A stretch of 64,000 nt of DNA. Origin: Sugiyamaella lignohabitans (taxonomy: Eukaryota; Ascomycota; Dipodascomycetes; Dipodascales; Trichomonascaceae). The position numbers and the translations under genes were made by a program. The DNA lies in the NCBI RefSeq assembly GCF_001640025.1, contig NC_031672.1, positions 1,054,001 through 1,118,000 on the forward strand. Reading direction: 5' to 3'. Below are positions 1 to 64,000 of the stretch, in pieces (within the stretch, counting starts at the first letter, position 1; each line of letters begins with the position of its first letter). The notes under the pieces were generated by a model. It made no database searches. It saw only the letters and a program-made list of their open reading frames with translations, and had not been told where the DNA came from.

Positions 1-656
1 GCCTCATGTTTGCACACTCAACGAAGACAGTTTCGGTTGCGACAAATTAGGAACAATATAACCTCGAAAAATATTGATCCATATCAACAGGGAGTTTAGC
101 TGCAGTGGTAACAGAGTTCGTGAAACCAAATATATATAGAGAGAGAGTAGCCAACAGATGACCTGCCACAATATTTACCCCTGAGTGAAACAATCGATCC
201 CTCCGTAGGAAACTTGGATATAAAATTCCATTCAAAGAAGTGATCCAAAGACGAGTATGGTGGGCCGAAACTAAAACAAAACTACCCAGGCAATTGGCTG
301 GACTTCCTTATCAAAAGCCATATTGGTACTTCGTTGCATAATTGGACTTCCAATGCATAGTTCAACATTCTATGCATTATCATTGCATATGCAGGAACAA
401 TTGCTGTGCAAGCTATTCTATGAACGAAGTAGCAAAGGAAATATGCTGGAGATTTTATTTTACTGGATCTGGATCCCTGCATGTGAGGTTTAAACCCTGA
501 CTAACTGCTTGTTCTTGTATATTTATTTTAATTGAGTTTTGTAGCATCTCACATGTACACATATACCCTATTGCAGCTTCCAACCGCTAACCAAGCTGGT
601 CCATTCGAAATCTTCGAATTTCATTCAAAATCAAATTGAAAGGGACGATAAGAGGA
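1..656. other. Intergenic, no gene recognised
   Basis: AT-rich sequence. The open frames are at most about 66 codons and resemble no known family. It ends where the first copy of the dispersed double-hairpin element begins. The window edge may cut off a gene further left. Confidence 0.5.
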
Positions 657-717
657 CGACTCGAGCGCAGCGAGAGGAGCAGTGGGGTCTGGGGCGCAGC
701 CCCAGCCGCCGGAGGCA
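657..717 (-). repeat. Double-hairpin element, R copy, 3' of SSU1
   Basis: Single R copy (reads CGACTCGAGCG ... GGAGGCA on +). It lies 64 nt beyond the SSU1 stop codon in the sense orientation of that gene. Hairpin 1 is CTGGGGC/GCCCCAG with loop GCA on + (TGC on the sense strand). Hairpin 2 has the GCA loop variant. Confidence 0.9.
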
Positions 718-781
718 GGCAGGCTCGAGGCAGTTTTAGAAAATGCAGAATAAATTAATTAGATATATGCAATAAATAGAT

Positions 782-1975
782 CTAAACCGTCTCTTTGTCG
801 ACAGTTTGTGAATTAGGTGCTGGTGCTACAGTAGGTGCTCGGAAGAGGGTGTCGTGGATAACGGCATGGTTTATGGATTGAATGGTACAGGTAAGAGCGA
901 GAAGCACTTCAATGCCTCCAAATATAGCGCCTAGTACCTTAAATGCTAAGAGGCCAGTCTCATCAGCCAGTCGGTACCACCCAAGAACAAATGTTCCGAG
1001 AGGGAAAGTAAGACCCCACCATCCAGGGTTGAACGATTTTGGAGGGTCAGTGAGGATGGCTAAAAATGCAATGGACACCCAGAAGCAGGCGTAACCCATC
1101 ATGGCCATGGCAATTCCAATACCGGCATAACGAACTAGAGCAGACTCTGGTACTGTGAGAACTTGTCTTTCAGCAAGAAGAGTTGCTAAATTAGAAGTGA
1201 TAATAATGATACCAAAGCTACCTTGACCCAAAGGACCCACAGGAAGAAAATTAGAAATGGCCAATTGGCTAGGAGGAAGGTTACTCCTTAACAATCTGTG
1301 AATATAGATAGCAGTACAGGTGAAACCGAGGAGTTCACCATTACCCCACAACAGAGCAGTGATAATGATAGTACTCTCTTGCAGCTGCTTAGGAAGATTG
1401 GCAGTGATAAGAGCTCCAGTTGATGAAGCAACTACTACTGCAACGACAGGAAGAAGAATAGTAGCATTAATAGATTCAGTTGACTTGCGATCATGCTTGG
1501 AGTACATACAGAAAACAACATACCAAGCAGTAAATAAAGAGACGAACACGTCAATCCACCACATGGCATAAGTAGCTTTCCATGCATCTCTGCCAAACTG
1601 AAGATCAGTCATGTTGATAATAGTGGCAAAGCCCATGGGCCAGCAACCCAAAAAGACACTTTGGGTAGGATCACGAAGAAGCTGTGCAAAAGCAGCAGGA
1701 TGAAGAAGGAATCTGCTAACAAATAAAATATTTGCAATTCCAAACAAGCCCATATTAAAACCCCAGATAATAACACCCAGGATTCTCAGCCATCTGGCAT
1801 TAAATGGGAAAGTGTATAATATGATTGACGAGATACCAACACCCATGACGGCAGCAAACCATGCAGGGGTGAAGTAATTTACTCGTGCGAGTAGATAACT
1901 TTTAATACCAGCAGTCATTGTCAAATGATTAACAACTGTTTCACTGCTAGCGTTACTGTTCACTCGGCCAAACAT
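782..1975 (-). CDS. SSU1: Sulfite efflux pump (TDT family), SSU1-like
   Basis: This 397-residue polytopic membrane protein has about ten hydrophobic segments from the first 20 residues to the C-terminus. It resembles fungal Ssu1 of the tellurite-resistance/dicarboxylate transporter (TDT) family, with the characteristic N-terminal block around FTPAWFAAVMGVGISS and a later LLWGNGELLGFT block. Ssu1 exports sulfite across the plasma membrane and protects against sulfur toxicity. The first ATG of the frame is at 1975; an upstream TTG in frame is not a credible start. A TATA-like box and many TGTGGC motifs lie within 280 bp upstream. Family assignment is confident; substrate is inferred from the family. 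Confidence 0.88.
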   Translation of the reverse strand: MFGRVNSNASSETVVNHLTMTAGIKSYLLARVNYFTPAWFAAVMGVGISSIILYTFPFNARWLRILGVIIWGFNMGLFGIANILFVSRFLLHPAAFAQLLRDPTQSVFLGCWPMGFATIINMTDLQFGRDAWKATYAMWWIDVFVSLFTAWYVVFCMYSKHDRKSTESINATILLPVVAVVVASSTGALITANLPKQLQESTIIITALLWGNGELLGFTCTAIYIHRLLRSNLPPSQLAISNFLPVGPLGQGSFGIIIITSNLATLLAERQVLTVPESALVRYAGIGIAMAMMGYACFWVSIAFLAILTDPPKSFNPGWWGLTFPLGTFVLGWYRLADETGLLAFKVLGAIFGGIEVLLALTCTIQSINHAVIHDTLFRAPTVAPAPNSQTVDKETV

Positions 1976-2039
1976 TAATATTTGAGTAGCCAATAATTAT
2001 TTGGCAGTATAAATTGGTGAGATAATGATTGAATGTACA

Positions 2040-2252
2040 GCCACAAATCAAGAACACCGCCACAGGGCAGAACTTGCTCTTTATATAGTTTTGGGGAAGG
2101 CTAAAGGAGCGGGGTTGTGGCTGCCCATTTGTGACGCACCGCCACAAATATTATTGAACATGATTGGCTACAGCCACAAATATGCACATGCACCACCACA
2201 AAATTTTATCAGTTAGGGTAAAATACTCAAACAAAGACCATTCGGCGCCACA
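2040..2252 (-). promoter_or_regulatory. Cluster of TGTGGC motifs upstream of SSU1
   Basis: GCCACA (TGTGGC on the minus strand) occurs at 2040-2045, 2059-2064, 2141-2146, 2173-2178 and 2247-2252. One opposite-strand TGTGGC is at 2116-2121, and a near match (ACCACA) is near 2195. TGTGGC is the core recognised by the yeast sulfur regulators Met31/Met32, which suits a sulfite exporter. The motif cluster is seen directly; the regulator is inference. Confidence 0.5.
2080..2087 (-). promoter_or_regulatory. Probable TATA box of SSU1
   Basis: The minus strand reads TATATAAA about 105 bp upstream of the SSU1 ATG, inside the TGTGGC cluster. Confidence 0.55.
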
Positions 2253-3466
2253 TTTTTTAGCCCCACAGCGGCAATATTCGATCCGAGTAGCGCGTGATAG
2301 TGGTGCCGTTTGGATCCTGGTTTCCCTGTTTTGAACACGAAAGGAGCTATCTGTTTATCGGAATTAGGTATATTGAGTATGCTTACCCCTCACCGGCAAG
2401 AATCGTTCCGATATTACGATTTAACATGGGTATTCAATTGGTCGATAAAACAAGAATCAAGGAGAATAACTCTGTGAATCATTGATTACCAGTTCCAGTT
2501 AACTACTTATAGCTACCGTAGATAAAACGTTCTTCGTCCAAGTAAAATAATGGGTAGTGAGATTTCACCGAGTCCGAAATACGTAAGTTCGGAGTAGTAA
2601 TTTATCGCAAAATAGCTTTCAGACAATAGTGCATGGCATATTCTACGTCCATCCATTTCCGAATGCCCAGACATATTCGTATTGTGGCTGAAACGTGATG
2701 CAGTGAATTTGCACTTATCAGTGACGGAAAAAACAAAATTTTCCATGTTCCAATTAAAATTACACCGAATATTGATCTAATTATACATTGCTGATTATCG
2801 GTCTAAATTATTATATATTTTGCTAATAAATTCTCTGCGTGAACTTGTAGCTATTTTTTAAATAAGCACACTTTGACCCACTGATAAGAAATGTGGCTAA
2901 TATGATCGACAGATAAGCTTTCAACAGCTGCGACATGAAGTGGCTTGCATATTCCGGAGAAACGAGCCGAATATGGCGAGTATGACTCTACCAACTGACC
3001 TATTGTTTACAAGACCAAGTGAGCTCTGGACCATTAACCAGGGATACCAGGGATACCTGGTAATGTAACAGTCATGTGAATGTTACGATTTAAAAAAAAA
3101 TCCTAAGAGAGAAAGCGATTCCCCGCATGTCGAGCGCCATTCTAATCTTATCTTCCCCCTACATCACTGGTTAGTCTTCATACCCGGGACAACTAATTCC
3201 GAGGTGGTCTAGCCCATATTGTGAGAGCACGTACCTGTCACTAACAGTTTAAGTAATTTCTTGAATTAATGAAACACATTGCACTCAGGGTATTTAGTTC
3301 CGCTTACTAAGAAGTCGAGTAAGCAAAGTCATACAAGCGTTCAAAATTTTCAGGTCAACACGGTACTCTAGTGACCTCTTCACGCTATATCACTCATTTC
3401 GTCAGCCTTAAAAACAAAAAATAACATAGGGCACATCCCTACGGATAGTTAAACACTTGAAAGAGC
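2253..3466. other. Intergenic, no gene recognised
   Basis: Short open frames only (77 codons or fewer), none resembling a known protein. No copy of the double-hairpin element is present. Confidence 0.5.
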
Positions 3467-3471
3467 AAAAA
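3467..3471 (-). terminator. Pol III terminator of tRNA-Gly
   Basis: A run of five T on the minus strand, four nucleotides beyond the tRNA 3' end, is the usual RNA polymerase III stop. Confidence 0.75.
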
Positions 3472-3474
3472 GTA

Positions 3475-3545
3475 TGCGTTAACCCGGAATCGAACCGGGG
3501 GCTCATCGATGGCAACGATGAATTTTACCACTAAACCATTAACGC
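3475..3545 (-). tRNA. tRNA-Gly(GCC)
   Basis: The 71-nt minus-strand cloverleaf has a perfect 7-bp acceptor stem (GCGTTAA/TTAACGC), D arm with AGTGGTA, anticodon stem CATCG/CGATG with loop TTGCCAT (anticodon GCC), T arm CCCGG-TTCGATT-CCGGG and discriminator A. There is no intron. Its 5' flank holds the insertion site of the neighbouring retrotransposon, 8-12 bp upstream of the mature 5' end. Confidence 0.97.
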
Positions 3546-3557
3546 TTCTTATTGAAC

Positions 3558-3798
3558 TGTAAGGACTCTCAGCATCCTTGGATGGTAACCAAGACAGTAA
3601 CGAGGTTACCTAGTTCAACGAAGTCACATGACTAGATCTCCACATATATATAGCTTATCCTGCAGCTCTCCAACTTCTGGTCCTTTAGCTTGGATATTAT
3701 TCTTCAACTATCCTAGAGCTAACAGGACCAGACTCTGGTAGCATTGACGACTGTACCTTTCGGGAACTATTATTGTAATAGAGGAAAACTACCTTACA
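3558..3798 (+). repeat. Left LTR
   Basis: 241 bp, TGTAAGG...CCTTACA, with no difference seen from the right LTR. It contains a TATA box at 3645-3652. By analogy with Tf1 the transcript should start near 3684, where sequence complementary to the primer-binding site begins. Confidence 0.97.
3645..3652 (+). promoter_or_regulatory. TATA box in the left LTR
   Basis: TATATATA lies 32-39 bp upstream of position 3684, the inferred 5' end of the genomic RNA. Confidence 0.6.
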
Positions 3799-3799
3799 G

Positions 3800-3814
3800 A
3801 ATATCCAAGCTAAA
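3800..3814 (+). promoter_or_regulatory. Self-complementary primer-binding site
   Basis: AATATCCAAGCTAAA starts one base after the left LTR. It is the exact 15-nt reverse complement of LTR positions 3684-3698 (TTTAGCTTGGATATT). No TGG-type tRNA primer site is present. This matches the Tf1 mechanism, in which the mRNA 5' end folds back to prime minus-strand synthesis. Complementarity is observed; mechanism is inferred. Confidence 0.75.
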
Positions 3815-3849
3815 TAAATTTTTTTGGAAGCATCTTCGTGTTTGATTAT

Positions 3850-4812
3850 ATGGCAAATCACACGAGAGCAAAACAAGAACCAACATTTCCTGAAGTCCAA
3901 GACATTAATAAATTAACAACAGAATTCAATCGTCGCAGGAAGGAAACGAAAGACACCAGGAAAGCAAAAATGTCAAGGGAGTCGCGAATTGCCCCTATTG
4001 AATCCCAAGAGGAGGCGGTACAAAAATTCATGAACCAACTCCCTGCGGAATTGAAAGAAGAATTCGAAACAATCCGCCCATTTCTGAAACCATCATTTCC
4101 TGATGTCACACAAAACCAAAACACGAGTAAATACCCGTTACCTGCCCCTTTTACAGTGGCATCGGCTCCTAGTTTTATCACTTCTGCAAAAAGATGGATT
4201 ACAGCCAATCAGATGACTTTGGGATATGAACAGCTGTTCAATACCATTATGGGACTCTTACCCACATCGACATATAAAAACAGAGCCCTCCAATGGTACA
4301 GCGAGGACCAGCCGTACCCTTGGGACGAATTGTGGAACCTCCTGAAACAACAACACGCACGTTTGGAAACGAAAGCGTATGCGACCTTCAATGCAATGAA
4401 ATGCGACAAAGTGGCTGACTACCCCGCATTTGTAGAAAAAGCGATTCTAGAAGCTACAAATACCACTATTCCGGATAGAAATATTATCACCACTTTGATA
4501 AACGCGGCTCCGAGTGTTCGCCTCCGAACGACACTAACCACTCTACATGGCGACAACCCGCATCTATCTTTAGAAGATTTTGCAGAAAGAAGCCAATTGC
4601 GTGTAAATGAAATCCTAGCAGAATCACAGCACAAATATACATCGAAGAAATGGTGCTCAATTCACAAGAGTCGCGGACACAACACAAAGGACTGCAGTAG
4701 ACAGACGAATAAACGTCAAAATACTCGAACCCCACACTCCGTGAAACGAATCACAAATGGAGAAGAAGGTTTCACTTCTTCCGATGATGAAGCAAAAAAC
4801 TACAGCGGTTGA
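3850..4812 (+). CDS. gag: Retrotransposon Gag (capsid/nucleocapsid)
   Basis: A 320-residue structural protein of the Ty3/Gypsy element. The first ATG (3850) is preceded in frame only by a GTG. The central region (about residues 110-250) has the helical capsid layout of LTR-element Gag, including RALQWYSEDQ and a long charged helix. Near the C-terminus, residues 269-282 form C-X2-H-X4-H-X4-C, a CCHC-like zinc knuckle with His in the second ligand position, as seen in other Gypsy-type Gags. It ends at TGA 4810-4812, just beyond an A AAA AAC slippery site, so most ribosomes make Gag and a fraction should continue into Pol. Confidence 0.92.
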   Translation: MANHTRAKQEPTFPEVQDINKLTTEFNRRRKETKDTRKAKMSRESRIAPIESQEEAVQKFMNQLPAELKEEFETIRPFLKPSFPDVTQNQNTSKYPLPAPFTVASAPSFITSAKRWITANQMTLGYEQLFNTIMGLLPTSTYKNRALQWYSEDQPYPWDELWNLLKQQHARLETKAYATFNAMKCDKVADYPAFVEKAILEATNTTIPDRNIITTLINAAPSVRLRTTLTTLHGDNPHLSLEDFAERSQLRVNEILAESQHKYTSKKWCSIHKSRGHNTKDCSRQTNKRQNTRTPHSVKRITNGEEGFTSSDDEAKNYSG

Positions 4813-4835
4813 AACACGCGGGTACTGTTTCAACC
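4794..4835 (+). promoter_or_regulatory. -1 ribosomal frameshift signal
   Basis: AAAAAAC at 4794-4800 is in the gag frame as A AAA AAC. After a 6-nt spacer comes a perfect 9-bp stem, GGTTGAAAC (4807-4815) with GTTTCAACC (4827-4835), and an 11-nt loop. The gag TGA lies inside the stem. A -1 shift enters the pol frame, which is open through the site. Confidence 0.88.
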
Positions 4836-7800
4836 AAAATTCCTATCACCCCTGATCGAGAGCTCTTTAGAACACAAATAAATATGCAGTTCTCCAATGA
4901 TGACCGCAGAACTATGCCAGTACTTTTTGATACAGGTGCTAAAATCAGTGTTATTGCGGCATCACTAGTCCCGCGAACTGTTATAAATAAAGTTCAATCT
5001 TTCGAGATTCTTTTCGGAGACACGAAAGTCAAATCGTCAGGATACGTGACAGGTAAATTTCGTCTAAATAATAAATTGTTCCAGATTAACTTTGCCGTTG
5101 TTCCAATGTCGCTCAAAAGTTGCGAAGCGATTATTGGAACCGACTGGATGTCAGAGAACGTTTTTGAAATAAACGAATCCACCCACAGCCATACAATTGG
5201 CATATATTCACGACCAAATCACCCACACGCAATGGGGATTCCCCAAGTAAATCGAATTAACAGTATACCGAACAAGTACAAGGAGTTCCTAACGAACAAA
5301 GGTAACGAGTCGAAACTTCCTCCCCACCGTTCGTTCGACCTGAAAATTCCTTTCGTACCAAATTACACTCTACCAAAAACAAAGCTGTATCCAATGCCCC
5401 GCAAACACCTCGACGCACTCAAGAAATATCTCAAAGAACAACTGGATAAAGGATTCATTCGCCCATCGCGCTCTCAGGTGGCAAGTCCCCTTTTCTTCAT
5501 CAAGAAAAAAGACACGGACGAATTGAGACCAGTGGCTGACTATTCCGGTATCAACGAGATAACACAACCAGCCCCTTCGGCTATACCTATAATCAACGAG
5601 ATGCTAAATAACATTCAAGGGGCCAAGATCTTTACCAAACTAGATCTGAAACAAGCATATAACCAAGTACGGGTAGTGAAAGAGGATGTATGGAAAACCG
5701 CCTTCATCACACCCGTCGGCCAATATGAATCTCTGGTCATGCCTTTTGGATTAAAAGGAGCACCCGCCGCTTTCCAACAACTGATGCAACACGTGTTCAG
5801 AGAACACTGGGGAACATTCGTTTACGCCTACCTAGACGACATCCTGGTGTTTTCACAATCAGAGGAGGAACATGAACAGCACGTTATTACCATTTTAAAA
5901 TTACTACAGGAAAACCAACTATATATCAAGCAGGAAAAGTGCCAATGGGGAGTACCGGAGACCTTCTTTCTCGGACACACCATAGGCAATAGCACTATTG
6001 GTATGCAAAAAGACAAAGTACAGGCTATTTTAGACCTACCGAAACCCACGAACCGAAAAGGGCTACAACGGTTCCTTGGGTCAATTCAATACTATTCGAG
6101 ATTCATCCAAAATTTTTCAAATCTCATATCGCCACTACTCACACTCCTGAAGAAAAATGCCAGTTTCAAATGGACCCTAGTACATGACACAGCAGTGGAA
6201 CAGATTAAACACGCGTTTACAACGGCTCCCGTACTACAAATGTTTAATCCAGACGCCCTCACACGCATATATACAGACGCGTCCAACCAGGCCATTGGGG
6301 CAGTTCTAGTGCAATACAATCAGCAGACAAAATTCTGGCACCCAGTCGAATTCTTCGGCAAAACGCTCCATAACGCCGAACTCAACTGGGACGTAAGGGA
6401 TAAAGAAATGTTTGCAATCATTCAAGCCTGCAAGCGATGGAAACATTACATACAAGCCATACCTGGTCCGTTTACGGTTTTTACAGACCACAAAAACCTC
6501 ACGTATTTCAACCGAGCGCGAGACCGATCAGCTAGACATTCACGATGGTATTCGTTCATTAGTGAACTCGATATTCGCATCGAATACGTGCAAGGCACAC
6601 AAAATAATCTGGCGGATCTCCTCTCCAGACCAATGGACGAGTACAAAACTCCTAAAGAAAGGGGTCCTCTGGTACCATCATCCTCGCAATCATTGCCCAC
6701 CATACGACCGGTGGAACCGACAGCTACTTCTCAGGAGTCAGTACAATCTGTGACCTTTTCACGCGACACAGAGATGCTCAAAAGGATAAACCAATCTCTG
6801 GAGAAAGATCCTAAGTACTCAAAAATTCTTCAACACTTCCGTAATCCCCAACACAGCCCATTCCCAGGCGACAAGAAGGAAAAACTTCGTTATTCTTATA
6901 AAAATGAAATTTTGCGTTATCTGGGAAAAATTGTCGTAGGAGTGGATGAAGAGTTACATGAGGATTTGATTAAACTTTTCCACGATCATTGGATTGGCGG
7001 TCATCACGGAATTCGTCGCACGAGACGAGCCTTAACTAAAGTTTTCACATGGCCCAACATCAGCGAATATGTGGAAAAATACGTAAAAAGCTGCTTGACA
7101 TGCCAGAAATTCCGAATACGAAACCACGCACCATACGGCCTACTAAAGCCGTTACCGATCCCCGATCGCCCCTTCCAATCCATATCATTAGATTTTGTAA
7201 CGACCTTACCGGAATCTGGTCCCCGGAAGTCAACCCAAATTCTAGTGATAGTCGATCGTTTCAGCAAATACGTCCAGTGTTACCCATGCTCCACCAATAC
7301 AAACGCCATAGAACTCGCAACATGTATGAAAGATTACTTCGACCGTTTTGGTCCTCCTGACACCATCATCTCAGATAGGGGCACGCAATTTACATCAAAC
7401 TTTTGGCGATCATTCACCGCCAGTCGAGATATTAAACTTCAGTTCTCCACGGCCTACCATCCTCAGACGGATGGTCAGACAGAACGCATGAACAGGGAAG
7501 TCATACGCCATATCGCGAAATATATCAACCCTCAACACAACAATTGGTCGGAATTATTGTCAGAAGCCACCTTTGCCATCAACACCACTTATAATGAATC
7601 TATTAAGAACAGCCCTTATAAGGTAGTGTTTGGGTTCGAACCCAATATTCATTTCAATTTTGAAGCCGCGGAAGCTTACCCAACAATGGAAGCCAAGTTA
7701 GCACACCAGGCGGACCTCCACAACAGCACTAAGGACATAATTCGACACAGCCAACAGCAGCAAGCTAAATATCACAACAAACATCGAGTTCACAAGGTTT

Positions 7801-8288
7801 TCAAACTGACGGATCGAGTGTTACTTTCCACGGACAAGCTTAACCATGACCGAGGTCCAAAACGTAAATTCGATAGGAAATGGATTGGACCCTTCACGAT
7901 TGCGGCAAAAGTCAATGACAATGCTTACCGTCTATTGCTACCCAAGTCTTGGCGCAATAACCCCGTGTTTAACGTAGACCAGTTGGAACTATATCAGGAA
8001 AACTTGGTGCATCGGAAGAAATATGACCCGCACATCGAAGAAGATATCGATTATTATGACAATAATCCCCTCGGCATCACCGATCTCATTCGAACTGAGC
8101 ATTTCGGCAAGCAGATCAAATATCTCGCTTCAGTCCGCACCAAGTACGCAACGGAGTCACAATACTTCACCTTGGAACAGCTCAAGGATTACAAAGATCT
8201 TGTCTGGCTTCTACACAACAGATCACCTACGGATCCTAAGCCTCCTCACCTCGATAAATTCCTGAACCACCTGGAAGGCGGTTCATAA
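4809..8288 (+). CDS. pol: Retrotransposon Pol: protease-RT-RNase H-integrase
   Basis: About 1,160 codons, expressed by -1 frameshifting from gag; there is no ATG at its start. Numbering is from 4809. The aspartic protease has DTG at residues 41-43. Reverse transcriptase carries YLDD at 341-344. RNase H has its TDA motif near 490 and a TDHK motif near 560. Integrase has an HHCC zinc domain (H...H about 725-735, CLTC about 765) and a DDE core (SLDF, SDRGTQF, then QTDGQTERMNRE). The tail (about 1085-1150) has the GIxDLI...YLASVRTKY...FTLEQL...VWLLHNR layout of a divergent chromodomain. No stop or frameshift interrupts it. Confidence 0.95.
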   Translation: MKHAGTVSTKIPITPDRELFRTQINMQFSNDDRRTMPVLFDTGAKISVIAASLVPRTVINKVQSFEILFGDTKVKSSGYVTGKFRLNNKLFQINFAVVPMSLKSCEAIIGTDWMSENVFEINESTHSHTIGIYSRPNHPHAMGIPQVNRINSIPNKYKEFLTNKGNESKLPPHRSFDLKIPFVPNYTLPKTKLYPMPRKHLDALKKYLKEQLDKGFIRPSRSQVASPLFFIKKKDTDELRPVADYSGINEITQPAPSAIPIINEMLNNIQGAKIFTKLDLKQAYNQVRVVKEDVWKTAFITPVGQYESLVMPFGLKGAPAAFQQLMQHVFREHWGTFVYAYLDDILVFSQSEEEHEQHVITILKLLQENQLYIKQEKCQWGVPETFFLGHTIGNSTIGMQKDKVQAILDLPKPTNRKGLQRFLGSIQYYSRFIQNFSNLISPLLTLLKKNASFKWTLVHDTAVEQIKHAFTTAPVLQMFNPDALTRIYTDASNQAIGAVLVQYNQQTKFWHPVEFFGKTLHNAELNWDVRDKEMFAIIQACKRWKHYIQAIPGPFTVFTDHKNLTYFNRARDRSARHSRWYSFISELDIRIEYVQGTQNNLADLLSRPMDEYKTPKERGPLVPSSSQSLPTIRPVEPTATSQESVQSVTFSRDTEMLKRINQSLEKDPKYSKILQHFRNPQHSPFPGDKKEKLRYSYKNEILRYLGKIVVGVDEELHEDLIKLFHDHWIGGHHGIRRTRRALTKVFTWPNISEYVEKYVKSCLTCQKFRIRNHAPYGLLKPLPIPDRPFQSISLDFVTTLPESGPRKSTQILVIVDRFSKYVQCYPCSTNTNAIELATCMKDYFDRFGPPDTIISDRGTQFTSNFWRSFTASRDIKLQFSTAYHPQTDGQTERMNREVIRHIAKYINPQHNNWSELLSEATFAINTTYNESIKNSPYKVVFGFEPNIHFNFEAAEAYPTMEAKLAHQADLHNSTKDIIRHSQQQQAKYHNKHRVHKVFKLTDRVLLSTDKLNHDRGPKRKFDRKWIGPFTIAAKVNDNAYRLLLPKSWRNNPVFNVDQLELYQENLVHRKKYDPHIEEDIDYYDNNPLGITDLIRTEHFGKQIKYLASVRTKYATESQYFTLEQLKDYKDLVWLLHNRSPTDPKPPHLDKFLNHLEGGS

Positions 8289-8295
8289 GGGGGGG
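8287..8295 (+). promoter_or_regulatory. Polypurine tract
   Basis: AAGGGGGGG lies three bases before the right LTR and overlaps the pol stop codon. This is the expected position of the plus-strand primer. Confidence 0.8.
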
Positions 8296-8298
8296 TAC

Positions 8299-8539
8299 TG
8301 TAAGGACTCTCAGCATCCTTGGATGGTAACCAAGACAGTAACGAGGTTACCTAGTTCAACGAAGTCACATGACTAGATCTCCACATATATATAGCTTATC
8401 CTGCAGCTCTCCAACTTCTGGTCCTTTAGCTTGGATATTATTCTTCAACTATCCTAGAGCTAACAGGACCAGACTCTGGTAGCATTGACGACTGTACCTT
8501 TCGGGAACTATTATTGTAATAGAGGAAAACTACCTTACA
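8299..8539 (+). repeat. Right LTR
   Basis: 241 bp, with no difference from the left LTR found on reading both. It is followed directly by the TGAAC target duplication. Confidence 0.97.
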
Positions 8540-8544
8540 TGAAC

Positions 8545-9583
8545 AAAAAATTTAGCACTCCTCTGTCAGACGAACACTTGTCTCAGCTTCTCCCGTCCAA
8601 AAAATGGCTTGATTGAAGTTTTTCACCTTATAAATGCTCTACCAGATATCAGCTGGATATCTGCAACTCCCACCACAGTCATTGATGTAAGTTGTGCATC
8701 TTTGGACTCGGTGGACCGGTCGTAAGTGTCTAAGAACCTTTCCCCACTGGCACGGCGCCATTAAAGGTGGTTTCTCCAAGTTATTCACGAGCAATCTCAT
8801 ACTTATATTTTTTTTAATCGTATAAGCAATGTGTTAAGTGGTATATCTGTTCGTAAAAGACCATTGGTGCCGTAGAACCGGCCCCACCCCTTCCAGAATG
8901 AGCAAAAGCCACTGTGAAGATGCAAATTTGAAATCGATTCAGATGATAGCACGAAACTATGAATATTAAATTTCAAAGACTTCATACAATTCTATTAGTG
9001 CTCTCTAATCGATTGGATAGTCAATATTTTCATCTTCCAGTGTCATTCCGTGAGTCGAATTCTTTATAGAAACGATTTCTGAAAGCGCACAGAATTCTTC
9101 TTTTTGTTTTTACAAAATTGTTCCTAGATCACTTCGTTTTTGTTGATTATACTGCGTGAAGATAAGTCGACTAAACAGCCCGGCAATACCTAGCTCATTT
9201 AACAATCTACGACGAGGCCCTGTGGCAGACACATAAGCCTATAAATTGACCATGATATGACCCTATAACCAACAGAGTGGCTATGATCCAGAAGTATCAA
9301 CCAATATCTGACAGAGTAAATAGCACATTTGGAGTTGGCTGAACCAATACTATCAAGCACACGCCCAATCACTGAAGCCTATTTAGGAGCTACCCTGAGT
9401 AGATTTAATTTGTCAAAGAATGTAGGGAATCTAAAAAGGAACAGGAAGAGGGTGATAAATAGAGATGGCAAAGTACCTTGTGGGCCCTCTTCAAAAACAG
9501 CAAAACAGATTCAAAAGGACAAAAATAAATAACTAAATAAATAAATACATCACATGAGATATGCTATACTGACACCAGTCGAT
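8545..9583. other. Intergenic, no gene recognised
   Basis: This originally lay beside the tRNA-Gly 5' flank before retrotransposon insertion. Only short frames are present and no double-hairpin copy was seen, unlike almost every other gene 3' flank in the window (RPC17 ends at 9584). Confidence 0.5.
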
Positions 9584-10233
9584 CTACTCTTCCCTGGCAG
9601 GGGCTGCGACAGGAAGAGGTTCAAAACCGAGATGCTGATTTGAAAGCTCCAGCAAATACTCGAGTTGTTCAGGATTGAAACGCTCTTCACACTCTTCAAC
9701 AAGGGTATAAAGGACAGGCATGGTTCGAGGAGCACTGTTAATAAGCTGCAATCGCTCTGCCTTCTCAAGAGCTATACTATTCTCGCTGAGCTGACGAATG
9801 AATTTGGTCATGTTCTCAACTGTCTGAGGAGACTCAGGGTTTCCCGCAGGTCTGTCTTGTAAATACGCCTGTAACTCGACGACAATGGTCTCTAAATTCT
9901 CCGACCCAGCAGTTTTCTTCTTAGCCGAAACATCGTTAAGGTGCAGCAGCACCTCCAGATTCGTCAGCAGCTTGTCTCTCTCAGCTTCAATCTTTGCTTC
10001 TGTCAGTACTTATACACCACTGAAGAATAGGGGGAGACGGTAACTGCCTCCGGCGGCTGGGGCGCTGCCCCAGACCCCGTTGTGCTCCGCTTCGCGGAGC
10101 TGCTGGGATCGTGGACGCACGACTCGAGCGAAGCGAGAGGAGCCAGGGGGTCTGGGGCGCAGCCCCAGCCGCCGGAGGCATCTGGAATATACCCCTATGA
10201 GCCACGTGCCCGGAAATCTCCACTTACTTTCAT
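9584..10233 (-). CDS. RPC17: RNA polymerase III subunit RPC17 (Rpc17/CRCP)
   Basis: This is a Pol III stalk subunit that pairs with Rpc25 and contacts initiation factor Brf1. The main exon is 9584-9991. The first exon is inferred to be only ATGAAA (10233-10228), followed by GTAAGT; the intron is 9992-10227. Joining them gives MKIEAERDKLLTNLEV, which aligns with the Rpc17 N-terminus. The conserved core AERLQLINSAPRTM...LVEECEERF is near the C-terminus. The total is 137 residues. The intron contains a full F/R pair of the double-hairpin element and a TACTGAC branch-like motif. The acceptor GCAAAG is unusual because a nearer CAG is out of frame, so the junction needs cDNA support. Confidence 0.8.
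10045..10180. repeat. Double-hairpin F/R pair inside the RPC17 intron
   Basis: F at 10045-10100 and R at 10120-10180, spacer 19 bp. F carries the fully paired hairpin-2 variant GCTCCGC-TTC-GCGGAGC. R carries the common imperfect form. Confidence 0.9.
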
Positions 10234-10591
10234 TGTTTGGACAGAAGTTGTAGTCGTCAGATGAGTATGGATGGACTCGAGGTCAGTTCGCGATAATTTT
10301 GGCACCTGTGATTTTACCTTACCGCTATCTTCTGAAGCTTAGGTATGAAGATAAGGTCAAGGGTGGGCGTCAGCGTTAGAAGTGCATCTTTGGGAGATTA
10401 GAACAGGGTGTTCCGAAAACGGTAGTTGCAGTCACTGGAAAATTTTAGGATTATTTCCTATTTGGGCCGGACTCAGGATTCGCGAGAGTCGGTCGCACCT
10501 GGCGCCAGTCGAGTCTCATCACCAGTGTGAATTACCAGCTGCTTCACAGATTCTCTGTTACCGACAACCCATACAACAAAACACAGCAAAA
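10234..10591. promoter_or_regulatory. RPC17-RPS18 divergent intergenic region
   Basis: This 358-bp region between two divergent genes must hold both promoters. No clear TATA box was identified. No double-hairpin element is present. Confidence 0.4.
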
Positions 10592-11661
10592 ATGTCGCTC
10601 GTCGTCACTGAGAAGGGAAACTTCCAACACATTCTTCGGTATGTTCTGCAACGATAGTTTTGATATGATATGGATTGGATGATTCGTCGGGTAGCGAGGT
10701 GCTTTTCTAGAGTTCGCAAGTGAGAAATAGTGGTACTATGATCGATACAAATGACATGGGATATGACAAAATTGTGAATAATTGTAATGCGTGCTAGGTT
10801 TACGATACCTGTAGAGAGAGAGAGAGTCGTCTCTTCGACTGCTAGATATTTGATTTGTCAAGCAAAATATATTCGACATTTGAAATTTCACCGACTAAAT
10901 AAAATCGACTACCATAGTATTGAGTATTGTTTTTTCAATAAGAAACAAAACAAAGTTAATCGACTTTCGAACTACTTTTTCGATTGGTGCTCGTCTCTAA
11001 AATAAGCTTATTTTTTGTATGATGTTCTGGCCTGCTGAAAAATTTCATCGGTAGAAGGCTGCAGCTGCAAATTTCATAGCTAGTGAAAATGTCGCCATAC
11101 GATTAAAACAAAAGCCATGTCATCTGTTATTTGTCATTATTAGTACCACTGTTTTAATAGCTTGCTTCTCTATTGATTTGCTAGTACGACCACCTCTCCA
11201 TATCACTATTGACCCTCTAACCAACAAATTTACTAACAAATTCCAGTCTTTTGTCTACCAACGTCGATGGTAAGATCAAGATCATGTACGCCTTGACCAC
11301 CATCCGTGGTGTTGGTCGTCGTTACGCCAATCTTATCTGTAAGAAGGCCGATGTTGACCTCAGCAAGCGTGCTGGTGAGTTGACCGTTGAAGAGCTCGAG
11401 AGAATCGTCACCATCATCCAAAACCCCACTCAATACAAGGTCCCCGCTTGGTTCCTTAACAGACAAAGAGACGTTGTTGACGGTAAGGACTCGCACCTCC
11501 TCGTCAACCAACTTGACAACAAGCTCCGTGAGGACTTGGAGCGTCTCAAGAGAATGAGAGCCCACAGAGGTCTCAGACACTACTGGGGTCTCCGTGTCCG
11601 TGGTCAACACACCAAGACCACCGGCAGAAGAGGCAGATCCGCCCCTACTGGCAAGAAATAA
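10592..11661 (+). CDS. RPS18: 40S ribosomal protein S18 (uS13)
   Basis: Small-subunit head protein uS13, contacting the 60S subunit and P-site tRNA. Exon 1 is 10592-10638 ([16 protein letters not shown]). The intron 10639-11246 (GTATGT donor, TACTAAC branch at 11231-11237, TTCCAG acceptor) is 608 bp, the longest found here. Exon 2 is 11247-11661. The spliced product is 153 residues, slightly longer than the yeast protein because of a C-terminal tail after [12 protein letters not shown]. The family signature [18 protein letters not shown] and [17 protein letters not shown] are present. A long first intron is typical of yeast ribosomal protein genes. This intron is one of the two delimited introns without the double-hairpin element. 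Confidence 0.97.
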
Positions 11662-11805
11662 GTGTTGTAGTAATAAAATTGGCGCACCAAAGTACAACGA
11701 CTGCAGTGTATTATCTATCAAAAGTGTCTGTTTTCTAATATTTTGTTTGCTCTATAGCCTCATTATCTAAAATAAAAACTATCACCGACGTCTTTAAATT
11801 GGTTC

Positions 11806-11867
11806 TGCCTCCGGCGGCTGGGGCTCCGCCCCAGACCCTGGTTGCTCCTCTCGCTTCGCTCGAGTCG
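11806..11867 (+). repeat. Double-hairpin element, F copy, 3' of RPS18
   Basis: Single sense-oriented F copy 144 nt after the RPS18 stop, followed by TTGCGTGGGG, a tail shared with several other copies. Confidence 0.9.
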
Positions 11868-12842
11868 TTGCGTGGGGTTTTGAGGTGATGCTTGTGATCA
11901 AGGACTCTGATTTTTTCAAAGGAAATCAATAATACATATCAAATATCGTAAGTCGGTATCCCAAGGACTGACAAAGAATGATCTAAAGAGGAGCTCTAAG
12001 AAAGAATAAACCATTCACTAGAGGATATGTCCTCCAACGAGATCTATCATTGTCATTAATGAGGGTATTCCAACCTCGAATTTTTCACCACTAAAATTGC
12101 ATGGCATTTTTATCTTCCAACTTTGCATTTCATGCCGAGATTGCACTTAAAATACAACTATTGTATTTTTTTGTAGACAATTATTGCATTTCGTACGCCA
12201 ATATATGGTGGTCGTGACAAACGAAGGTATGAATTGGCCATCAAAAATTTAAGAAAGGAGCTATAATTTACCAACTCTTGAATCTCCAATCAATGGTATT
12301 TGATCAGTGCCACTGGGGGTCATCACGGACTAATTTAGGTAAAATAATTCAGACTGCAGAATCTAATTCAATACAGATAGTAAGGGGACTGATTTGTAGA
12401 AAAATGATCTCGAAGTCGAAATTTGCCAATAGGTATACTTCTACGTTGAATATCGGAACTCTTTGATTTGGATCTATACGCTTAACTTGATATTTATAGG
12501 GGGAACTTGGCGAATATAATCAAGGCTTTCGCAGGGTCAGTGAGTGCAAATCTCCCTCCTCGGCTTCCCAAAAAACGCTATGAGAGATTTAAGGAGGTAC
12601 CATTGGCAAGTGTACAAGCTTCACAAAAGGACATATCTTCCAATAAGAATCATCATTGACACTTAAGAAGGATCTTTTCTATAAACCAAATGGACTGCAG
12701 TCAATCAGAGAGTGGATTTGATCTTCTCACGAGGGACTCTCAAGCAATTTGAATATGATACAGTATCACAAAATACGGCGTGATATATACTCTTTACTCT
12801 TTTGGTAGTTCTTTTACGCCAAAATAAAGGTTGACTAACCAG
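11868..12842. other. Intergenic with decayed internal similarity
   Basis: No gene recognised, though the missing first exon of the FYV6-like gene should lie near its right end. Segments around 12024-12075 and 12633-12685 (AGGATATGTCCTCC versus AGGACATATCTTCC, continuing) look like diverged copies of one sequence, perhaps an old element. Confidence 0.4.
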
Positions 12843-13676
12843 ATCCCCCCTGAAAACGCCTGATCAGGGTCTTCTGCAGCCGCACAATCTGAGTACTTTA
12901 CAGCAGCTGCTGAATTCTCGAGATCAACGTAAACAAATGAGTTTCCAAGAGGGCCCGGCCGAAGGCCAGCCATCGAAAAGCTTGTATGAGACGCTTCAAG
13001 AGAATAAGGGTGAGTGATTCTGAGAAAGTCATAAATCAAAGCCTTGAACTGACTGTAAGACAGACCACTAACCGAACTTACAGCCCGTAAAGAAGAAGAG
13101 TATCAGAAGAAGTACATTGAAAAGACAGTAACTACCCACCGATTAAACGATGACGAAGCAAAATATCTGGACGACTTGGCACGTCGAGAATACGAGAAAG
13201 AACGAGAGATCGAGCGTGAAGTGAACAACCAGCTCAACAAGTTCAGGAAGTAGGTATCTGTCCATGGCTCTAGCAGCTGGGGCTCCGTCCCAGAACCCGT
13301 GGCTCCTCTTGCTTCGCTCAAGTCGTTGCGTGGGGATCGGGGCATCTTCTACGGGTTGGTAGCTACATTGAGAGTGCGAATTTGCTAACCTGGGAATAGA
13401 AATGTGAAGGAGACGGGAACCAAGGTTGTCGAGCCTGTGTCCGGACCAGCTGTTGCTGTGAGACCGAGTAAAGTGGTGAAGAGGACTGCTAAAAGAGGCA
13501 GTGGTGTAATTGGCATCAAGAAAAAGGCAGTTGAGGGGAGTAGTAGTGATTACAGTAAATCAGAATCGGTAGAAGTTGAGAAGAGCACTGTTGAAACGAA
13601 AGAGACGAAAGAACCAACACCACCCAAAAAGGCAGGTGGGCTTCTTGGAAACTATAGTGACTCAGACAGCGACTAA
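12843..13676 (+). CDS. FYV6: FYV6 / NIP30 (FAM192A) family splicing factor, 5' end unresolved
   Basis: Members of this family (yeast Fyv6, human PSME3IP1/NIP30) bind the spliceosome around the second step. Exons visible: 12843-13009, 13084-13249 and 13400-13676. Their junctions join in frame as SLYETLQENK|ARKEEEYQKKY and NKFRK|NVKETG. Family hallmarks are the SLYETLQENK block, the HRLNDDEAKYLDDL block and a charged coiled tail, ending IGIKKK...LLGNYSDSDSD. The first visible exon starts after GACTAACCAG, a good branch/acceptor, so an upstream exon with the usual RFVS motif is expected but was not found. An internal ATG at 12937 is an alternative start. Intron 13250-13399 holds a degenerate double-hairpin copy. 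Confidence 0.75.
13267..13325 (+). repeat. Degenerate double-hairpin F copy in FYV6 intron
   Basis: The first arm has decayed, but hairpin 1 is kept as CTGGGGC-TCC-GTCCCAG with a G-T wobble, and hairpin 2 reads CTCTTGC-TTC-GCTCAAG. Confidence 0.8.
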
Positions 13677-13794
13677 TGAGATCTGCTGATGGAGATAAAG
13701 TCGGGCCGAACGAAAAAATCGACTCAAATGCGACCCACGAAGCGACGACCAAAATCAACCCCCCATTCCCGAACTGCTGGGCACGTGTACGCCC

Positions 13795-13855
13795 CGACTC
13801 GAGCGCAGCGAGAGGAGCAAAGGGGTCTGGGGCGTAGCCCCAGCCGCCGGAGGCA
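13795..13855 (-). repeat. Double-hairpin R copy between FYV6 and ADO1
   Basis: Sense to ADO1 (161 nt past its stop) and antisense to FYV6 (118 nt past its stop). GCA loop variant of hairpin 2. Confidence 0.9.
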
Positions 13856-14016
13856 GACCCGCGGTCGAAAAGGGCCCCAGAGGAGAGGATCTAGTGATGA
13901 GTAAGAATTATTACATATACATAAAGAGCTAATGCTGAGTTGAATCTTCGTTAGTGGTGGTCATAATCTCGTTGAGAGGTCAATGGAATAAAAAATAGTT
14001 TTATGAGGTGATGAGT

Positions 14017-15060
14017 TTAGGCACTGGTGTAGGCCTTCTTGGGAGAGGGGAAAGAAGGGCCGATTTCACGCAGAGATTGGGCAGCGAGCCATTGGCCCAT
14101 ATCGACCGACTCGGCAAGAGGCTTGCCGCTGACAAGACCGGCGAGGAAACCACCGGCAAAGGCGTCACCAGCACCGTTAGAATCGACAATGTCTTCACTG
14201 GAGATGGGGTGAACTGGGAAGGTGTGGACAGTAGTGGTCTTGTTGTTAACATCACCAATAACAACGATAGTATCGTCAAGACCTTGAGTGATAACAACAA
14301 CACGGTCTCTCTTGGTATTCTTCTTGGGAAGCAGAGCAATGTGTTTAGCAATCTCGGTAATGTCCTTTGTGTCTAAACCGTGAGACTCGGCATAAGCAAG
14401 AGCCTCGCTCTCGTTACCAATAAGGTAGTCCCAGTATGGAGAAGAAGCATCAAGAGGCTCCTTGAAGAATTGAGGCAAGAAAGGAGCAGACAAGTTGATG
14501 CTGAAGATCTTGTTGGTTTCAGCAGCATGTTCACCAAGAGCATTAATAGCAGGAGGACAAACAGTCAAGTGGAAACCTCCAACATAGAAAGCCTTAGCCT
14601 CCTCGACATACTTCCAGTTCTCAGGAGCCTTGAGATGGTCCAATTTATAGTGGTTAGCAGCAGCCAAGTCAGTGACAAGAGAACGGTCGTTGCCAGTAAT
14701 AAGAGCAGCACATTTACCAGTAGGAATGTCCTTTTGAACCATGTAGTTAGAGTAAACACCAGCCTCGTCATTGGCTTTAGTCAACAACTCAGCGTATTTA
14801 TCTTGACCGACCGATCCGAAGTAGATAACCGAATTGGCAGGCAACAAGTATTGAGCACCACGAGCAGCATTTTGAGCAGCACCTCCGGCCAAAATATGAA
14901 CCTTAGGTTGAGCCATGACCTCGTCGAAAATAGGCTTGTGCTTATCTTCAATGAGAATAGCATCATTGGCCTTGAGGTCGTACTTGGCCAAGTACTCGGC
15001 ATCAACATCAGCTTGAAGATCAAGAAGAGGGTTTCCAAGAGCAAGAAGATCAAAAGTCAT
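14017..15060 (-). CDS. ADO1: Adenosine kinase
   Basis: A 347-residue PfkB/ribokinase-fold enzyme that phosphorylates adenosine to AMP in the cytosol, sustaining the methyl cycle by removing adenosine. Signatures are the N-terminal ALGNPLLDLQADVD substrate lid region, AGGAAQNAARGAQ, and the C-terminal anion-hole/catalytic motif DSNGAGDAFAGGF with catalytic Asp about residue 299. The start is the ATG at 15060, because MTFDLLALGNPLLD matches the family N-terminus; the frame is open upstream to 15279 but that extension looks non-coding. A TATA-like box lies 87 bp upstream. Confidence 0.95.
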   Translation of the reverse strand: MTFDLLALGNPLLDLQADVDAEYLAKYDLKANDAILIEDKHKPIFDEVMAQPKVHILAGGAAQNAARGAQYLLPANSVIYFGSVGQDKYAELLTKANDEAGVYSNYMVQKDIPTGKCAALITGNDRSLVTDLAAANHYKLDHLKAPENWKYVEEAKAFYVGGFHLTVCPPAINALGEHAAETNKIFSINLSAPFLPQFFKEPLDASSPYWDYLIGNESEALAYAESHGLDTKDITEIAKHIALLPKKNTKRDRVVVITQGLDDTIVVIGDVNNKTTTVHTFPVHPISSEDIVDSNGAGDAFAGGFLAGLVSGKPLAESVDMGQWLAAQSLREIGPSFPSPKKAYTSA

Positions 15061-15146
15061 TTTGGCTGTTAATGTTGAATAATTCGAAACTTTGTATAAG
15101 GACACAAACGATGATGAATGTACTAGATCCTGCCGTCTGTTGTTGA

Positions 15147-15154
15147 TATTTATA
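15147..15154 (-). promoter_or_regulatory. Probable TATA box of ADO1
   Basis: TATAAATA on the minus strand, 87 bp upstream of the ADO1 ATG. Confidence 0.5.
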
Positions 15155-15961
15155 TGTATACTGGCACCACGAAAAATTGCACGTGAAAGTGAAAATTCAC
15201 CTGTCATTAACCCCTGCCTCGATAATTTCGTCAGGGTAGGGGTCCTCACCGTCAGCACGGCATCGATCCGGGGTCTCATACTGGATATATTCGGTCGAAA
15301 ATTTCTAGAGTCAGTGATATTGGAATTTTAAAAAAAAAGTCGGGTCCAATCGAATATCTCCTTAACTGAACAAAACCCAAACTAACCACGCCATTCTGCC
15401 GTTCGCAATTGGCCGATCGCACCACCACCAAACTCGCACTTCCTTTGTGGGACTATCTCCTCTCACTTGACAAGTCTGCATGTGACCTGTGACCGTCTCA
15501 GGGTTTCACCAGATCAACTGATTTCTTTTGTCCCAGCCGCTTCCCAAACACAATTCTCTTTTCTTCTCCGTGGCCACTGACCCTCAACAAAAACCACCAC
15601 CAACTCTCACCCTACTACCAATAGCCTCAGCAGTCTCAATAGCCTGAATATAAGATATTAGCAGCAGCAGAAGTCGAAGTGCTCAATTCACTCGACATAC
15701 TCGACACACTCGATACACTCGATACACTCCTTTACTGATATAAATAACCAATCCATCTCCCGTAGAACTCTAACCCACTCCGTCAACTCCCCATTCTTGT
15801 AAACAGACCGACAGTCTACCACCCAAAACAGCTGTCCCTGCAGAACCACCTTATCGGTCATGCAGGGCCGGCCCCCTGCATCTGTCACCCCTGCACCTCA
15901 CCGGCGATTTTCAGGCACCACCGACCCTGCATGGCTCCTACCGGCGGGGGCGGGGCCGCTG
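15155..15961. other. Intergenic, no gene recognised
   Basis: Includes a short CACTCGATA-like tandem stretch around 15690-15730 and CA/CT-rich sequence. No coding region is supported. Confidence 0.5.
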
Positions 15962-16222
15962 TGCCTCCGGCGGCTGGGGCTCCGCCCCAGACCCCGTGGC
16001 TCCGCCCCAGACCCCGTGGCTCCTGCTTCGCAGGAGATTGCTAGGACCGTGGAGCCAGCGAACGAGCGAGTCGGGCTGGACCTGAACCATAGAACCCGTA
16101 AAAAAACCCACCCGTCAACACCCAGACCCGGCCCCCAACAAACCCGGGATCCCCCCGAAACGACTCGAGCGAAGCGAGAGGAGCAACCAGGGTCTGGGGC
16201 GGAGCCCCAGCCGCCGGAGGCA
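15962..16222. repeat. Double-hairpin F/R pair upstream of the TLC gene
   Basis: F at 15962-16036 has an internal 20-bp tandem duplication of the hairpin-1/linker segment and a perfect CTCCTGC-TTC-GCAGGAG hairpin 2. R is at 16161-16222, 124 bp away. The linkers differ between the two halves (ACCCCGTGG against ACCCTGGTT). Confidence 0.9.
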
Positions 16223-16374
16223 CATCCTGACCACGAGCGTGCATGCGAGGACGGTATGGGATGATACCGAGGTTTGGGGATCGAGTATTTTTGTTGGGAT
16301 TGGTCCCTGCATCGGCTGGCGTGACCGCGGAGAGGACCAGGTGACGGGTTTGTGGCGCGGTGGCGTCGATGGGG

Positions 16375-16382
16375 TATAAAAG
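16375..16382 (+). promoter_or_regulatory. TATA box, probable promoter of the TLC gene
   Basis: A strong TATAAAAG in a GC-rich setting. It lies nearly 800 bp upstream of the TLC ATG, implying a very long leader or a 5'-UTR intron. Confidence 0.5.
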
Positions 16383-16779
16383 GGGGTTTGGCGTGGTCTT
16401 AGGGGCTCAGAGAGAGGTTTTTGAGAAGGAAAACAGTGAAAACGGGCGTGATTCGACGCAATTGACGGAGATATCCAGGTTGAAGAGAGCTGTTAAGTTA
16501 CCTGCAGTACTCGCTTGCTAGAGATGCATAAATAATAGACGGATCGCGGTTTCTGCAATTGGGACATTTGTTCTGCTATTTCTCGCTACTTTCCGGGTTC
16601 TCCTCTGAAACTGGTTTGATTTCTGGATAAAAGAGTGTTTGTGTTAGTTACAAGTCATTGTCGTTATTGATTGGTCGCTACTGATTTTTTTATTTTTGAC
16701 TGTTGCTTGTCTATTGCTCGGTCAATTGCTCATTGCTACACTGGTTCTGTCATTAGCGGTCCATTAGCTATTGATAGGC

Positions 16780-17165
16780 GATTCGGTCAGCTGATACTGG
16801 CTAGTGATATTCCGGTACTACTGGCTTTTGATTTCCCGCGCTACTAGTGAAACGAGTGATACAATTAGTAACTTCTAATAACAATTGATAGTACTGGTGC
16901 TACTAGTAATACAACTATACTACTAGTGATACACCTGTACTACTACTGATAACTTCAGATACTACTGGCAGTAGTATTGATACAAGTCATACAACTGGTG
17001 CCATTATAAGTTCTGATACGACTGGTTCTACTGGTCATATTACAGAGCGCAATTGATATTCTCGGCACTACTAGTGATCTAACTGATACTACTGACTTCT
17101 GATCCCACTAGTACTACTAGTGATATAACTGATAATTTCTGAATACGGTTCCACTGACACAACAG
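16780..17165 (+). repeat. Degenerate ACTAGTGATAC-type repeats in the TLC leader
   Basis: About 390 bp made of diverged units around TACTACTAGTGATACAACTG, repeated many times up to the ATG at 17169. A decayed minisatellite lying in the presumed 5' leader. Confidence 0.7.
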
Positions 17166-17168
17166 AAC

Positions 17169-18011
17169 ATGTATGGAGACCCAGTCAGGCCGTATATCGG
17201 CACGTTTCTAGGAAGACAACCTGCCGTGATTGAATTCGCGCAATGGTCGGGATTCAAGGTCTTGCCAGCACACATCGACGAGTGTGTAGCGGCATTTCTG
17301 TTCTATGAAGCCATTCACAGGCTGTCAGCAGCATTCAGTCCGCGACTGGTTTCCAGCTACAAGACGCTGAGTCGCAGAAACCAGATCAATTTCGACATCC
17401 ACGTGGTGTCCATGGTACAATGCATTCTTATCTGCATCATCTCGTACCCACTGTTCAACGACCCTGTCCTGAGACTCGACATCTTCAATTCATATACACC
17501 CTATGCCGGGTTCATCTCGGCCATGGCCATTGGCTACTTTGCGTGGGACACGTACGTGTGCACGAGATACGTCCATCTGTTCGGACCTGGGTTCCTAGTG
17601 CATGGAGTCTGTGCTCTGCTGGTATATGGCCAATCATTAAGACCGTTTGCTCTTTACTACTCGCCAATTTTCCTATTATTCGAGCTATCGACGCCATTTC
17701 TGAACGTCCACTGGTTCTCGAGCCACTTACCAGCCGGCACAATCCCCAACTGGATCCAGACCATCAACGGCATCTTCCTGCTCATCACCTTCTTCTCAGT
17801 CCGCATCGTCTGGGGATTCTTCTACGCTGGACACTTCGGATACAACTTCTACAAAGCCTACTCCTCGCTCGCCCTACCCACCTGGGTCCCCATCTCCATC
17901 CTGGTGTCCAACCTCACACTCGACACTCTCAACGTGTTCTGGTTCTCTAAGATGATCACCATCGCCCGTCGCAAGTTCTCGGCGGCCGGCCCTACCAAGA
18001 AGAATCAGTAA
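17169..18011 (+). CDS. TLC-domain membrane protein
   Basis: This 280-residue protein has about six to seven hydrophobic segments and the layout of the TRAM/LAG1/CLN8 (TLC) superfamily, close to the TLCD4/TMEM56 group: the SRRNQINFDIHVVSMVQ block, the acidic D-T-Y-VCTRYVHLFGPGFLVHG block and the PFALYYSPIFLLFELSTPFLNVHWF block. Such proteins sit in the ER or related membranes and act in lipid metabolism or sensing. The exact substrate cannot be read from the sequence. Its start ATG (17169) directly follows the leader repeats. The stop is followed 29 nt later by a sense-oriented double-hairpin element. Confidence 0.82.
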   Translation: MYGDPVRPYIGTFLGRQPAVIEFAQWSGFKVLPAHIDECVAAFLFYEAIHRLSAAFSPRLVSSYKTLSRRNQINFDIHVVSMVQCILICIISYPLFNDPVLRLDIFNSYTPYAGFISAMAIGYFAWDTYVCTRYVHLFGPGFLVHGVCALLVYGQSLRPFALYYSPIFLLFELSTPFLNVHWFSSHLPAGTIPNWIQTINGIFLLITFFSVRIVWGFFYAGHFGYNFYKAYSSLALPTWVPISILVSNLTLDTLNVFWFSKMITIARRKFSAAGPTKKNQ

Positions 18012-18040
18012 TAGACACTTTTTTATTCTGCGAGTGGTGC

Positions 18041-18230
18041 TGCCTCCGGCGGCTGGGGCTCCGCCCCAGACCCCGCTGCTCCTCTCGCTTCGCTCGAGTC
18101 GGGCGTGGGGGTTCCCAGCAGGGCTTGATCCGTGATCTGAAAACCAGCCAGCGAGGCCCGCCCGACGCCCGACTCGAGCGAAGCGAGAGGAGCAGCGGGG
18201 TCTGGGGCGGAGCCCCAGCCGCCGGAGGCA
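18041..18230. repeat. Double-hairpin F/R pair between TLC gene and FMN1
   Basis: F 18041-18101 is 29 nt past the TLC stop. R 18170-18230 is 26 nt past the FMN1 stop. Each is sense to its own gene. Both halves share the linker ACCCCGCTG, unlike most pairs. Confidence 0.93.
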
Positions 18231-18256
18231 GCGTCGCCTTAACAGAGAATTAAAGT

Positions 18257-18868
18257 CTATTGAGAAAAGAAAGCGTCAGTTCTGTAACTGGCGTAGCCAG
18301 GGCGGTTGAGAGAGTTGAGGGCGACCTGGATGTCGGTGTTGATGTCGGCGATGAGTGCTTCTTTGGATACGTAGTTGAGTTCGGGTCGGATGTAGCCGAG
18401 GATCATGAACTTGATGGCCGCTCCGTAGAAAGCGTCGGAGAATTTGTGGATGATATGGATCTCGGCTGACCGTTTTTTGTTGCCGTAGAATGGGTTCCAG
18501 CCAACGCTCATGACCATGGGGAACACCACGTCGCTGTCTTTGCCGCATTCCAGGGTCTCGCCGTAAGAGAATTCCACTTTTCGAGTGCCGTCGGTGCCTT
18601 CAGGACATGTTTCTATCGTGTGCGGGTGCTGGCTCGATTTATGAACACTGGCCCATCCGTAATAAATACCAGTATCGCCAATATCAAGAGCGTCAAATGC
18701 ATCTTGAGGGATGTTGGCAGTGGGGATTCCAAGGTCTGACGAACCTCGACCATAGCCTGCAATCACTCTTGTATTTACTCGTAGAGGATATGGAGGTTCT
18801 GGCGACTCGGGGCCTACAACCTGTGGTCTATTTTCTCGAGACATGGCAGTAGCAGTGGACGTGGTCAT
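18257..18868 (-). CDS. FMN1: Riboflavin kinase
   Basis: A 203-residue riboflavin kinase converting riboflavin and ATP to FMN, the entry step to flavin cofactors. The conserved GRGSSDLGIPTAN nucleotide/Mg site is at about residues 40-52, and the family motif VGWNPFYGNKKRSAEIHIIH is near residue 122. The eukaryotic enzyme is monofunctional, as here, with no FAD synthetase domain. ATG at 18868. It converges on the TLC gene. Confidence 0.95.
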   Translation of the reverse strand: MTTSTATAMSRENRPQVVGPESPEPPYPLRVNTRVIAGYGRGSSDLGIPTANIPQDAFDALDIGDTGIYYGWASVHKSSQHPHTIETCPEGTDGTRKVEFSYGETLECGKDSDVVFPMVMSVGWNPFYGNKKRSAEIHIIHKFSDAFYGAAIKFMILGYIRPELNYVSKEALIADINTDIQVALNSLNRPGYASYRTDAFFSQ

Positions 18869-19518
18869 GGCTTGGGTCTACTTTTGTATCTACCCCTGGC
18901 TCTAGATATCAGGATCTCGGTTGATGTAGTGATAGTACAATGATCCACGTAAATATTCGCACTCGGAAGTCAGAAATATTAAACCGACGCCAAAAAAGAA
19001 GTGATCTCAGTTGAAAACAAACTCAAATCCAGTGTGGTTGCTGAGATATTAAGCTCCGTGACAGTTTCACAGATAAGCTATCAGTCAGTGATGCCGTTTA
19101 TGGCAGCTATCACTTCAACATTGATTATCGGGCCCTAACCCATTGATATAGGAAGATGGTTTTCTGAGGATTGATCGTGAGCTCTTGTTGTCATTAAAAC
19201 TCATTTTGAAGAAAATCAGATACAAGAGAAGACTAAAATCGAATTTTGCAGTTAATTGAGGGTGGTGTGGCACTTTTATGGCAATGTATAGTAGGTTGGT
19301 CTGTTAAAGAGCTTATAGATGCTATATAGGACACAGTCATTTGCAATAGTGTTAATAATAATTCTAAAAGAATTATATGGGTCTGCAAGTATATTTATAA
19401 GTTCTGGAATATCATGAGATTCAGCTTTTGAACCGAAATTCCATGGCGTGTAAGAATTCCAGATGGCTGTTTTGGGTGAGAAACTGCCCTTTTGATGCGA
19501 TGCCCAATCCCCGACGCC
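18869..19518. promoter_or_regulatory. FMN1-Nudix divergent intergenic region
   Basis: 650 bp up to the R element, then 240 bp more to the Nudix start. AT-rich, without recognisable genes; it must hold both promoters. Confidence 0.4.
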
Positions 19519-19579
19519 CAACTCGAGCGAAGCGAGAGGAGCAGCGGGGTCTGGGGTGGAGCCCCAGCCGCCGGAGGCA
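19519..19579 (-). repeat. Single double-hairpin R copy in a divergent promoter
   Basis: Lies 240 bp upstream of the Nudix ATG. Hairpin 1 reads CTGGGGT-GGA-GCCCCAG, with a T opposite G. Confidence 0.88.
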
Positions 19580-19818
19580 GCACCACCCCAGGGAAAGAGC
19601 CCCGAAAGTGGGAGAATGAAGAGTGAAATTTGTAGAACCAAGTACAGTAAACTCAGGGGTAAAAATCACGTGATGGAGATCCCAGATAAAGATAAGATAC
19701 GGATAAGAGATGACGGGAAGATCCAGTGACTGATTGACCAGTGGATTTAGTTTGACTGGACTGGACCATACCAAGAAGAGGAGTTTTGAACTGGGAATAA
19801 TTGCGAAGAGGAGTAGAA

Positions 19819-20892
19819 ATGGCTACAGTTCAAGGATCAGTGAAACTGATTGAGGGCCTGCGAAAGATACATACGTTTCCGCAGTACTATTTAGAGTGTG
19901 AGAACGGAAACCGACGAAGCTCGGTCGCGATTATTCTTCGGTTTCCCGGCGTGAAATGTATTGGAAGCACAGTAACTGAGGTGCTGAATAATCTGCCGGA
20001 ACTGGTAGACCCGGAAATTCTGTTTATAAAGCGAGCGACCAGCGAACGGGATAGGTGGTCGTCGCATATCGCGGTTCCCGGCGGGAAATGCGAGAAAGAC
20101 GAGACAGATCTCGAGGCTGCTGTGAGAGAAGCGTATGAAGAAGTGGGATTGGATCTCACAAAAGACGGTGTTTACGTCGGTCCATTAGATCAACGACTCC
20201 TGAAAGTTTCCTGGGGAACGCGAGCCATCATGACTCTATGTCCATTTGTGTTTATTCTGACGAACCTCGAAGCCCAAGTCGAAATCCAGCCATCTGAAGT
20301 GGCCACGGCATTCTGGTATCCTCTTTCTAAGATTCTAGACCCGTCAAAACGGTCGATAGAAACAGTAGGTGTCGACGGACGATTGAGTCTGGAAAAGTAT
20401 AAACTGATTCCCTCGGCTCTTCACAAGTTCATCTACGCTAATGTCGGCAAACTGAATTTTTCAGCCATTGACCTTTTCCCGTCACCAAACGAACTTCTTC
20501 ACTCGGAAACCAATGCTGATTTAGCAGACCCGCCATATAAACTGTGGGGCGTCACGTATTCAGTGATGATAGATTTGATCTCGGTGATCGATCCACCTCC
20601 ACCACAACGGATCCGCGCCAACGATATCAAACTGCCAGTTCTCCAGTTCTGGGACATGCGATTCTTCATCTGGCTCTTCAGCTACCGCTACCTGCACAAA
20701 CGACGAGCGGAAATCGACCGCATCCTCAACGGTCCCGGCCCAGTCCCAGGGGCTATGAACCTCGTCAACCGCCTGCTCGACGGCTACTTCCGCTATCCTC
20801 GCCAGGCTATTGTCACGGCACTGGCTCTCCGCACCGTCGTCTCCATGTACCTGGTAGCACGGGCGGTGCGTTTTCTTCTCTCGAGACGGTAG
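19819..20892 (+). CDS. Nudix hydrolase with C-terminal hydrophobic anchor
   Basis: A 357-residue protein with a perfect Nudix box, G-X5-E-X7-RE-U-X-EE-X-G-U, at residues 89-111 (GGKCEKDE...AVREAYEEVGL). The context PEILFIKRATSERDRWSSHIAVPGG resembles the NUDT7/NUDT8/Pcd1 coenzyme A diphosphatase group. The C-terminus is long and ends in a hydrophobic helix followed by arginines (VVSMYLVARAVRFLLSRR), suggesting a tail anchor. The true start is the ATG at 19819; an upstream TTG in frame is not used. Substrate is unproven. It converges on GLE1. Confidence 0.85.
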   Translation: MATVQGSVKLIEGLRKIHTFPQYYLECENGNRRSSVAIILRFPGVKCIGSTVTEVLNNLPELVDPEILFIKRATSERDRWSSHIAVPGGKCEKDETDLEAAVREAYEEVGLDLTKDGVYVGPLDQRLLKVSWGTRAIMTLCPFVFILTNLEAQVEIQPSEVATAFWYPLSKILDPSKRSIETVGVDGRLSLEKYKLIPSALHKFIYANVGKLNFSAIDLFPSPNELLHSETNADLADPPYKLWGVTYSVMIDLISVIDPPPPQRIRANDIKLPVLQFWDMRFFIWLFSYRYLHKRRAEIDRILNGPGPVPGAMNLVNRLLDGYFRYPRQAIVTALALRTVVSMYLVARAVRFLLSRR

Positions 20893-20912
20893 ATTTTTCT
20901 GCGGACGTGGTG

Positions 20913-21055
20913 TGCCTCCGGCGGCTGGGGCGCTGCCCCAGACCCCGTAGCTCGCTTCGCTCGTTCTACGGGCATCCCCAGCTGCTTGTTATCCCCCGAC
21001 GTAACGAGCGAAGCGAGCCACGGGGTCTGGGGCAGAGCCCCAACCGCCGGAGGCA
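20913..21055. repeat. Double-hairpin F/R pair between Nudix gene and GLE1
   Basis: F 20913-20964 (20 nt past the Nudix stop) and R 21003-21055 (36 nt past the GLE1 stop). Both carry the short hairpin-2 form CTCGCTTCGCTCG. In F, outer CCCGTAG pairs with CTACGGG further on. Confidence 0.9.
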
Positions 21056-21091
21056 CGTCGCGACCATAAAATGCAAAGTGTTTATTAGTAT

Positions 21092-23197
21092 TTAAGGGAG
21101 CATGGGCTTAACGACCACCGAGAGTTTGCCCTTTTTGCGCCATTCCTCGCCGAGGAGTTGCAGACGGAGAGCTGCTGGGAACCGCTGGTCGGGTTTCAGC
21201 ATGGCCCAGGGTCCAGATGCCAGTTGAAGGGCTTTGATGGCCTGGCGGCCGTACACTTGGACAAACCGTTCTGAGGCAATGTCCCACCAGGCAGCCACGG
21301 CGGCAAAGTCGCCGTTTTGAACGAGTTCGGGGTCTTTATTGAGCTGGCGAGCAAGGAATCGCCAGGTGTTTGAGAACGGGTATGGGTGGTTGAACGGTGT
21401 TCCTTTGAGTTGTTCGGTCATGGTGATAACTGTCCATACAGAACACATTCCAGACACTCGTTCTGAGTAGACAGCATCGTCTTCCCATTTCTCGTTCTTT
21501 CGTTTGTATCCCATACGGATCCGGCCCTCTTCAGTGTCAATGTTGCATGAGTAACCTATCACTTGAGGACACTTTTTCACGAATCGTGCTAATAGCAAAT
21601 CGACCAATTCCGGGAACTGAGCCATACAGAAAGTGGCCAATGTTCCTAGTGGCACGGCAGATTGGACTGCTACAATGGTCTCGGTCTCGGCTTGTGCAAC
21701 TACTCCTTTGGCGAAAAAGTTCAGTAGCCATAAATAAGTGAGATGATTGAACTTCTTAGCTTGTTCAAATACATCGAATAGTTCTCGTAGAATCGTTTGT
21801 AATTGGCCTCGTGAGTCGGTCAATTGACCTAATTTGACTTTAATATGACGTTTGTTCTGAAAACAGTATTTGCGAAGATTGGCATCAGCACTGACAGGCG
21901 CGAGGATTTTCTCCTTGATTTCCACAATCTTGGCTTTTCGTTGAGCAAACTCTTTATCTACTTTAGTCCAGTCTGTATACTGCCGAGATTTGGCTGCTTC
22001 TTCGGCTGCTGCCTTTGCAGCGGCCGCTTCAGCAGCAGCTTTGGCTTTGGCTTCTTCAGCTGCTTTCTTTTCAGCTTCTTTTCTGGCTTCTGCATTAGCA
22101 ACATCTATAGCTTCCTGTTTCTTTCTTTCTTCCTCTTGTTTCTTTCTAGCTTCTTCTAATTCCCGTTGGATTCTAGCTTGTTCCTCCTGTTGTTTCCGCA
22201 GCCGTTCTTTTTCAGCCTCTGCTTCACGACGTTTTTGTTCTTTGATCTCTTCTTCGTACCGAATTCGCTCGTTGATCAAATCTGAGACTCTCTTTTTACG
22301 TCGAGCGACGATATTATTGGCATTCTCATTTGTCGAAATGATCTGAAGATTGAACTGGTCTGTCAGTTGATCCAGCTTGTCCTGTATCGTCTGCTCATCG
22401 TCTTTGACGAGATCAGCGTACTTTTCTATATTTGATATACTCCATTTGTTGACCATGGCATCTAATTTGTTGATATCGGCAGTCACTTGCATCTGGTTCA
22501 TGATACGACTGGTTCTTCTTAGTGATGGTGAAATGTTCACCTCGGATCCAAAAGATCGATCACTATCTAACACTGTTGTCTGATATCTCGATGCACTGGC
22601 ACTTCCATTAACAGGCGAAGAAATAGCTCCTTTATTAGAGAAGCTTCTGTTACCACTATCGCTAGTCACACTTCCCACATGAGGAAATGATTTAGTGGCC
22701 GCCGGCGTCGTGGAACGCTGATTCTGTCCCGGTGTTTTCAGTGGAGTACTTGTATTCCTTTGAAAAGACAGCTGTGATGGTTGTTGTGTTTGTGTTTTCA
22801 ACGGAATGTTCATACTCATACTTCCAGTCGCACTTCTATTCAAAAAGCTGTCTCCTGGACTACTACTAGTAAAAGTTGCAGTATTTAGTTTTTTTTGGTC
22901 GTGCAGACCACTAACACCAGTCGGAAGACTACTCTTTTCCAGATCTTTCAGCAGTTCAGATCTTTGTTCGGTAAACAGACGGAAACTCTCATCTTCAGAC
23001 CAATCACTCGTCGCGTCCTCGCCGCCTGCTTCTTGTCCAAGAGCATCCTCATAGGTCACTTCTATAAACTCGTCGTCATCTTCACTATCACCGTCTCGAG
23101 GACCGACTGGAAACTCTTCTTCTTCAGAATCCTGCGACCACAGCGAGTCGACATCCGAGTCGCTGTAAGAGCTTGATCTATGAGGAGTAAAACGCAT
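21092..23197 (-). CDS. GLE1: mRNA export factor GLE1
   Basis: A 701-residue nuclear pore cytoplasmic-filament factor. With inositol hexakisphosphate it activates the DEAD-box ATPase Dbp5 for mRNA release. The N-terminal 290 residues are acidic and serine-rich, presumably disordered. A long E/K/R/A-rich coiled coil spans about residues 309-404. The C-terminal Gle1 domain follows, with the recognisable HIKVKLGQLTDSRGQL, LLARFVKKCPQVIGY and MGYKRKNEKWEDD blocks. ATG at 23197. Convergent with the Nudix gene. Confidence 0.95.
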   Translation of the reverse strand: MRFTPHRSSSYSDSDVDSLWSQDSEEEEFPVGPRDGDSEDDDEFIEVTYEDALGQEAGGEDATSDWSEDESFRLFTEQRSELLKDLEKSSLPTGVSGLHDQKKLNTATFTSSSPGDSFLNRSATGSMSMNIPLKTQTQQPSQLSFQRNTSTPLKTPGQNQRSTTPAATKSFPHVGSVTSDSGNRSFSNKGAISSPVNGSASASRYQTTVLDSDRSFGSEVNISPSLRRTSRIMNQMQVTADINKLDAMVNKWSISNIEKYADLVKDDEQTIQDKLDQLTDQFNLQIISTNENANNIVARRKKRVSDLINERIRYEEEIKEQKRREAEAEKERLRKQQEEQARIQRELEEARKKQEEERKKQEAIDVANAEARKEAEKKAAEEAKAKAAAEAAAAKAAAEEAAKSRQYTDWTKVDKEFAQRKAKIVEIKEKILAPVSADANLRKYCFQNKRHIKVKLGQLTDSRGQLQTILRELFDVFEQAKKFNHLTYLWLLNFFAKGVVAQAETETIVAVQSAVPLGTLATFCMAQFPELVDLLLARFVKKCPQVIGYSCNIDTEEGRIRMGYKRKNEKWEDDAVYSERVSGMCSVWTVITMTEQLKGTPFNHPYPFSNTWRFLARQLNKDPELVQNGDFAAVAAWWDIASERFVQVYGRQAIKALQLASGPWAMLKPDQRFPAALRLQLLGEEWRKKGKLSVVVKPMLP

Positions 23198-23693
23198 GTT
23201 GATTTGACACTAGTGACCAGCACTTTTGTTGTATCAACCCGCCAATCTAGCAGTATCCAGTGTCTAGTAACTACACACCTGTGTCTCAGTTACCAATCGT
23301 TTCCAAAAGAGAACAATTCCGGAATTCTGATTCTTCGACCGAGTGTCGAGCTCTCTCACGATTCACGAACTAGGTGAAATATCAACATGCATCGGCACTC
23401 AATTGTCAGTCCCTGTATAGTAATATCACATGACTTCTCAGGGGGTGAGAAGTTACTGACGACTGATGGCTTCCGAAAGTTTTTTAATTCTCTGTCAACA
23501 GTTTTAATTAAATAAGATTTGCGTTAAGGACGTTTAAGCTAGCAGGCAAAAAAGGTCCAGGTGAGTTGAATACAACCAACCTTCGAGCGACAGAACCGGG
23601 CTAGTGATCCGGTTTATGGTCCTCTGAAACTCAATTGAAAACTTCAAAGTATCCTCAATTCAGAGTACCCAGCTTCTGGGGGCTCCTCACGCC
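23198..23693. promoter_or_regulatory. GLE1-MRPL7 divergent intergenic region (left part)
   Basis: No gene recognised. It holds the GLE1 promoter, with no clear TATA box. Confidence 0.4.
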
Positions 23694-23754
23694 CGACTCC
23701 AGCGCAGCGAGAGGAGCCACGGGGTCTGGGGCGGAGCCCCAGCCGCCGGAGGCA
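23694..23754 (-). repeat. Single double-hairpin R copy in a divergent promoter
   Basis: Lies 306 bp upstream of the MRPL7 ATG. GCA-loop form of hairpin 2 with the start altered to CGACTCCAG. Confidence 0.9.
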
Positions 23755-24059
23755 CATGCCCACCCCCTGAACATCCCCGGTACAAGAATGAACCTCGAAT
23801 CACCCACAGCCGCACCGAATCTCGTTTCTGAAAATTTCAAGTTCGGGAGAGTGAACCTGGATCAGCGTGAAAAGAATCCGACAGACCAGGTGTGATTGAG
23901 ACGGTCTCGCAGTGAATTTGTCGCCAGAATAAATTTCCATTTGTGGTATCTGACTTGCTAGCGACTCGTAAACGAAGTTAGAGAATTCATTGGCGTCGAA
24001 CCTGTCTTCTTTTTCAGAAACACCAGATCCACTATAGACATCATCACACAAACCTCGAC

Positions 24060-24944
24060 ATGAGCATGTTCAAGAGAGCCTTTCACACGACGGTGCCCAC
24101 GGCAGGAAAACCCGGTGTGAGCATTGTCCACCCGGTGCATCACACAGTGAAGTTCAAAAAAGCCCAAGTATCAGAGAGATACAGAGAACTATTAACACCC
24201 AAGTCGTCGATTCTGTCGGCCGGATTCCGACCGCTAGTAGTGTCGCCCGACCGAGTTCGCGACCACCATTATAACACGATTCAATCAGATCTGTTACTGA
24301 TTAACTATATGCATGGAGCCGAGGATAAAAAGGGTATTAAAATGCGAGAATGGGATGGCTCGTCGCCATATCATCTCAACAGAGCGCCGCGACCTCCTCG
24401 TGGCCGATCTAGAGCCACTAAAGACATTAAAGTACGAGATTGGTCGAATGTGCCGGAAATCGTCGGAGTATCACTCAACTGTTTTGTCCCTGAAGCCAAA
24501 GAAGTGTCAGATATCGCGGTTGCTGCCAAACTGCAACTACAACAAATCACAGGTGTTAAAGCCCGCACCGTCTACTCACGATCCAACGTGCCCACCTGGA
24601 GACTACGTCCCGGTATGGCCATGGGCGCTAAAGTGCATCTTGTGGGACGACCCATGAACCAATTCTTGTATACACTGACCGAAATCGTTCTCCCGCGATC
24701 CAAAACGTTTACTGGAGTCTCTAACAGTGCTGGTGACACCACAGGCAACATCACTGTCGGTATCAGTGCCGACGACGCCCGCTCGTTCCCCGAAATCGAA
24801 GGTAACATCGAACAATGGGCTACCACCTTCGGTTTCGACATCACCATCCACACCACAGCCCAAGTCGACCCCGACGCCCGCACCCTCCTCTCGGCCTACG
24901 GGTTCCTCTTCAAGGGTGAAGAGAAGTTCCCGTCGCGAATGTAA
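24060..24944 (+). CDS. MRPL7: Mitochondrial 54S ribosomal protein uL5m
   Basis: A 294-residue mitochondrial large-subunit protein of the uL5 family, which contacts 5S-rRNA-region elements and the central protuberance. The N-terminus MSMFKRAFHTTVPTAGK is a basic, hydroxylated mitochondrial presequence. The uL5 core runs from VPEIVGVSLNCFVPEAK to the end, with ITGVKARTVYSRSNVPTWRLRPGMAMGAKV corresponding to the bacterial L5 KAR...FKLREG motif. Two ATGs (codons 1 and 3) are possible starts. Convergent with SEC26. Confidence 0.92.
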   Translation: MSMFKRAFHTTVPTAGKPGVSIVHPVHHTVKFKKAQVSERYRELLTPKSSILSAGFRPLVVSPDRVRDHHYNTIQSDLLLINYMHGAEDKKGIKMREWDGSSPYHLNRAPRPPRGRSRATKDIKVRDWSNVPEIVGVSLNCFVPEAKEVSDIAVAAKLQLQQITGVKARTVYSRSNVPTWRLRPGMAMGAKVHLVGRPMNQFLYTLTEIVLPRSKTFTGVSNSAGDTTGNITVGISADDARSFPEIEGNIEQWATTFGFDITIHTTAQVDPDARTLLSAYGFLFKGEEKFPSRM

Positions 24945-24988
24945 ATAATCCACTGTACATAGTCCTTATTTCTTCCAGGGGGACAGCA

Positions 24989-25025
24989 TCTGGCGGCTGG
25001 GGCTCTGCTCCAGCTGCCGGAGGCA
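24989..25025. repeat. Collapsed double-hairpin palindrome
   Basis: About 37 bp that look like an F left end (GGCGGCTGGGGC) fused directly to an R right end (CAGCTGCCGGAGGCA), lacking both hairpin-2 segments and the spacer. It lies 44 nt past the MRPL7 stop and 34 nt past the SEC26 stop. Confidence 0.8.
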
Positions 25026-25059
25026 GTCCCCCTAGGTGGAATAGTAAAACACAATAAAA

Positions 25060-28000
25060 TTATTTAGATAGCGGCGAGGGTTTGATTTTGCGTTGGAGCT
25101 CAGCGACCCGGTCGCCGAGGGAGAGGGCCAGGCCCTGGCCCTTGGACCGGATGCGGACGTGGCCGGTGACCTTGCCAGAGGCGTCCTTTTCGATGCTGAG
25201 GTTGGCAAGAGCGTCTTCTCCGAACGAGGAGCGGGCATGCAGGTTGGCCGATAGGAACTGGCACTCGTCTTTGTAGTTACCGTCGGCATCTGTTTCGTCA
25301 GAAAGGGCACCGGTGGTCAGACACGTCATGTTCGTGTTCTTGAGCAGGTATGCCAGGAACCCTCTTAGACTGGGGTACGTAACTGAGATGTTGACTTTGT
25401 TTTCCCACTCGAACTCGCTCCACATGGTCCGGAACTCGGTCTCAGAACAGTGACCGGGTTTAATGTAGTCCATGATATCCACGTGGATATCGTTGATGAT
25501 GACCACGTTGTTCACGCTGCCAGTGTGTCCTTCGTAGATAATGTTACCGAAAATAACGCCAGCATCGGCTGATGACACCTTGATCGTGGTCTGAACGCTG
25601 TGGAACGATTGTGGCCCGACATTCTGTGTGGTGGGTCGCTCTACAACCTTCAGGTCTCCCAAAGTCGCAAACTCCACAGACAGGTTCTGTAGAGTCTCGG
25701 TGGTCTGGTTGAACAACAGAACATCCAGTACAATATCGAACTGGTGCACAATCACATACGCTTCGGCATACACAGGGTCTGAGAATCCGGTCAGTTGAAC
25801 AATGCGGTTCAATCGAGATGCAATCTTATCGCTGGATGCATCGTTGGCAGCTGAAAGTGCTGCTTCGTCACTAGCATCGGCATTCTCCGAAGAAACGTTA
25901 TTAGCCTCGAGACGCGCAAATTGTCGGAACTTGACGGGGCTGTCAACACGTGTAGCTGTCTTCTCACGTTCATTAGCATTCTTTTCGTCTTGTTTCTTCT
26001 TCTGTTTATCAATAAGAACCTTAAAAGCAGAGTGAGAATCCTGCAAAAACGCCAGGTCAATGGCGTCATTAGTGTCCAGAAGTGCCTGGATACACGAATA
26101 CACTCTGTCAGCAGAATCCTCATCGATCTTCTGACTGACGATTTCCGACTCGCCAACTCGTAGAATCGATGTCAGGATAAGCAGGGCCTCGGCACGAAGC
26201 GCGTTCTTGTGTGAGTCGTTGTTGGACACTTTATTGAATCTCAGCACCAATTTAGTGATGGTGACTGCCAAAACTGCTGCCACAAAATAGTTGCCGTCGA
26301 GAATAAGTGCTCGTAATGGTGGTCGAGATGACTTGACTTTTTCCAGGTTCTTGGCATCAGTGGCTGTAAAAGCGCTTTCTGAAGCATAAGTACCATCAGC
26401 CAAAACTTTAGGTCCTTTCTTATGAGTGGTTCCTCCATTTGTAGTAGCACCGGACTCGGCATTGTCAGCAGCCTCTTCACCATCGTTTCCACCATTTAAC
26501 TTGTTACGTTCGGTAGACAGAATAGGAATCTCGCCCAAACTCTTACGAATATGGACCCACGAGTCATGAATATCTGTTTCTTCTAAACAATACTCACCAA
26601 GAATCCACAACGCGCCTCTATAAACACTGCCACTGCGAACCTCGTCACTGTTAAGAGTGGTCAAAAGACGCTTGACAATGGATTTACGAAGCTTGGGATA
26701 CAACTCGACCACTTCCTTGACAAATGCAATGACATCAACAGCAGAAGACGAGTTGAAATCGCCAATAAAATCAAGCAGCAAATCAACCACACTAGTAGCC
26801 ACTTCGCCAAACTTAACAGCACATGTGTGAATTGACTGGATCAACAACTGTCTATACTCGGTATTCTTATCAAAGTCACCACTGTTATTGACAGTCTTGG
26901 CCAAATCTTTCTTGAACAACCTCACAACATCATCCACATTCTTACTTGTAACCATACTGAGAGCCAATTCAAGTGCCTTTCTTCGCACATCCAGATCTGG
27001 ACTCGACAATACAAGCAAAATGTCCATAGTCAGGTCGTTCAAAACACCTGGGTTCTTAATTCTCAATTTATCGACAATACTCAACACAATCAGCTTGATA
27101 TTGTTATCCGACTCCTTAACAGCCAGATCAATAAACTTACTAGCAGCCGTTTTAATAGCTGAAGCATTACTAGTCAAACTGGTAAGTGCGTTAGCTGCGT
27201 CATATACAACCGTATTGGACGAAGATTCAAGAATCTCGCCAATAATCTTGATATAACTGTTCTTGAGTTCTGGATGGGTCTGTGCGTCCTTACGAATGAA
27301 TTCAATAAATGCCAATTGCAGCAATTCCTCGAGTCCACTGATATTGGTATGATTCTTCTGGACAAACTCAAAAGCATCGTCTCTGCTCAAATTGCTGAGT
27401 GCAATAAACGCATTTCTCTTACAAGTAGCATCTGTCTCGTTATCCAGGAAAATCTTAATCAATTCAGTAGCATCAGGAATCAAGTGATCTGCCGAATGAC
27501 TAGCAATTGAGTACACAGTGAACACGGCATTCTTTCGCACATAAGCATGACGATGGTCCAAACAAGCGCGAATACTGGGAATAAGAGGTTCTAGCAAATC
27601 GGGTTCGCGTAATTTGCACAAGAACCGCAAAGTAGCACCTCGAATGTATTCATTGGGATGTTGCAAGTCGTTTCGAATGGCATTACAAACAAGAATCATC
27701 TCCTGCTTGAGCTTACCATCAGCACCCAACTTGGGACAGATTTCCCAGTAAAAATGCAGCAGCTTCTTGAGCTGCTTGTTCCGCGACGGCATCACAAACC
27801 GGATAATCTGCATCAACAACTGAGGCATGGGGTCGCCATTCAACATAATCGTCAAAATGCGCTTCATGGCATCGATCTTCTTCTCGTCCGAGCCCTTCTC
27901 CAGCAGGTTCATAAAATCCTGCACCGACGGCTTCTCCGCGGTGTTGCTCTGCAATCTTTGTTAGCGACTGGTTGTTTTTGGGGATGGGTTGTGCCTCCGG

Positions 28001-28332
28001 CGGCTGGGGCGCTGCCCCAGACCCCGTTGCTCCGCTTCGCGGAGGGCGTGGGGCCGTGCGTTTGTGCTGGTTTTTTCGGGTTCGCTGTCCAGCGGGGGAC
28101 AGGGGATGCTATCCAGCTCAAAAAATTCAGGATCCAATGGCCAATTGCGCCCAACCAATCCCATCTGCCCCAAACCGACCACGATCCCCTCAGATCCACC
28201 GGCCCCCCAAACCCGACTCGAGCGAAGCGAGAGGAGCCTGGGGGTCTGGGGCACAGCCCCAGCCGCCGGAGGCACGGCCCCCAGTCACTGACTTACCTCG
28301 TAAACGAGAGTGTACGATGTCGCGTCCGCCAT
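25060..28332 (-). CDS. SEC26: Coatomer subunit beta (beta-COP)
   Basis: A COPI coat subunit forming the beta/delta subcomplex for Golgi-to-ER retrieval. Exon 1 is 28297-28332 (MADATSYTLVYE, GTAAGT donor). The intron is 27949-28296 with branch GCTAAC and acceptor TTGCAG. Exon 2 is 25060-27948. The spliced product is 974 residues. HEAT/armadillo adaptin-like repeats fill the N-terminal two thirds (QLKKLLHFYWEICPK, EYIRGATLRFLCKL, AYVRKNAVF), then a linker and the C-terminal appendage with the LNRIVQLTGFSDPVYAEAYV block. Conserved leucines of NLLEKG are CTG codons, showing standard CTG decoding. The intron carries an F/R element pair. Confidence 0.96.
27992..28274. repeat. Double-hairpin F/R pair inside the SEC26 intron
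   Basis: F 27992-28044 with the fully paired hairpin 2 CTCCGC-TTC-GCGGAG. R 28214-28274. The 169-bp spacer makes most of the 348-bp intron element-derived or element-flanked. Confidence 0.92.
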
Positions 28333-28701
28333 TGTCGTTGTTTCCGTGGTCTCACAAACGTGCGTGTCGTGAAGTTGGATGTCGAGCCTTTTGTCGCGCT
28401 TGAGTTGTTCACAAATCACATGGTACACCCTAACCCTATAACACCCTGAGGGGTGGTCGTGGTCTCGCGAGCTGGCCGAATTCGAGCTTTCTGACGCTGC
28501 TAGTCAATTTATATACCCATTTTAAAAGCATTGAGAGTATTCTTGAGCTGTCTCGAGCCCGTAAATTGCGTTTCTCACCGGACCCTCTTCAGGAAATAAC
28601 CGGCACATTTTGGCAAAACTCAGGGGGTGAAAAATTCAGCCGCGCGCACCTGTTAGGGGTCAACTTCACGGGTTTACAAGGTCTTATCAGTAATCGCGAC
28701 A

Positions 28702-29501
28702 ATGGCTATTATTTTTGTAACTGGTAAGTGGTGGGTGCGGGGTGTGCCTCCGGCGGCTGGGGCTGCGCCCCAGACCCCCTGGCTCCTCTCGCTTCGCTCG
28801 AGTCGGGGTTGGGGGTGCCAGGAGCGCGGGGATGGGGGACGGACGTTTCTAACTGAATGTCAGGTAACAAGAACAAACTCAAGGAGGTCAACCATATCCT
28901 GGGAGCCGACCGACTGGATAACAAAGCCCTGGATCTGGAGGAAATCCAGGGCACCATTGACGAAGTTTCGATCCACAAAGCGCAAACGGCTGCCAAACTC
29001 GTAAGTCCACCCCCCTCCCCACGCCCGACTCGAGCGAAGCGAGAGGAGCAACCAGGGTCTGGGGCGGAGCCCCAGCCGCCGGAGGCGGTCCCCCACCCCC
29101 GAAACTAACCCCTGTAGATCGGTGGACCCGTGATTGTCGAGGATACGTCTCTGGCGTTCACGGCCATGAACGACCTGCCTGGCCCGTATATCAAATGGTT
29201 CCTGTCGGCAGTCGGGCCTGAGGGGCTGTATAATATGCTGGCAAAGTTCGATAAGGGTGCCAAGGCCATTTGCACGTTCGCGTACTGTGCTGGACCCGGT
29301 GAAGAGGTAAAACTGTTCCAGGGAGTCAATGAGGGAACAATTGTATCTCCTCGTGGATCGCGCGATTTCGGCTGGGACCCCATTTTCCAGCCCAATGGCT
29401 ACGATCAGACTTACGGCGAAATGGCCATCGACTTCAAGAGCACTATCAGTCACCGCAAACTGGCATTGGATAAACTTAAGGCTTTTTTGGACCAGCTGTA
29501 A
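28702..29501 (+). CDS. HAM1: Inosine triphosphate pyrophosphatase HAM1
   Basis: A house-cleaning enzyme that hydrolyses ITP, dITP and XTP to monophosphates. Three exons: 28702-28723 (MAIIFVTG), 28864-29000, 29118-29501. Introns are 28724-28863 (GTAAGT, TTCTAAC, CAG) and 29001-29117 (GTAAGT, ACTAAC, TAG). The spliced product is 180 residues. Motifs: [10 protein letters not shown] at the N-terminus, VEDTSLAF, and [18 protein letters not shown] with the nucleotide-binding Asp/Phe. An F element is in intron 1 and an R element in intron 2, so an inverted pair flanks exon 2. A further sense F copy begins 13 nt after the stop. Confidence 0.95.
28744..28805 (+). repeat. Double-hairpin F copy in HAM1 intron 1
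   Basis: Complete F copy with hairpin-1 loop TGC and linker ACCCCCTGG. Partner of the R copy in intron 2. Confidence 0.92.
29026..29087 (-). repeat. Double-hairpin R copy in HAM1 intron 2
   Basis: Complete R copy ending GGAGGCGG (last A changed). With the intron 1 copy it could pair across exon 2. Confidence 0.92.
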
Positions 29502-29514
29502 GGGGGTAGCGGTG

Positions 29515-29570
29515 TGCCTCCGGCGGCTGGGGCTCCGCCCCAGACCCTGGTTGCTCCTGCTTCGCAGGAG
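29515..29570 (+). repeat. Double-hairpin F copy 3' of HAM1
   Basis: Begins 13 nt after the HAM1 stop, the shortest distance in the window. Hairpin 2 is the perfect CTCCTGC-TTC-GCAGGAG. It is antisense to convergent LUC7, which has no sense copy. Confidence 0.92.
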
Positions 29571-29657
29571 TGGCTGGCTGGGACGGTTGACGGTCGTGTG
29601 AAGTTAATAAATAAAATAAAATAAATATTCTACAGCAGGATCAGGACGAGGTGCTCG

Positions 29658-30407
29658 TCAGTAGTGGGAGTATCCTCGTTTACGGGATGAGGCGTGTAAT
29701 GGCGCGTTTTTGGTTTTGTATTCGTTGTAGGTATCAAGCAGAAGTGCATACCCTCGATGGGTTTTGCCGAGGAAATGGTCTGCTAATCGCTTGTCGTTAT
29801 CCAGTCGACTGAGATATGCGCTGCAGATTTCACACACTTGTAGTTTCTGGAACCCCGAGAACCCACTCACGTCCGACAGCGCTTTGATCTCCGTGTTGAT
29901 ATTGTTTTTCTCCATTCGCAGTCGTTCTAAATTATTCAGTTCTTGTAATGCTTTTGTGATATGTCCTTGCTCTGCCAACAACTCGATTTCTTGTAATGAC
30001 ATGGTAATAGCTGTAGTCAGCGTCTCGAGATCTCGAGTCGCCTGGTTGATTTTCTCCATATCTTCTGGCGTCTTATCCAGTCGTTTATTAGCCACATCGA
30101 TTCGTTGTTGCAGCTCGTTAATATGATGTTCCAGTGTTCGTTCATGCTCTAAATCAAAATCTGGAAACTTGACTCCATTCTTCACCTGGTTCAAGTACTC
30201 CAATCGATACTTCTCGGCGTGCATCCGGGGACACCTGCCAATCTGCTTCACTCCTGGGAAAAAGTCGTAGAAACACCCTCCCAACAAAAACGATTTACAT
30301 ATCTTCGGGTCATACAAATCAATCCTCTCTGCTCGCACCGGCCGTCGCGAATCAAGGGCATCTCGCCCCATCAACTGCTCCAGCAATTTCCGCTGTTCTG
30401 CCGCCAT
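29658..30407 (-). CDS. LUC7: U1 snRNP protein LUC7
   Basis: A 249-residue Luc7-family protein that stabilises U1 snRNA pairing with 5' splice sites. The first zinc finger (CCCH type) lies in DPKICKSFLLGGCFYDFF...IGRCPRMH. A long coiled coil covers about residues 85-180. The second finger (CCHH) is CEICSAYLSRLDNDKRLADHFLGKTHRGY. There is only a short tail rather than the RS-rich tail of metazoans. ATG at 30407. Convergent with HAM1. Confidence 0.95.
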   Translation of the reverse strand: MAAEQRKLLEQLMGRDALDSRRPVRAERIDLYDPKICKSFLLGGCFYDFFPGVKQIGRCPRMHAEKYRLEYLNQVKNGVKFPDFDLEHERTLEHHINELQQRIDVANKRLDKTPEDMEKINQATRDLETLTTAITMSLQEIELLAEQGHITKALQELNNLERLRMEKNNINTEIKALSDVSGFSGFQKLQVCEICSAYLSRLDNDKRLADHFLGKTHRGYALLLDTYNEYKTKNAPLHASSRKRGYSHY

Positions 30408-30507
30408 CGCTATACTCTACACCTCAATCTGTCCCTCTCTCGTGCTCTATGCAAATTATATTACCACCAGTGCGGCTCGCGAGGCTCATGCGGCGAGGAC
30501 TGGGGAC

Positions 30508-30568
30508 TGCCTCCGGCGGCTGGGGCTTCGCCCCAGACCCCACTGCTCCTCTCGCTGCGCTCGAGTCG
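30508..30568 (+). repeat. Single double-hairpin F copy in a divergent region
   Basis: Lies 100 bp upstream of the LUC7 ATG. Hairpin-2 loop is TGC rather than TTC. Confidence 0.9.
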
Positions 30569-31041
30569 GGATATGGGTTTTCCCAGTCGTTTTTGATTGA
30601 GTAAGAGCTAAAGAAGTCCGGGATGGGCTCATAGTGGAATATTATATGCTTATAACGGGTGTCTACTGGGTACCCAGGCTTCAGGATAGCTGCTCAATTG
30701 CACCATTTCCGCTGGAATTTCAATCTGGAACTTGCTAATACTGTTTAAAATTCCATAAATAAACAGTGATGTAAAACTTAAAAGTTGAAATTGGAATTTT
30801 TGGCAGGTCAAGACGGGTGCTGGTCACACGTGTAGACGCAATACCGGGGTTTATCACTCTGCAGGAGCAGGTGCGGCAGGACACGCTGGACCTCGAAACT
30901 CGACTTCGAGACCGACTTCTTCAACATCCACAGACCACTTCCTCACTCCAAAAACTAAACAATTGACTCGGTTGCGAGACAAGTCAATTTACAATTGCCA
31001 TCACTGGAACCCGTCTCTGTCGCCACCACAAAAGATCCAAA
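30569..31041. promoter_or_regulatory. SWP1 upstream region
   Basis: 473 bp before the SWP1 ATG, with no gene recognised. Right end is CA/CT-rich, typical of a yeast leader. Confidence 0.4.
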
Positions 31042-32065
31042 ATGAAGTGGCCCAGCCGCTCTTCCATCGCAGCCACGCTGCTGATGCTGGCATCAGCTGT
31101 CTCTGCCGACTGGTCCATCCAAGACGGAGCCCTCTCTATCACCGGACGGGGCTCTGCTACCAGCAGACCGTAAGTTCTCCGGGAACTGCCTCCGGCGGCT
31201 GGGGCGCTGCCCCAGACCCTGTAGCTCCTGCTTCGCAGGAGTTGCTGCCACCGTCGACGCAACGACTCGAGCGAAGCGAGAGGAGCCGGGGGGTCTGGGG
31301 CACAGCCCCAGCCGCCGGAGGCATGCCCCCCTCCCAAAAATACCTGCTAACAACGAATCCAGGTTCTCAGAACTCAGTAGTCCAATTGAATTGAGTGAAG
31401 GGGCTATTGCCAAGGTCAAATTTCAGACCCTGAGAGACGGATCAGGTGCCCGAGCTCATCAGACCGTGGTTCAGTTGAAGGATGTTGAAAATGAGGATCT
31501 GGCGTTTATGTTCACTGGATCTGTTAGACCGAATGGCAAGGCCGATATTTCAATTGCACACAAATCCGTGCCACTAGCTCTTCAGGGGAAAAAGCTGAAA
31601 CTGACGGTGTTAGTGGGCTCGTTTGGGTCGGATAAACCCGTGGCTGTCGAGGTCACCGACTCGTTTATTGTGGCCCAAACTCAGCAATTAACTGAACCTG
31701 CCCGTTTAAAAGCACTTCCTGAACTGCATCACACTTTCCGTGCTCCTCCAAAGACAGTTGCCAAACCCATTGCTCTCGCTTTTGTAGGTATTGTCACCAG
31801 TCTTTTAGTGATTCTGCTCGGGTTCTGGCTCGGTACTGCCGACCTTGCTGCTCTTGGCTCGGCTGTTTCAAAGGCTCCTCTTGGCCATATCGGACTTCTG
31901 TCATCACTGCTAGCTTTTGAGCTCGTGTTTGTTCGCTACTTTCAGGGCACCAGCATCTTCGACACCCTCTTTGCCGTCGCCTTCATCGCCCCAGTCGCCA
32001 TCTTCACCGGCTCACGAGCCCTTCGCGAGGTCCGCGAACGTCGTCTCAACGGCCAATTTAACTAA
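31042..32065 (+). CDS. SWP1: Oligosaccharyltransferase subunit SWP1 (ribophorin II)
   Basis: A subunit of the ER N-glycosylation complex. Exon 1 is 31042-31169, coding a signal peptide (basic start, then ATLLMLASAVSA with likely cleavage before DWSIQDG). The intron 31170-31362 (GTAAGT, TGCTAAC, ATCCAG) joins RP|FSELSSPIEL. Exon 2 is 31363-32065. The product is 276 residues: a lumenal domain of about 170 residues with the ribophorin II pattern, then three hydrophobic helices and a short basic tail (REVRERRLNGQFN). Length is close to yeast Swp1. The intron is almost entirely an F/R element pair. Confidence 0.88.
31187..31323. repeat. Double-hairpin F/R pair inside the SWP1 intron
   Basis: F 31187-31241 with perfect CTCCTGC-TTC-GCAGGAG, R 31263-31323. 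They are separated by only 21 bp and occupy 137 of the 193 intron bases. Confidence 0.93.
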
Positions 32066-32094
32066 AAATCACTTTTTCTACCTTTTTCCCGACC

Positions 32095-32289
32095 TGCCTC
32101 CGGCGGCTGGGGCTCTGCCCCAGACTCCGTGGCTCCTCTCGCTCCGCTCGAGTCGGGCTTGGGGAGTCCATTTCTGCTCTGAAACCAAGCCAGTTCACAC
32201 CCCACAAGGTTCTGGTCCTCCCGAAGCCCGACTCGAGCGAAGCGAGAGGAGCCAGGGGGTCTGGGGCACAGCCCCAGCCGCCGGAGGCA
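32095..32289. repeat. Double-hairpin F/R pair between SWP1 and the S/Q-rich gene
   Basis: F 32095-32155 is 29 nt past the SWP1 stop. R 32229-32289 is 39 nt past the stop of the convergent gene. Each is sense to its own gene. Confidence 0.93.
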
Positions 32290-32328
32290 GCGTCACAAAA
32301 AGTGCAAATGTCTATTATTACGGGGTGG

Positions 32329-34482
32329 TTAGGAGTCGTCGGGATTGGCGACGAAGAGCCGGATTTTGCCGATGTCTTCTTCGACGCTTTTGGTGCTGGA
32401 CACGCTTTGGGCTCGTGACAGGCCGCCGTAGGGGGTGTTGGCGTCTGACGATTTGATACTGGCCGATTCTTCATGTTGTTGTGCCAGTGACGGGTTGTAT
32501 TTATACGAACTTGACGCAGGACCTGAGCCAGAACCTGATGAAGGGGTTGTGCTGGTACCAGTGGCTGTTAAAATACTGTCGCTAGTGGCATTAGATGGCT
32601 GGGGACTGTGTCCCAGTGTCTGTGAAGAGGCTTGAGATCGCACCATGGGCATGTCGTCGTCTTCGTCGTCGATTTCGCTGGCAAGAAGTCGTGGTGTCAG
32701 ATGTGAATGTCGTGGATCCACTGTTCGTCGAAGAAGCGATTTCGCATATGTGGGTGTTGGTTTATAGAGAGCAGATCCGTTGGCATTGGTCGAAATGCCA
32801 ATAGGTAATCCCCATACACTGGCGGGTTTATCGCTCCAAGCAGATGCAGAGTTCACTCGCAGTTGTCGAACATACGCCGATACAACGCCCAATCCAGGGA
32901 TTTCTTGTTTCACAGGAGCTGCTGATGCTGCTGATGCTCCTCCTCCACTTGTGGATGATGCAGTGGTGGCTGATCGAGTGGCTGACGAGACAGCTGGTGA
33001 GATTGTATTGGTGGTGTTGGAAGTGCCAGTACTGGTACCGTTATTACTGACTCGAGAGGAGATGCTGTTGCCTCGACTGTGATTAGAAATCGATTGCTGT
33101 AACGATGTCTGACTGGAGTATGGATTGGCAAAATTGGCAGCATTGTTTCGTAACATTCCTCCCGTTCCTTGATTAGCAGCTACAACAGCAGCAGCTGCAG
33201 CAGCTGCTGAATTCGACGATGCGGAAATGTATAAAGGTTGACTGAACGAGGCACCACTGCTAGCACTGTGAGTACTTCCACTGCGACGATGTGAAAACTG
33301 CTGTGACGATCTAGAAACAGGACTCGTGTTGTCAGAGTCGTATGCGTTATTAGTGGGTACGAGCACAGGTGGAAGCTGTTGTGTCAGCGATGGTTTGGAT
33401 TGTGATTGACTGGGATATGGATATGAATATGGGTATGCATTGGCACTTGAATGTGGGATTGGTGGTTGTGGCACCGATTCAGCGGTTGCTTGGACATATT
33501 CTGGTGACGATGGGCCGGAACTGTGGTCGGGATTAGTGTAATTATACTGTAAATTGGATGGTGACTGAGTCTGATAAGCTTGATAATCTTGACTTTGTGA
33601 CGTTGGGTGTGATTGGTAGATAGCCTGGCCCTGGTTGAATCCTTGACCGGGTTGTTGCTGTTGATGGTACTGTTGTTGTGGATGTTGATTTTGACTCTGA
33701 TTCTGGTTCTGCTGCGACTGTAACCTAGCTTGAGTTTGTGCGTACATTTGTGAGGGTGACTGGTATAAAGCAGTAGCACTTCCCTCGAGTACCTGTGGTT
33801 GAGCCTGGTATCGATGTACAGTTCCTGCTGTAGTGGTAGCAGTAGCAGGTCCAGTTGTCGACGCACTTGCACTTGCTACTGTCCCAGATATCCTTTCGTT
33901 TGAATAGTTATTCTCTTCTGAATTGTAGAATGACGGAGATGGACTGTAGCTTCTAAACGCAGGAGATGGAGCATTCGATAGATTTGACGATGATGTTTTA
34001 GGTGAGATATTATCGGAAACACCTTGATCGAGATATGGAATTGGACCTGGCGGTAATGGTACCGATCCTGGAGGTCCACTCAACGGTCTTGTCGAGGCAG
34101 CAGTGAAACTTGTTTGATATGCACTGTTGGATGAGTTATTACTGCCTGAGCTCCTTGACGGAGCTAGTCCTTCATACATGCTATTTCTCTGGGTAGCAGT
34201 GATAGGACCAGTGCCTGAACCAGCTGCAACACCTCCAGGATGCGAATCTACCGACACTGGAATCCTCCTCACGGGCTTTCTCTTAGGTGGTCCTGCGTGT
34301 GGTGGTGGAATAGGAGGTATCGATCGTCCCATGGGAAATGCTCCTGGTATACTAGAATTCATATTTCCAGGCACAGGACTGGGGACTGGACTGATACCAG
34401 GACTACTGCTATCGCCGTCACCAGAATGTGCATCTTCCGGCGGCCCTAGCGATATCCGCTTGCCGTTAAAATAACCATTCAT
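32329..34482 (-). CDS. Unrecognised Ser/Gln/Asn-rich protein
   Basis: A 717-residue protein of unknown function. It has proline-rich stretches near the N-terminus (IPPIPPPHAGPPKRK), a Q/S/Y-rich central half with poly-Ala and poly-Gln runs, and one ordered-looking block near residues 525-610 (GLGVVSAYVRQLRVNSASAWSD, then SVWGLPIGIS, then LLRRTVDPRHSH). That block is the best candidate for a conserved domain. The composition suits a disordered, perhaps condensate-forming or polarity-related protein, but no family was recognised. ATG at 34482. The frame is intact and of normal codon composition. Confidence 0.75.
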   Translation of the reverse strand: MNGYFNGKRISLGPPEDAHSGDGDSSSPGISPVPSPVPGNMNSSIPGAFPMGRSIPPIPPPHAGPPKRKPVRRIPVSVDSHPGGVAAGSGTGPITATQRNSMYEGLAPSRSSGSNNSSNSAYQTSFTAASTRPLSGPPGSVPLPPGPIPYLDQGVSDNISPKTSSSNLSNAPSPAFRSYSPSPSFYNSEENNYSNERISGTVASASASTTGPATATTTAGTVHRYQAQPQVLEGSATALYQSPSQMYAQTQARLQSQQNQNQSQNQHPQQQYHQQQQPGQGFNQGQAIYQSHPTSQSQDYQAYQTQSPSNLQYNYTNPDHSSGPSSPEYVQATAESVPQPPIPHSSANAYPYSYPYPSQSQSKPSLTQQLPPVLVPTNNAYDSDNTSPVSRSSQQFSHRRSGSTHSASSGASFSQPLYISASSNSAAAAAAAVVAANQGTGGMLRNNAANFANPYSSQTSLQQSISNHSRGNSISSRVSNNGTSTGTSNTTNTISPAVSSATRSATTASSTSGGGASAASAAPVKQEIPGLGVVSAYVRQLRVNSASAWSDKPASVWGLPIGISTNANGSALYKPTPTYAKSLLRRTVDPRHSHLTPRLLASEIDDEDDDMPMVRSQASSQTLGHSPQPSNATSDSILTATGTSTTPSSGSGSGPASSSYKYNPSLAQQHEESASIKSSDANTPYGGLSRAQSVSSTKSVEEDIGKIRLFVANPDDS

Positions 34483-35457
34483 CTTACTGCTCTCTTAACA
34501 CAGTAGCTTTTTCTTAATTACCACAGTTCTGAACACTTGTAACGAACTCAACAGCCTCAAAAGTTCTAACAGTTTATAGATACAACGATTGTTGTTATAA
34601 CCTAGCAAAGTCGGCTTTGACTGGCTGTTGAAGACGTACCTACTGTCAGTTGCCGATTCACTGCCAAGTTCTCTATTCTGAATAATGATACTGAAAATCC
34701 TGTATCAACTCTTTGCCTCGATATACTTCAATACACCAAGTATTCCTGTCAATTAGTGATAACTCTAGAGTACACTTCCTGCTAAAACACTCTGATAGAG
34801 CACTGACTCTGCACGCTCCTTTCAGGCTCTCTATCGTCATACAACAGAGAAAACGTATCAGCAAAACGTCAACCACCCGTAACAGTAACAGCGACCTGAT
34901 TTCGAGCTCAACAGACACTCCTACAAATAAAAGATCCCGTCCAAACTTCGACTTTTGGTCTCCTCGTCTCTACCGATACTCTACTAAAGCTCCTTGACGA
35001 CTGCTGCTCGACCGATGGCTATAAATCCGCCGAAAAAACCTTTTCAATAGCTTCTTCTCGCACTCTGTTCTCACACAAGCTGATATCAGACCGAATCCCG
35101 TGCACACCGGAACACCTGAAACCGCGAAATCCAATCAAGTCTGAAACACAACCGACCCGGTTCAACTGACACACATATACGCAGTCCGCCTCAACCGATA
35201 ACCGAATTCCGAGCTCGAAACACTCTTTTACCTGCCAAACAGGCTCTTTTATCGAACAACCAAACGGTCCTCACACTTTGTAAAACTCGGTTTCTCCAAA
35301 TATAATGTGCAATCGACGCTGTCTCTTACCCACCGGACCTTGTTGTAGAGGTTCAAGCATCAGTCGAGGCTGGTTCAGGATCTACGTTCTCCTCCTGCAC
35401 CTCCCCCCTCCAGCCGTGCACCCGACTCTGGGGGTCAATCTCCGGGGTCGGGGGGCC
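34483..35457. promoter_or_regulatory. Long divergent region upstream of the S/Q-rich gene
   Basis: 975 bp without recognisable genes. CA/CT-rich on the + strand near 34900-35300, consistent with a long leader or promoter of the minus-strand gene. Confidence 0.4.
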
Positions 35458-35727
35458 TGCCTCCGGCGGCTGGAGCTCCGCCCCAGACCCTGGTTGCTCC
35501 TCTCGCTTCGCTCGAGTCGGGCGTGGGGAGTGGGGAGAAGCGTTTGGGGGGCGGTGAGTGCGTGAAATTGCGGTTCTGGGCCGCCATCCGCCCGAATCCA
35601 AACCCCGCCAGCTCCGCCATTTCCCCCCTCCAACCCCCAATCCCGGCACTCTGGATACCCCAACCCCGACTCGAGCGAAGCGAGAGGAGCCACGGGGTCT
35701 GGGGCAGAGCCCCAGCCGCCGGAGGCA
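35458..35727. repeat. Double-hairpin F/R pair upstream of IMP1
   Basis: F 35458-35519 (hairpin 1 damaged: CTGGAGC opposite GCCCCAG) and R 35667-35727 with a 147-bp spacer. R ends 78 bp before the IMP1 ATG. Confidence 0.9.
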
Positions 35728-35805
35728 CACCCACCCCTGAGAAGTCACGTGACCCGTGAAGTACAAGAAACCCGAGAAGAAGCAGGAGGGAGCCCAGTGA
35801 GAGCG

Positions 35806-36297
35806 ATGTCGGCGATAGTGTCTACGGTGTGGACGACGAGCTCGTGGGCTCTGAGGATCGCGTGTGTGGTGCATCTGGTGCACAGCGATCTGTATGAGTT
35901 GACCGAGACTTATGGCGAGTCGATGTTGCCGGTTCTGAACTTTTCGGGGGATTTTGTACATGTGAACAAACTGTCTCGAAGAGGAAGAGGCTGTGAAGTG
36001 GGTGATATGATTGTGGCCGTGAAACCGACAGATCCCGGTCAGCGTGTTTGTAAACGGATCACGGGCATGCCTGGAGATATTGTACAAGTGGACCCGTCGG
36101 CAGGCCATTTCGACCGGTATATCAAAGTCCCGAAAGGCCATTGTTGGGTCACGGGCGAAAACTTATCACAAAGTCTCGACTCGCGGTCGTACGGACCGCT
36201 TCCCCTGGCACTAATCAAGGGCAAAGTGTTTGCAGTCCACGACAGTGTCGGCGGGTTCCGGTGGATCACCAACTCTTTCCACGATTCTTCCCGCTAG
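35806..36297 (+). CDS. IMP1: Mitochondrial inner membrane peptidase subunit 1
   Basis: A 163-residue S26 signal peptidase of the mitochondrial inner membrane, cleaving intermembrane-space sorting signals. The N-terminal segment ALRIACVVHLVHS is the membrane anchor. The catalytic Ser is S39 in GESMLPVL and the catalytic Lys is K83 in CKRITGMPGD. The later SLDSRSYGPLP block is also conserved. ATG at 35806 gives the normal family length; the frame extends upstream to a GTG at 35749, but that extension overlaps non-coding flank. Confidence 0.93.
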   Translation: MSAIVSTVWTTSSWALRIACVVHLVHSDLYELTETYGESMLPVLNFSGDFVHVNKLSRRGRGCEVGDMIVAVKPTDPGQRVCKRITGMPGDIVQVDPSAGHFDRYIKVPKGHCWVTGENLSQSLDSRSYGPLPLALIKGKVFAVHDSVGGFRWITNSFHDSSR

Positions 36298-36345
36298 GGT
36301 TTCTGTAATTTATTTATTTTTGATATTTTTTGCGGATGGAGGGTG

Positions 36346-36504
36346 TGCCTCCGGCGGCTGGGGCTCCGCCCCAGACCCCGTGGCTCCTCTCGCTTCGCTC
36401 GAGTCGGGCGTTGGGGGTGTCCAGAGCGTGGTTGGGAGACGGGCGAGGTCTCCTGCGGAGCAGGAGCTACGGGGTCTGGGGCAGAGCCCCAGCCGCCGGA
36501 GGCA
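36346..36504. repeat. Double-hairpin F/R pair between IMP1 and the KH gene
   Basis: F 36346-36406 (48 nt past the IMP1 stop) and R 36450-36504 (23 nt past the KH-gene stop). R has the hairpin-2 form CTCCTGC-GGA-GCAGGAG, so the stem is kept while the loop has changed. Confidence 0.92.
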
Positions 36505-36527
36505 GCATGGGTTCAAGGATGTTTTAT

Positions 36528-37751
36528 TCAGTAGCGTCGGTCTGTGGACCCGGAGCGGTGGTTATTGGAGCGTGGGGTTGGTTCGTAGAGGTCAGTGTCG
36601 TCGCGGTCGTCGGAGGTGTTACGCATGGACGCTGGTCCTCGTGGGAGTGAGACTGAGGGGTCTGTTTCGGGTTGAGGGTCGGATGTGGGGACCGATGTTC
36701 CAATGATAGAGGGGTTGATATATGGGTTGGAAGGTGCAGGGAGCTCGTTGATTGACTGCCGTTTGAACATGTCGGGATGGCCGTGGGTGCCAATTAACGG
36801 TTGTGGTTTAAACGGTGTCGACGTCGTAGAGATGAGCTCACCGATTGTTTGGGGTGTGAATGTGTGATATACATTTTGCAGAGTTGTGAGCACATTTTTA
36901 ATTGCAGACAACAGCTGGTTTCTGTCATTTGACGCAATTGTAAACGATTTATCGCTGGAAAACGGCAGAAAACTCTTGGAAAGTGTGTAGGTCGGATATA
37001 AAGGCTGTTCAGGAGGTTCCAGTGCCAGAGTTACAGCAACTCCATTCTTCAGAATCACGGCTTGTGTCGCTGGATTGTCATACAGACTCAACGACCCCGA
37101 TTCTGACTTTGTGAGTGAGGGTGCAATTGGTTTGGCAGCTGATGATGGCAGTTTGAAATTGGTTCTGTTTATAAGAACCAGTAACAGGTGAGGAAACAGC
37201 AGTTTAATCCTCACTGGTTCTTCTGTGCCTGAATCAGGCTCGGACTTCGACGGCTCTGAGGTGGACTCTGAAGTCGGTTCTGAAGCCGGTCGGTCTGTAA
37301 ACTCTGGAACTGACAGTGTCAAAATTCTGTCTACAGCATCTGAAATCTCTGTCGCGGTGCCTGATATCGTCACCACTCGTTCAATAGCTCCTTCTACTGG
37401 TTCGTCAATTGACAGTTGTTTGACTTTAGACTCCTGCTTGATCTGTTCCAGAGCCGACACCTGTTTCTTATCCTTTTCATCTTGTTCTTTTTCTGTTCTT
37501 TCTTGATCTGTTTCTTCTTCCATACGATCCACAGTCTGTTCACTGGCATCCTCTATACTAGCAGCCCAGCTCTGATTTATCACCAATCGCACCTCAACAT
37601 GAACATTCTTACTCTCCTCAGACACGCTCTCCACCTCACCCTCTCCTTTCCTCTCGCCAATCTGGCCAGCCGACCCGTTCTCTACCCTCCTCTCTGTGGC
37701 CTGCTTCTTCCTCCTACCGCCAGCCTCAGATCCAGAAGCTCGTTTCGCCAT
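36528..37751 (-). CDS. Divergent KH-domain RNA-binding protein (HEK2/PBP2-like)
   Basis: A 407-residue protein with two weak KH-like repeats. The first begins VEVRLVINQSWAASIEDAS and, after an acidic E/K-rich insertion, resumes as KQLSIDEPVEGAIERVVTISGTATEISDAVDRIL, the usual KH third strand and last helix. The second starts IKLLFPHLLLVLINRTN. Neither repeat has a clear GXXG loop, so canonical RNA contact may be reduced. The C-terminus is Pro/Ser/Asn-rich and disordered. ATG at 37751. The resemblance to yeast Pbp2/Hek2 is by pattern only; function is inferred. Confidence 0.55.
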   Translation of the reverse strand: MAKRASGSEAGGRRKKQATERRVENGSAGQIGERKGEGEVESVSEESKNVHVEVRLVINQSWAASIEDASEQTVDRMEEETDQERTEKEQDEKDKKQVSALEQIKQESKVKQLSIDEPVEGAIERVVTISGTATEISDAVDRILTLSVPEFTDRPASEPTSESTSEPSKSEPDSGTEEPVRIKLLFPHLLLVLINRTNFKLPSSAAKPIAPSLTKSESGSLSLYDNPATQAVILKNGVAVTLALEPPEQPLYPTYTLSKSFLPFSSDKSFTIASNDRNQLLSAIKNVLTTLQNVYHTFTPQTIGELISTTSTPFKPQPLIGTHGHPDMFKRQSINELPAPSNPYINPSIIGTSVPTSDPQPETDPSVSLPRGPASMRNTSDDRDDTDLYEPTPRSNNHRSGSTDRRY

Positions 37752-37843
37752 CTTCACCCTCTTGTCGTTACCAACATCGCTTTCACCTCTCGACGTGATC
37801 TACTATCTCGGTGTCACGTGATATCTCGGGAAGATAGGGGGTG

Positions 37844-37984
37844 TGCCTCCGGCGGCTGGGGCTCCGCCCCAGACCCTGGTAGCTCCTGCTTCGCAGGAGT
37901 TGGCTGGGACCATTGGTGAGAACGACTCGAGCGAAGCGAGAGGAGCTACCAGGGTCTGGAGCGGAGCCCCAGCCGCCGGAGGCA
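37844..37984. repeat. Double-hairpin F/R pair in the KH gene-NHP2 divergent region
   Basis: F 37844-37899 with perfect CTCCTGC-TTC-GCAGGAG, R 37923-37984 with one hairpin-1 mutation (CTGGAGC). Spacer 23 bp. Ends 132 bp before NHP2. Confidence 0.92.
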
Positions 37985-38116
37985 GGCCCAGACCCTGGAG
38001 CGGCTGGCGCGTGCGGCTGGCAGGATGCAGGCATGAAATTTCAGATGGCGATCGCTGAAATATTTTTTAGATGCTGAACTGAGAGATACCTAGCAGTATA
38101 TACAGACCCAGATACA

Positions 38117-38774
38117 ATGGCCAAATCGAAGAAAGAATCCAAGGGCGATGTGTCCATGAGCAAAGACGAGGAGACCGTCGATAACTACGAGAAGAGATTG
38201 TCGGCCCTGCTGCCATTTGCCTCGCCATTAGCACCCAAGAAGCTCAACAAGAAGGTCCTCAAGACCGTGAAGAAAGGTACGTCCACCAGCTGGTTTCCAC
38301 TCCCCCAGACCTTGCTACTGCTTCCCTGTAACATACAGGCACCGCCGACGCAACGACTCGAGCGAAGCGAGAGGAGCAACCAGGGTCTGGGGCGGAGCCC
38401 CAGCCGCCGGAGGCAGACCCCCCTTCCCCCAGAAACTAACCCCGACCGTAGCATCTAAAGCCAAGCACGTTAAACGTGGAGTCAAGGAGGTGGTTAAATC
38501 GCTGAGAAAGGGCGAGAAGGGTCTTGTGATCATTGCCGGTGATATCAGTCCCGGCGACGTGATCTCGCACATCCCCGTTCTGTGTGAAGACAGCAAAGTT
38601 CCATACGTATTTATTCCATCCAAAGAGGACCTTGGCTCGGCCGGCGCTACTAAAAGACCCACTTCCTGTGTCATGATCGTGCCCGGTGGAGGCAAGAAGA
38701 AGGACGACAAGAGCAAGACCGACGAGTACAAAGACGGTTTCGACGAGATCGTCAAGGAGATCCCTGCTATCTAA
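38117..38774 (+). CDS. NHP2: H/ACA snoRNP protein NHP2
   Basis: An L7Ae-family core protein of H/ACA snoRNPs that guide rRNA pseudouridylation. Exon 1 is 38117-38276 (to VKKG/A), intron 38277-38451 (GTACGT donor, ACTAAC branch, GTAG acceptor), exon 2 is 38452-38774. The product is 160 residues. The L7Ae core is clear: KGEKGLVIIAGDISPGDVISHIPVLCED, then VPYVFIPSKEDLGSAGATKRPTSCVMI. The basic N- and C-terminal tails are typical. The intron contains an R copy antisense to the gene. Confidence 0.95.
38354..38415 (-). repeat. Double-hairpin R copy in the NHP2 intron
   Basis: Complete R copy preceded by GACGCAA, the extended end seen in other R copies. No F partner in the same intron. Confidence 0.92.
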
Positions 38775-38844
38775 TCCTGTCCCTTCTTCTCTATATTTGT
38801 ATATTTTGTTATGATTTATTCTGTTTTCTCTGGTGGTGTGGGTG

Positions 38845-38906
38845 TGCCTCCGGCGGCTGGGGCTCCGCCCCAGACCCTGGTTGCTCCTCTCGCTGCGCTC
38901 GAGTCG
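38845..38906 (+). repeat. Double-hairpin F copy 3' of NHP2
   Basis: Sense F copy 70 nt after the NHP2 stop, preceded by a GT-rich stretch (TGGTGGTGTGGGTG). Confidence 0.92.
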
Positions 38907-39294
38907 GGCGTGGGGGGTCACATGTGCTTTATAGGGTCCTGGAGAGTGGTTTTTGAAGAGGAAGAGGGTCGAGGGGTGGATTTTTCAGTCATTAGAGGTA
39001 TTTCCAGACTGGGTATCTTCAGGGGGATCCCCGTTACAGTACTGCAAAAAAGCTGCCTAGGGGGGGTCATTTCGCCCTTCCAGTGATTGTAGCGAGATTC
39101 CGAGTTGCTATTTAGGTTTTTTTGCCATGCTTTTCTAGTTAAAAATGAACGAAGAAATCGAAATTTCAGACGGTAAATAGGGAAATTTTGGGGTAAAAGT
39201 TGTAGTCACGTGATTAAAGCCCCGTTTAAACGATCTGGTGATTCGTGATTGGGCCCTCCGAGCCAGACCTGGTCCTCAGGAGGGTCCAGGCAAT
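38907..39294. other. NHP2-LYS4 convergent spacer, no gene recognised
   Basis: 388 bp between the F copy of NHP2 and the R copy of LYS4. No coding potential recognised. Confidence 0.5.
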
Positions 39295-39349
39295 CTCCTG
39301 CGAAGCAGGAGCCACGGGGTCTGGGGCGGAGCCCCAGCCGCCGAAGGCA
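39295..39349 (-). repeat. Double-hairpin R copy 3' of LYS4
   Basis: Sense to LYS4, 52 nt past its stop. Hairpin 2 is CTCCTGC-GAA-GCAGGAG. One base change near the end (CCGAAGGCA). Confidence 0.92.
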
Positions 39350-39401
39350 GGTCCCAGTCCGAGTACGGTAGTGTCATTAAATTATACAGAGAATGGGGGG
39401 A

Positions 39402-41510
39402 TTAGTTTGCGATTTTGGACCTGACCCAGCCCTCGAGGCCGCCCTTGACGATGATTTCTTGCATGCTTTCTCCGAGTTCGCCAACTTTGGAGGTGAGGAG
39501 GACGGGACCGGTGGTCGAGCCGTCGCGGACGGTGACGGTAGCGGTTTTGACGTCCCATTGGGCGAAGAGTCCGGTACGGATGGTCAGTTCGGACTGCTTT
39601 TGCTCGGCAAAACGCTCGCGCAAAAGCTTGATGAGAGCAGGGATTTCAAGAGTCAGAAGGGCGTTGTTGATCGAGTTACGACTGAAAATGTTACCGAAAG
39701 AACCTGCAATGACAAGTTTGATATCACGGGCGAGAATGGCAGTAGCAGCCTGTTCACGAGACGAACCAGTGCCGAAGTTGAATCCGCTGACAATAATATC
39801 ACCAGCCTTGGTCTTGGACCCAAAATCGCTGTCGTAGTTCTCCATACAAACTTCGGCCATTTTCTCTCGAGGCACGTCGTCCTGGTATGTGTACTTTCCG
39901 GGATAGATGGCATCGGTGTTGATATTATCAGCATCACACAGAACAAGCTCTCCCTGAATCGACTCGGGGAATCCTGGCAAAATAGATACGGTTGCAGTGG
40001 ATCCAGTGGCTTCAACACCAGCAGCTCCTCCATCAGTAGTCTCACCGACCTCGCTGGGATCAGAAATAGTGCTCTTAATTCCTTGAGCAGCCTGGGGAGT
40101 CTTACCATCCATCTCTTCAGGGAACCCGATTTTACCAAGAACAGCAGAAGCAGCAACCACTTCCGGTGAGGCAAGGTATGCAAGAGCGTCTCTGGATCCC
40201 ATACGACCCTTGAAGTTACGATTAGTAGCGGAAATACCCACCTCACCGTCCTTCAAAAGACCGGTTCCAAGACCGATACAAGGGCCACATCCAGCAGGAA
40301 GAGGTTTGGCACCGGCTTCAAGCAGGTCGTTCCAAGCACCAATCTGTTCAGCATCCTTTTGAACAATACTAGAAGCAGCTGCTACGTAGAACTCGACTCC
40401 TTCCTTGACCTTTCTGCCCTTGATAACCTTGGCAGCAGCGACAATATCCGATAATCGCGAGTTGGTACAAGAAACAAGATACGCCTTGTTAATCTTAATA
40501 TCTTGGCTAGACAGTTCAGACAAAGGAGTGGCTACCTTGACAGAGTTAGGTCCACTGACATAGGGCGACAAAGTGCTCAAGTCCAAAGTCAAGTACTTGG
40601 CAAATTTAGCATCGCCATCAGCAGTAATCACATTGTTCTTAACATTATCAATAGAAGCTCGGCTGATACGAGGATGGTTGTCCTTCTTAATATAGTTCTT
40701 GAGTCTGTCTTCGTACCAATCAATAAGCACTTGGTCCACAGGGAACAATCCCGATAAAGCACCCCATTCGGTAGTCATATTAGCAATAGTCAATCTCTCG
40801 TCAACAGAAAGCTTGTCAACACCTTCACCAACAAATTCAATAGCATGATTCAACACCTCATCGTTGTTGAACACACCACACAATGCAACAATGACATCCT
40901 TACCAGTAACACCAGGTTGAAGTTGACCTTTCAACTCGACTCTAGCAACTGGAGGAATCTGCCACCAGGTCATTCCAGTAGCCCAAATAGATGCAGCATC
41001 GGTACGAACAATGGGAGTACCCAGACATCCTACACCACCATAGGTATTAGAATGCGAATCGGAAGCCACTGTCAAATTATAAGGAAATGCATAACCCTCT
41101 TCAACGAGGATCTGATGACCGATACCTCTACCAGCAGGATAGAAATCAACACCCTGTTCCTTAGCAAAGTTCTCAATATTGCGATACTTCTCGAGATTCT
41201 TATCGGACTTGTTCTGAACATCGTGATCCAGAGTACACACGACCTGTCTATTATCAGCGACTTTCGAAGCACCAAGACCCTTAAATTTCAAAGCCACAGG
41301 CCACGAATTGTCGTGTGACATACAGTGAGAAGGACGGATCGAGACATAGTCTCCACTACGAACCTCCTTACCAGGAGCAATGCCCACTGCATACTTTTGT
41401 ACGATTTTCTCTGTCAGAGTCTGAGCACTGACGAACCTCGACGTGGAAAAAAGACGGCCCCAGTTGCGGGACTGGGTCTTCCCGTTCAACGACTGGGCTA
41501 ATCTGAGCAT
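39402..41510 (-). CDS. LYS4: Homoaconitase, mitochondrial
   Basis: A 702-residue [4Fe-4S] aconitase-family hydro-lyase converting homocitrate-derived homoaconitate to homoisocitrate in fungal lysine synthesis. The N-terminus [26 protein letters not shown] is a mitochondrial presequence. Cluster ligands lie in VSCTNSR and CGPCIGLG. The swivel domain has [14 protein letters not shown] and GSSREQAA. These features, with the [17 protein letters not shown] block, favour homoaconitase over aconitase. ATG at 41510. In tandem with the downstream Gag-like gene. Confidence 0.95.
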
Positions 41511-41710
41511 TTTTCGTTTGACTTTGACCCTAAAAATTACTCAGTTCCTGATCGCACTCAGATCTGAGTCTCACTTGCAAACTCTCTTTGACTCATATCC
41601 CGTTACCCTAACCAATAAGCACCTTGCAATTACATTCTCAGATTTTTCAAAAGATAACGCGCGATAAGGGCACGGGCGCGCCGATCCCCCTGAAATTACC
41701 AGGGGGGGCC

Positions 41711-41853
41711 TGCCTCCGGCGGCTGGGGCTCCGCCCCAGACCCTGGCTGCTCCTCTCGCTTCGCTCGAGTCGTTTCGTCGGGCGTCGCCTGCCAGATCTC
41801 CTGCGAAGCAGGAGCAACCAGGGTCTGGGGCGGAGCCCCAGCCGCCGGAGGCA
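41711..41853. repeat. Double-hairpin F/R pair between LYS4 and the Gag-like gene
   Basis: F 41711-41772 and R 41798-41853 (33 nt past the Gag-like stop, sense to it). Hairpin 2 of R is the perfect CTCCTGC-GAA-GCAGGAG; F has the common imperfect form. Confidence 0.93.
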
Positions 41854-41886
41854 ATCCCCCCTCCCCAAAATTGGCTACAGGGTCTG

Positions 41887-43998
41887 TTAAACTACATGGG
41901 TGCTTCGGATGAGGTCTTCTTCGACTTTGATGAGGTTGATGAACGATTGGCTTCGCATGATCCCTCCTTCGCCTGGGTTGCCGGGTTTGAATTGCTGGTT
42001 CGTTTTGGGATGTGTGACGACTTCGTTGGGCCGGCTCGGGTTTTGAATGCTTAGGTTGTACACGGCAGAGTAATCTTTGTATGAAGGACAGTCTTTGATT
42101 TGGTGGGAGTAGTCGTCGCAGAATTTACAGCGAAGTTGGATTCGTCGCGATACTGGCGCATGTGGCTCATTGCTGGTTCCGTACATTTTGGATCGGAAGT
42201 TCTTGGGTGATCCTTCTTTCCACCAGAGGAGCTCGAACTTTTGTACCACTTGGCTCATTCGATCGGGCGACACGTAACAGCCAGTAAGCACTGTGTGCAT
42301 GGTTTCATTAAAATCCCGGATGTCTTTTACTGGTACCGCGATATCGTCAAGAATAATTAGATCGTGGCTCCGACTGGCCAGCGCGAGAACAACTGTTCTG
42401 TGAACTGTGGTTAGAAAGTACTCTCGTAAAATGCTTGGTAGAGTTCCTAGTCTTAACAAGTATTGCTCATGGGGATTCATGTATCGCTGGTGGATGAGAG
42501 TGGTGGTTAGTTGCAGCCAGCTGTGTTTTATTAGTCGCATCTGGTCTCTACCATCTGCTCGGAAGAACTCCTGATCTAATAGAGCGTATACACCTCGTTT
42601 ATATTCGAGGATTTGTTCGTACGACATTTTGGTGCCAATGGGGAATACGCTGTAGAATGGATTCGGTTTCTTATCGTCATTTATCCTTATTCTGTTGGTC
42701 GCATTATTGCACATGACATAGCCGTCTCTGACATCGTGGCCATTCTCTGTATTATAATGCAAACAGTCTACCGATACAACGCCTTCTTTGTGGAATTCAG
42801 GGAAATTCTTGTCTACCAGGTCTTTCATATCGGGCTCGGGATCTACTGACATGTAACAATTGGTAAGAAACGCGAAGGACGACCACAGCTCGTATTGATA
42901 AGGCTTTTTTCGGTTCTGGAATTTCCGCAGCGTTTGTGCCAAGTCTAGCGGCGATATAAACAGTTTTTTGACGCTGTCTTGTAAAAAGTCTCGGAAATCG
43001 GGTTCTGTATGTTTGGAGTACAGCACGCTGAGAATGTTGGTAAATGTAGGCATCTTTTGTATCAGAGCAGGGTTCCTGCAAAAATCGATTTGTTTGTAAG
43101 GAATATCTCCAAACTCCAGTACAAGCAGAAATAATATGTATTCACCAAACCGTTGAGGCAGACATTGGACCAGTGTTAAAAAGCCATATTCGATAGAGAT
43201 TTGTTTCAATTCAATGGCCTTGAATGTAGCTTCGGCCCAAATATCATAGAATGTAGAAACGTCGAAAGCCTGGTTTTTCGAATTGCGTCTCCAACTCGAA
43301 GCTAGAAGTTCGTACTGTTCATGTGGTACTTGGTTGAATGTGGCATTTATGAGTGAAAGCGTGCAATGATATGCCCATTTGAATGTTTGAGTGGCACTGT
43401 CGTGAAATGTCGTCGCTTGATAGGAAGTTATCGTTTCCCTATTATTGATACATGAGCATATAGAGCCCTCATGGTCGAACTTCTCGTTTTCCCAACAAGT
43501 TACATATAACCCTTCGAGAATAGCCATTCTAGTATAGTCGGCGAGAGAGCCTAAATACAAGAGAATCGCATCATTCCATGTCACTTCTCCTCTATTATAC
43601 AGTCTTCTGGCAAACAGGAAAAATGTATCCGTAAATGAACATAGTCTCATGATAGAATCAACGCCAAGTGGCCGCGAGCTCTCATTGTCTTTATACAGTC
43701 TAGCCATGCCATATAAAGTCCCTATCGTTATGAAGTACTGGTAGTCAATGTCACGTAATACATTTTCTGGATCGTCTTCTTCCACGAACAACTTCTTTAG
43801 TTTTCTAACACTTCCCGGCCAATCGCCATTTTTAAACTCAGTCTCCAGCGCTAGCAGCACCCGAATTGACGGAGAACATCGCTCGAGAAACAGTTGACAC
43901 TTTTCCCTGTCATTTTTAGCACTTTTGCCTTCATTTTGTGCGAACAGTTCGAGGAATAGATCCAGACTTTGTCCGCTGAATACCAGCTTCTCTGCCAT
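41887..43998 (-). CDS. Stand-alone Gag-like protein with CCHC zinc knuckle
   Basis: A 703-residue intact reading frame of unknown function. The first ~100 residues (LVFSGQSLDLFLELFAQNE ... KCQLFLERCSPSIRVLLALE ... GDWPGSVRKLKKLFVEEDD) follow the layout of LTR-retrotransposon Gag capsid N-terminal regions. Near the C-terminus CKFCDDYSHQIKDC is a perfect C-X2-C-X4-H-X4-C nucleocapsid-type zinc knuckle. Between them lie about 500 residues without recognised motifs. No protease, reverse transcriptase, integrase or LTR is nearby. It may be a domesticated Gag or a very degenerate family. Codon use looks like its neighbours. Confidence 0.7.
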   Translation of the reverse strand: MAEKLVFSGQSLDLFLELFAQNEGKSAKNDREKCQLFLERCSPSIRVLLALETEFKNGDWPGSVRKLKKLFVEEDDPENVLRDIDYQYFITIGTLYGMARLYKDNESSRPLGVDSIMRLCSFTDTFFLFARRLYNRGEVTWNDAILLYLGSLADYTRMAILEGLYVTCWENEKFDHEGSICSCINNRETITSYQATTFHDSATQTFKWAYHCTLSLINATFNQVPHEQYELLASSWRRNSKNQAFDVSTFYDIWAEATFKAIELKQISIEYGFLTLVQCLPQRFGEYILFLLVLEFGDIPYKQIDFCRNPALIQKMPTFTNILSVLYSKHTEPDFRDFLQDSVKKLFISPLDLAQTLRKFQNRKKPYQYELWSSFAFLTNCYMSVDPEPDMKDLVDKNFPEFHKEGVVSVDCLHYNTENGHDVRDGYVMCNNATNRIRINDDKKPNPFYSVFPIGTKMSYEQILEYKRGVYALLDQEFFRADGRDQMRLIKHSWLQLTTTLIHQRYMNPHEQYLLRLGTLPSILREYFLTTVHRTVVLALASRSHDLIILDDIAVPVKDIRDFNETMHTVLTGCYVSPDRMSQVVQKFELLWWKEGSPKNFRSKMYGTSNEPHAPVSRRIQLRCKFCDDYSHQIKDCPSYKDYSAVYNLSIQNPSRPNEVVTHPKTNQQFKPGNPGEGGIMRSQSFINLIKVEEDLIRSTHVV

Positions 43999-44351
43999 GA
44001 TGGACTTTTTTTCGTAAAACTATAGCTACCAACCACTCCTTATCCTTAATTAATCCTTAAAGTACGGCGCTGTAAACGTCGAAATGACTTTCTAGAGCAT
44101 GTCCAATTATAACTTGACCAGAAACTATGCACAATTAAGAGAAACACAAGAACAGAAAAATCAACAACTGAACTCCGAAAACGAATGTTATAAATAAAAA
44201 ATACCGTGCTAACTGGTCGACATCTCTGCAACATGAACTCAGTGATCCACTTCTTCATGTACAGATCACGCCGCATACTATCAACATCTGAACCACCTCG
44301 ACGAAGTGACTGGTGCGAGAAATGTCATGAAAAATCACACAATCTCGACAT
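43999..44351. promoter_or_regulatory. Divergent promoter of the Gag-like and DEAH-like genes
   Basis: 353 bp. ATGs at 44233 and 44328 are in frames that do not join correctly to the DEAH-like exon, so this is treated as leader or promoter. Confidence 0.4.
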
Positions 44352-46556
44352 ATGGTGAGTCGGGGTGTGCCTCCGGCGGCTGGGGCGCTGCCCCAGACCC
44401 CGTTGCTCCTGCTTCGCAGGAGGATTTGCTTGGATTGTGGGGAAGGAGGGGGGTCGATACTAACGGAGGTAGAACAGGTGATTCGCAAGAGCTCGGCGGT
44501 GTCACCGAGCCATGTGTCTATCGTGGTTGCGTCGTCATTGTCTGGCGTTTACACAGAAGTTCCCCAGTATCTCTACCAAGAGCTCACAGATGGCAAAATC
44601 CTGGCAGTTGTAGTCGAGGACCCCGAACGCAGCGCCAACCGACTCGTATCCGCCATTGCGACCGAATCGCACTCGGTCACCCCAGACGCTCGACTCGAGC
44701 GAAGCGAGAGGAGCCGGGGGGTCTGGGGCGCAGCCCCAGCCGCCGGAGGCAGGCAGCCCACCCAGCTGGAGGCTGGATCAGTAGGGTATACCAGTTTGTT
44801 CAGCGACTTTGTTGGAGCTCAAACGAGGGTGAAGTATGTCACGGCAGAGATGTTGTTGAGAGAGGCTCTCGTGGACCCGCTGCTGAGGTCATATGGGATT
44901 GTGTATGTTGAGGATTTCCATGAACGGGCAGCGTGGACTGATATTCTGCTGGGAGTGACCAAGAAGGTTCTCAAGGTGAGACCAGATGATTTGAGAGTTG
45001 TGGTTCACTCGGTAACAGACGATGTTGTCGAATTGTTACGGCGATTTTTCTCGCCAGGTGAAGACGAGAAGACGAGACCATTTGTGGTTCAGGTGAAAGA
45101 AGGAGAGGAAAAGTCGTCTTTAGTGAATCATGTCGATGTGCTGTACTCGACTCAGTCGTATGGAGATTATGTCAAGGCAGCTGTAGATACAGTCACGAGT
45201 CTCTACAGTGGTGAGTCGAGAAGACTAGTCGAAACAGCTACGGTGGTAGTGTTTTTGGCGTCGAAAGGTGATGTCAGTCGAGCTTCACAGCTGCTGAAGT
45301 ACCATTCGGGTCTGCCTCAGGGAATCGGTATAGCCACAGAAGTCGAGACGCTGGATATGAAAGATTTGTCGCAAGGTGGTCTTATTGTGTTGACGTGTGA
45401 AAATGGTGCTGAAACCAACTTCAAAATGCTTTCTTGTGGAACAGTTCAGTTTGTTGTCGACTGTGGTTACCGCGGCTATAAGTGGTTTCAAGGAGCTAGC
45501 GACGGTAGAGGGAATGCCGATATTAATGATACAGTGAATTTTCCGGTGGCCAAATCGCAAGCCGAGTTACGGAAATTACTGGCATCTCACGCTGACGGAC
45601 CTGGCAAATGTTTTCGTCTTTATACAGAAGCTGCTGCTTTTAATGTTCTTACTGATGGATATATCCCACAGATCCAAGGAAGTTCCCAACTGCCGGAAAT
45701 CATCTTACGCCTTAAAGCATTAGGTATCGACAACATAGCCAGATCGTTTCCTTTTCTCACTGCCCCATCGGTAGACGTCATTTCACGGACACTGAGTTTA
45801 CTCTGGTGGCATAAGATTATTGACGACTATGGCAAACTAACCGCTATGGGCGAGAAACTAGCACTACTACCTCTGGATATTCGTCTTGGTCGAGCTGTCT
45901 ACCTTGCTGCTCAAACTGGCTGTTTATCTGAAATGATTACTATTGCAGCTATGGTAGCTGTTGGCGGGCTGTCAGCAGTGTTGATGAAATCAGAGCAGGC
46001 CATGGCTGATCATAAACAGTTCTACACAGTCGAGGGTGACTATCTCACTTTACTCAACATTTACGCACTGTACATCTCTACAAGAAAACGAGACGGTGTC
46101 TCGTTCATTAACAAATGGGCCAAGAATCACGGAATCCATGGCGACGTTCTAGAAGGAGCTCGAAATATTCGGTCTCAACTACAAACGGCAGTCAATCGAA
46201 CTGGACTCAGACAACTGGATACCACTGGCAAATCAACATCTTCAGCACCTTCGAACCCTTCAGAACTCGCTAACACCATCTCGAACTGCATCACTCAAGC
46301 ATTCTTCCTCCAAGTTGCCAAACGCATCTCCCACAACACCTACGAGCTCGTCGGTCCCCACTCCAACTCCTCCTCTACGGCCCTACCCGATACATTCTGT
46401 GTCTACAGTGACCTCACTAAACCACTCACCTCTCCCTGGGTAGTATACGAAAAACTCACCCAAGGCACCGACGGCAATATCTACCTTACTGGCGTCAACA
46501 TGGCCGACCGAGCCACTCTCGAGCTCACCAACTACTACAAATCCATCCGTCGGTGA
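44352..46556 (+). CDS. Degenerate DEAH-box helicase-like protein
   Basis: Resembles the DEAH/RHA RNA helicase family (RecA domains, HA2, OB fold) but with broken catalytic motifs. The motif I position reads SSLSGVYTEVPQYLY instead of GSGKT. Motif II reads VEDFHERA instead of DEAHER. The motif VI region reads SHADGPGKCFRLY instead of QRAGRAGR. Structural parts are well kept (RVKYVTAEMLLREALVDP, GYRGYKWFQ, HA2 region LGIDNIARSFPFLTAP). The likely model is exon 1 = ATG (44352-44354), intron GTGAGT to 44477 (TACTAAC at 44458-44464), exon 2 = 44478-46556, about 693 residues. An R element lies inside exon 2 in an open frame. Confidence 0.7.
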   Translation: MVSRGVPPAAGALPQTPLLLLRRRICLDCGEGGGSILTEVEQVIRKSSAVSPSHVSIVVASSLSGVYTEVPQYLYQELTDGKILAVVVEDPERSANRLVSAIATESHSVTPDARLERSERSRGVWGAAPAAGGRQPTQLEAGSVGYTSLFSDFVGAQTRVKYVTAEMLLREALVDPLLRSYGIVYVEDFHERAAWTDILLGVTKKVLKVRPDDLRVVVHSVTDDVVELLRRFFSPGEDEKTRPFVVQVKEGEEKSSLVNHVDVLYSTQSYGDYVKAAVDTVTSLYSGESRRLVETATVVVFLASKGDVSRASQLLKYHSGLPQGIGIATEVETLDMKDLSQGGLIVLTCENGAETNFKMLSCGTVQFVVDCGYRGYKWFQGASDGRGNADINDTVNFPVAKSQAELRKLLASHADGPGKCFRLYTEAAAFNVLTDGYIPQIQGSSQLPEIILRLKALGIDNIARSFPFLTAPSVDVISRTLSLLWWHKIIDDYGKLTAMGEKLALLPLDIRLGRAVYLAAQTGCLSEMITIAAMVAVGGLSAVLMKSEQAMADHKQFYTVEGDYLTLLNIYALYISTRKRDGVSFINKWAKNHGIHGDVLEGARNIRSQLQTAVNRTGLRQLDTTGKSTSSAPSNPSELANTISNCITQAFFLQVAKRISHNTYELVGPHSNSSSTALPDTFCVYSDLTKPLTSPWVVYEKLTQGTDGNIYLTGVNMADRATLELTNYYKSIRR
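44368..44422 (+). repeat. Double-hairpin F copy in the first intron of the DEAH-like gene
   Basis: F copy with perfect CTCCTGC-TTC-GCAGGAG, starting 14 nt after the GTGAGT donor. Confidence 0.9.
44691..44751 (-). repeat. Double-hairpin R copy inside the DEAH-like coding frame
   Basis: The only copy found within a protein-coding frame. It adds about 29 codons ([20 protein letters not shown] and flanks) between helicase segments that align without a gap when it is removed. No consensus donor flanks it. Confidence 0.9.
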
Positions 46557-46576
46557 CATTTTCCTGAGGTGGGTTG

Positions 46577-46637
46577 TGCCTCCGGCGGCTGGGGCTCCGC
46601 CCCAGACCCCCCTGCTCCTCTCGCTTCGCTCGAGTCG
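46577..46637 (+). repeat. Double-hairpin F copy 3' of the DEAH-like gene
   Basis: Sense F copy 20 nt after the stop. Linker ACCCCCCTG. Confidence 0.92.
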
Positions 46638-47195
46638 GGCGAGGGGGTCCCGGCAGCGGGGGTTGGACCCTGTGTGGACCCTGCATTTCAGGGGTAAACC
46701 CGTACCCATGACCCTCATTTGTGTCAATTGACCCAGTCACTTGGTCCCTTTAAATGGTTATGAGAAGCTACAGTTGATAGATTAAGTGATTATGGCAGCT
46801 GAACTCGCGCATGTTTCAGGTGTCAGAGTCCACAATACGGTCATCTGAGCTCCTCTTCGTCCAATTCCTGAGGTAAACACTCACAAACCAGCTCTCTGGT
46901 AGCTCGGGAACCGTTTCCACTCAGAATCCCGGTCACTTTACCACAGACTCCGTTTTTCTAACAGAGGGTATTGCAATAGATCCAGCCGTAATTGCTGACC
47001 GGGAGCACGTTCAAAGACAAATATCATTCTGAGGTGATTTTATATGTCGAAGATTCCTATCAAGTGTCAATATTGAGTATAAGATACACATTACAGCTAA
47101 GATAACTTATCAAAGATAGAGAACTCTCACCTCACCAACCCCGTAACTCCCCGAACCCCATCCAAAAGCCACTCTCCAGATCCCCCCTCCCCGCC
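46638..47195. other. Intergenic, no gene recognised
   Basis: 558 bp between an F and an R copy, both in the same orientation as paired copies elsewhere. No coding potential recognised. Confidence 0.5.
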
Positions 47196-47257
47196 CGACT
47201 CGAGCGAAGCGAGAGGAGCAACCAGGGTCTGGGGCGGAGCCCCAGCCGCCGGAGGCA
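47196..47257 (-). repeat. Double-hairpin R copy upstream of SUI1
   Basis: Complete R copy about 720 bp before the SUI1 ATG. Possible distant partner of the F copy at 46577. Confidence 0.92.
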
Positions 47258-47973
47258 GACCCACCCCCAGACAGGTTGAACCCCGTTAACGGAGATGTCA
47301 GGGGGAATTAATCCGAGATGAGCTGATCCGGAGATTAGCCGCAGGCTTCTCGGCGGTTCTCCCGGCGGGGTTGCTGTCTGATAAGGGGCGGCGGCGGCAG
47401 GGCAACAGTCGGCGAGCGAGGGGCAAACCGCAACCGAAAGCAGGCTTAGGGCCGGCAAGCAAGCAGGCAGGCTGAGTCAGGCCGGCTGATGGTGCGTCAT
47501 TTTTCGGTGCCTGCTTCTTTGGGACTAATTCCCGGATACAGTAGTGAACCCTGGCGCCTGGCAGGACAAACCAAGACAGTTTATGTAATAGCCGTACGAG
47601 GAGAGAAAGGTGTCACGCTGGTGGGGCCTAACCCACAATCACTTAAAAGTAAAGCAGAATCCAGAGTTTCTGTTTGGTTCTTTTTTTCTTCTTGCTTCTG
47701 TGTGTTAGGAACAACAAACTTACTACTACAACAACCCTTAAACTACAAGTCAACGCGAACTTCAAAGTTTTACGGATTTTTATTTATATCGAATCATTCA
47801 TATAAATAAAGTCGGATCTTTGAATTTAGTCAGCACAAGTTTTATTTTCTCGTCTTTTCTTTATCAAATCAGAGTCTACCAAACTCTTAAATCAACCAAG
47901 TTTTTTAAACCCCTCTCGACCTCCCAGTCTTTATCGGAAACAACAAGTTCCGTGGCGCTACTGCAAATAGTTT
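47258..47973 (+). promoter_or_regulatory. SUI1 upstream region
   Basis: 716 bp including a GC-rich stretch at about 47320-47480 and a TATA-like TATAAATA at 47801-47808, 166 bp before the ATG. T- and A-rich leader before the start. No gene recognised. Confidence 0.45.
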
Positions 47974-48306
47974 ATGTCTACATCCATTGAAAACCTCAAG
48001 TCTTTTGATCCTTTCGCCGATACTGGTGACGACGATACACAGTCGACTAACTATATTCATATTCGTTGTCAACAGCGTAATGGTCGTAAGACTATAACCA
48101 CCGTCCAGGGAGTTCCTGCTGAGTATGATCTGAAGCGTATCCTCAAGACCCTCAAGAAAGATTTTGGCTGTAACGGTCACATCAACAAGGACGAAGAATT
48201 AGGTGACATTCTTCAACTTCAAGGCGACCAACGTGGCAAGGTTATGGAATTCTTGACCTCTGCTCTTCAAATCGACAAGAAGACCATCCAAGTCCACGGT
48301 TTCTAA
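47974..48306 (+). CDS. SUI1: Translation initiation factor eIF1
   Basis: A 110-residue eIF1 that scans for the start codon on the 40S subunit. The SUI1 domain is complete: NYIHIRCQQRNGRKTITTVQGVPAEYDLKRILKTLKKDFGCNG, then GDILQLQGDQRGKVMEFL, ending KTIQVHGF. Length and termini match the family. ATG at 47974. No intron is seen in the coding region. Convergent with the NVJ2-like gene. Confidence 0.97.
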   Translation: MSTSIENLKSFDPFADTGDDDTQSTNYIHIRCQQRNGRKTITTVQGVPAEYDLKRILKTLKKDFGCNGHINKDEELGDILQLQGDQRGKVMEFLTSALQIDKKTIQVHGF

Positions 48307-48535
48307 GCAAACTGTGCTTGTTATCACACGGTGTTGTGTTTTTTTTCCACGCCCCTCACTGTGCTAGCTGTGATTGGGTGATCTGGCCAAATCTACCGCT
48401 CTTTCGTTCATTTTAAACCTACTTTATTTCTCTTCTATTTATTTGTTGCAAATTGCGAGCATCTCTAATGTCTAGCATGTCTCCGCTATTACTTTATAGG
48501 AATAGGATTATATGGAAACGGCCTTTTGCCTTGTT

Positions 48536-48810
48536 GCCTCCGGCGGCTGGGGCTCTGCCCCAGACCCCGTAGCTCGCTTCGCTCGTTCGTCGACGGGTTC
48601 CCATCCTGCCTCTGGCGGCTGGGGCTCTGCCCCAGACCCCGTGGCTCGCTTCGCTCGTTGCGTTGGGTTTGGCTGCTGATTCTGTTTTGTCAGTTGACTG
48701 AATGGGAACTTGACCGACTGCTGATTCTACTGCCAGTTGGCTGGGAACCCGTCGACGAACGAGCGAAGCGAGCTACGGGGTCTGGGGCAGAGCCCCAGCC
48801 GCCGGAGGCA
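48536..48810. repeat. F-F-R cluster between SUI1 and the NVJ2-like gene
   Basis: F 48536-48587, a second F 48607-48658 and R 48756-48810, all with the short CTCGCTTCGCTCG hairpin 2. The first F and the R share an extended inverted flank (TCGACGGGTTCCCA against TGGGAACCCGTCGA), so the second F looks like a nested later insertion or duplication. R is 42 nt past the NVJ2-like stop. Confidence 0.9.
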
Positions 48811-48852
48811 GTACAGCGGTAGAGAGAGAAAAAAATAAATAAAGTATGCGAT

Positions 48853-51800
48853 TTATGTCGGGAGGGACTCGGATTTGAGGACGGTGAGAGTCACTTCGTC
48901 GGACGAGGATGACGAGGCGGTGGACGAGGTCGATTGGGCCGAGTCGGTTCGTGGTGGCAGAGGTGGTGGTGGTGGTGCGGACGAGGAGACAGCTGTGGTT
49001 AATGTAAGGTCTCGTGGAGGAAGTGGAGGCATGGCTGTTGTGGTGGTGTTGGTAGTAGCTGTAGTAGGAAGGGTGCGAGGTGGGAGTGGAGGAATGGCAG
49101 ACGAGGGGAGAGGAGGAACAGAGTTGTTGCTGGTGGCAGTAGTGGAACTGGTACCTGAACCAACTGCTTTTCGTTTGACAGTATTGCTTCGTCGAGCTGG
49201 ACTGGACGGCCGACTGTCACTGATGGTGTCGAATGACGATGATCCATTGCTGTTGATGAGTCCAGCTGATGTTGTGGTAGCAGTATTGGTACCGGTAGTG
49301 TTATCAGTAGTTGAGGTGGATGTGGAAGTTGAAATATTTCCGGCTGTTGACGTAGAAGTGGAAGTAGAAGTGCTGGTAGCTGATGAAGTACTGGTTGCGG
49401 TAGTGGTACCAGTGGTCATGATAGCAGTGGGCTGAAGAATGGGCATTGAATAGTCCTGGAGTCTTGGAGATGAAGAACCCATGTGAGGAGATGAGGTGGT
49501 AGACGAGTTCGAGGTGATAGCTGACACAGTTGTAGTGGTAGTGGTAGGAGGACTGGGATGGAAAGTAATGGCATCTCCAGGACCAGGTAACGATGAGGCT
49601 GCTCCATTGGTTCCTGAATTGACATTTGGTCTGTTTTCGTTTAGTTTTACCGCTACTGAAGACATTCTGCGTGATGACATGGATTCACTGTAGCCGGTAC
49701 CTGTGGACATATCAGATGAACTTGAAGTTACTGACACAGCAGACCCAGTTCGTTGCAATGATGATGCTGACGACACAACAACTCGTGGTGACGACGGATA
49801 GCTAAATGGCGTGGTAGGGGATCTGGGTCCGAATGTTGGTGATTGTACCGGTCTATTAATGTCGCTGCTGCTGCTGTTGTTGTTGTTGCTGTAGTTGCTA
49901 TTTCTGCTCGTGTTTATATCTTTCAAGGTAGAGATGCTGTCACTGAGAGACTTTCTTGGCTTGTCGCTAGAATGTGAACCGCTATGGTCTTCATTGTCGA
50001 ATGAATCGTCATGATCATAGTCATTGCCAAAGCTAATTGATTCTTTAGACTCAGATCTAGAGCGACTTCGAGACCGACTGCGAGAACGGCTTCGACTACG
50101 AGAAATTCGCAGACTAAGTCGTCGTCCAAAACTATCTCTTCTACTTCTTTCACTTTGTTGTCCTTCTTCTTGACCCATTTCGTCAGTTCCTGCTTCCGTT
50201 TCTTTCTCATCTGTCGTGGCCTTTCCATTTTCTGATGCTGAATCTTTACTACTGGAACCACCTACTGGCTTTCTCTTTGGAGTCTTTTTAGCCAGTTCTT
50301 GATAGTCAGCTCGCATTTGAGCTTGTGGAACGGGATATGTTGCTGGCAGTCTCATTTCAGGAGCTGGTCCATACGGGTTAGATGAATTATTATTTTCAAT
50401 TGAAGAAAGAAACTCTCTAGGAAACTCGTGTGGTGCTGGAGCTTGTTTAATCACCTGTGGCTTGGGTGAGTTTTTACCAAGACTATTATCACTGCCATTG
50501 GATCCAATAACATCGCCATTGCTACCAATACCAGTCCCATTGCTTGTAGAACCAGTACTGGTTGTTCCTTGCTTGTCTTTCGAATACCACGAGTTCCAAG
50601 TTTTGGTAAGAAACTTCTTAGTCGCCAAACCAGCTCCTCCTAATGTATCCTTTTGAGAGCTACCTGCCGTATTAGTAGAAGCAGCAGAAGACAACATAGC
50701 CTGAGGTTGAATCTTTCCATCTGGCGAGTATCCAAACCCCTTTAATTCTCCAATGTGTTCAGCCGGGTTATATTCGCTATCGGTCGAACTGATAGAAGGA
50801 TTCAGAGAATTAGCCCGGCCTCTTAAAACACCTGTATCCAGATCCAGCTCACTAACTACATCGCTGTCATCTATCGACGAAGCAGTAGTACCGGCAACTG
50901 CGGTATGAGAACGAGCTGTTCTATGACGTAGATTCTCTTCTCCTTCAATAAGTTCAGTAGCTGAAGAGACTGACAATACCGGTACAGTCTTAGATCTACC
51001 CAACCCGCTTACTCTCTCTCTACTATCGAGATCATCTTCAACTTCCTGACCCGCTGACTCGTCTGTTTGCTGCTTATCATTTGCAGAAATATCCTTCAGC
51101 TTCGAATAGTCCCAGATACCACCTCTATAAAAGTCGTCTTCAGACGGGAAAAACGTCATATCATCCATGGCCGGTAAAACCAACGATTCTTTGATCAAGT
51201 CTCTGATTTTACTTTCAATAATACTAGCGACATAGTTATAGGCGAAATTTTTATTCCTGAAACGAAGTTGAGGCTCGGTTTCAAATTCAAGCTGAGGCAC
51301 CGACTCAAATCCATACCAAATACGATTGGAAGGAGGCGGTTTAATAAGTAGTTTAATGGAGCCTTCTAGTTTTGTGACTTTAAGGCCAAGAACCAATGAA
51401 AAGCTCTGTTTGATCTTCATGACATTTAAATTGGCTTTGGTGCCAATAATAATTGAGAACCCACCGTTATATTTTACGTTAGCAGTCATACTGACTTCTC
51501 CTTCCTGATTAAACGTTCCCAATTTCGGATTGGAAATAAATGGCACAGAGTTGCCGCAATCGATCTTTTGTACATCGATCTCGCTGAGAAACCCGGGTTT
51601 CTTTACCCTGGCCAGTTTATTAATAATTTTATTGCGGAAATACGTTTCCAATCTGGCGGTATCTTTAATCGCCAAAAACAGTCTTCCCGTCAGCGCATTA
51701 AACCACTGAGCACTGGAATCACCGGGGATATCTGAATTGAAAAACACCTTGGAAAATCCGTCATTATTCAACTTAAACGGAACTGCCATGACCGATGGGT

Positions 51801-53025
51801 CATACAGGCGCATATCCGGAGAAAACGTGCCGACCAGTTTCGACGTCTCAATGAGCTTGAAATAAAAGTCCTCTTTAGCAGACGGTCTATCCGTGTACAG
51901 ATACAACGCCTCCTTTGGCGGGTCCACCGAGTCCTGAAACACGCTGTCCAGACCCACTGCCCCATTAATCTTGACCAAACAGATGGCCGACCGTTTCAAA
52001 AACAGCTCTCCATCCGGCACCTTCTGTGGCCACAAAGTCACCACATAATCCTTCAACTCGATCAGATACTTATAAGCACTATCCGTATCCTCGGTGCTAA
52101 ACAGCAGCAGCTTTCCGCCCCTTGCAGGGTTAGTTCGTGGTCTGGTGGGTCTGCCTCCGGCGGCTGGGGCTCCGCCCCAGACCCTGGTTGCTCCTGCTTC
52201 GCAGGAGATGGCCGGGACCGTCGACGAAAACGACTCGAGCGCAGCGAGAGGAGCAGCGGGGTCTGGGGCGGAGCCCCAGCCGCCGGAGGCTGTGCCCCAG
52301 GGTACTTACCTGATGACGGCGTTGAGTTTGTTGAGCCGAGAGGAGGATGAACGAGATTTGCGGCTCCCCGAGGCGGACGAGTCTTCGGTGGATCGTGTGG
52401 TCGAGGAGAATATGGTTTGTGAGTCGAGGGTGGCTGATAGGTTAGGTGATTTGGGACCTCTTTTGGTGTTGCTGATGAGGTGTTTGTAGAGGGATGAATA
52501 TGCTGAGCCAGTTGATTGTTGCATGGACTGGTCGTTGGTCGACTGGTCGGGTGGTTTGAGTGTGTCTTTTGGTCCGCCGGATGGGTAGATGAAATATTCG
52601 GTGGATACAGTGACCCAGCCGGCTCGGAACTCGGGTTGAGTGGTCGGACTCGATGCAGAAGTGGGTGTATCCACAGATGGATATTCGGATGGGTCTGTTG
52701 TTAATGGAGACCGGGGTGTTGGCCCATAGCCGCCATCAATGACCCCAGAACTGTTTTCCCCAGTGGTGTCAGGGTAATTTTTAGAATATGCTGGTGGTGG
52801 AGGAGTGCTCGAACCCGTATTTGTCGAACTTTTTAATCGTTCATTGGCTGGCTCTTCGTATTGGACATCTTCAGCTGGCGGTTTTCTAACTCCCAATATT
52901 TCTAGTAGTTTGAGGAAAACCGACCATGGTGATGCGATGCCAAGGTACCAGAGTGCGCCAAGAGGAGATGTGATCAGACCCAGTAGGAACACCAGCAGAA
53001 ATGCCAGCACCAGATAAGCGGACAT
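48853..53025 (-). CDS. NVJ2: SMP-domain lipid-transfer protein, NVJ2/TEX2-like
   Basis: A predicted 1,327-residue membrane-contact-site protein. Exon 1 is 52310-53025, intron 52121-52309 (GTAAGT, CTAAC, GCAAG), exon 2 is 48853-52120, with junction NAVI-R-GGKLLLFS. The N-terminus MSAYLVLAFLLVFLLGLITSPLGALW is an ER-membrane anchor. A PH-like region follows the splice junction, then an SMP domain at about residues 370-560 (QWFNALTGRLFLAIKDTARLE ... VSMTANVKYNGGFSIIIGTKAN). The rest (about 700 residues) is disordered: Ser-rich, RSRSRS runs, Thr/Ser repeats and proline runs (PPLPPRT). Yeast Nvj2 moves lipids at nucleus-vacuole and ER-Golgi contacts. Orthology is by domain order; the long tail is unlike the shorter yeast protein. 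Confidence 0.85.
52152..52290. repeat. Double-hairpin F/R pair inside the NVJ2-like intron
   Basis: F 52152-52207 with perfect CTCCTGC-TTC-GCAGGAG, R 52231-52290 with GCA loop. They fill 139 of the 189 intron bases. Confidence 0.93.
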
Positions 53026-54011
53026 GGCAGCTCGACCCTGTCACAAACTGGTAAATCCTACGTCTACAGTTGATACGGAATCGGCAGGAAACAAGAGAAT
53101 ATAATCACGTCACGGGACACCGCAATCCTAATGTCAGTAGTAATTGTATTGCTAGTAGCACTGGCAACAGGTACCAAGTGTCAACAGCACTGGATTTCAA
53201 AAATAGAGGCGAAACAAGATGCGATATGGGAGTTGAATCCAGCCACAGAAAACAATCTCAAGTAGTCAAAAAGTAGTATGTTCAGGAGAGTTCGTGCGAT
53301 TCTTCTATGGATATGACTCCAAGCTGGTAGTTGTTAGCCGATCAACTGGTTGGCTGTTGGCTATTACCAGGTTATCTGGTTGAAGACTGAACTGACTAAT
53401 TCGCCAACACCAGATTCTCAACAGTTGATCCAATTCAGTCCAATTTCGAACGAGTCCAATATCGAGGAGGCTTTCTAAATAAATATTGTGAAAGAATGCT
53501 GATACTCCTGTTACTGTTAGTGACCGCTCAATTCCAATTGGTACTTGCCACAATTGAATAATTGAACCAAACCAAATCCAATTCTTCAACATACGTGGAA
53601 ATTCCGGCCAATTCTCATATCACCCCTGTCTAATATCCGCTGTCATAAACTGCCAGCAGCAACACCAGCACCCGCCACCACCCACCAAGCACTAGCTCAT
53701 CCCGTCTCATCCCGTCTCACTACTCACCTCACGAATAGGCCACAAAACCACAACCTTCTTCTCTCTCTATCACACTCGTGTCAATTGAAAAACCCCACTG
53801 CCAAAGCCAGTCAATTAATTAATCTAATCAAAGTTATTTGCCAATAAAGTTCAATCGGGGAATATTATTTACTTTAAACCACAGCAACCCTTAGGTCTTC
53901 ACCTCCTGCTCCCACTCACCCAACCAGCCGCTCCTCGTCGCATCGTCTGGGGTGCACGTGAGCTTAAAACCGATGCAAGCAGGGCAGCCCCTGCATACTC
54001 AGGGGGTGGTG
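53026..54011. other. Intergenic, no gene recognised
   Basis: Start of the gene-poor block. AT-rich then CA/CT-rich. Short frames only. Confidence 0.5.
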
Positions 54012-54056
54012 GGTTCTGCCCCAGACCCCGTGGCTCCTCTCGCTTCGCTCGAGTCG
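54012..54056 (+). repeat. 5'-truncated double-hairpin F copy
   Basis: Begins within hairpin 1 (TTCTGCCCCAG) and keeps the linker, hairpin 2 and GAGTCGTTGCG tail. The first half is replaced by unrelated GT-rich sequence. Confidence 0.85.
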
Positions 54057-54389
54057 TTGCGTTGGGCTGCCGGGGGGATACGGGGTTTGGATGTAAGTAG
54101 AGTTTGGGAGGGCGATGTGGGAGAATCAGGAAATTTCAGGGGTATCAGGGGATTAAGGGGGTTTCAGAGACTTTCCCGGGAGTTCAATTAACAGGGGGCT
54201 TCCAGATTTGGTTTTCCGGGCTCCTTTTACCACTTTGAGGTCGAATCTTTAGACGGTTTTCTCAGATTTTTCCGACCACTTTCAATCTCTAATGGGAGCG
54301 GATCCACCCGACCAGGGCCCAAAAACCACCCAGTTTCTTGATCCAGCTTCAACTCCCAACTCCCCCTAACTCCTGTCACCCCCACGAAA

Positions 54390-54595
54390 CGACTCGAGCG
54401 AAGCGAGAGGAGCCACGGGGTCTGGGGCGGAGCCCCAGCTGCCGGAGGCAGCCTCCCCCGCCCCAAAACCGGTCCAAATTCCGACCCCAGCTCCAACCCC
54501 CGTATCCCCGTATCCCCCAGGCAGCCCGAGAGAACGACTCGAGCGGAGCGAGAGGAGCCACGGGGTCTGGGGCAGAGCCCCAGCCGCCGGAGGCA
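54390..54595 (-). repeat. Two tandem double-hairpin R copies
   Basis: R 54390-54450 and R 54535-54595 in the same orientation, 84 bp apart. With the truncated F at 54012 this is not a simple pair. The second has a GGA loop in hairpin 2 (GAGCGGAGCG). Confidence 0.9.
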
Positions 54596-54954
54596 GAGGT
54601 CACCCACTATAGAAAGGTCGTTAGGGTTGAGATGCGTGTAGTTACCCGGCCTGGAAATCAAATATTTAAGTGAAAAAAAATTTAGTAGGAGTGAGTTTCT
54701 TGACCATCTCTCTTCGGAGAGATGGCAGAGTTAAAATGTAAGTGAAAGAGAATGAGGATGAGAATGAGGATTTGCCACCAGTGTCACTATGATTAATAAC
54801 TTTACCAATTGTTCCTACTGAGAGAATATTCTGAAGATAACAATTATTTATACGTTTCAATCCCATATGAGATTTGTGACAAGTGCTGGTGGTTAATCAG
54901 TCAACCATATTTTTAAATATTTTTGTTGAAGATATACTAACAACACTAACAGGT
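54596..54954. other. Intergenic, no gene recognised
   Basis: AT-rich, with a small perfect palindrome CATCTCTC...GAGAGATG near 54700-54725. Confidence 0.45.
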
Positions 54955-55168
54955 AAGTGGCCATGGCGCGTTTTTGGTGCCGATGCTTTTGAATGAGGAT
55001 TTTTGTCGACCGGGCGGACATATTAGACCGGCTGCCACCAGGGCGACCTGGTAAAAGACGGTCGACCGTACAATCGGCCGTCGGCGGCTGGGAATTGATG
55101 AAAGGTCGTTATTCCCCTCGCAAGGGGGGCTGACTCTAGTTTTGGATCCACGCCTTGTTTTTTTTTTT
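54955..55168 (+). ncRNA. Possible structured Pol III-type RNA (candidate)
   Basis: A GC-rich island in AT-rich surroundings that ends in a run of 11 T (55158-55168). Visible structure: GTCGACCG (55005-55012) can pair with CGGTCGAC (55059-55066). Inside it ACCAGG-GCGA-CCTGGT (55037-55052) is a 6-bp stem with a GNRA loop. CCCCT-CGCA-AGGGG lies near 55115. No match to tRNA, U6 or another known RNA was recognised; boundaries are guesses. Confidence 0.25.
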
Positions 55169-55706
55169 ATTTATCGCTAGTGGTCTTGTTTCTAACCTGA
55201 AAAAGTGTCTTCACTGACGCGTGTATACGTCTACAGACCGGATTGATCTGTCTGTGGAGCTGGTCTCATTCTCTTGTCTTCCTGTGGTGTTGAAGTGTGA
55301 GCTGGTCTCACCACTGATCTCACTACTGATGATACTACTACTTGGCTACTGGTCATTATACCCTTAGATCCAACTTCCAAGAGTATACCCCTTTGAATGG
55401 TAAGTCTACACCCAACAGAAAGCCTGTGGCGCTTCGTCCGCGGCCGCTCGCGAGCACAGTCACCAGACATTTGCTTTGATGATGATTTTTTATATTCACA
55501 CTGTACGAGGGGAGACCCATTGACTACTACAAAAAATACTGATTTAATGACTCTGATTTCTGCAAACGTCAGCCACTTCTGTGTCCACACACAGCCACAC
55601 AACTCCCGTGTTTTCCTGTTACTAACGAACCTCAGACCTCCTCTATACCCATCTCCTGCCGTAGCTGTAAATACACGAATCCCGCTTGCTCACTGGTCTG
55701 GGCGCC
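55169..55706. other. Intergenic, one doubtful open frame
   Basis: A 123-codon minus-strand frame (55231-55602) has no recognised family. Its only ATG-started part is shorter. Not called as a gene. Confidence 0.4.
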
Positions 55707-55861
55707 TGCCTCCGGCGGCTGGGGCTCCGCCCCAGACCCTGGTTGCTCCTCTCGCTTCGCTCGAGTCGGGCGTGGGGGCGGACTAGGCTCGAAACACGGT
55801 CTACGGGCGCTCGCGAAGCGAGCACCACGGGGTCTGGGGCAGAGCCCCAGCTTTCGGAGGC
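55707..55861. repeat. Double-hairpin F/R pair upstream of tRNA-Leu
   Basis: F 55707-55768 and R about 55808-55861. R has the perfect hairpin-2 variant GCTCGC-GAA-GCGAGC and a damaged end (CTTTCGGAGG). It ends about 60 bp before the tRNA. Confidence 0.9.
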
Positions 55862-55923
55862 CGACCCCCCTTCCCGCGCACATGGGCTCTTAGGTGACTC
55901 TGGTCGAGCTCAACACCAAGATT

Positions 55924-56024
55924 GGACAATTTGGCCGAGTGGTTAAGGCGGCAGACTTAAGAACCGAGTTCTGAAGCCATCTGCTGGACGAAAGTCCTCG
56001 CGAGTTCGAACCTCGTAGTTGTCA
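55924..56024 (+). tRNA. tRNA-Leu(UAA) with intron
   Basis: A class II tRNA with acceptor GACAATT/AGTTGTC (one T-G pair), D arm GCCGAGTGGTTAAGGC, anticodon stem GCAGA/TCTGC with loop CTTAAGA (anticodon TAA), a variable arm and T arm CGAGG-type around GTTCGAA. A 17-nt intron (about 55962-55978) follows the base 3' of the anticodon, the standard position. A T5 terminator is at 56031-56035. Confidence 0.93.
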
Positions 56025-56030
56025 TTATTG

Positions 56031-56035
56031 TTTTT
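56031..56035 (+). terminator. Pol III terminator of tRNA-Leu
   Basis: TTTTT seven bases after the tRNA 3' end. Confidence 0.7.
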
Positions 56036-56565
56036 GCTTCTTCCCTGCCTGCCCCTTTATATAAACACTCTTGTTTTTTTTTCTAAATACCAGTAAACGA
56101 GGACCTCGATTGATATTCATTTATTCTGTTATGTAGGCTTAAACTAGCGACATTATTACATTTTTACTATCATATTCATTAATATTATCATTTGCTTACT
56201 GTTGAATTGAATGAATTTTCCCGAGAACTCGCACTTTGGGAGTTAGTAAACGTCTGAGATTCAGTAAAGATCAACACCAAATAATTACTCTTCAACTCGA
56301 CCGTGCATTGTCTTTGATCCTCAGTCAGGCTGATAGATATTGCGTGACATGTTTAACCCCTTGTTTAGTTCCAACTACCGTACGGTAATTGAAGCTGGGC
56401 AGTTGGTCACCTAGGTCCACCACCACATTTCGAGCCTCCCAGGGTAGTCTATCCTTCACAATTCCTTTGTGTGAAAGAACTTGGTCACTTTCAAGAGAGC
56501 CACCTTCAACTTAAAGAGAGGTGATTTCTCAGAAGGATGGTCCATTACGAGGGCCTCCCGACGCC
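56036..56565. other. Intergenic, no gene recognised
   Basis: AT-rich, short frames only. Confidence 0.5.
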
Positions 56566-56627
56566 CGACTCGAGCGCAGCGAGAGGAGCAACCAGGGTCT
56601 GGGGCGGAGCCCCAGCCGCCGGAGGCA
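56566..56627 (-). repeat. Double-hairpin R copy
   Basis: Complete R copy with GCA loop in hairpin 2. No gene within 600 bp on either side except tRNA-Leu. Confidence 0.92.
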
Positions 56628-57045
56628 GACCCCCTTCCCCCATAAAGAACCTGTTTAGCCCTTGTACAGTGTCGACCCGTTTTGGGTCCGATTCCCATGA
56701 AGAGAGAGATAAGGGAGTAAGAATCGGATTAACTCGGTCGGACATAGTAGCTTATCAACCCCCTGAGCCCGGGTCTGATGTCACGGTTTGGCCCGGGACC
56801 GGCGACCGGAAACCGACTGGGTCAGGTCTGCTAGTCGATCTGACGCCGTGGATGGGTAAGGCCAGGCGGCAGCGGCAACCGTCAGCTGCAAAGAAGTACA
56901 TCGGGCCCCTGCACCAGGTCCTTCCTGGCCCAACGAGCTTGCCTGAACGGGCAGTCCCGAGCCGTTGGGAGATGGACGGAGATGCAACTTCCCTGCACAG
57001 ACTTCTCATCCTCCACTGGCTGACGGGCTCACTGGGAAGAGGGTC
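56628..57045. other. Intergenic, GC-richer, no gene supported
   Basis: Open frames up to 192 codons run through this GC-rich part and the neighbouring elements, but none resembles a protein family. Confidence 0.45.
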
Positions 57046-57099
57046 TGCCTCCGGCGGCCGGGCTCTGCCCGGACCCGTTGTGGTTCGCTTCGCGAACCG
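57046..57099 (+). repeat. Double-hairpin F variant with compensatory stems
   Basis: Same start (TGCCTCCGGCGG), but hairpin 1 is CCGGGC-TCT-GCCCGG and hairpin 2 is GGTTCGC-TTC-GCGAACC. Both stems are fully paired with different bases, and the TTC loop is kept. Confidence 0.9.
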
Positions 57100-57390
57100 T
57101 TTCACTCCGGACTAAAGAATCTCTATCGGTGGGGGGGGAAGGGGGGTGCTGGGTGGTGAGTGAACCCTGAAATGTGATTTTTTGTGTGTTTCAGGTCAGT
57201 GTGAGCGTGTCTCGGATTCACGCATTCTCCCCTGGCGAGAATGAACTCAGCCGGCTGGACTGTGGTCTGGCATGCATGCTCTGTCTCACTGGAAGTGGTC
57301 CCGCTGGCAACCTGGCTTCTGCTGCTCACCCAGGCTGCTGCCAATGATTCTCCATGCACTCTCTCCCAGCTTCCCCTGCCGGGCCAGGAT

Positions 57391-57455
57391 ATGCCACCGG
57401 CAGCGGCTGGCACTGCGCCCCCAGTCCCCGCTACTCCTATCGCATTGCTCGGGTC
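57391..57455 (+). repeat. Highly diverged double-hairpin F copy
   Basis: Recognisable skeleton (GCCACCGGCAGCGGCTGG ... GCGCCCCCAGTCCCCG ... CTCCTATCGCATTGCTCGGGTC), with most stem pairs lost. An old, decayed copy. Confidence 0.65.
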
Positions 57456-58248
57456 AGGTGTGGCTTTCTCCCTCGAAAGAGTAAATTAACGCGTCCGGCC
57501 CGCCCAGAAGCCAAGCCCTGGGCTGAAATTCAGGACCAAAATCCCGGTATAAAAATGCAGATCATTTCATTTACCCCAGTTAAAACTGCCTTCCAGCTCC
57601 TCAATGATTCTAGTTTTAACTCAATTCCAACTGACTTCTGTATCAAATTACAAAAACCTTAACACTGAGTCAATTGCTCCTCCTCATTTCCAGCAGTGAC
57701 CAATTGAAATCTACAAAACCCCGTTAGGAGCATATCACCACCAGGCTCACTGCCCTTATCTCTTGGCAGGATAGGCGGCTGCCGGATGAACAACCGGCCT
57801 GGCCAAGCCAGCCGATAGGCTTGGTAGCTTGGCCCGCTGCCCCTGCTGCTATAGATACTGATAACGTTTAACCCCCCATCCCCCTCTACATCGATCTGAT
57901 AACACACCACTGCCGCTGCGACTGCTACAACTGCTATTGCTGCTACCTCTTCTATACTGAGTTCTCTCAATACACAGCAATCACAAAAGACACAGAACTC
58001 ACAAATAGGACATAGAAGAGGGTCTGGCACCTGACAGACCCTTTCATTGCTACTCCAGTTGCTAGCTGAGACGCCCCAGCCTCCACTAACAGCCGGCGCA
58101 ATCGACACGCCCCTGTTATCTCAATTACCTCAATTACCGTCTGGTGGGTTTATATTGTATTATTACTTTTTTGTTACCCCATGATCGGGATGGATCTTAT
58201 CTTAACCCAAACAGTTCAGCGATGCAGCCAGGCCGGTCGGACGGGTGC
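57456..58248. other. Intergenic, no gene recognised
   Basis: 793 bp, short frames only. Confidence 0.5.
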
Positions 58249-58507
58249 TGCCTCCGGCGGCTGGGGCTCCGCCCCAGACCCTGGTTGCTCCTCTCGCTTC
58301 GCTCGAGTCGTTCCGTCGACGGTCCCAGTAGTCTCCTGCGAAGCAGCAGCCACGGGGTGTGGAGCAGCGCCCCTGCCGCCGGAGGCAGCATCACAACTCC
58401 CCTCTCCCCTCCCAGCATGTTGGGAGTTTAACCACCCCCCCAAGCCCGACTCGAGCGAAGCGAGAGGAGCCACGGGGTCTGGGGCAGAGCCCCAGCCGCC
58501 GGAGGCA
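58249..58507. repeat. F-R'-R double-hairpin cluster
   Basis: F 58249-58310, a diverged R' 58332-58387 (hairpin 1 AGCGCCCCTG, partly unpaired) and an intact R 58447-58507. Confidence 0.88.
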
Positions 58508-59613
58508 GACCCCCTCCCCCAGAGGGACCTTGTTCTGCACAGGCCCGATGGGCAGACCCGTGCCCTGGCCGGAGAGAGGGAGAGAGGCTTTGTCTCATCT
58601 CCAGGTACAATTCAGGGAATAGAACAAACAAGCAGAGGGAAAAAAAGAAAATAAAAGAAACATGCAAATGCATATGCAGTCATAGGGTGCCGATCGTGAA
58701 AAAAAATGATGGAAAAAAAATCCATTATAGTAGTCGAGTCGGCATATCAAATTAATTTAGAATATAACTTCCAGAAAATAGCATGGGAGCATGGGAGCAT
58801 GGCAGCATGGCAGCATCGCAGAATGGGAAGTCTGGAGCAGAGCCGCAGATAGTCTTGAGCGGTATATGCTGTCCTATGTTCCTATCCAGTTGATTGCATT
58901 TCTAATTGCTGATCCGACTCGGGTTTGTCCATTTTTTCTATTTAGCATAGCAGCGTTGTAGCAGCAATTTATGTGCGCTCTGATTTGTCCAAACCTTGAC
59001 TGGATGCTGCTTCGTGGCTTGCGGCCGTTTGCGGTTGTTTGTTTTAATTCTAAATTTATTTCTTACGCCGAGTGGTTCTTATTGGGCGACAGCTTACTCA
59101 ATTCCAAGATTTTTGTTTCTATAATTGACTCACTTAATCTCTCTGATACGTAGATATTTATATACATTTATTTATATAGTCGTGTATAATTTTATTTGGT
59201 TATCCGATTATTTATTAATTTATATATTCGATTATTGTTATTCGTTTATAAATTATAAGTTTATTGTTTACTCGTTTATTTATTTACTCGATAATTTTGT
59301 TGGTTACTTGGCTACGTTACGAAGCTGCTTAATTAATATTTTGCGATTTAGCTTCTGATCCATGACAACTGCACTGCAACTGCAGCAGGAGCGCAGCAGA
59401 CAGGCGTCTGCCAGCGATATTTTCTCGCCAGACCGCTTTATTTTATTATTCACCGATGATATCAGCGCGGCATCGGTGGCATCGGTAGCTGCGAATTGCC
59501 ATTCTATCAGCAATCACAGCAGTCCAGCATCATCTTCAGCAGCAGCTGCCGAACCACTGGTATCGGTAAATATCGTAGCATCTGTAACAGTCGCATGCAG
59601 CGGGCTCGGGGCC
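58508..59613. other. Intergenic, very AT-rich, no gene recognised
   Basis: 1.1 kb with poly-T/TTTAT stretches (about 59150-59340) and GGGAGCATGGCAGCAT short tandem units at about 58783-58816. No coding region supported; a + frame at 59362-59652 runs into the next element. Confidence 0.5.
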
Positions 59614-59753
59614 TGCCTCCGGCGGCTGGGGCTCTGCCCCAGACCCCGTTAGCTCCTGCTTCGCAGGAGACATCTGGCACCGCCCACGCAACGACTCGAG
59701 CGAAGCGAGAGGAGCAACCCGGGTCTGGGGCAGAGCCCTAGCCGCCGGAGGCA
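59614..59753. repeat. Double-hairpin F/R pair in gene-poor region
   Basis: F 59614-59669 with perfect CTCCTGC-TTC-GCAGGAG, R 59692-59753 with hairpin-1 change (GCCCTAG). Spacer 22 bp. Confidence 0.9.
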
Positions 59754-60506
59754 CACTCCGTCCCGTCCACCGTGAAAGCAGGCCTCCAAACCCTAGTCCC
59801 AACCGCTATTTACCGTTAAAAGATAACGTTTGCAGGACTAGGTCCTGCTGGTAGTGGGTAAGGAAAAAGAAAGTGGTCTGCTGAAAAAATACATATGGAA
59901 AAAAAATAAAAAAAAAGAAAACAAAAAAAAATTCAGGAGAAAAAAGTAATTTTTTTTCATCCCAGGCAGGTCGCTTCGCTGACCACAGAAAGCAGCTGCC
60001 ATTTCTAATTCCATAATCGAAATTTATTTATTCGCTTACTCACTTGTTGTTATTATATTTTTTATTTTTTTAAATTGGTATTTTATTTTCTTTGAACACA
60101 TCTCACTTCTGTTCAAGATTGCGCTTTGTTTTAGTACTGTGATCTGTGGCTTCTTAAATATCTCTTCTCAGGGGCGTGCTTAACTATATCTGGCTTGGTT
60201 TTATTTTTTTCGTTTTTTTCCGAGTCCCTTTTGTCCTATCTACTTTTATCTGTCGGCCATCTGTATTTCACCAGTCCGTCGATTATCAATCTCCGTTGTC
60301 CATTGTTTGTTGATTTGGTCAATACTGTCATTGTCAGTTGTTTCATTGCTCATTGTCTACTCACTCTCTGGTTTATAGAGTTGTTTGTCACCTTATCAGC
60401 AGTGTCTCTACAAGTCCAAGTCCTTATAATATAAGATTCTCTGTCGACTCAAATTTCATTTTGCATCGTCATTGTTCAAGTTCAAACTAATTAGAAACTA
60501 GTCATC
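59754..60506 (+). promoter_or_regulatory. Long upstream region of the SIM protein gene
   Basis: 753 bp with A- and T-homopolymer runs (59880-59960) and an isolated hairpin-2-like GGTCGCTTCGCTGACC near 59969, then a T/C-rich leader to the ATG. Confidence 0.4.
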
Positions 60507-61835
60507 ATGGCAATTACTAGACGAGTCTCTGTTTCCGGTACAAGGCTCAAGAAACCTTCTCTTCCTCTTCCCTCATCTTCAATGGTCACTCGCTCGTCAG
60601 CAAGACGCCAGTCCGGTGGTCCTGCTATTGTCATTGACCACGATTCTGAAGACGCTCCATCAGCACCTAAACGGTCGAGAGAAGACGATGACGAGTCTTC
60701 TACTACCTCGTCGTTTAATAATCGTACAAACAGCAAAAACTCAAAACCCAACGCCACGAAACGGGCTCGGGTCATGGAATTCCCTCCTAAACCTTCTCAC
60801 ACTGTAACCCGGGCATCTACCAGACTCTCACGATGCCAACCTCAACCCCAATCAACCATTCATCCCAACCAGCAAGAATCATCGTCGTCATCGTCGTCGT
60901 CTCTGAAAATTCGAATTAAACGGGAAGACTCTCGACCTCCTATGAATGATGAAGACAACGACAATTTATCTGACGAAGACGATATTGCTTCTGACATTTC
61001 AGATACTGATTCCAACTCGGATTCCGAATCAGATGCCGGCTCCGACTCTGAGTCTGAATACTTTTCATATGATGAGCTGCCTAATTTCCAATACGAATCC
61101 AAGTATGCTGACAGTGAGTCAGCTAATCAAGACAAAGAGTCGAATCCTTTTGACATGGAGTCTCTCAGCACTGATATTCCCTTGGTTGATTTGACTACTG
61201 TTGAAGATGAATCACATCTTTCGTTTGAGAGATTTGTCCAGGATACCGAAGCACAAGTTGAGACCATTGCTCAAAGGAGATGGCCTATTGACGAGCACGA
61301 CGATTCGTCGACTTTCTCTATCCTCGTTAACCGTGACCGAGTCACTGTCACCAACAACCTTGTAAGACACAACGAAACCGACGGTTCAGATCGCATCTCT
61401 GCCAACCACGCCTCCAGCAATTCCGAGACTTCTATCGAGGAGTTCCTAGACTACGAGTCTGCTTCTGGACTCACTGACGACGACGGTGACAGTGACTCAT
61501 CTTCTGCCAGTTCACCTGCCGATTCTCCAGTGTCACCCACCATGCCCTCTACATCTCTGTCTGCCTCGCGAACCCTGTGGACTGACAAGTACCACAGCAT
61601 CCCCATTTGCGGCTACCGAGACCGTAATTGCAATGACAACCTGCCCGTGTTCGTGGCCCCCAACCAATCCAAGCTGTTAGCAGCTCTTTCTACCATCTCC
61701 ACTCCCGTTCAGAAACTGCCTCCCACCCCCATGGCCGCCTACTACCAGCAGGCGGTCATTGCTGCCGTTGGCCTCAACAAACGAAGTCTATGGTCCGGCA
61801 AGGCCCGCCAAATGGTCAGCGGCGACAGGCTCTAA
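60507..61835 (+). CDS. Acidic Ser-rich protein with two SUMO-interaction-like motifs
   Basis: A 442-residue protein of unknown family. The N-terminus is basic (RSSARRQ, KRSREDD, KRAR: nuclear-localisation-like). Two segments fit SUMO-interaction motifs: PAIVIDHDSED (residues 39-49) and IPLVDLTTVEDE (about 224-235). Between and after them are long D/E/S stretches, many of casein-kinase-2 type. The C-terminal 90 residues (LWTDKYHSIPICGYRDRNC ... LSTISTPVQKLPPTPMAAYYQQAVIAAVGLNKRSLW) look ordered. Probably nuclear and SUMO-linked, but that is inference. ATG at 60507. Confidence 0.75.
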   Translation: MAITRRVSVSGTRLKKPSLPLPSSSMVTRSSARRQSGGPAIVIDHDSEDAPSAPKRSREDDDESSTTSSFNNRTNSKNSKPNATKRARVMEFPPKPSHTVTRASTRLSRCQPQPQSTIHPNQQESSSSSSSSLKIRIKREDSRPPMNDEDNDNLSDEDDIASDISDTDSNSDSESDAGSDSESEYFSYDELPNFQYESKYADSESANQDKESNPFDMESLSTDIPLVDLTTVEDESHLSFERFVQDTEAQVETIAQRRWPIDEHDDSSTFSILVNRDRVTVTNNLVRHNETDGSDRISANHASSNSETSIEEFLDYESASGLTDDDGDSDSSSASSPADSPVSPTMPSTSLSASRTLWTDKYHSIPICGYRDRNCNDNLPVFVAPNQSKLLAALSTISTPVQKLPPTPMAAYYQQAVIAAVGLNKRSLWSGKARQMVSGDRL

Positions 61836-61949
61836 ACACCCTTTTTATTGCTCCCCACTCTGTACAGATATTATTTATTCTCTTCCTTTATGCATATACC
61901 GCCCACTGGCTTAATTTAAATACTATTTCTTACTCACTTCCGGGGGGTC

Positions 61950-62135
61950 TGCCTCCGGCGGCTGGGGCTCTGCCCCAGACCCCGTGGCTCGCTTCGCTCG
62001 GTTTTCGGGGTTCGCCAGTGGTCCAATATACAGGCTCGTTTTTTGATCCCGGTAACGAGGGCACCCCATGCACCGACTCGAGCGCAGCGAGAGGAGCAAC
62101 CAGGGTCTGGGGCGGAGCCCCAGCCGCCGGAGGCA
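61950..62135. repeat. Double-hairpin F/R pair between SIM gene and permease
   Basis: F 61950-62000 (114 nt past the SIM-gene stop; short hairpin 2) and R 62074-62135 (55 nt past the permease stop; GCA loop). Each is sense to its own gene. Confidence 0.92.
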
Positions 62136-62190
62136 GTTCGACCCCAGATCGTGGAAAGAAAACAGTGTATAATTTACAGAAGCAAAAAAA

Positions 62191-63870
62191 TTAGCCGATG
62201 AGAGCGCGGGATATGCGGCCGAGGAGGGTTTTTGGCGGCTCGTCGACGAAGCTCGAGGTGTAGTCCTCGATCTCTTTTACGTCGGAGAGCAGATCGATCT
62301 CGGTTGCTGAGCGGATTTTGGTGCGTTTGACCAACTTCCAGGACACGTAGATGACGAGGTCGACTGCGATCATGATGTACGAGCAGATGAAGGTGCTGAG
62401 ACTCCAGTAGCCGTGGACGAATACTGAGTAGCCCGACAGGAAGGTCATGACTCCGGCACAAATGAGCCCGATGTATCCACAGTATGGTTGGAATGGTCCC
62501 TTGTATGGCAGGTTGTCTCGCGACATGTTTTGCGCTTTCATGGCGTAGTAAAAACGAAGATACGTGAGCGACATGATGGCGAAGTTGATGAGTTCCGATG
62601 CAGTTGATATGTTTACAATCCAATTGAGCACGGTTTCAGCGGTGTTTCCCAGCTGCAGAAACGACAGAAGACCAAAAGCGAGAACTACTGTCACGGCGTA
62701 GATGGGCACTCCGTTCTTGGTACATTTGCTAAAGATCTTGGGTGCGTGGCCGTCAAGAGCCATGCCGTAGAGTGATCTCGAGGCACAGTAAACATACGAG
62801 TTACCAGCAGAGAAACTGGCCGTCAGAACAAGTACATTGACAATGTGTGGAAGCACAGGGATACCCAGTCGTTGCATGGCAATGATATATGGAGAAGCAG
62901 CAGCACCGGGAGCTCCAGTGTTGATAGCAGTCAGAAGCTCGGGGTCGTTGTATGGGCATACAATTCCCATTGACAAGGCGCCAAATACAAAGAAACACAC
63001 AAGTCGTACAATCACACCTCTATATGCTCGAGGCATGACTCCCCGAGGATTTTCTGCTTCTCCAGCTGCCATAGACACGTATTCAGGACCAGAAATGGTG
63101 TAACAGGCTTGAACAAGACAGGTGAAGAACCCTAGGAACCGACCTAGAGACCCGGTCTCTTGGTACTCGGCAAATGCACCGGGGTTCTGCCAGTATCTGA
63201 ATCCATAGGCATCATGTTTTGGATTTCCACCAACCATGGTGACGAAAGTAAAGACGATGAGTCCTACTGCCAGCAGTACTTTACCGAAAGAAAGCCAGAA
63301 TTCAGACTCTCCATAATACCGTACTGCAAAGAAGTTGATGAGAACATACAAAAAAATCTGGACTACAATAGGAATAGCAGGACTAAACCCATCGGCCCAG
63401 AAATGGATAATGATGTTTACAGCAGTGATTTCAAAAGGGACTAAAGTAGCTTCAAGAATGAAAAAGTTCCATCCTGCCATGACCTCCAATGCAGGATCCA
63501 CGCATCGACCTGCCAGTCTGATGAACGGTGATGGCAGGGGGAGATAGGTGACCATCTCGGCCGTTGAGTTCGTGATACATAATATGGGGAAACACCAAAT
63601 GAAGAATGCCAAAAATAATGAACCTGGACCTCCTTTTGACAAAGCAGAACCAAGTTGAACAAAAAGGACTGTACCAATAGTACCACCAATGCCAATCAGT
63701 TGGATATGCCTGGATTTTAATTTTCTATGCGTCGAATGGTAGCTTGGGGGAGGAGTCTCACTGCTGATGGACTCGGGGTACCCGGGTAATGTTTCTTCTA
63801 ACTGGGAACCAGACGGACCCTGGTCTATCGCCGTAGTCACGCCGACACTCTTCTCTTCAGATGCTATCAT
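62191..63870 (-). CDS. Amino-acid permease (YAT/AAP family)
   Basis: A 559-residue plasma-membrane amino acid:proton symporter with about 12 hydrophobic segments. The family signature starts RHIQLIGIGGTIGTVLFVQLGSALSKGGPGSL. The later GPEYVSMAAGEAENPRGVMPRAYRGVIVR and SASRSLYGMALDGHAPKIFSKC-like blocks (here CASRSLYGMALDGHAPKIF) are standard. The cytosolic N-terminus is about 50 residues. ATG at 63870 is the first in frame; an upstream TTG in frame is not used. Substrate cannot be told from the sequence. Convergent with the SIM gene. Confidence 0.92.
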   Translation of the reverse strand: MIASEEKSVGVTTAIDQGPSGSQLEETLPGYPESISSETPPPSYHSTHRKLKSRHIQLIGIGGTIGTVLFVQLGSALSKGGPGSLFLAFFIWCFPILCITNSTAEMVTYLPLPSPFIRLAGRCVDPALEVMAGWNFFILEATLVPFEITAVNIIIHFWADGFSPAIPIVVQIFLYVLINFFAVRYYGESEFWLSFGKVLLAVGLIVFTFVTMVGGNPKHDAYGFRYWQNPGAFAEYQETGSLGRFLGFFTCLVQACYTISGPEYVSMAAGEAENPRGVMPRAYRGVIVRLVCFFVFGALSMGIVCPYNDPELLTAINTGAPGAAASPYIIAMQRLGIPVLPHIVNVLVLTASFSAGNSYVYCASRSLYGMALDGHAPKIFSKCTKNGVPIYAVTVVLAFGLLSFLQLGNTAETVLNWIVNISTASELINFAIMSLTYLRFYYAMKAQNMSRDNLPYKGPFQPYCGYIGLICAGVMTFLSGYSVFVHGYWSLSTFICSYIMIAVDLVIYVSWKLVKRTKIRSATEIDLLSDVKEIEDYTSSFVDEPPKTLLGRISRALIG

Positions 63871-64000
63871 TTTAAATTGTACCAAATTGTGTGACAGCTA
63901 GACCGAAATGCCTATGAATGCTAATTAAAAACAGAAAACGATGCTAGGAAAGGTGGTATGAAGCTGTGAAAACTGTAATAGAAGAATCTTCAGAATTTGC
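63871..64000. promoter_or_regulatory. Permease upstream flank
   Basis: 130 bp to the window edge; nothing specific recognised. Confidence 0.3.

Follow-up and report, generated by a model that had tools for sequence, protein, structure and literature searches.

Background

REPIN-like doublets are known from bacteria, where they are tied to RAYT transposases. In the accessible parts of PMC3116915, REPINs are described as extragenic units with inverted palindromic ends and a less conserved spacer, in which the whole unit can form a hairpin; the doublets occur in excess, are better conserved than singlets, and are spread randomly in extragenic space. According to excerpts of PMC3733652, most REPs lie downstream of coding regions and between genes in convergent or tandem arrangement, and they carry a GTAG or CGTC tag at one end. 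Another group of short repeats, the yeast mitochondrial GC clusters, is flanked by AG or ACT direct repeats, as stated in the available portion of PMC4478555.

Here we analyze a stretch of 64,000 nt ("the window") of Sugiyamaella lignohabitans (GCF_001640025.1, NC_031672.1, positions 1,054,001-1,118,000, forward strand). A sequence-only reading had recognized in it, correctly, an abundant GC-rich double-hairpin repeat similar in kind to GC clusters, but in nuclear DNA: the contig measures 5.93 Mb, carries genes including beta-COP and GLE1, and is not mitochondrial. The copies are often arranged in a doublet layout that is otherwise described for bacterial REPIN elements and that resembles them in a yeast nuclear genome. 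We consider it rather probable that they represent miniature mobile DNA of a REPIN-like family in the nucleus, whose replicating unit is mainly a doublet.

Apart from the window, we used a larger sample of 264 kb from one contig, with 211 monomer copies and 77 ORFs (ATG-to-stop frames of at least 200 aa, as opposed to curated genes, spanning 46.9% of the sample), while exact words were searched for in the whole genome (15.93 Mb, 4 contigs). In the sample counts, partners at most 300 bp apart are regarded as a doublet.

Results and discussion

Copy number and anatomy of the monomer

With up to two mismatches allowed, TGCCTCCGGCGG matches the window 59 times, compared to 3.7 expected, and none of 100 shuffled windows reached this number. 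A covariance model yielded 59 rows, corresponding to 58 separate places, at E<0.01, with one further weak row (E=0.065; Table 1), and nhmmer identified 59 elements, 29 of them on the plus strand. Thus, the earlier count of about 60 copies in both orientations agrees with our 58-59, and the proposed anatomy, with hairpin 1 (CTGGGGC-NNN-GCCCCAG), hairpin 2 and a 9-nt linker of different types, is borne out as well. The family extends far beyond the window: the genome contains 5,342 exact copies of the 19-nt word (2,675 and 2,667 on the two strands) and none of the same word read backwards. From this number we estimate about 7,000 monomers, an extrapolation in which a single ratio from the 264 kb of one contig is applied to all contigs. 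At gathering scores, Rfam recognized in the window nothing but snR51 and two tRNAs.

The second stem is perfect and at least 5 bp long in 86 of the 99 sample copies without a B-type second hairpin, as against 89 of 1,980 shuffled tails; these are the unbiased values, since the helix 3 figures derived from alignment A1 are biased by its selection for perfect second stems. The stems vary with compensation. In the A1 covariation test, pairs with a change on both sides were in mild excess only (17 of 500 shuffles equally high), and further pair types showed no excess over shuffles (167 of 500 equally high). When 199 copies are profiled between positions -80 and +139, a conserved, sharp edge is seen at TGCC, and the DNA directly upstream of the head is G-rich. 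Inspection of the flank suggested a possible outer stem between this G-rich sequence and ACCCC.

Table 1. Monomers, doublets and remnants of the repeat family in the window
Coordinates	Strand	Feature	Context or remark
660..717	-	single monomer, B type	65 nt past stop of minus ORF 782-1975
10045..10180	+	doublet unit, 136 bp, A end left, B end right	
11806..11864	+	single monomer, B type	
13265..13322	+	single monomer, diverged B type	
13798..13855	-	single monomer, B type	
15962..16222	+	doublet, 261 bp, A/B	left half: hairpin-1 3' arm and linker duplicated internally
18041..18230	.	doublet, 190 bp, B/B	between convergent ORFs, stops at 30 and 27 nt
19522..19579	-	single monomer, B type	
20913..21055	.	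doublet, 143 bp, variant hairpin 2 both sides	convergent ORFs, stops 21 and 37 nt
23697..23754	-	single monomer, B type	
24972..25026	.	palindromic remnant, one hairpin 1 between two heads	convergent ORFs either side
27992..28274	+	doublet, 283 bp, A/B	
28745..28802	+	monomer, B type	faces 29087 at 343 bp
29029..29087	-	monomer, B type	
29515..29570	+	single monomer, A type	
30508..30565	+	single monomer, B type	
31187..31323	+	doublet unit, 137 bp, A/B	
32095..32289	.	doublet, 195 bp, B/B	flanked by convergent ORFs
35458..35727	.	doublet, 270 bp, B/B	
36346..36504	-	doublet unit, 159 bp	A end 24 nt from stop, minus ORF 36528-37751
37844..37984	+	doublet unit, 141 bp, A/B	
38357..38415	-	single monomer, B type	
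38845..38903	+	single monomer, B type	
39295..39349	-	single monomer, A type	53 nt past stop, minus ORF 39402-41510 (homoaconitase)
41711..41853	-	doublet unit, 143 bp	A end 34 nt from stop, minus ORF 41887-43998
44368..44422	+	monomer, A type	faces 44751 at 384 bp
44694..44751	-	monomer, B type	
46577..46634	+	single monomer, B type	21 nt past stop of plus ORF 44352-46556
47199..47257	-	single monomer, B type	
48535..48585	+	extra monomer	tandem to doublet 48607-48810
48607..48810	.	doublet, 204 bp, variant hairpin 2 both sides	
52152..52291	+	doublet unit, 140 bp, A/B	B end 15 nt from stop, minus ORF 52306-53025
53995..54053	+	weak diverged copy	E 0.065
54393..54450	-	single monomer, B type	
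54538..54595	-	single monomer, B type	
55707..55862	-	doublet unit, 156 bp, A/B	
56569..56627	-	single monomer, B type	
57046..57098	+	single monomer	hairpin 1 shortened, still fully paired (CCGGGC/GCCCGG)
58249..58387	-	doublet unit, 139 bp, A-like/B	
58450..58507	-	single monomer, B type	
59614..59753	+	doublet unit, 140 bp, A/B	
61950..62135	.	doublet, 186 bp, variant/B	between convergent ORFs, stops at 115 and 56 nt

The doublet as the probable unit

The inverted doublet is the commonest arrangement of the monomers. Genome-wide there are 1,196 exact inward doublets of 136-166 bp, compared to 7 in the outward control, and neighbors within 300 bp are oriented F..R in 69 of 82 cases in the sample and in 17 of 20 in the window; the other 13 sample pairs show that the F..R arrangement, claimed earlier to hold always, is only predominant. 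An A end is combined with a B end in 50 of the 69 pairs, and the spacing is concentrated at 136-150 bp. The arms are 97-98% identical between units, while the center is only ~51-55% identical (25% if shuffled), as computed for 36 of 45 A/B units; as these were chosen for recognizable A and B hairpins, the hairpin identities are biased upward, unlike those of the cores. Members of doublets have on average 0.78 core mismatches and singlets 1.81 (permutation p=0.007). The suggestion that evolution acts on the monomer rather than on the pair is not supported, in view of the doublet excess, the A/B combination and the better conservation of doublets. Nonetheless, because singlets without a partner within 300 bp are common (73 of 211 monomers), the monomer may also be a separate module by itself. 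The two halves do frequently differ in their linkers, as had been noted (in 18 of the 54 pairs whose linkers could be scored), but the linkers of the halves are weakly associated (Fisher p=0.028).

One complete unit (52152-52291, 140 nt), for which the folding energy was computed, reached -116.2 kcal/mol, as opposed to a mean of -66.9 for its shuffles (z -11.9); according to this model, one strand of the unit can form either one long hairpin or several small ones. In agreement with the earlier reading there is no target-site duplication: among 67 pairs, no direct repeat of 2-10 nt was found above the level of shuffled pairings. A palindromic target was considered as the insertion site, and none was found.

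In the inverted palindromic ends, the extragenic location, the doublet excess, the better conservation of doublets, the variable center and the whole-unit hairpin, the yeast family is similar to REPINs as far as the accessible parts of PMC3116915 describe them. On the other hand, it is nuclear, its unit measures ~140 bp compared to 71 bp between GI 16-mers in REPINs (excerpts of PMC3116915 and PMC3733652), and its conserved end is TGCC, with no GTAG or CGTC tag of the kind given in the latter source in the profile. With mitochondrial GC clusters, as presented in the available text of PMC4478555, it shares the character of short, GC-rich, palindromic, mobile-like intergenic repeats that undergo merging and shuffling, but it lacks their flanking direct repeats and the inverted doublet is its commonest form. 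A literature search that covers few subscription journals returned no match to TGCCTCCGGCGG or its complement, only 3 unrelated papers containing CGGCGGCTGGGGC, and, among the matches listed, no such family from yeast or Desulfovibrio.

Position relative to genes

A feature overlooked in the sequence-only reading is the position at gene ends. A sense copy starts within 120 nt past the stop in 46 of the 77 ORFs, compared to a mean of 6.5 and a maximum of 15 in 1,000 permutations, while the corresponding counts are 1 for 3' antisense, 0 for 5' sense and 10 for 5' antisense copies. Coding sequences are avoided: just 7 of 211 copies are centered inside ORFs, despite the fraction of the sample that these span. 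Location behind stops and between convergent or tandem genes is shared with REPs (in the excerpts of PMC3733652), whereas so strong a 3' bias differs from the random extragenic spread that the accessible parts of PMC3116915 report for REPINs.

This position could be explained by a domesticated 3'-end element, with each gene having its own sense monomer behind the stop as a signal for termination, insulation or mRNA stabilization, and with F..R pairs mostly representing convergent genes with one copy each. Besides the sense enrichment itself, such an explanation would account for the presence of copies in gaps of up to 600 bp between convergent (12 of 15), tandem (6 of 7) and divergent genes (1 of 6), for the closeness of the extrapolated copy number to the 6,820 genes given in the available part of PMC5499181, and for the G-rich DNA upstream of the head, as termination in human cells has been linked to G-rich pause sites behind poly(A) signals (PMC3145960, in the portion available). 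However, we regard it as unlikely. Among pairs with neither end near a stop, 39 of 46 are still A/B, and A/B doublets occur also in a ~6 kb stretch without coding signal. Copies near stops are no better conserved (perfect cores in 30 of 46, compared to 121 of 165 elsewhere) and their G-rich flank is weaker (0.36 vs 0.55). The interval from the stop to the copy has an AT content of 0.61, or 0.69 if its last 14 nt are disregarded, which resembles that of the first 80 nt behind ORFs without a copy (0.60-0.68), and 31 of the 77 ORFs have no copy within 120 nt.

Possible mode of spread

Inverted ends, a sharp TGCC edge, a size of 136-166 bp and high copy number would also characterize an ordinary MITE of a cut-and-paste DNA transposon, with the monomers as its inverted ends; yet the missing target-site duplication, the mostly unlike ends (hairpin A versus hairpin B) and a center much less conserved than the ends make this origin highly improbable, and no autonomous parent was seen, the domain searches covering Y1 and TnpB/Fanzor-type enzymes. 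We give equally little credence to passive spread, in which repair would multiply GC-rich hairpins through template switching and gene conversion, with no dedicated enzyme. Indeed, at E<=0.001 the yeast genome contains neither a candidate Y1 transposase (PF01797) nor a TnpB/Fanzor-type domain (PF07282); the Y1 domain was detected in 5 of 14 control genomes. These results led us to reject both Y1/RAYT (the partner of REPINs) and TnpB/Fanzor-type enzymes as mobilizers of the yeast units. Linkers and loops patchworked between halves, the internal duplication at 15962 and the fused palindrome at 24972 would fit passive copying too, but a defined unit is indicated by the narrow range of lengths and by the fixed orientation (1,196 inward to 7 outward). 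A Helitron search gave no match in the yeast genome, nor in the control genomes, and the sole look for empty sites, a weak test that uses the coordinates of LTR matches, revealed no unit-size gap. Counting against a REPIN-like mobile family are the absence of a mobilizer from the domain searches, the lack of an observed empty site, the 73 unpaired monomers, the 3' bias in place of a random extragenic spread, and the mostly single look-alikes of Solidesulfovibrio, whose Y1 genes have no head nearby.

If the family is indeed mobile DNA that replicates mainly as a doublet, the mobile unit would be typically 136-166 bp long overall, with a variable center between two palindromic monomers in inverted orientation, in most cases one A end and one B end, TGCC being outermost. 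A single-stranded copy folded into hairpins, exposed during replication or in an R-loop, could be recognized at the head and hairpin 1 by a putative enzyme acting in trans, which would move or copy the unit and join it in without target duplication. Insertion would be preferred directly behind stop codons, where it would do little harm, and singlets would be worn or partial doublets. Paired G-rich hairpins between convergent genes may help to block read-through, and, given the copies behind 46 of 77 ORFs, a putative effect on 3' ends and convergent read-through may be widespread. With ~7,000 extrapolated monomers and no Y1 gene found, such sequence populations could live in a eukaryote with another mobilizer; both this question and that of the 3' ends can be tested in one culturable yeast.

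Look-alikes in bacteria

The 13-nt head followed by a hairpin and ACCCC has been also found near stop codons in Desulfovibrionaceae and in one Acetobacteraceae MAG. All 27 specified bases are matched exactly in 4 bacterial records, and the yeast model scores up to 55.8 bits on bacterial records, which were picked by the same pattern and are thus not independent. As in yeast, the Desulfovibrionaceae element comprises the TGCCTCCGGCGGC head, a hairpin and mostly ACCCC, and 26 of 30 examined copies lie in sense, 2-78 nt past a stop codon; unlike in yeast, the stem is longer and more variable, the flank is purine-rich instead of G-rich, and pairs resemble two gene ends, with no A/B unit. In Solidesulfovibrio the copies are mostly single and behind genes, and no head was found within the 3 kb examined around either of its two Y1 genes. 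No description of the Desulfovibrionaceae element was found among the literature matches listed. The MAG (L031, L065-L070) shares with yeast mostly GCCTCCGGCGGCTGGGGC-loop-GCCCCAGACCCC arms, F..R pairs of ~109-125 bp whose centers are unlike each other, and a location 3-48 nt past a found stop for 8 of 14 halves, but no A/B-type second hairpin was seen; an 18-nt word is present in 11 exact copies, and no Y1 gene was found in this genome. For 7 bacterial loci, Rfam gave two matches at E<=0.1, none of them on a head.

The identical head in unrelated bacteria turns descent versus convergence into a concrete question. Hairpin 1 with ACCCC recurs by itself in a microvirus and in Streptomyces plasmids, so that convergence can account for part of the likeness. 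That the yeast, Desulfovibrionaceae and Acetobacteraceae elements form one gene-end-directed mobile family, which would have crossed between bacteria and the nucleus and whose undescribed mobilizer would read TGCCTCCGGCGGC, seems to us decidedly doubtful. Element-encoded peptides from two frames matched no proteins of other species at E<=1e-3 or E<=10, which does not imply that the family is absent from other yeasts. In IMG/VR contigs, a 30-nt pattern had no match and the 18-base head was found in 8 stretches. Neither the whole yeast unit nor the whole MAG unit matched plasmids; a 42-nt piece used as a query retrieved hairpin 1 fragments in phages and plasmids, including one place in a Roseivivax plasmid that covers 88% of the piece with 84.6% identity.

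Copy number and genomic setting

The head TGCCTCCGGCGG matches the window 59 times at ≤2 mismatches, as compared with 3.7 times in shuffled sequence, and a covariance model trained on 77 copies reports 58 separate sites in the window at E<0.01 and 214 rows at E≤0.1 over 264 kb (the window plus a 200-kb stretch of the same contig). Whole-genome counts were based on exact words: TGCCTCCGGCGGCTGGGGC occurs 2,675 + 2,667 times in the 15.93-Mb genome of 4 contigs, and 0 times when written backwards. The 264-kb sample comprises 162 such words and 211 elements, a ratio that extrapolates to ~7,000 monomers in the whole genome. This genome is nuclear and belongs to a budding yeast, because the window encodes homoaconitase, beta-COP, GLE1 and further genes; the nearest relatives of the homoaconitase are 77-79% identical, and the best named one is from Trichomonascus ciferrii. 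For the genome of Sugiyamaella lignohabitans, PMC5499181 gives 16.0 Mb, 4 chromosomes, 6,820 genes and 50% coding sequence.

Structure of the monomer and of the doublet

The profile of 199 copies exhibits a sharp boundary at TGCC, preceded by G-rich DNA at -13 to -3, and positions 0-32 that are each ~95-100% conserved except for the three-base loop of hairpin 1. This hairpin reads CTGGGGC-NNN-GCCCCAG, or is one pair shorter in a minority of copies with pairing kept; across 47 distinct rows its pairing amounts to 99.4%, and for two of its seven pairs there are 4-5 rows each in which both partners have changed. Hairpin 2 is of type B in 112 copies and of type A, a perfect stem mostly around TTC, in 86 of the 99 others (shuffled sequence: 89/1,980), which leaves 13 that are neither; the type A stems comprise several that differ in sequence and yet are complementary. 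The A stem in the 47-row alignment was chosen for pairing and is therefore not independent evidence, and two of five covariation measures are weak there, with 17/500 and 167/500 shuffles scoring as high.

Monomers are commonly combined into doublets, i.e. two copies facing each other with TGCC outermost. This arrangement is found in 69 of 82 neighbours ≤300 bp apart, 50 of the 69 pairs combine an A with a B monomer, and the spacing clusters at 136-150 bp; genome-wide, exact doublets of 136-166 bp number 1,196 inward versus 7 outward in the control. Identity was calculated for the 36 A/B units, out of 45, in which the hairpins are recognisable: it is 98% for the core of either side (loop excluded) and 97-98% for the second hairpins, but only ~51% (aligned) to 55% (29 pairs of equal length) for the centres, against 25% after shuffling. 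Copies that belong to a doublet are more strongly conserved than singlets, i.e. copies without a partner within 300 bp (0.78 versus 1.81 core mismatches, p=0.007). Among 67 pairs, neither flanking direct repeats of 2-10 nt nor a palindromic target exceeded shuffled pairings. The unit at 52152-52291 has a folding energy of -116.2 kcal/mol (z -11.9); a single B monomer and most of an A/B unit, taken from its A end, gave z -1.4 and -1.9, no clear advantage over shuffled sequence. The fused palindrome (see the table) looks like a doublet whose interior has been lost.

Position relative to genes

The positional statistics cover 264 kb of one contig and a set of 77 ORFs of ≥200 aa (21 in the window and 56 in 200 kb), which are not curated genes. 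Behind 46 of them a sense copy begins ≤120 nt past the stop, against a permutation mean of 6.5 and a maximum of 15 in 1,000 permutations; the other placements are 3' antisense (1), 5' sense (0) and 5' antisense (10). The centres of 7 of 211 copies fall inside these ORFs, which cover 46.9% of the sample, and of the inter-ORF gaps of ≤600 bp, copies occur in 12/15 convergent, 6/7 tandem and 1/6 divergent ones.

Such a distribution could be expected if the repeat had a function at gene ends, but several observations speak against such a function. The interval from the stop to the copy has a high AT content (0.61, or 0.69 when its last 14 nt are left out), yet not a higher one than the first 80 nt behind copy-free ORFs (0.60-0.68). 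Copies near stops are not better conserved (perfect cores in 30/46 versus 121/165 elsewhere) and their G-rich flank is weaker (0.36 versus 0.55). Besides, 165 of the 211 copies lie farther than 120 nt from the stops that were found, and ten doublets are located in one ~6-kb stretch without coding signal.

Similar elements in bacteria

A pattern that fixes 27 bases over the head, hairpin 1 and ACCC matched four records among 84,980 prokaryote species, three of Desulfovibrionaceae and one Acetobacteraceae metagenome-assembled genome (MAG). The 13-nt head occurs 187 times in a Solidesulfovibrio genome (backwards 0) and 13 times in the MAG (backwards 3; an 18-nt word 11 versus 0). Among 40 genomes drawn as relatives of Solidesulfovibrio, that genome included, 29 possess the head, and 14 have 75-285 copies each (backwards 0-2); the head with NGGGG is generally rare, being found in 1/299 Pseudomonadota genomes, namely the MAG. 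The 18-nt word has 116 copies in the Solidesulfovibrio genome, and 26 of the first 30 are in sense and start 2-78 nt past a stop, with two 3' antisense, one 5' sense and no 5' antisense placements within 100 nt. The MAG exhibits facing pairs of 109-125 bp whose arms are the same and whose centres differ, and 8/14 pair halves lie 3-48 nt behind a found stop.

As these records were picked by the pattern, their resemblance in it does not count as independent evidence; independent of the selection are the position at gene ends and, for the MAG, the pairing. Hairpin 1 with ACCCC is also present without the head in Streptomyces plasmids and a microvirus, so that for this part of the likeness a convergent origin is possible. 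In four IMG/VR contigs (L071, L072, L074 and L075) the head precedes a long stem that contains A/T stretches, and then mostly ACCCC, three copies being located 12-13 nt past stop codons; this is the same head in a bacterial variant.

Comparison with REPINs

The features of the yeast doublet agree with the description of bacterial REPINs in PMC3116915, and the gene-end location with what Di Nocera and colleagues report of REPs (PMC3733652). However, no Y1 transposase, the type (RAYT) to which REPINs are tied, was found in the yeast genome, the GTAG or CGTC tag of REPs is absent from the profile of 199 copies, and the bias towards gene ends differs from the random extragenic spread of REPIN doublets (PMC3116915). 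For these reasons we state that the yeast element works like a REPIN, and do not claim that it is one. We favour, with some reserve, a nuclear population of putatively mobile miniature doublets, which some enzyme would move and which would be tolerated, and perhaps in some cases put to use, behind genes; the difference in distribution from REPINs slightly lowers our confidence in this account. Passive spread of the repeat appears improbable.

Other features

Coordinates of individual features
Feature	Location	Remarks
Fused palindrome, two heads around one hairpin 1	window 24972-25026	flanked by ORFs 24060-24944 and 25060-27912, which are convergent
Hairpin-1 3' arm and linker duplicated within the copy	window 15962-16036; L013:9099 (another locus)	two copies
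Stretch without coding signal by hexamer score	~178459-184640 of the 200-kb stretch (L026-L027)	~6 kb; ten doublets and two singlets
Ty3-type LTR retrotransposon	window 3556-8539	ORF 4884-8288 codes for RT, RNase H and integrase
LTR match	G000:C3:2484426-2485123 (genome contig)	two oppositely oriented parts, ~470 bp apart
c-di-GMP-I-GGC riboswitch match	L029:5537-5621 (Solidesulfovibrio contig)	58.9 bits; gathering score 59
snoRNA snR51	window 55475-55558	Rfam match at gathering score
tRNA, 100 nt	window 55925-56024	Rfam match at gathering score

Two 243-bp stretches (3556-3798 and 8297-8539) are 100% identical and were taken as the LTRs of the Ty3-type element, inside which no copy of the hairpin repeat was found. 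The element starts ~10 bp from a tRNA-Gly gene (3475-3545), and the flank of a tRNA gene is the kind of site that Ty3 chooses. The other tRNA probably contains an intron, as suggested by its length, and copies of the hairpin repeat are numerous in the stretch that holds it and snR51.
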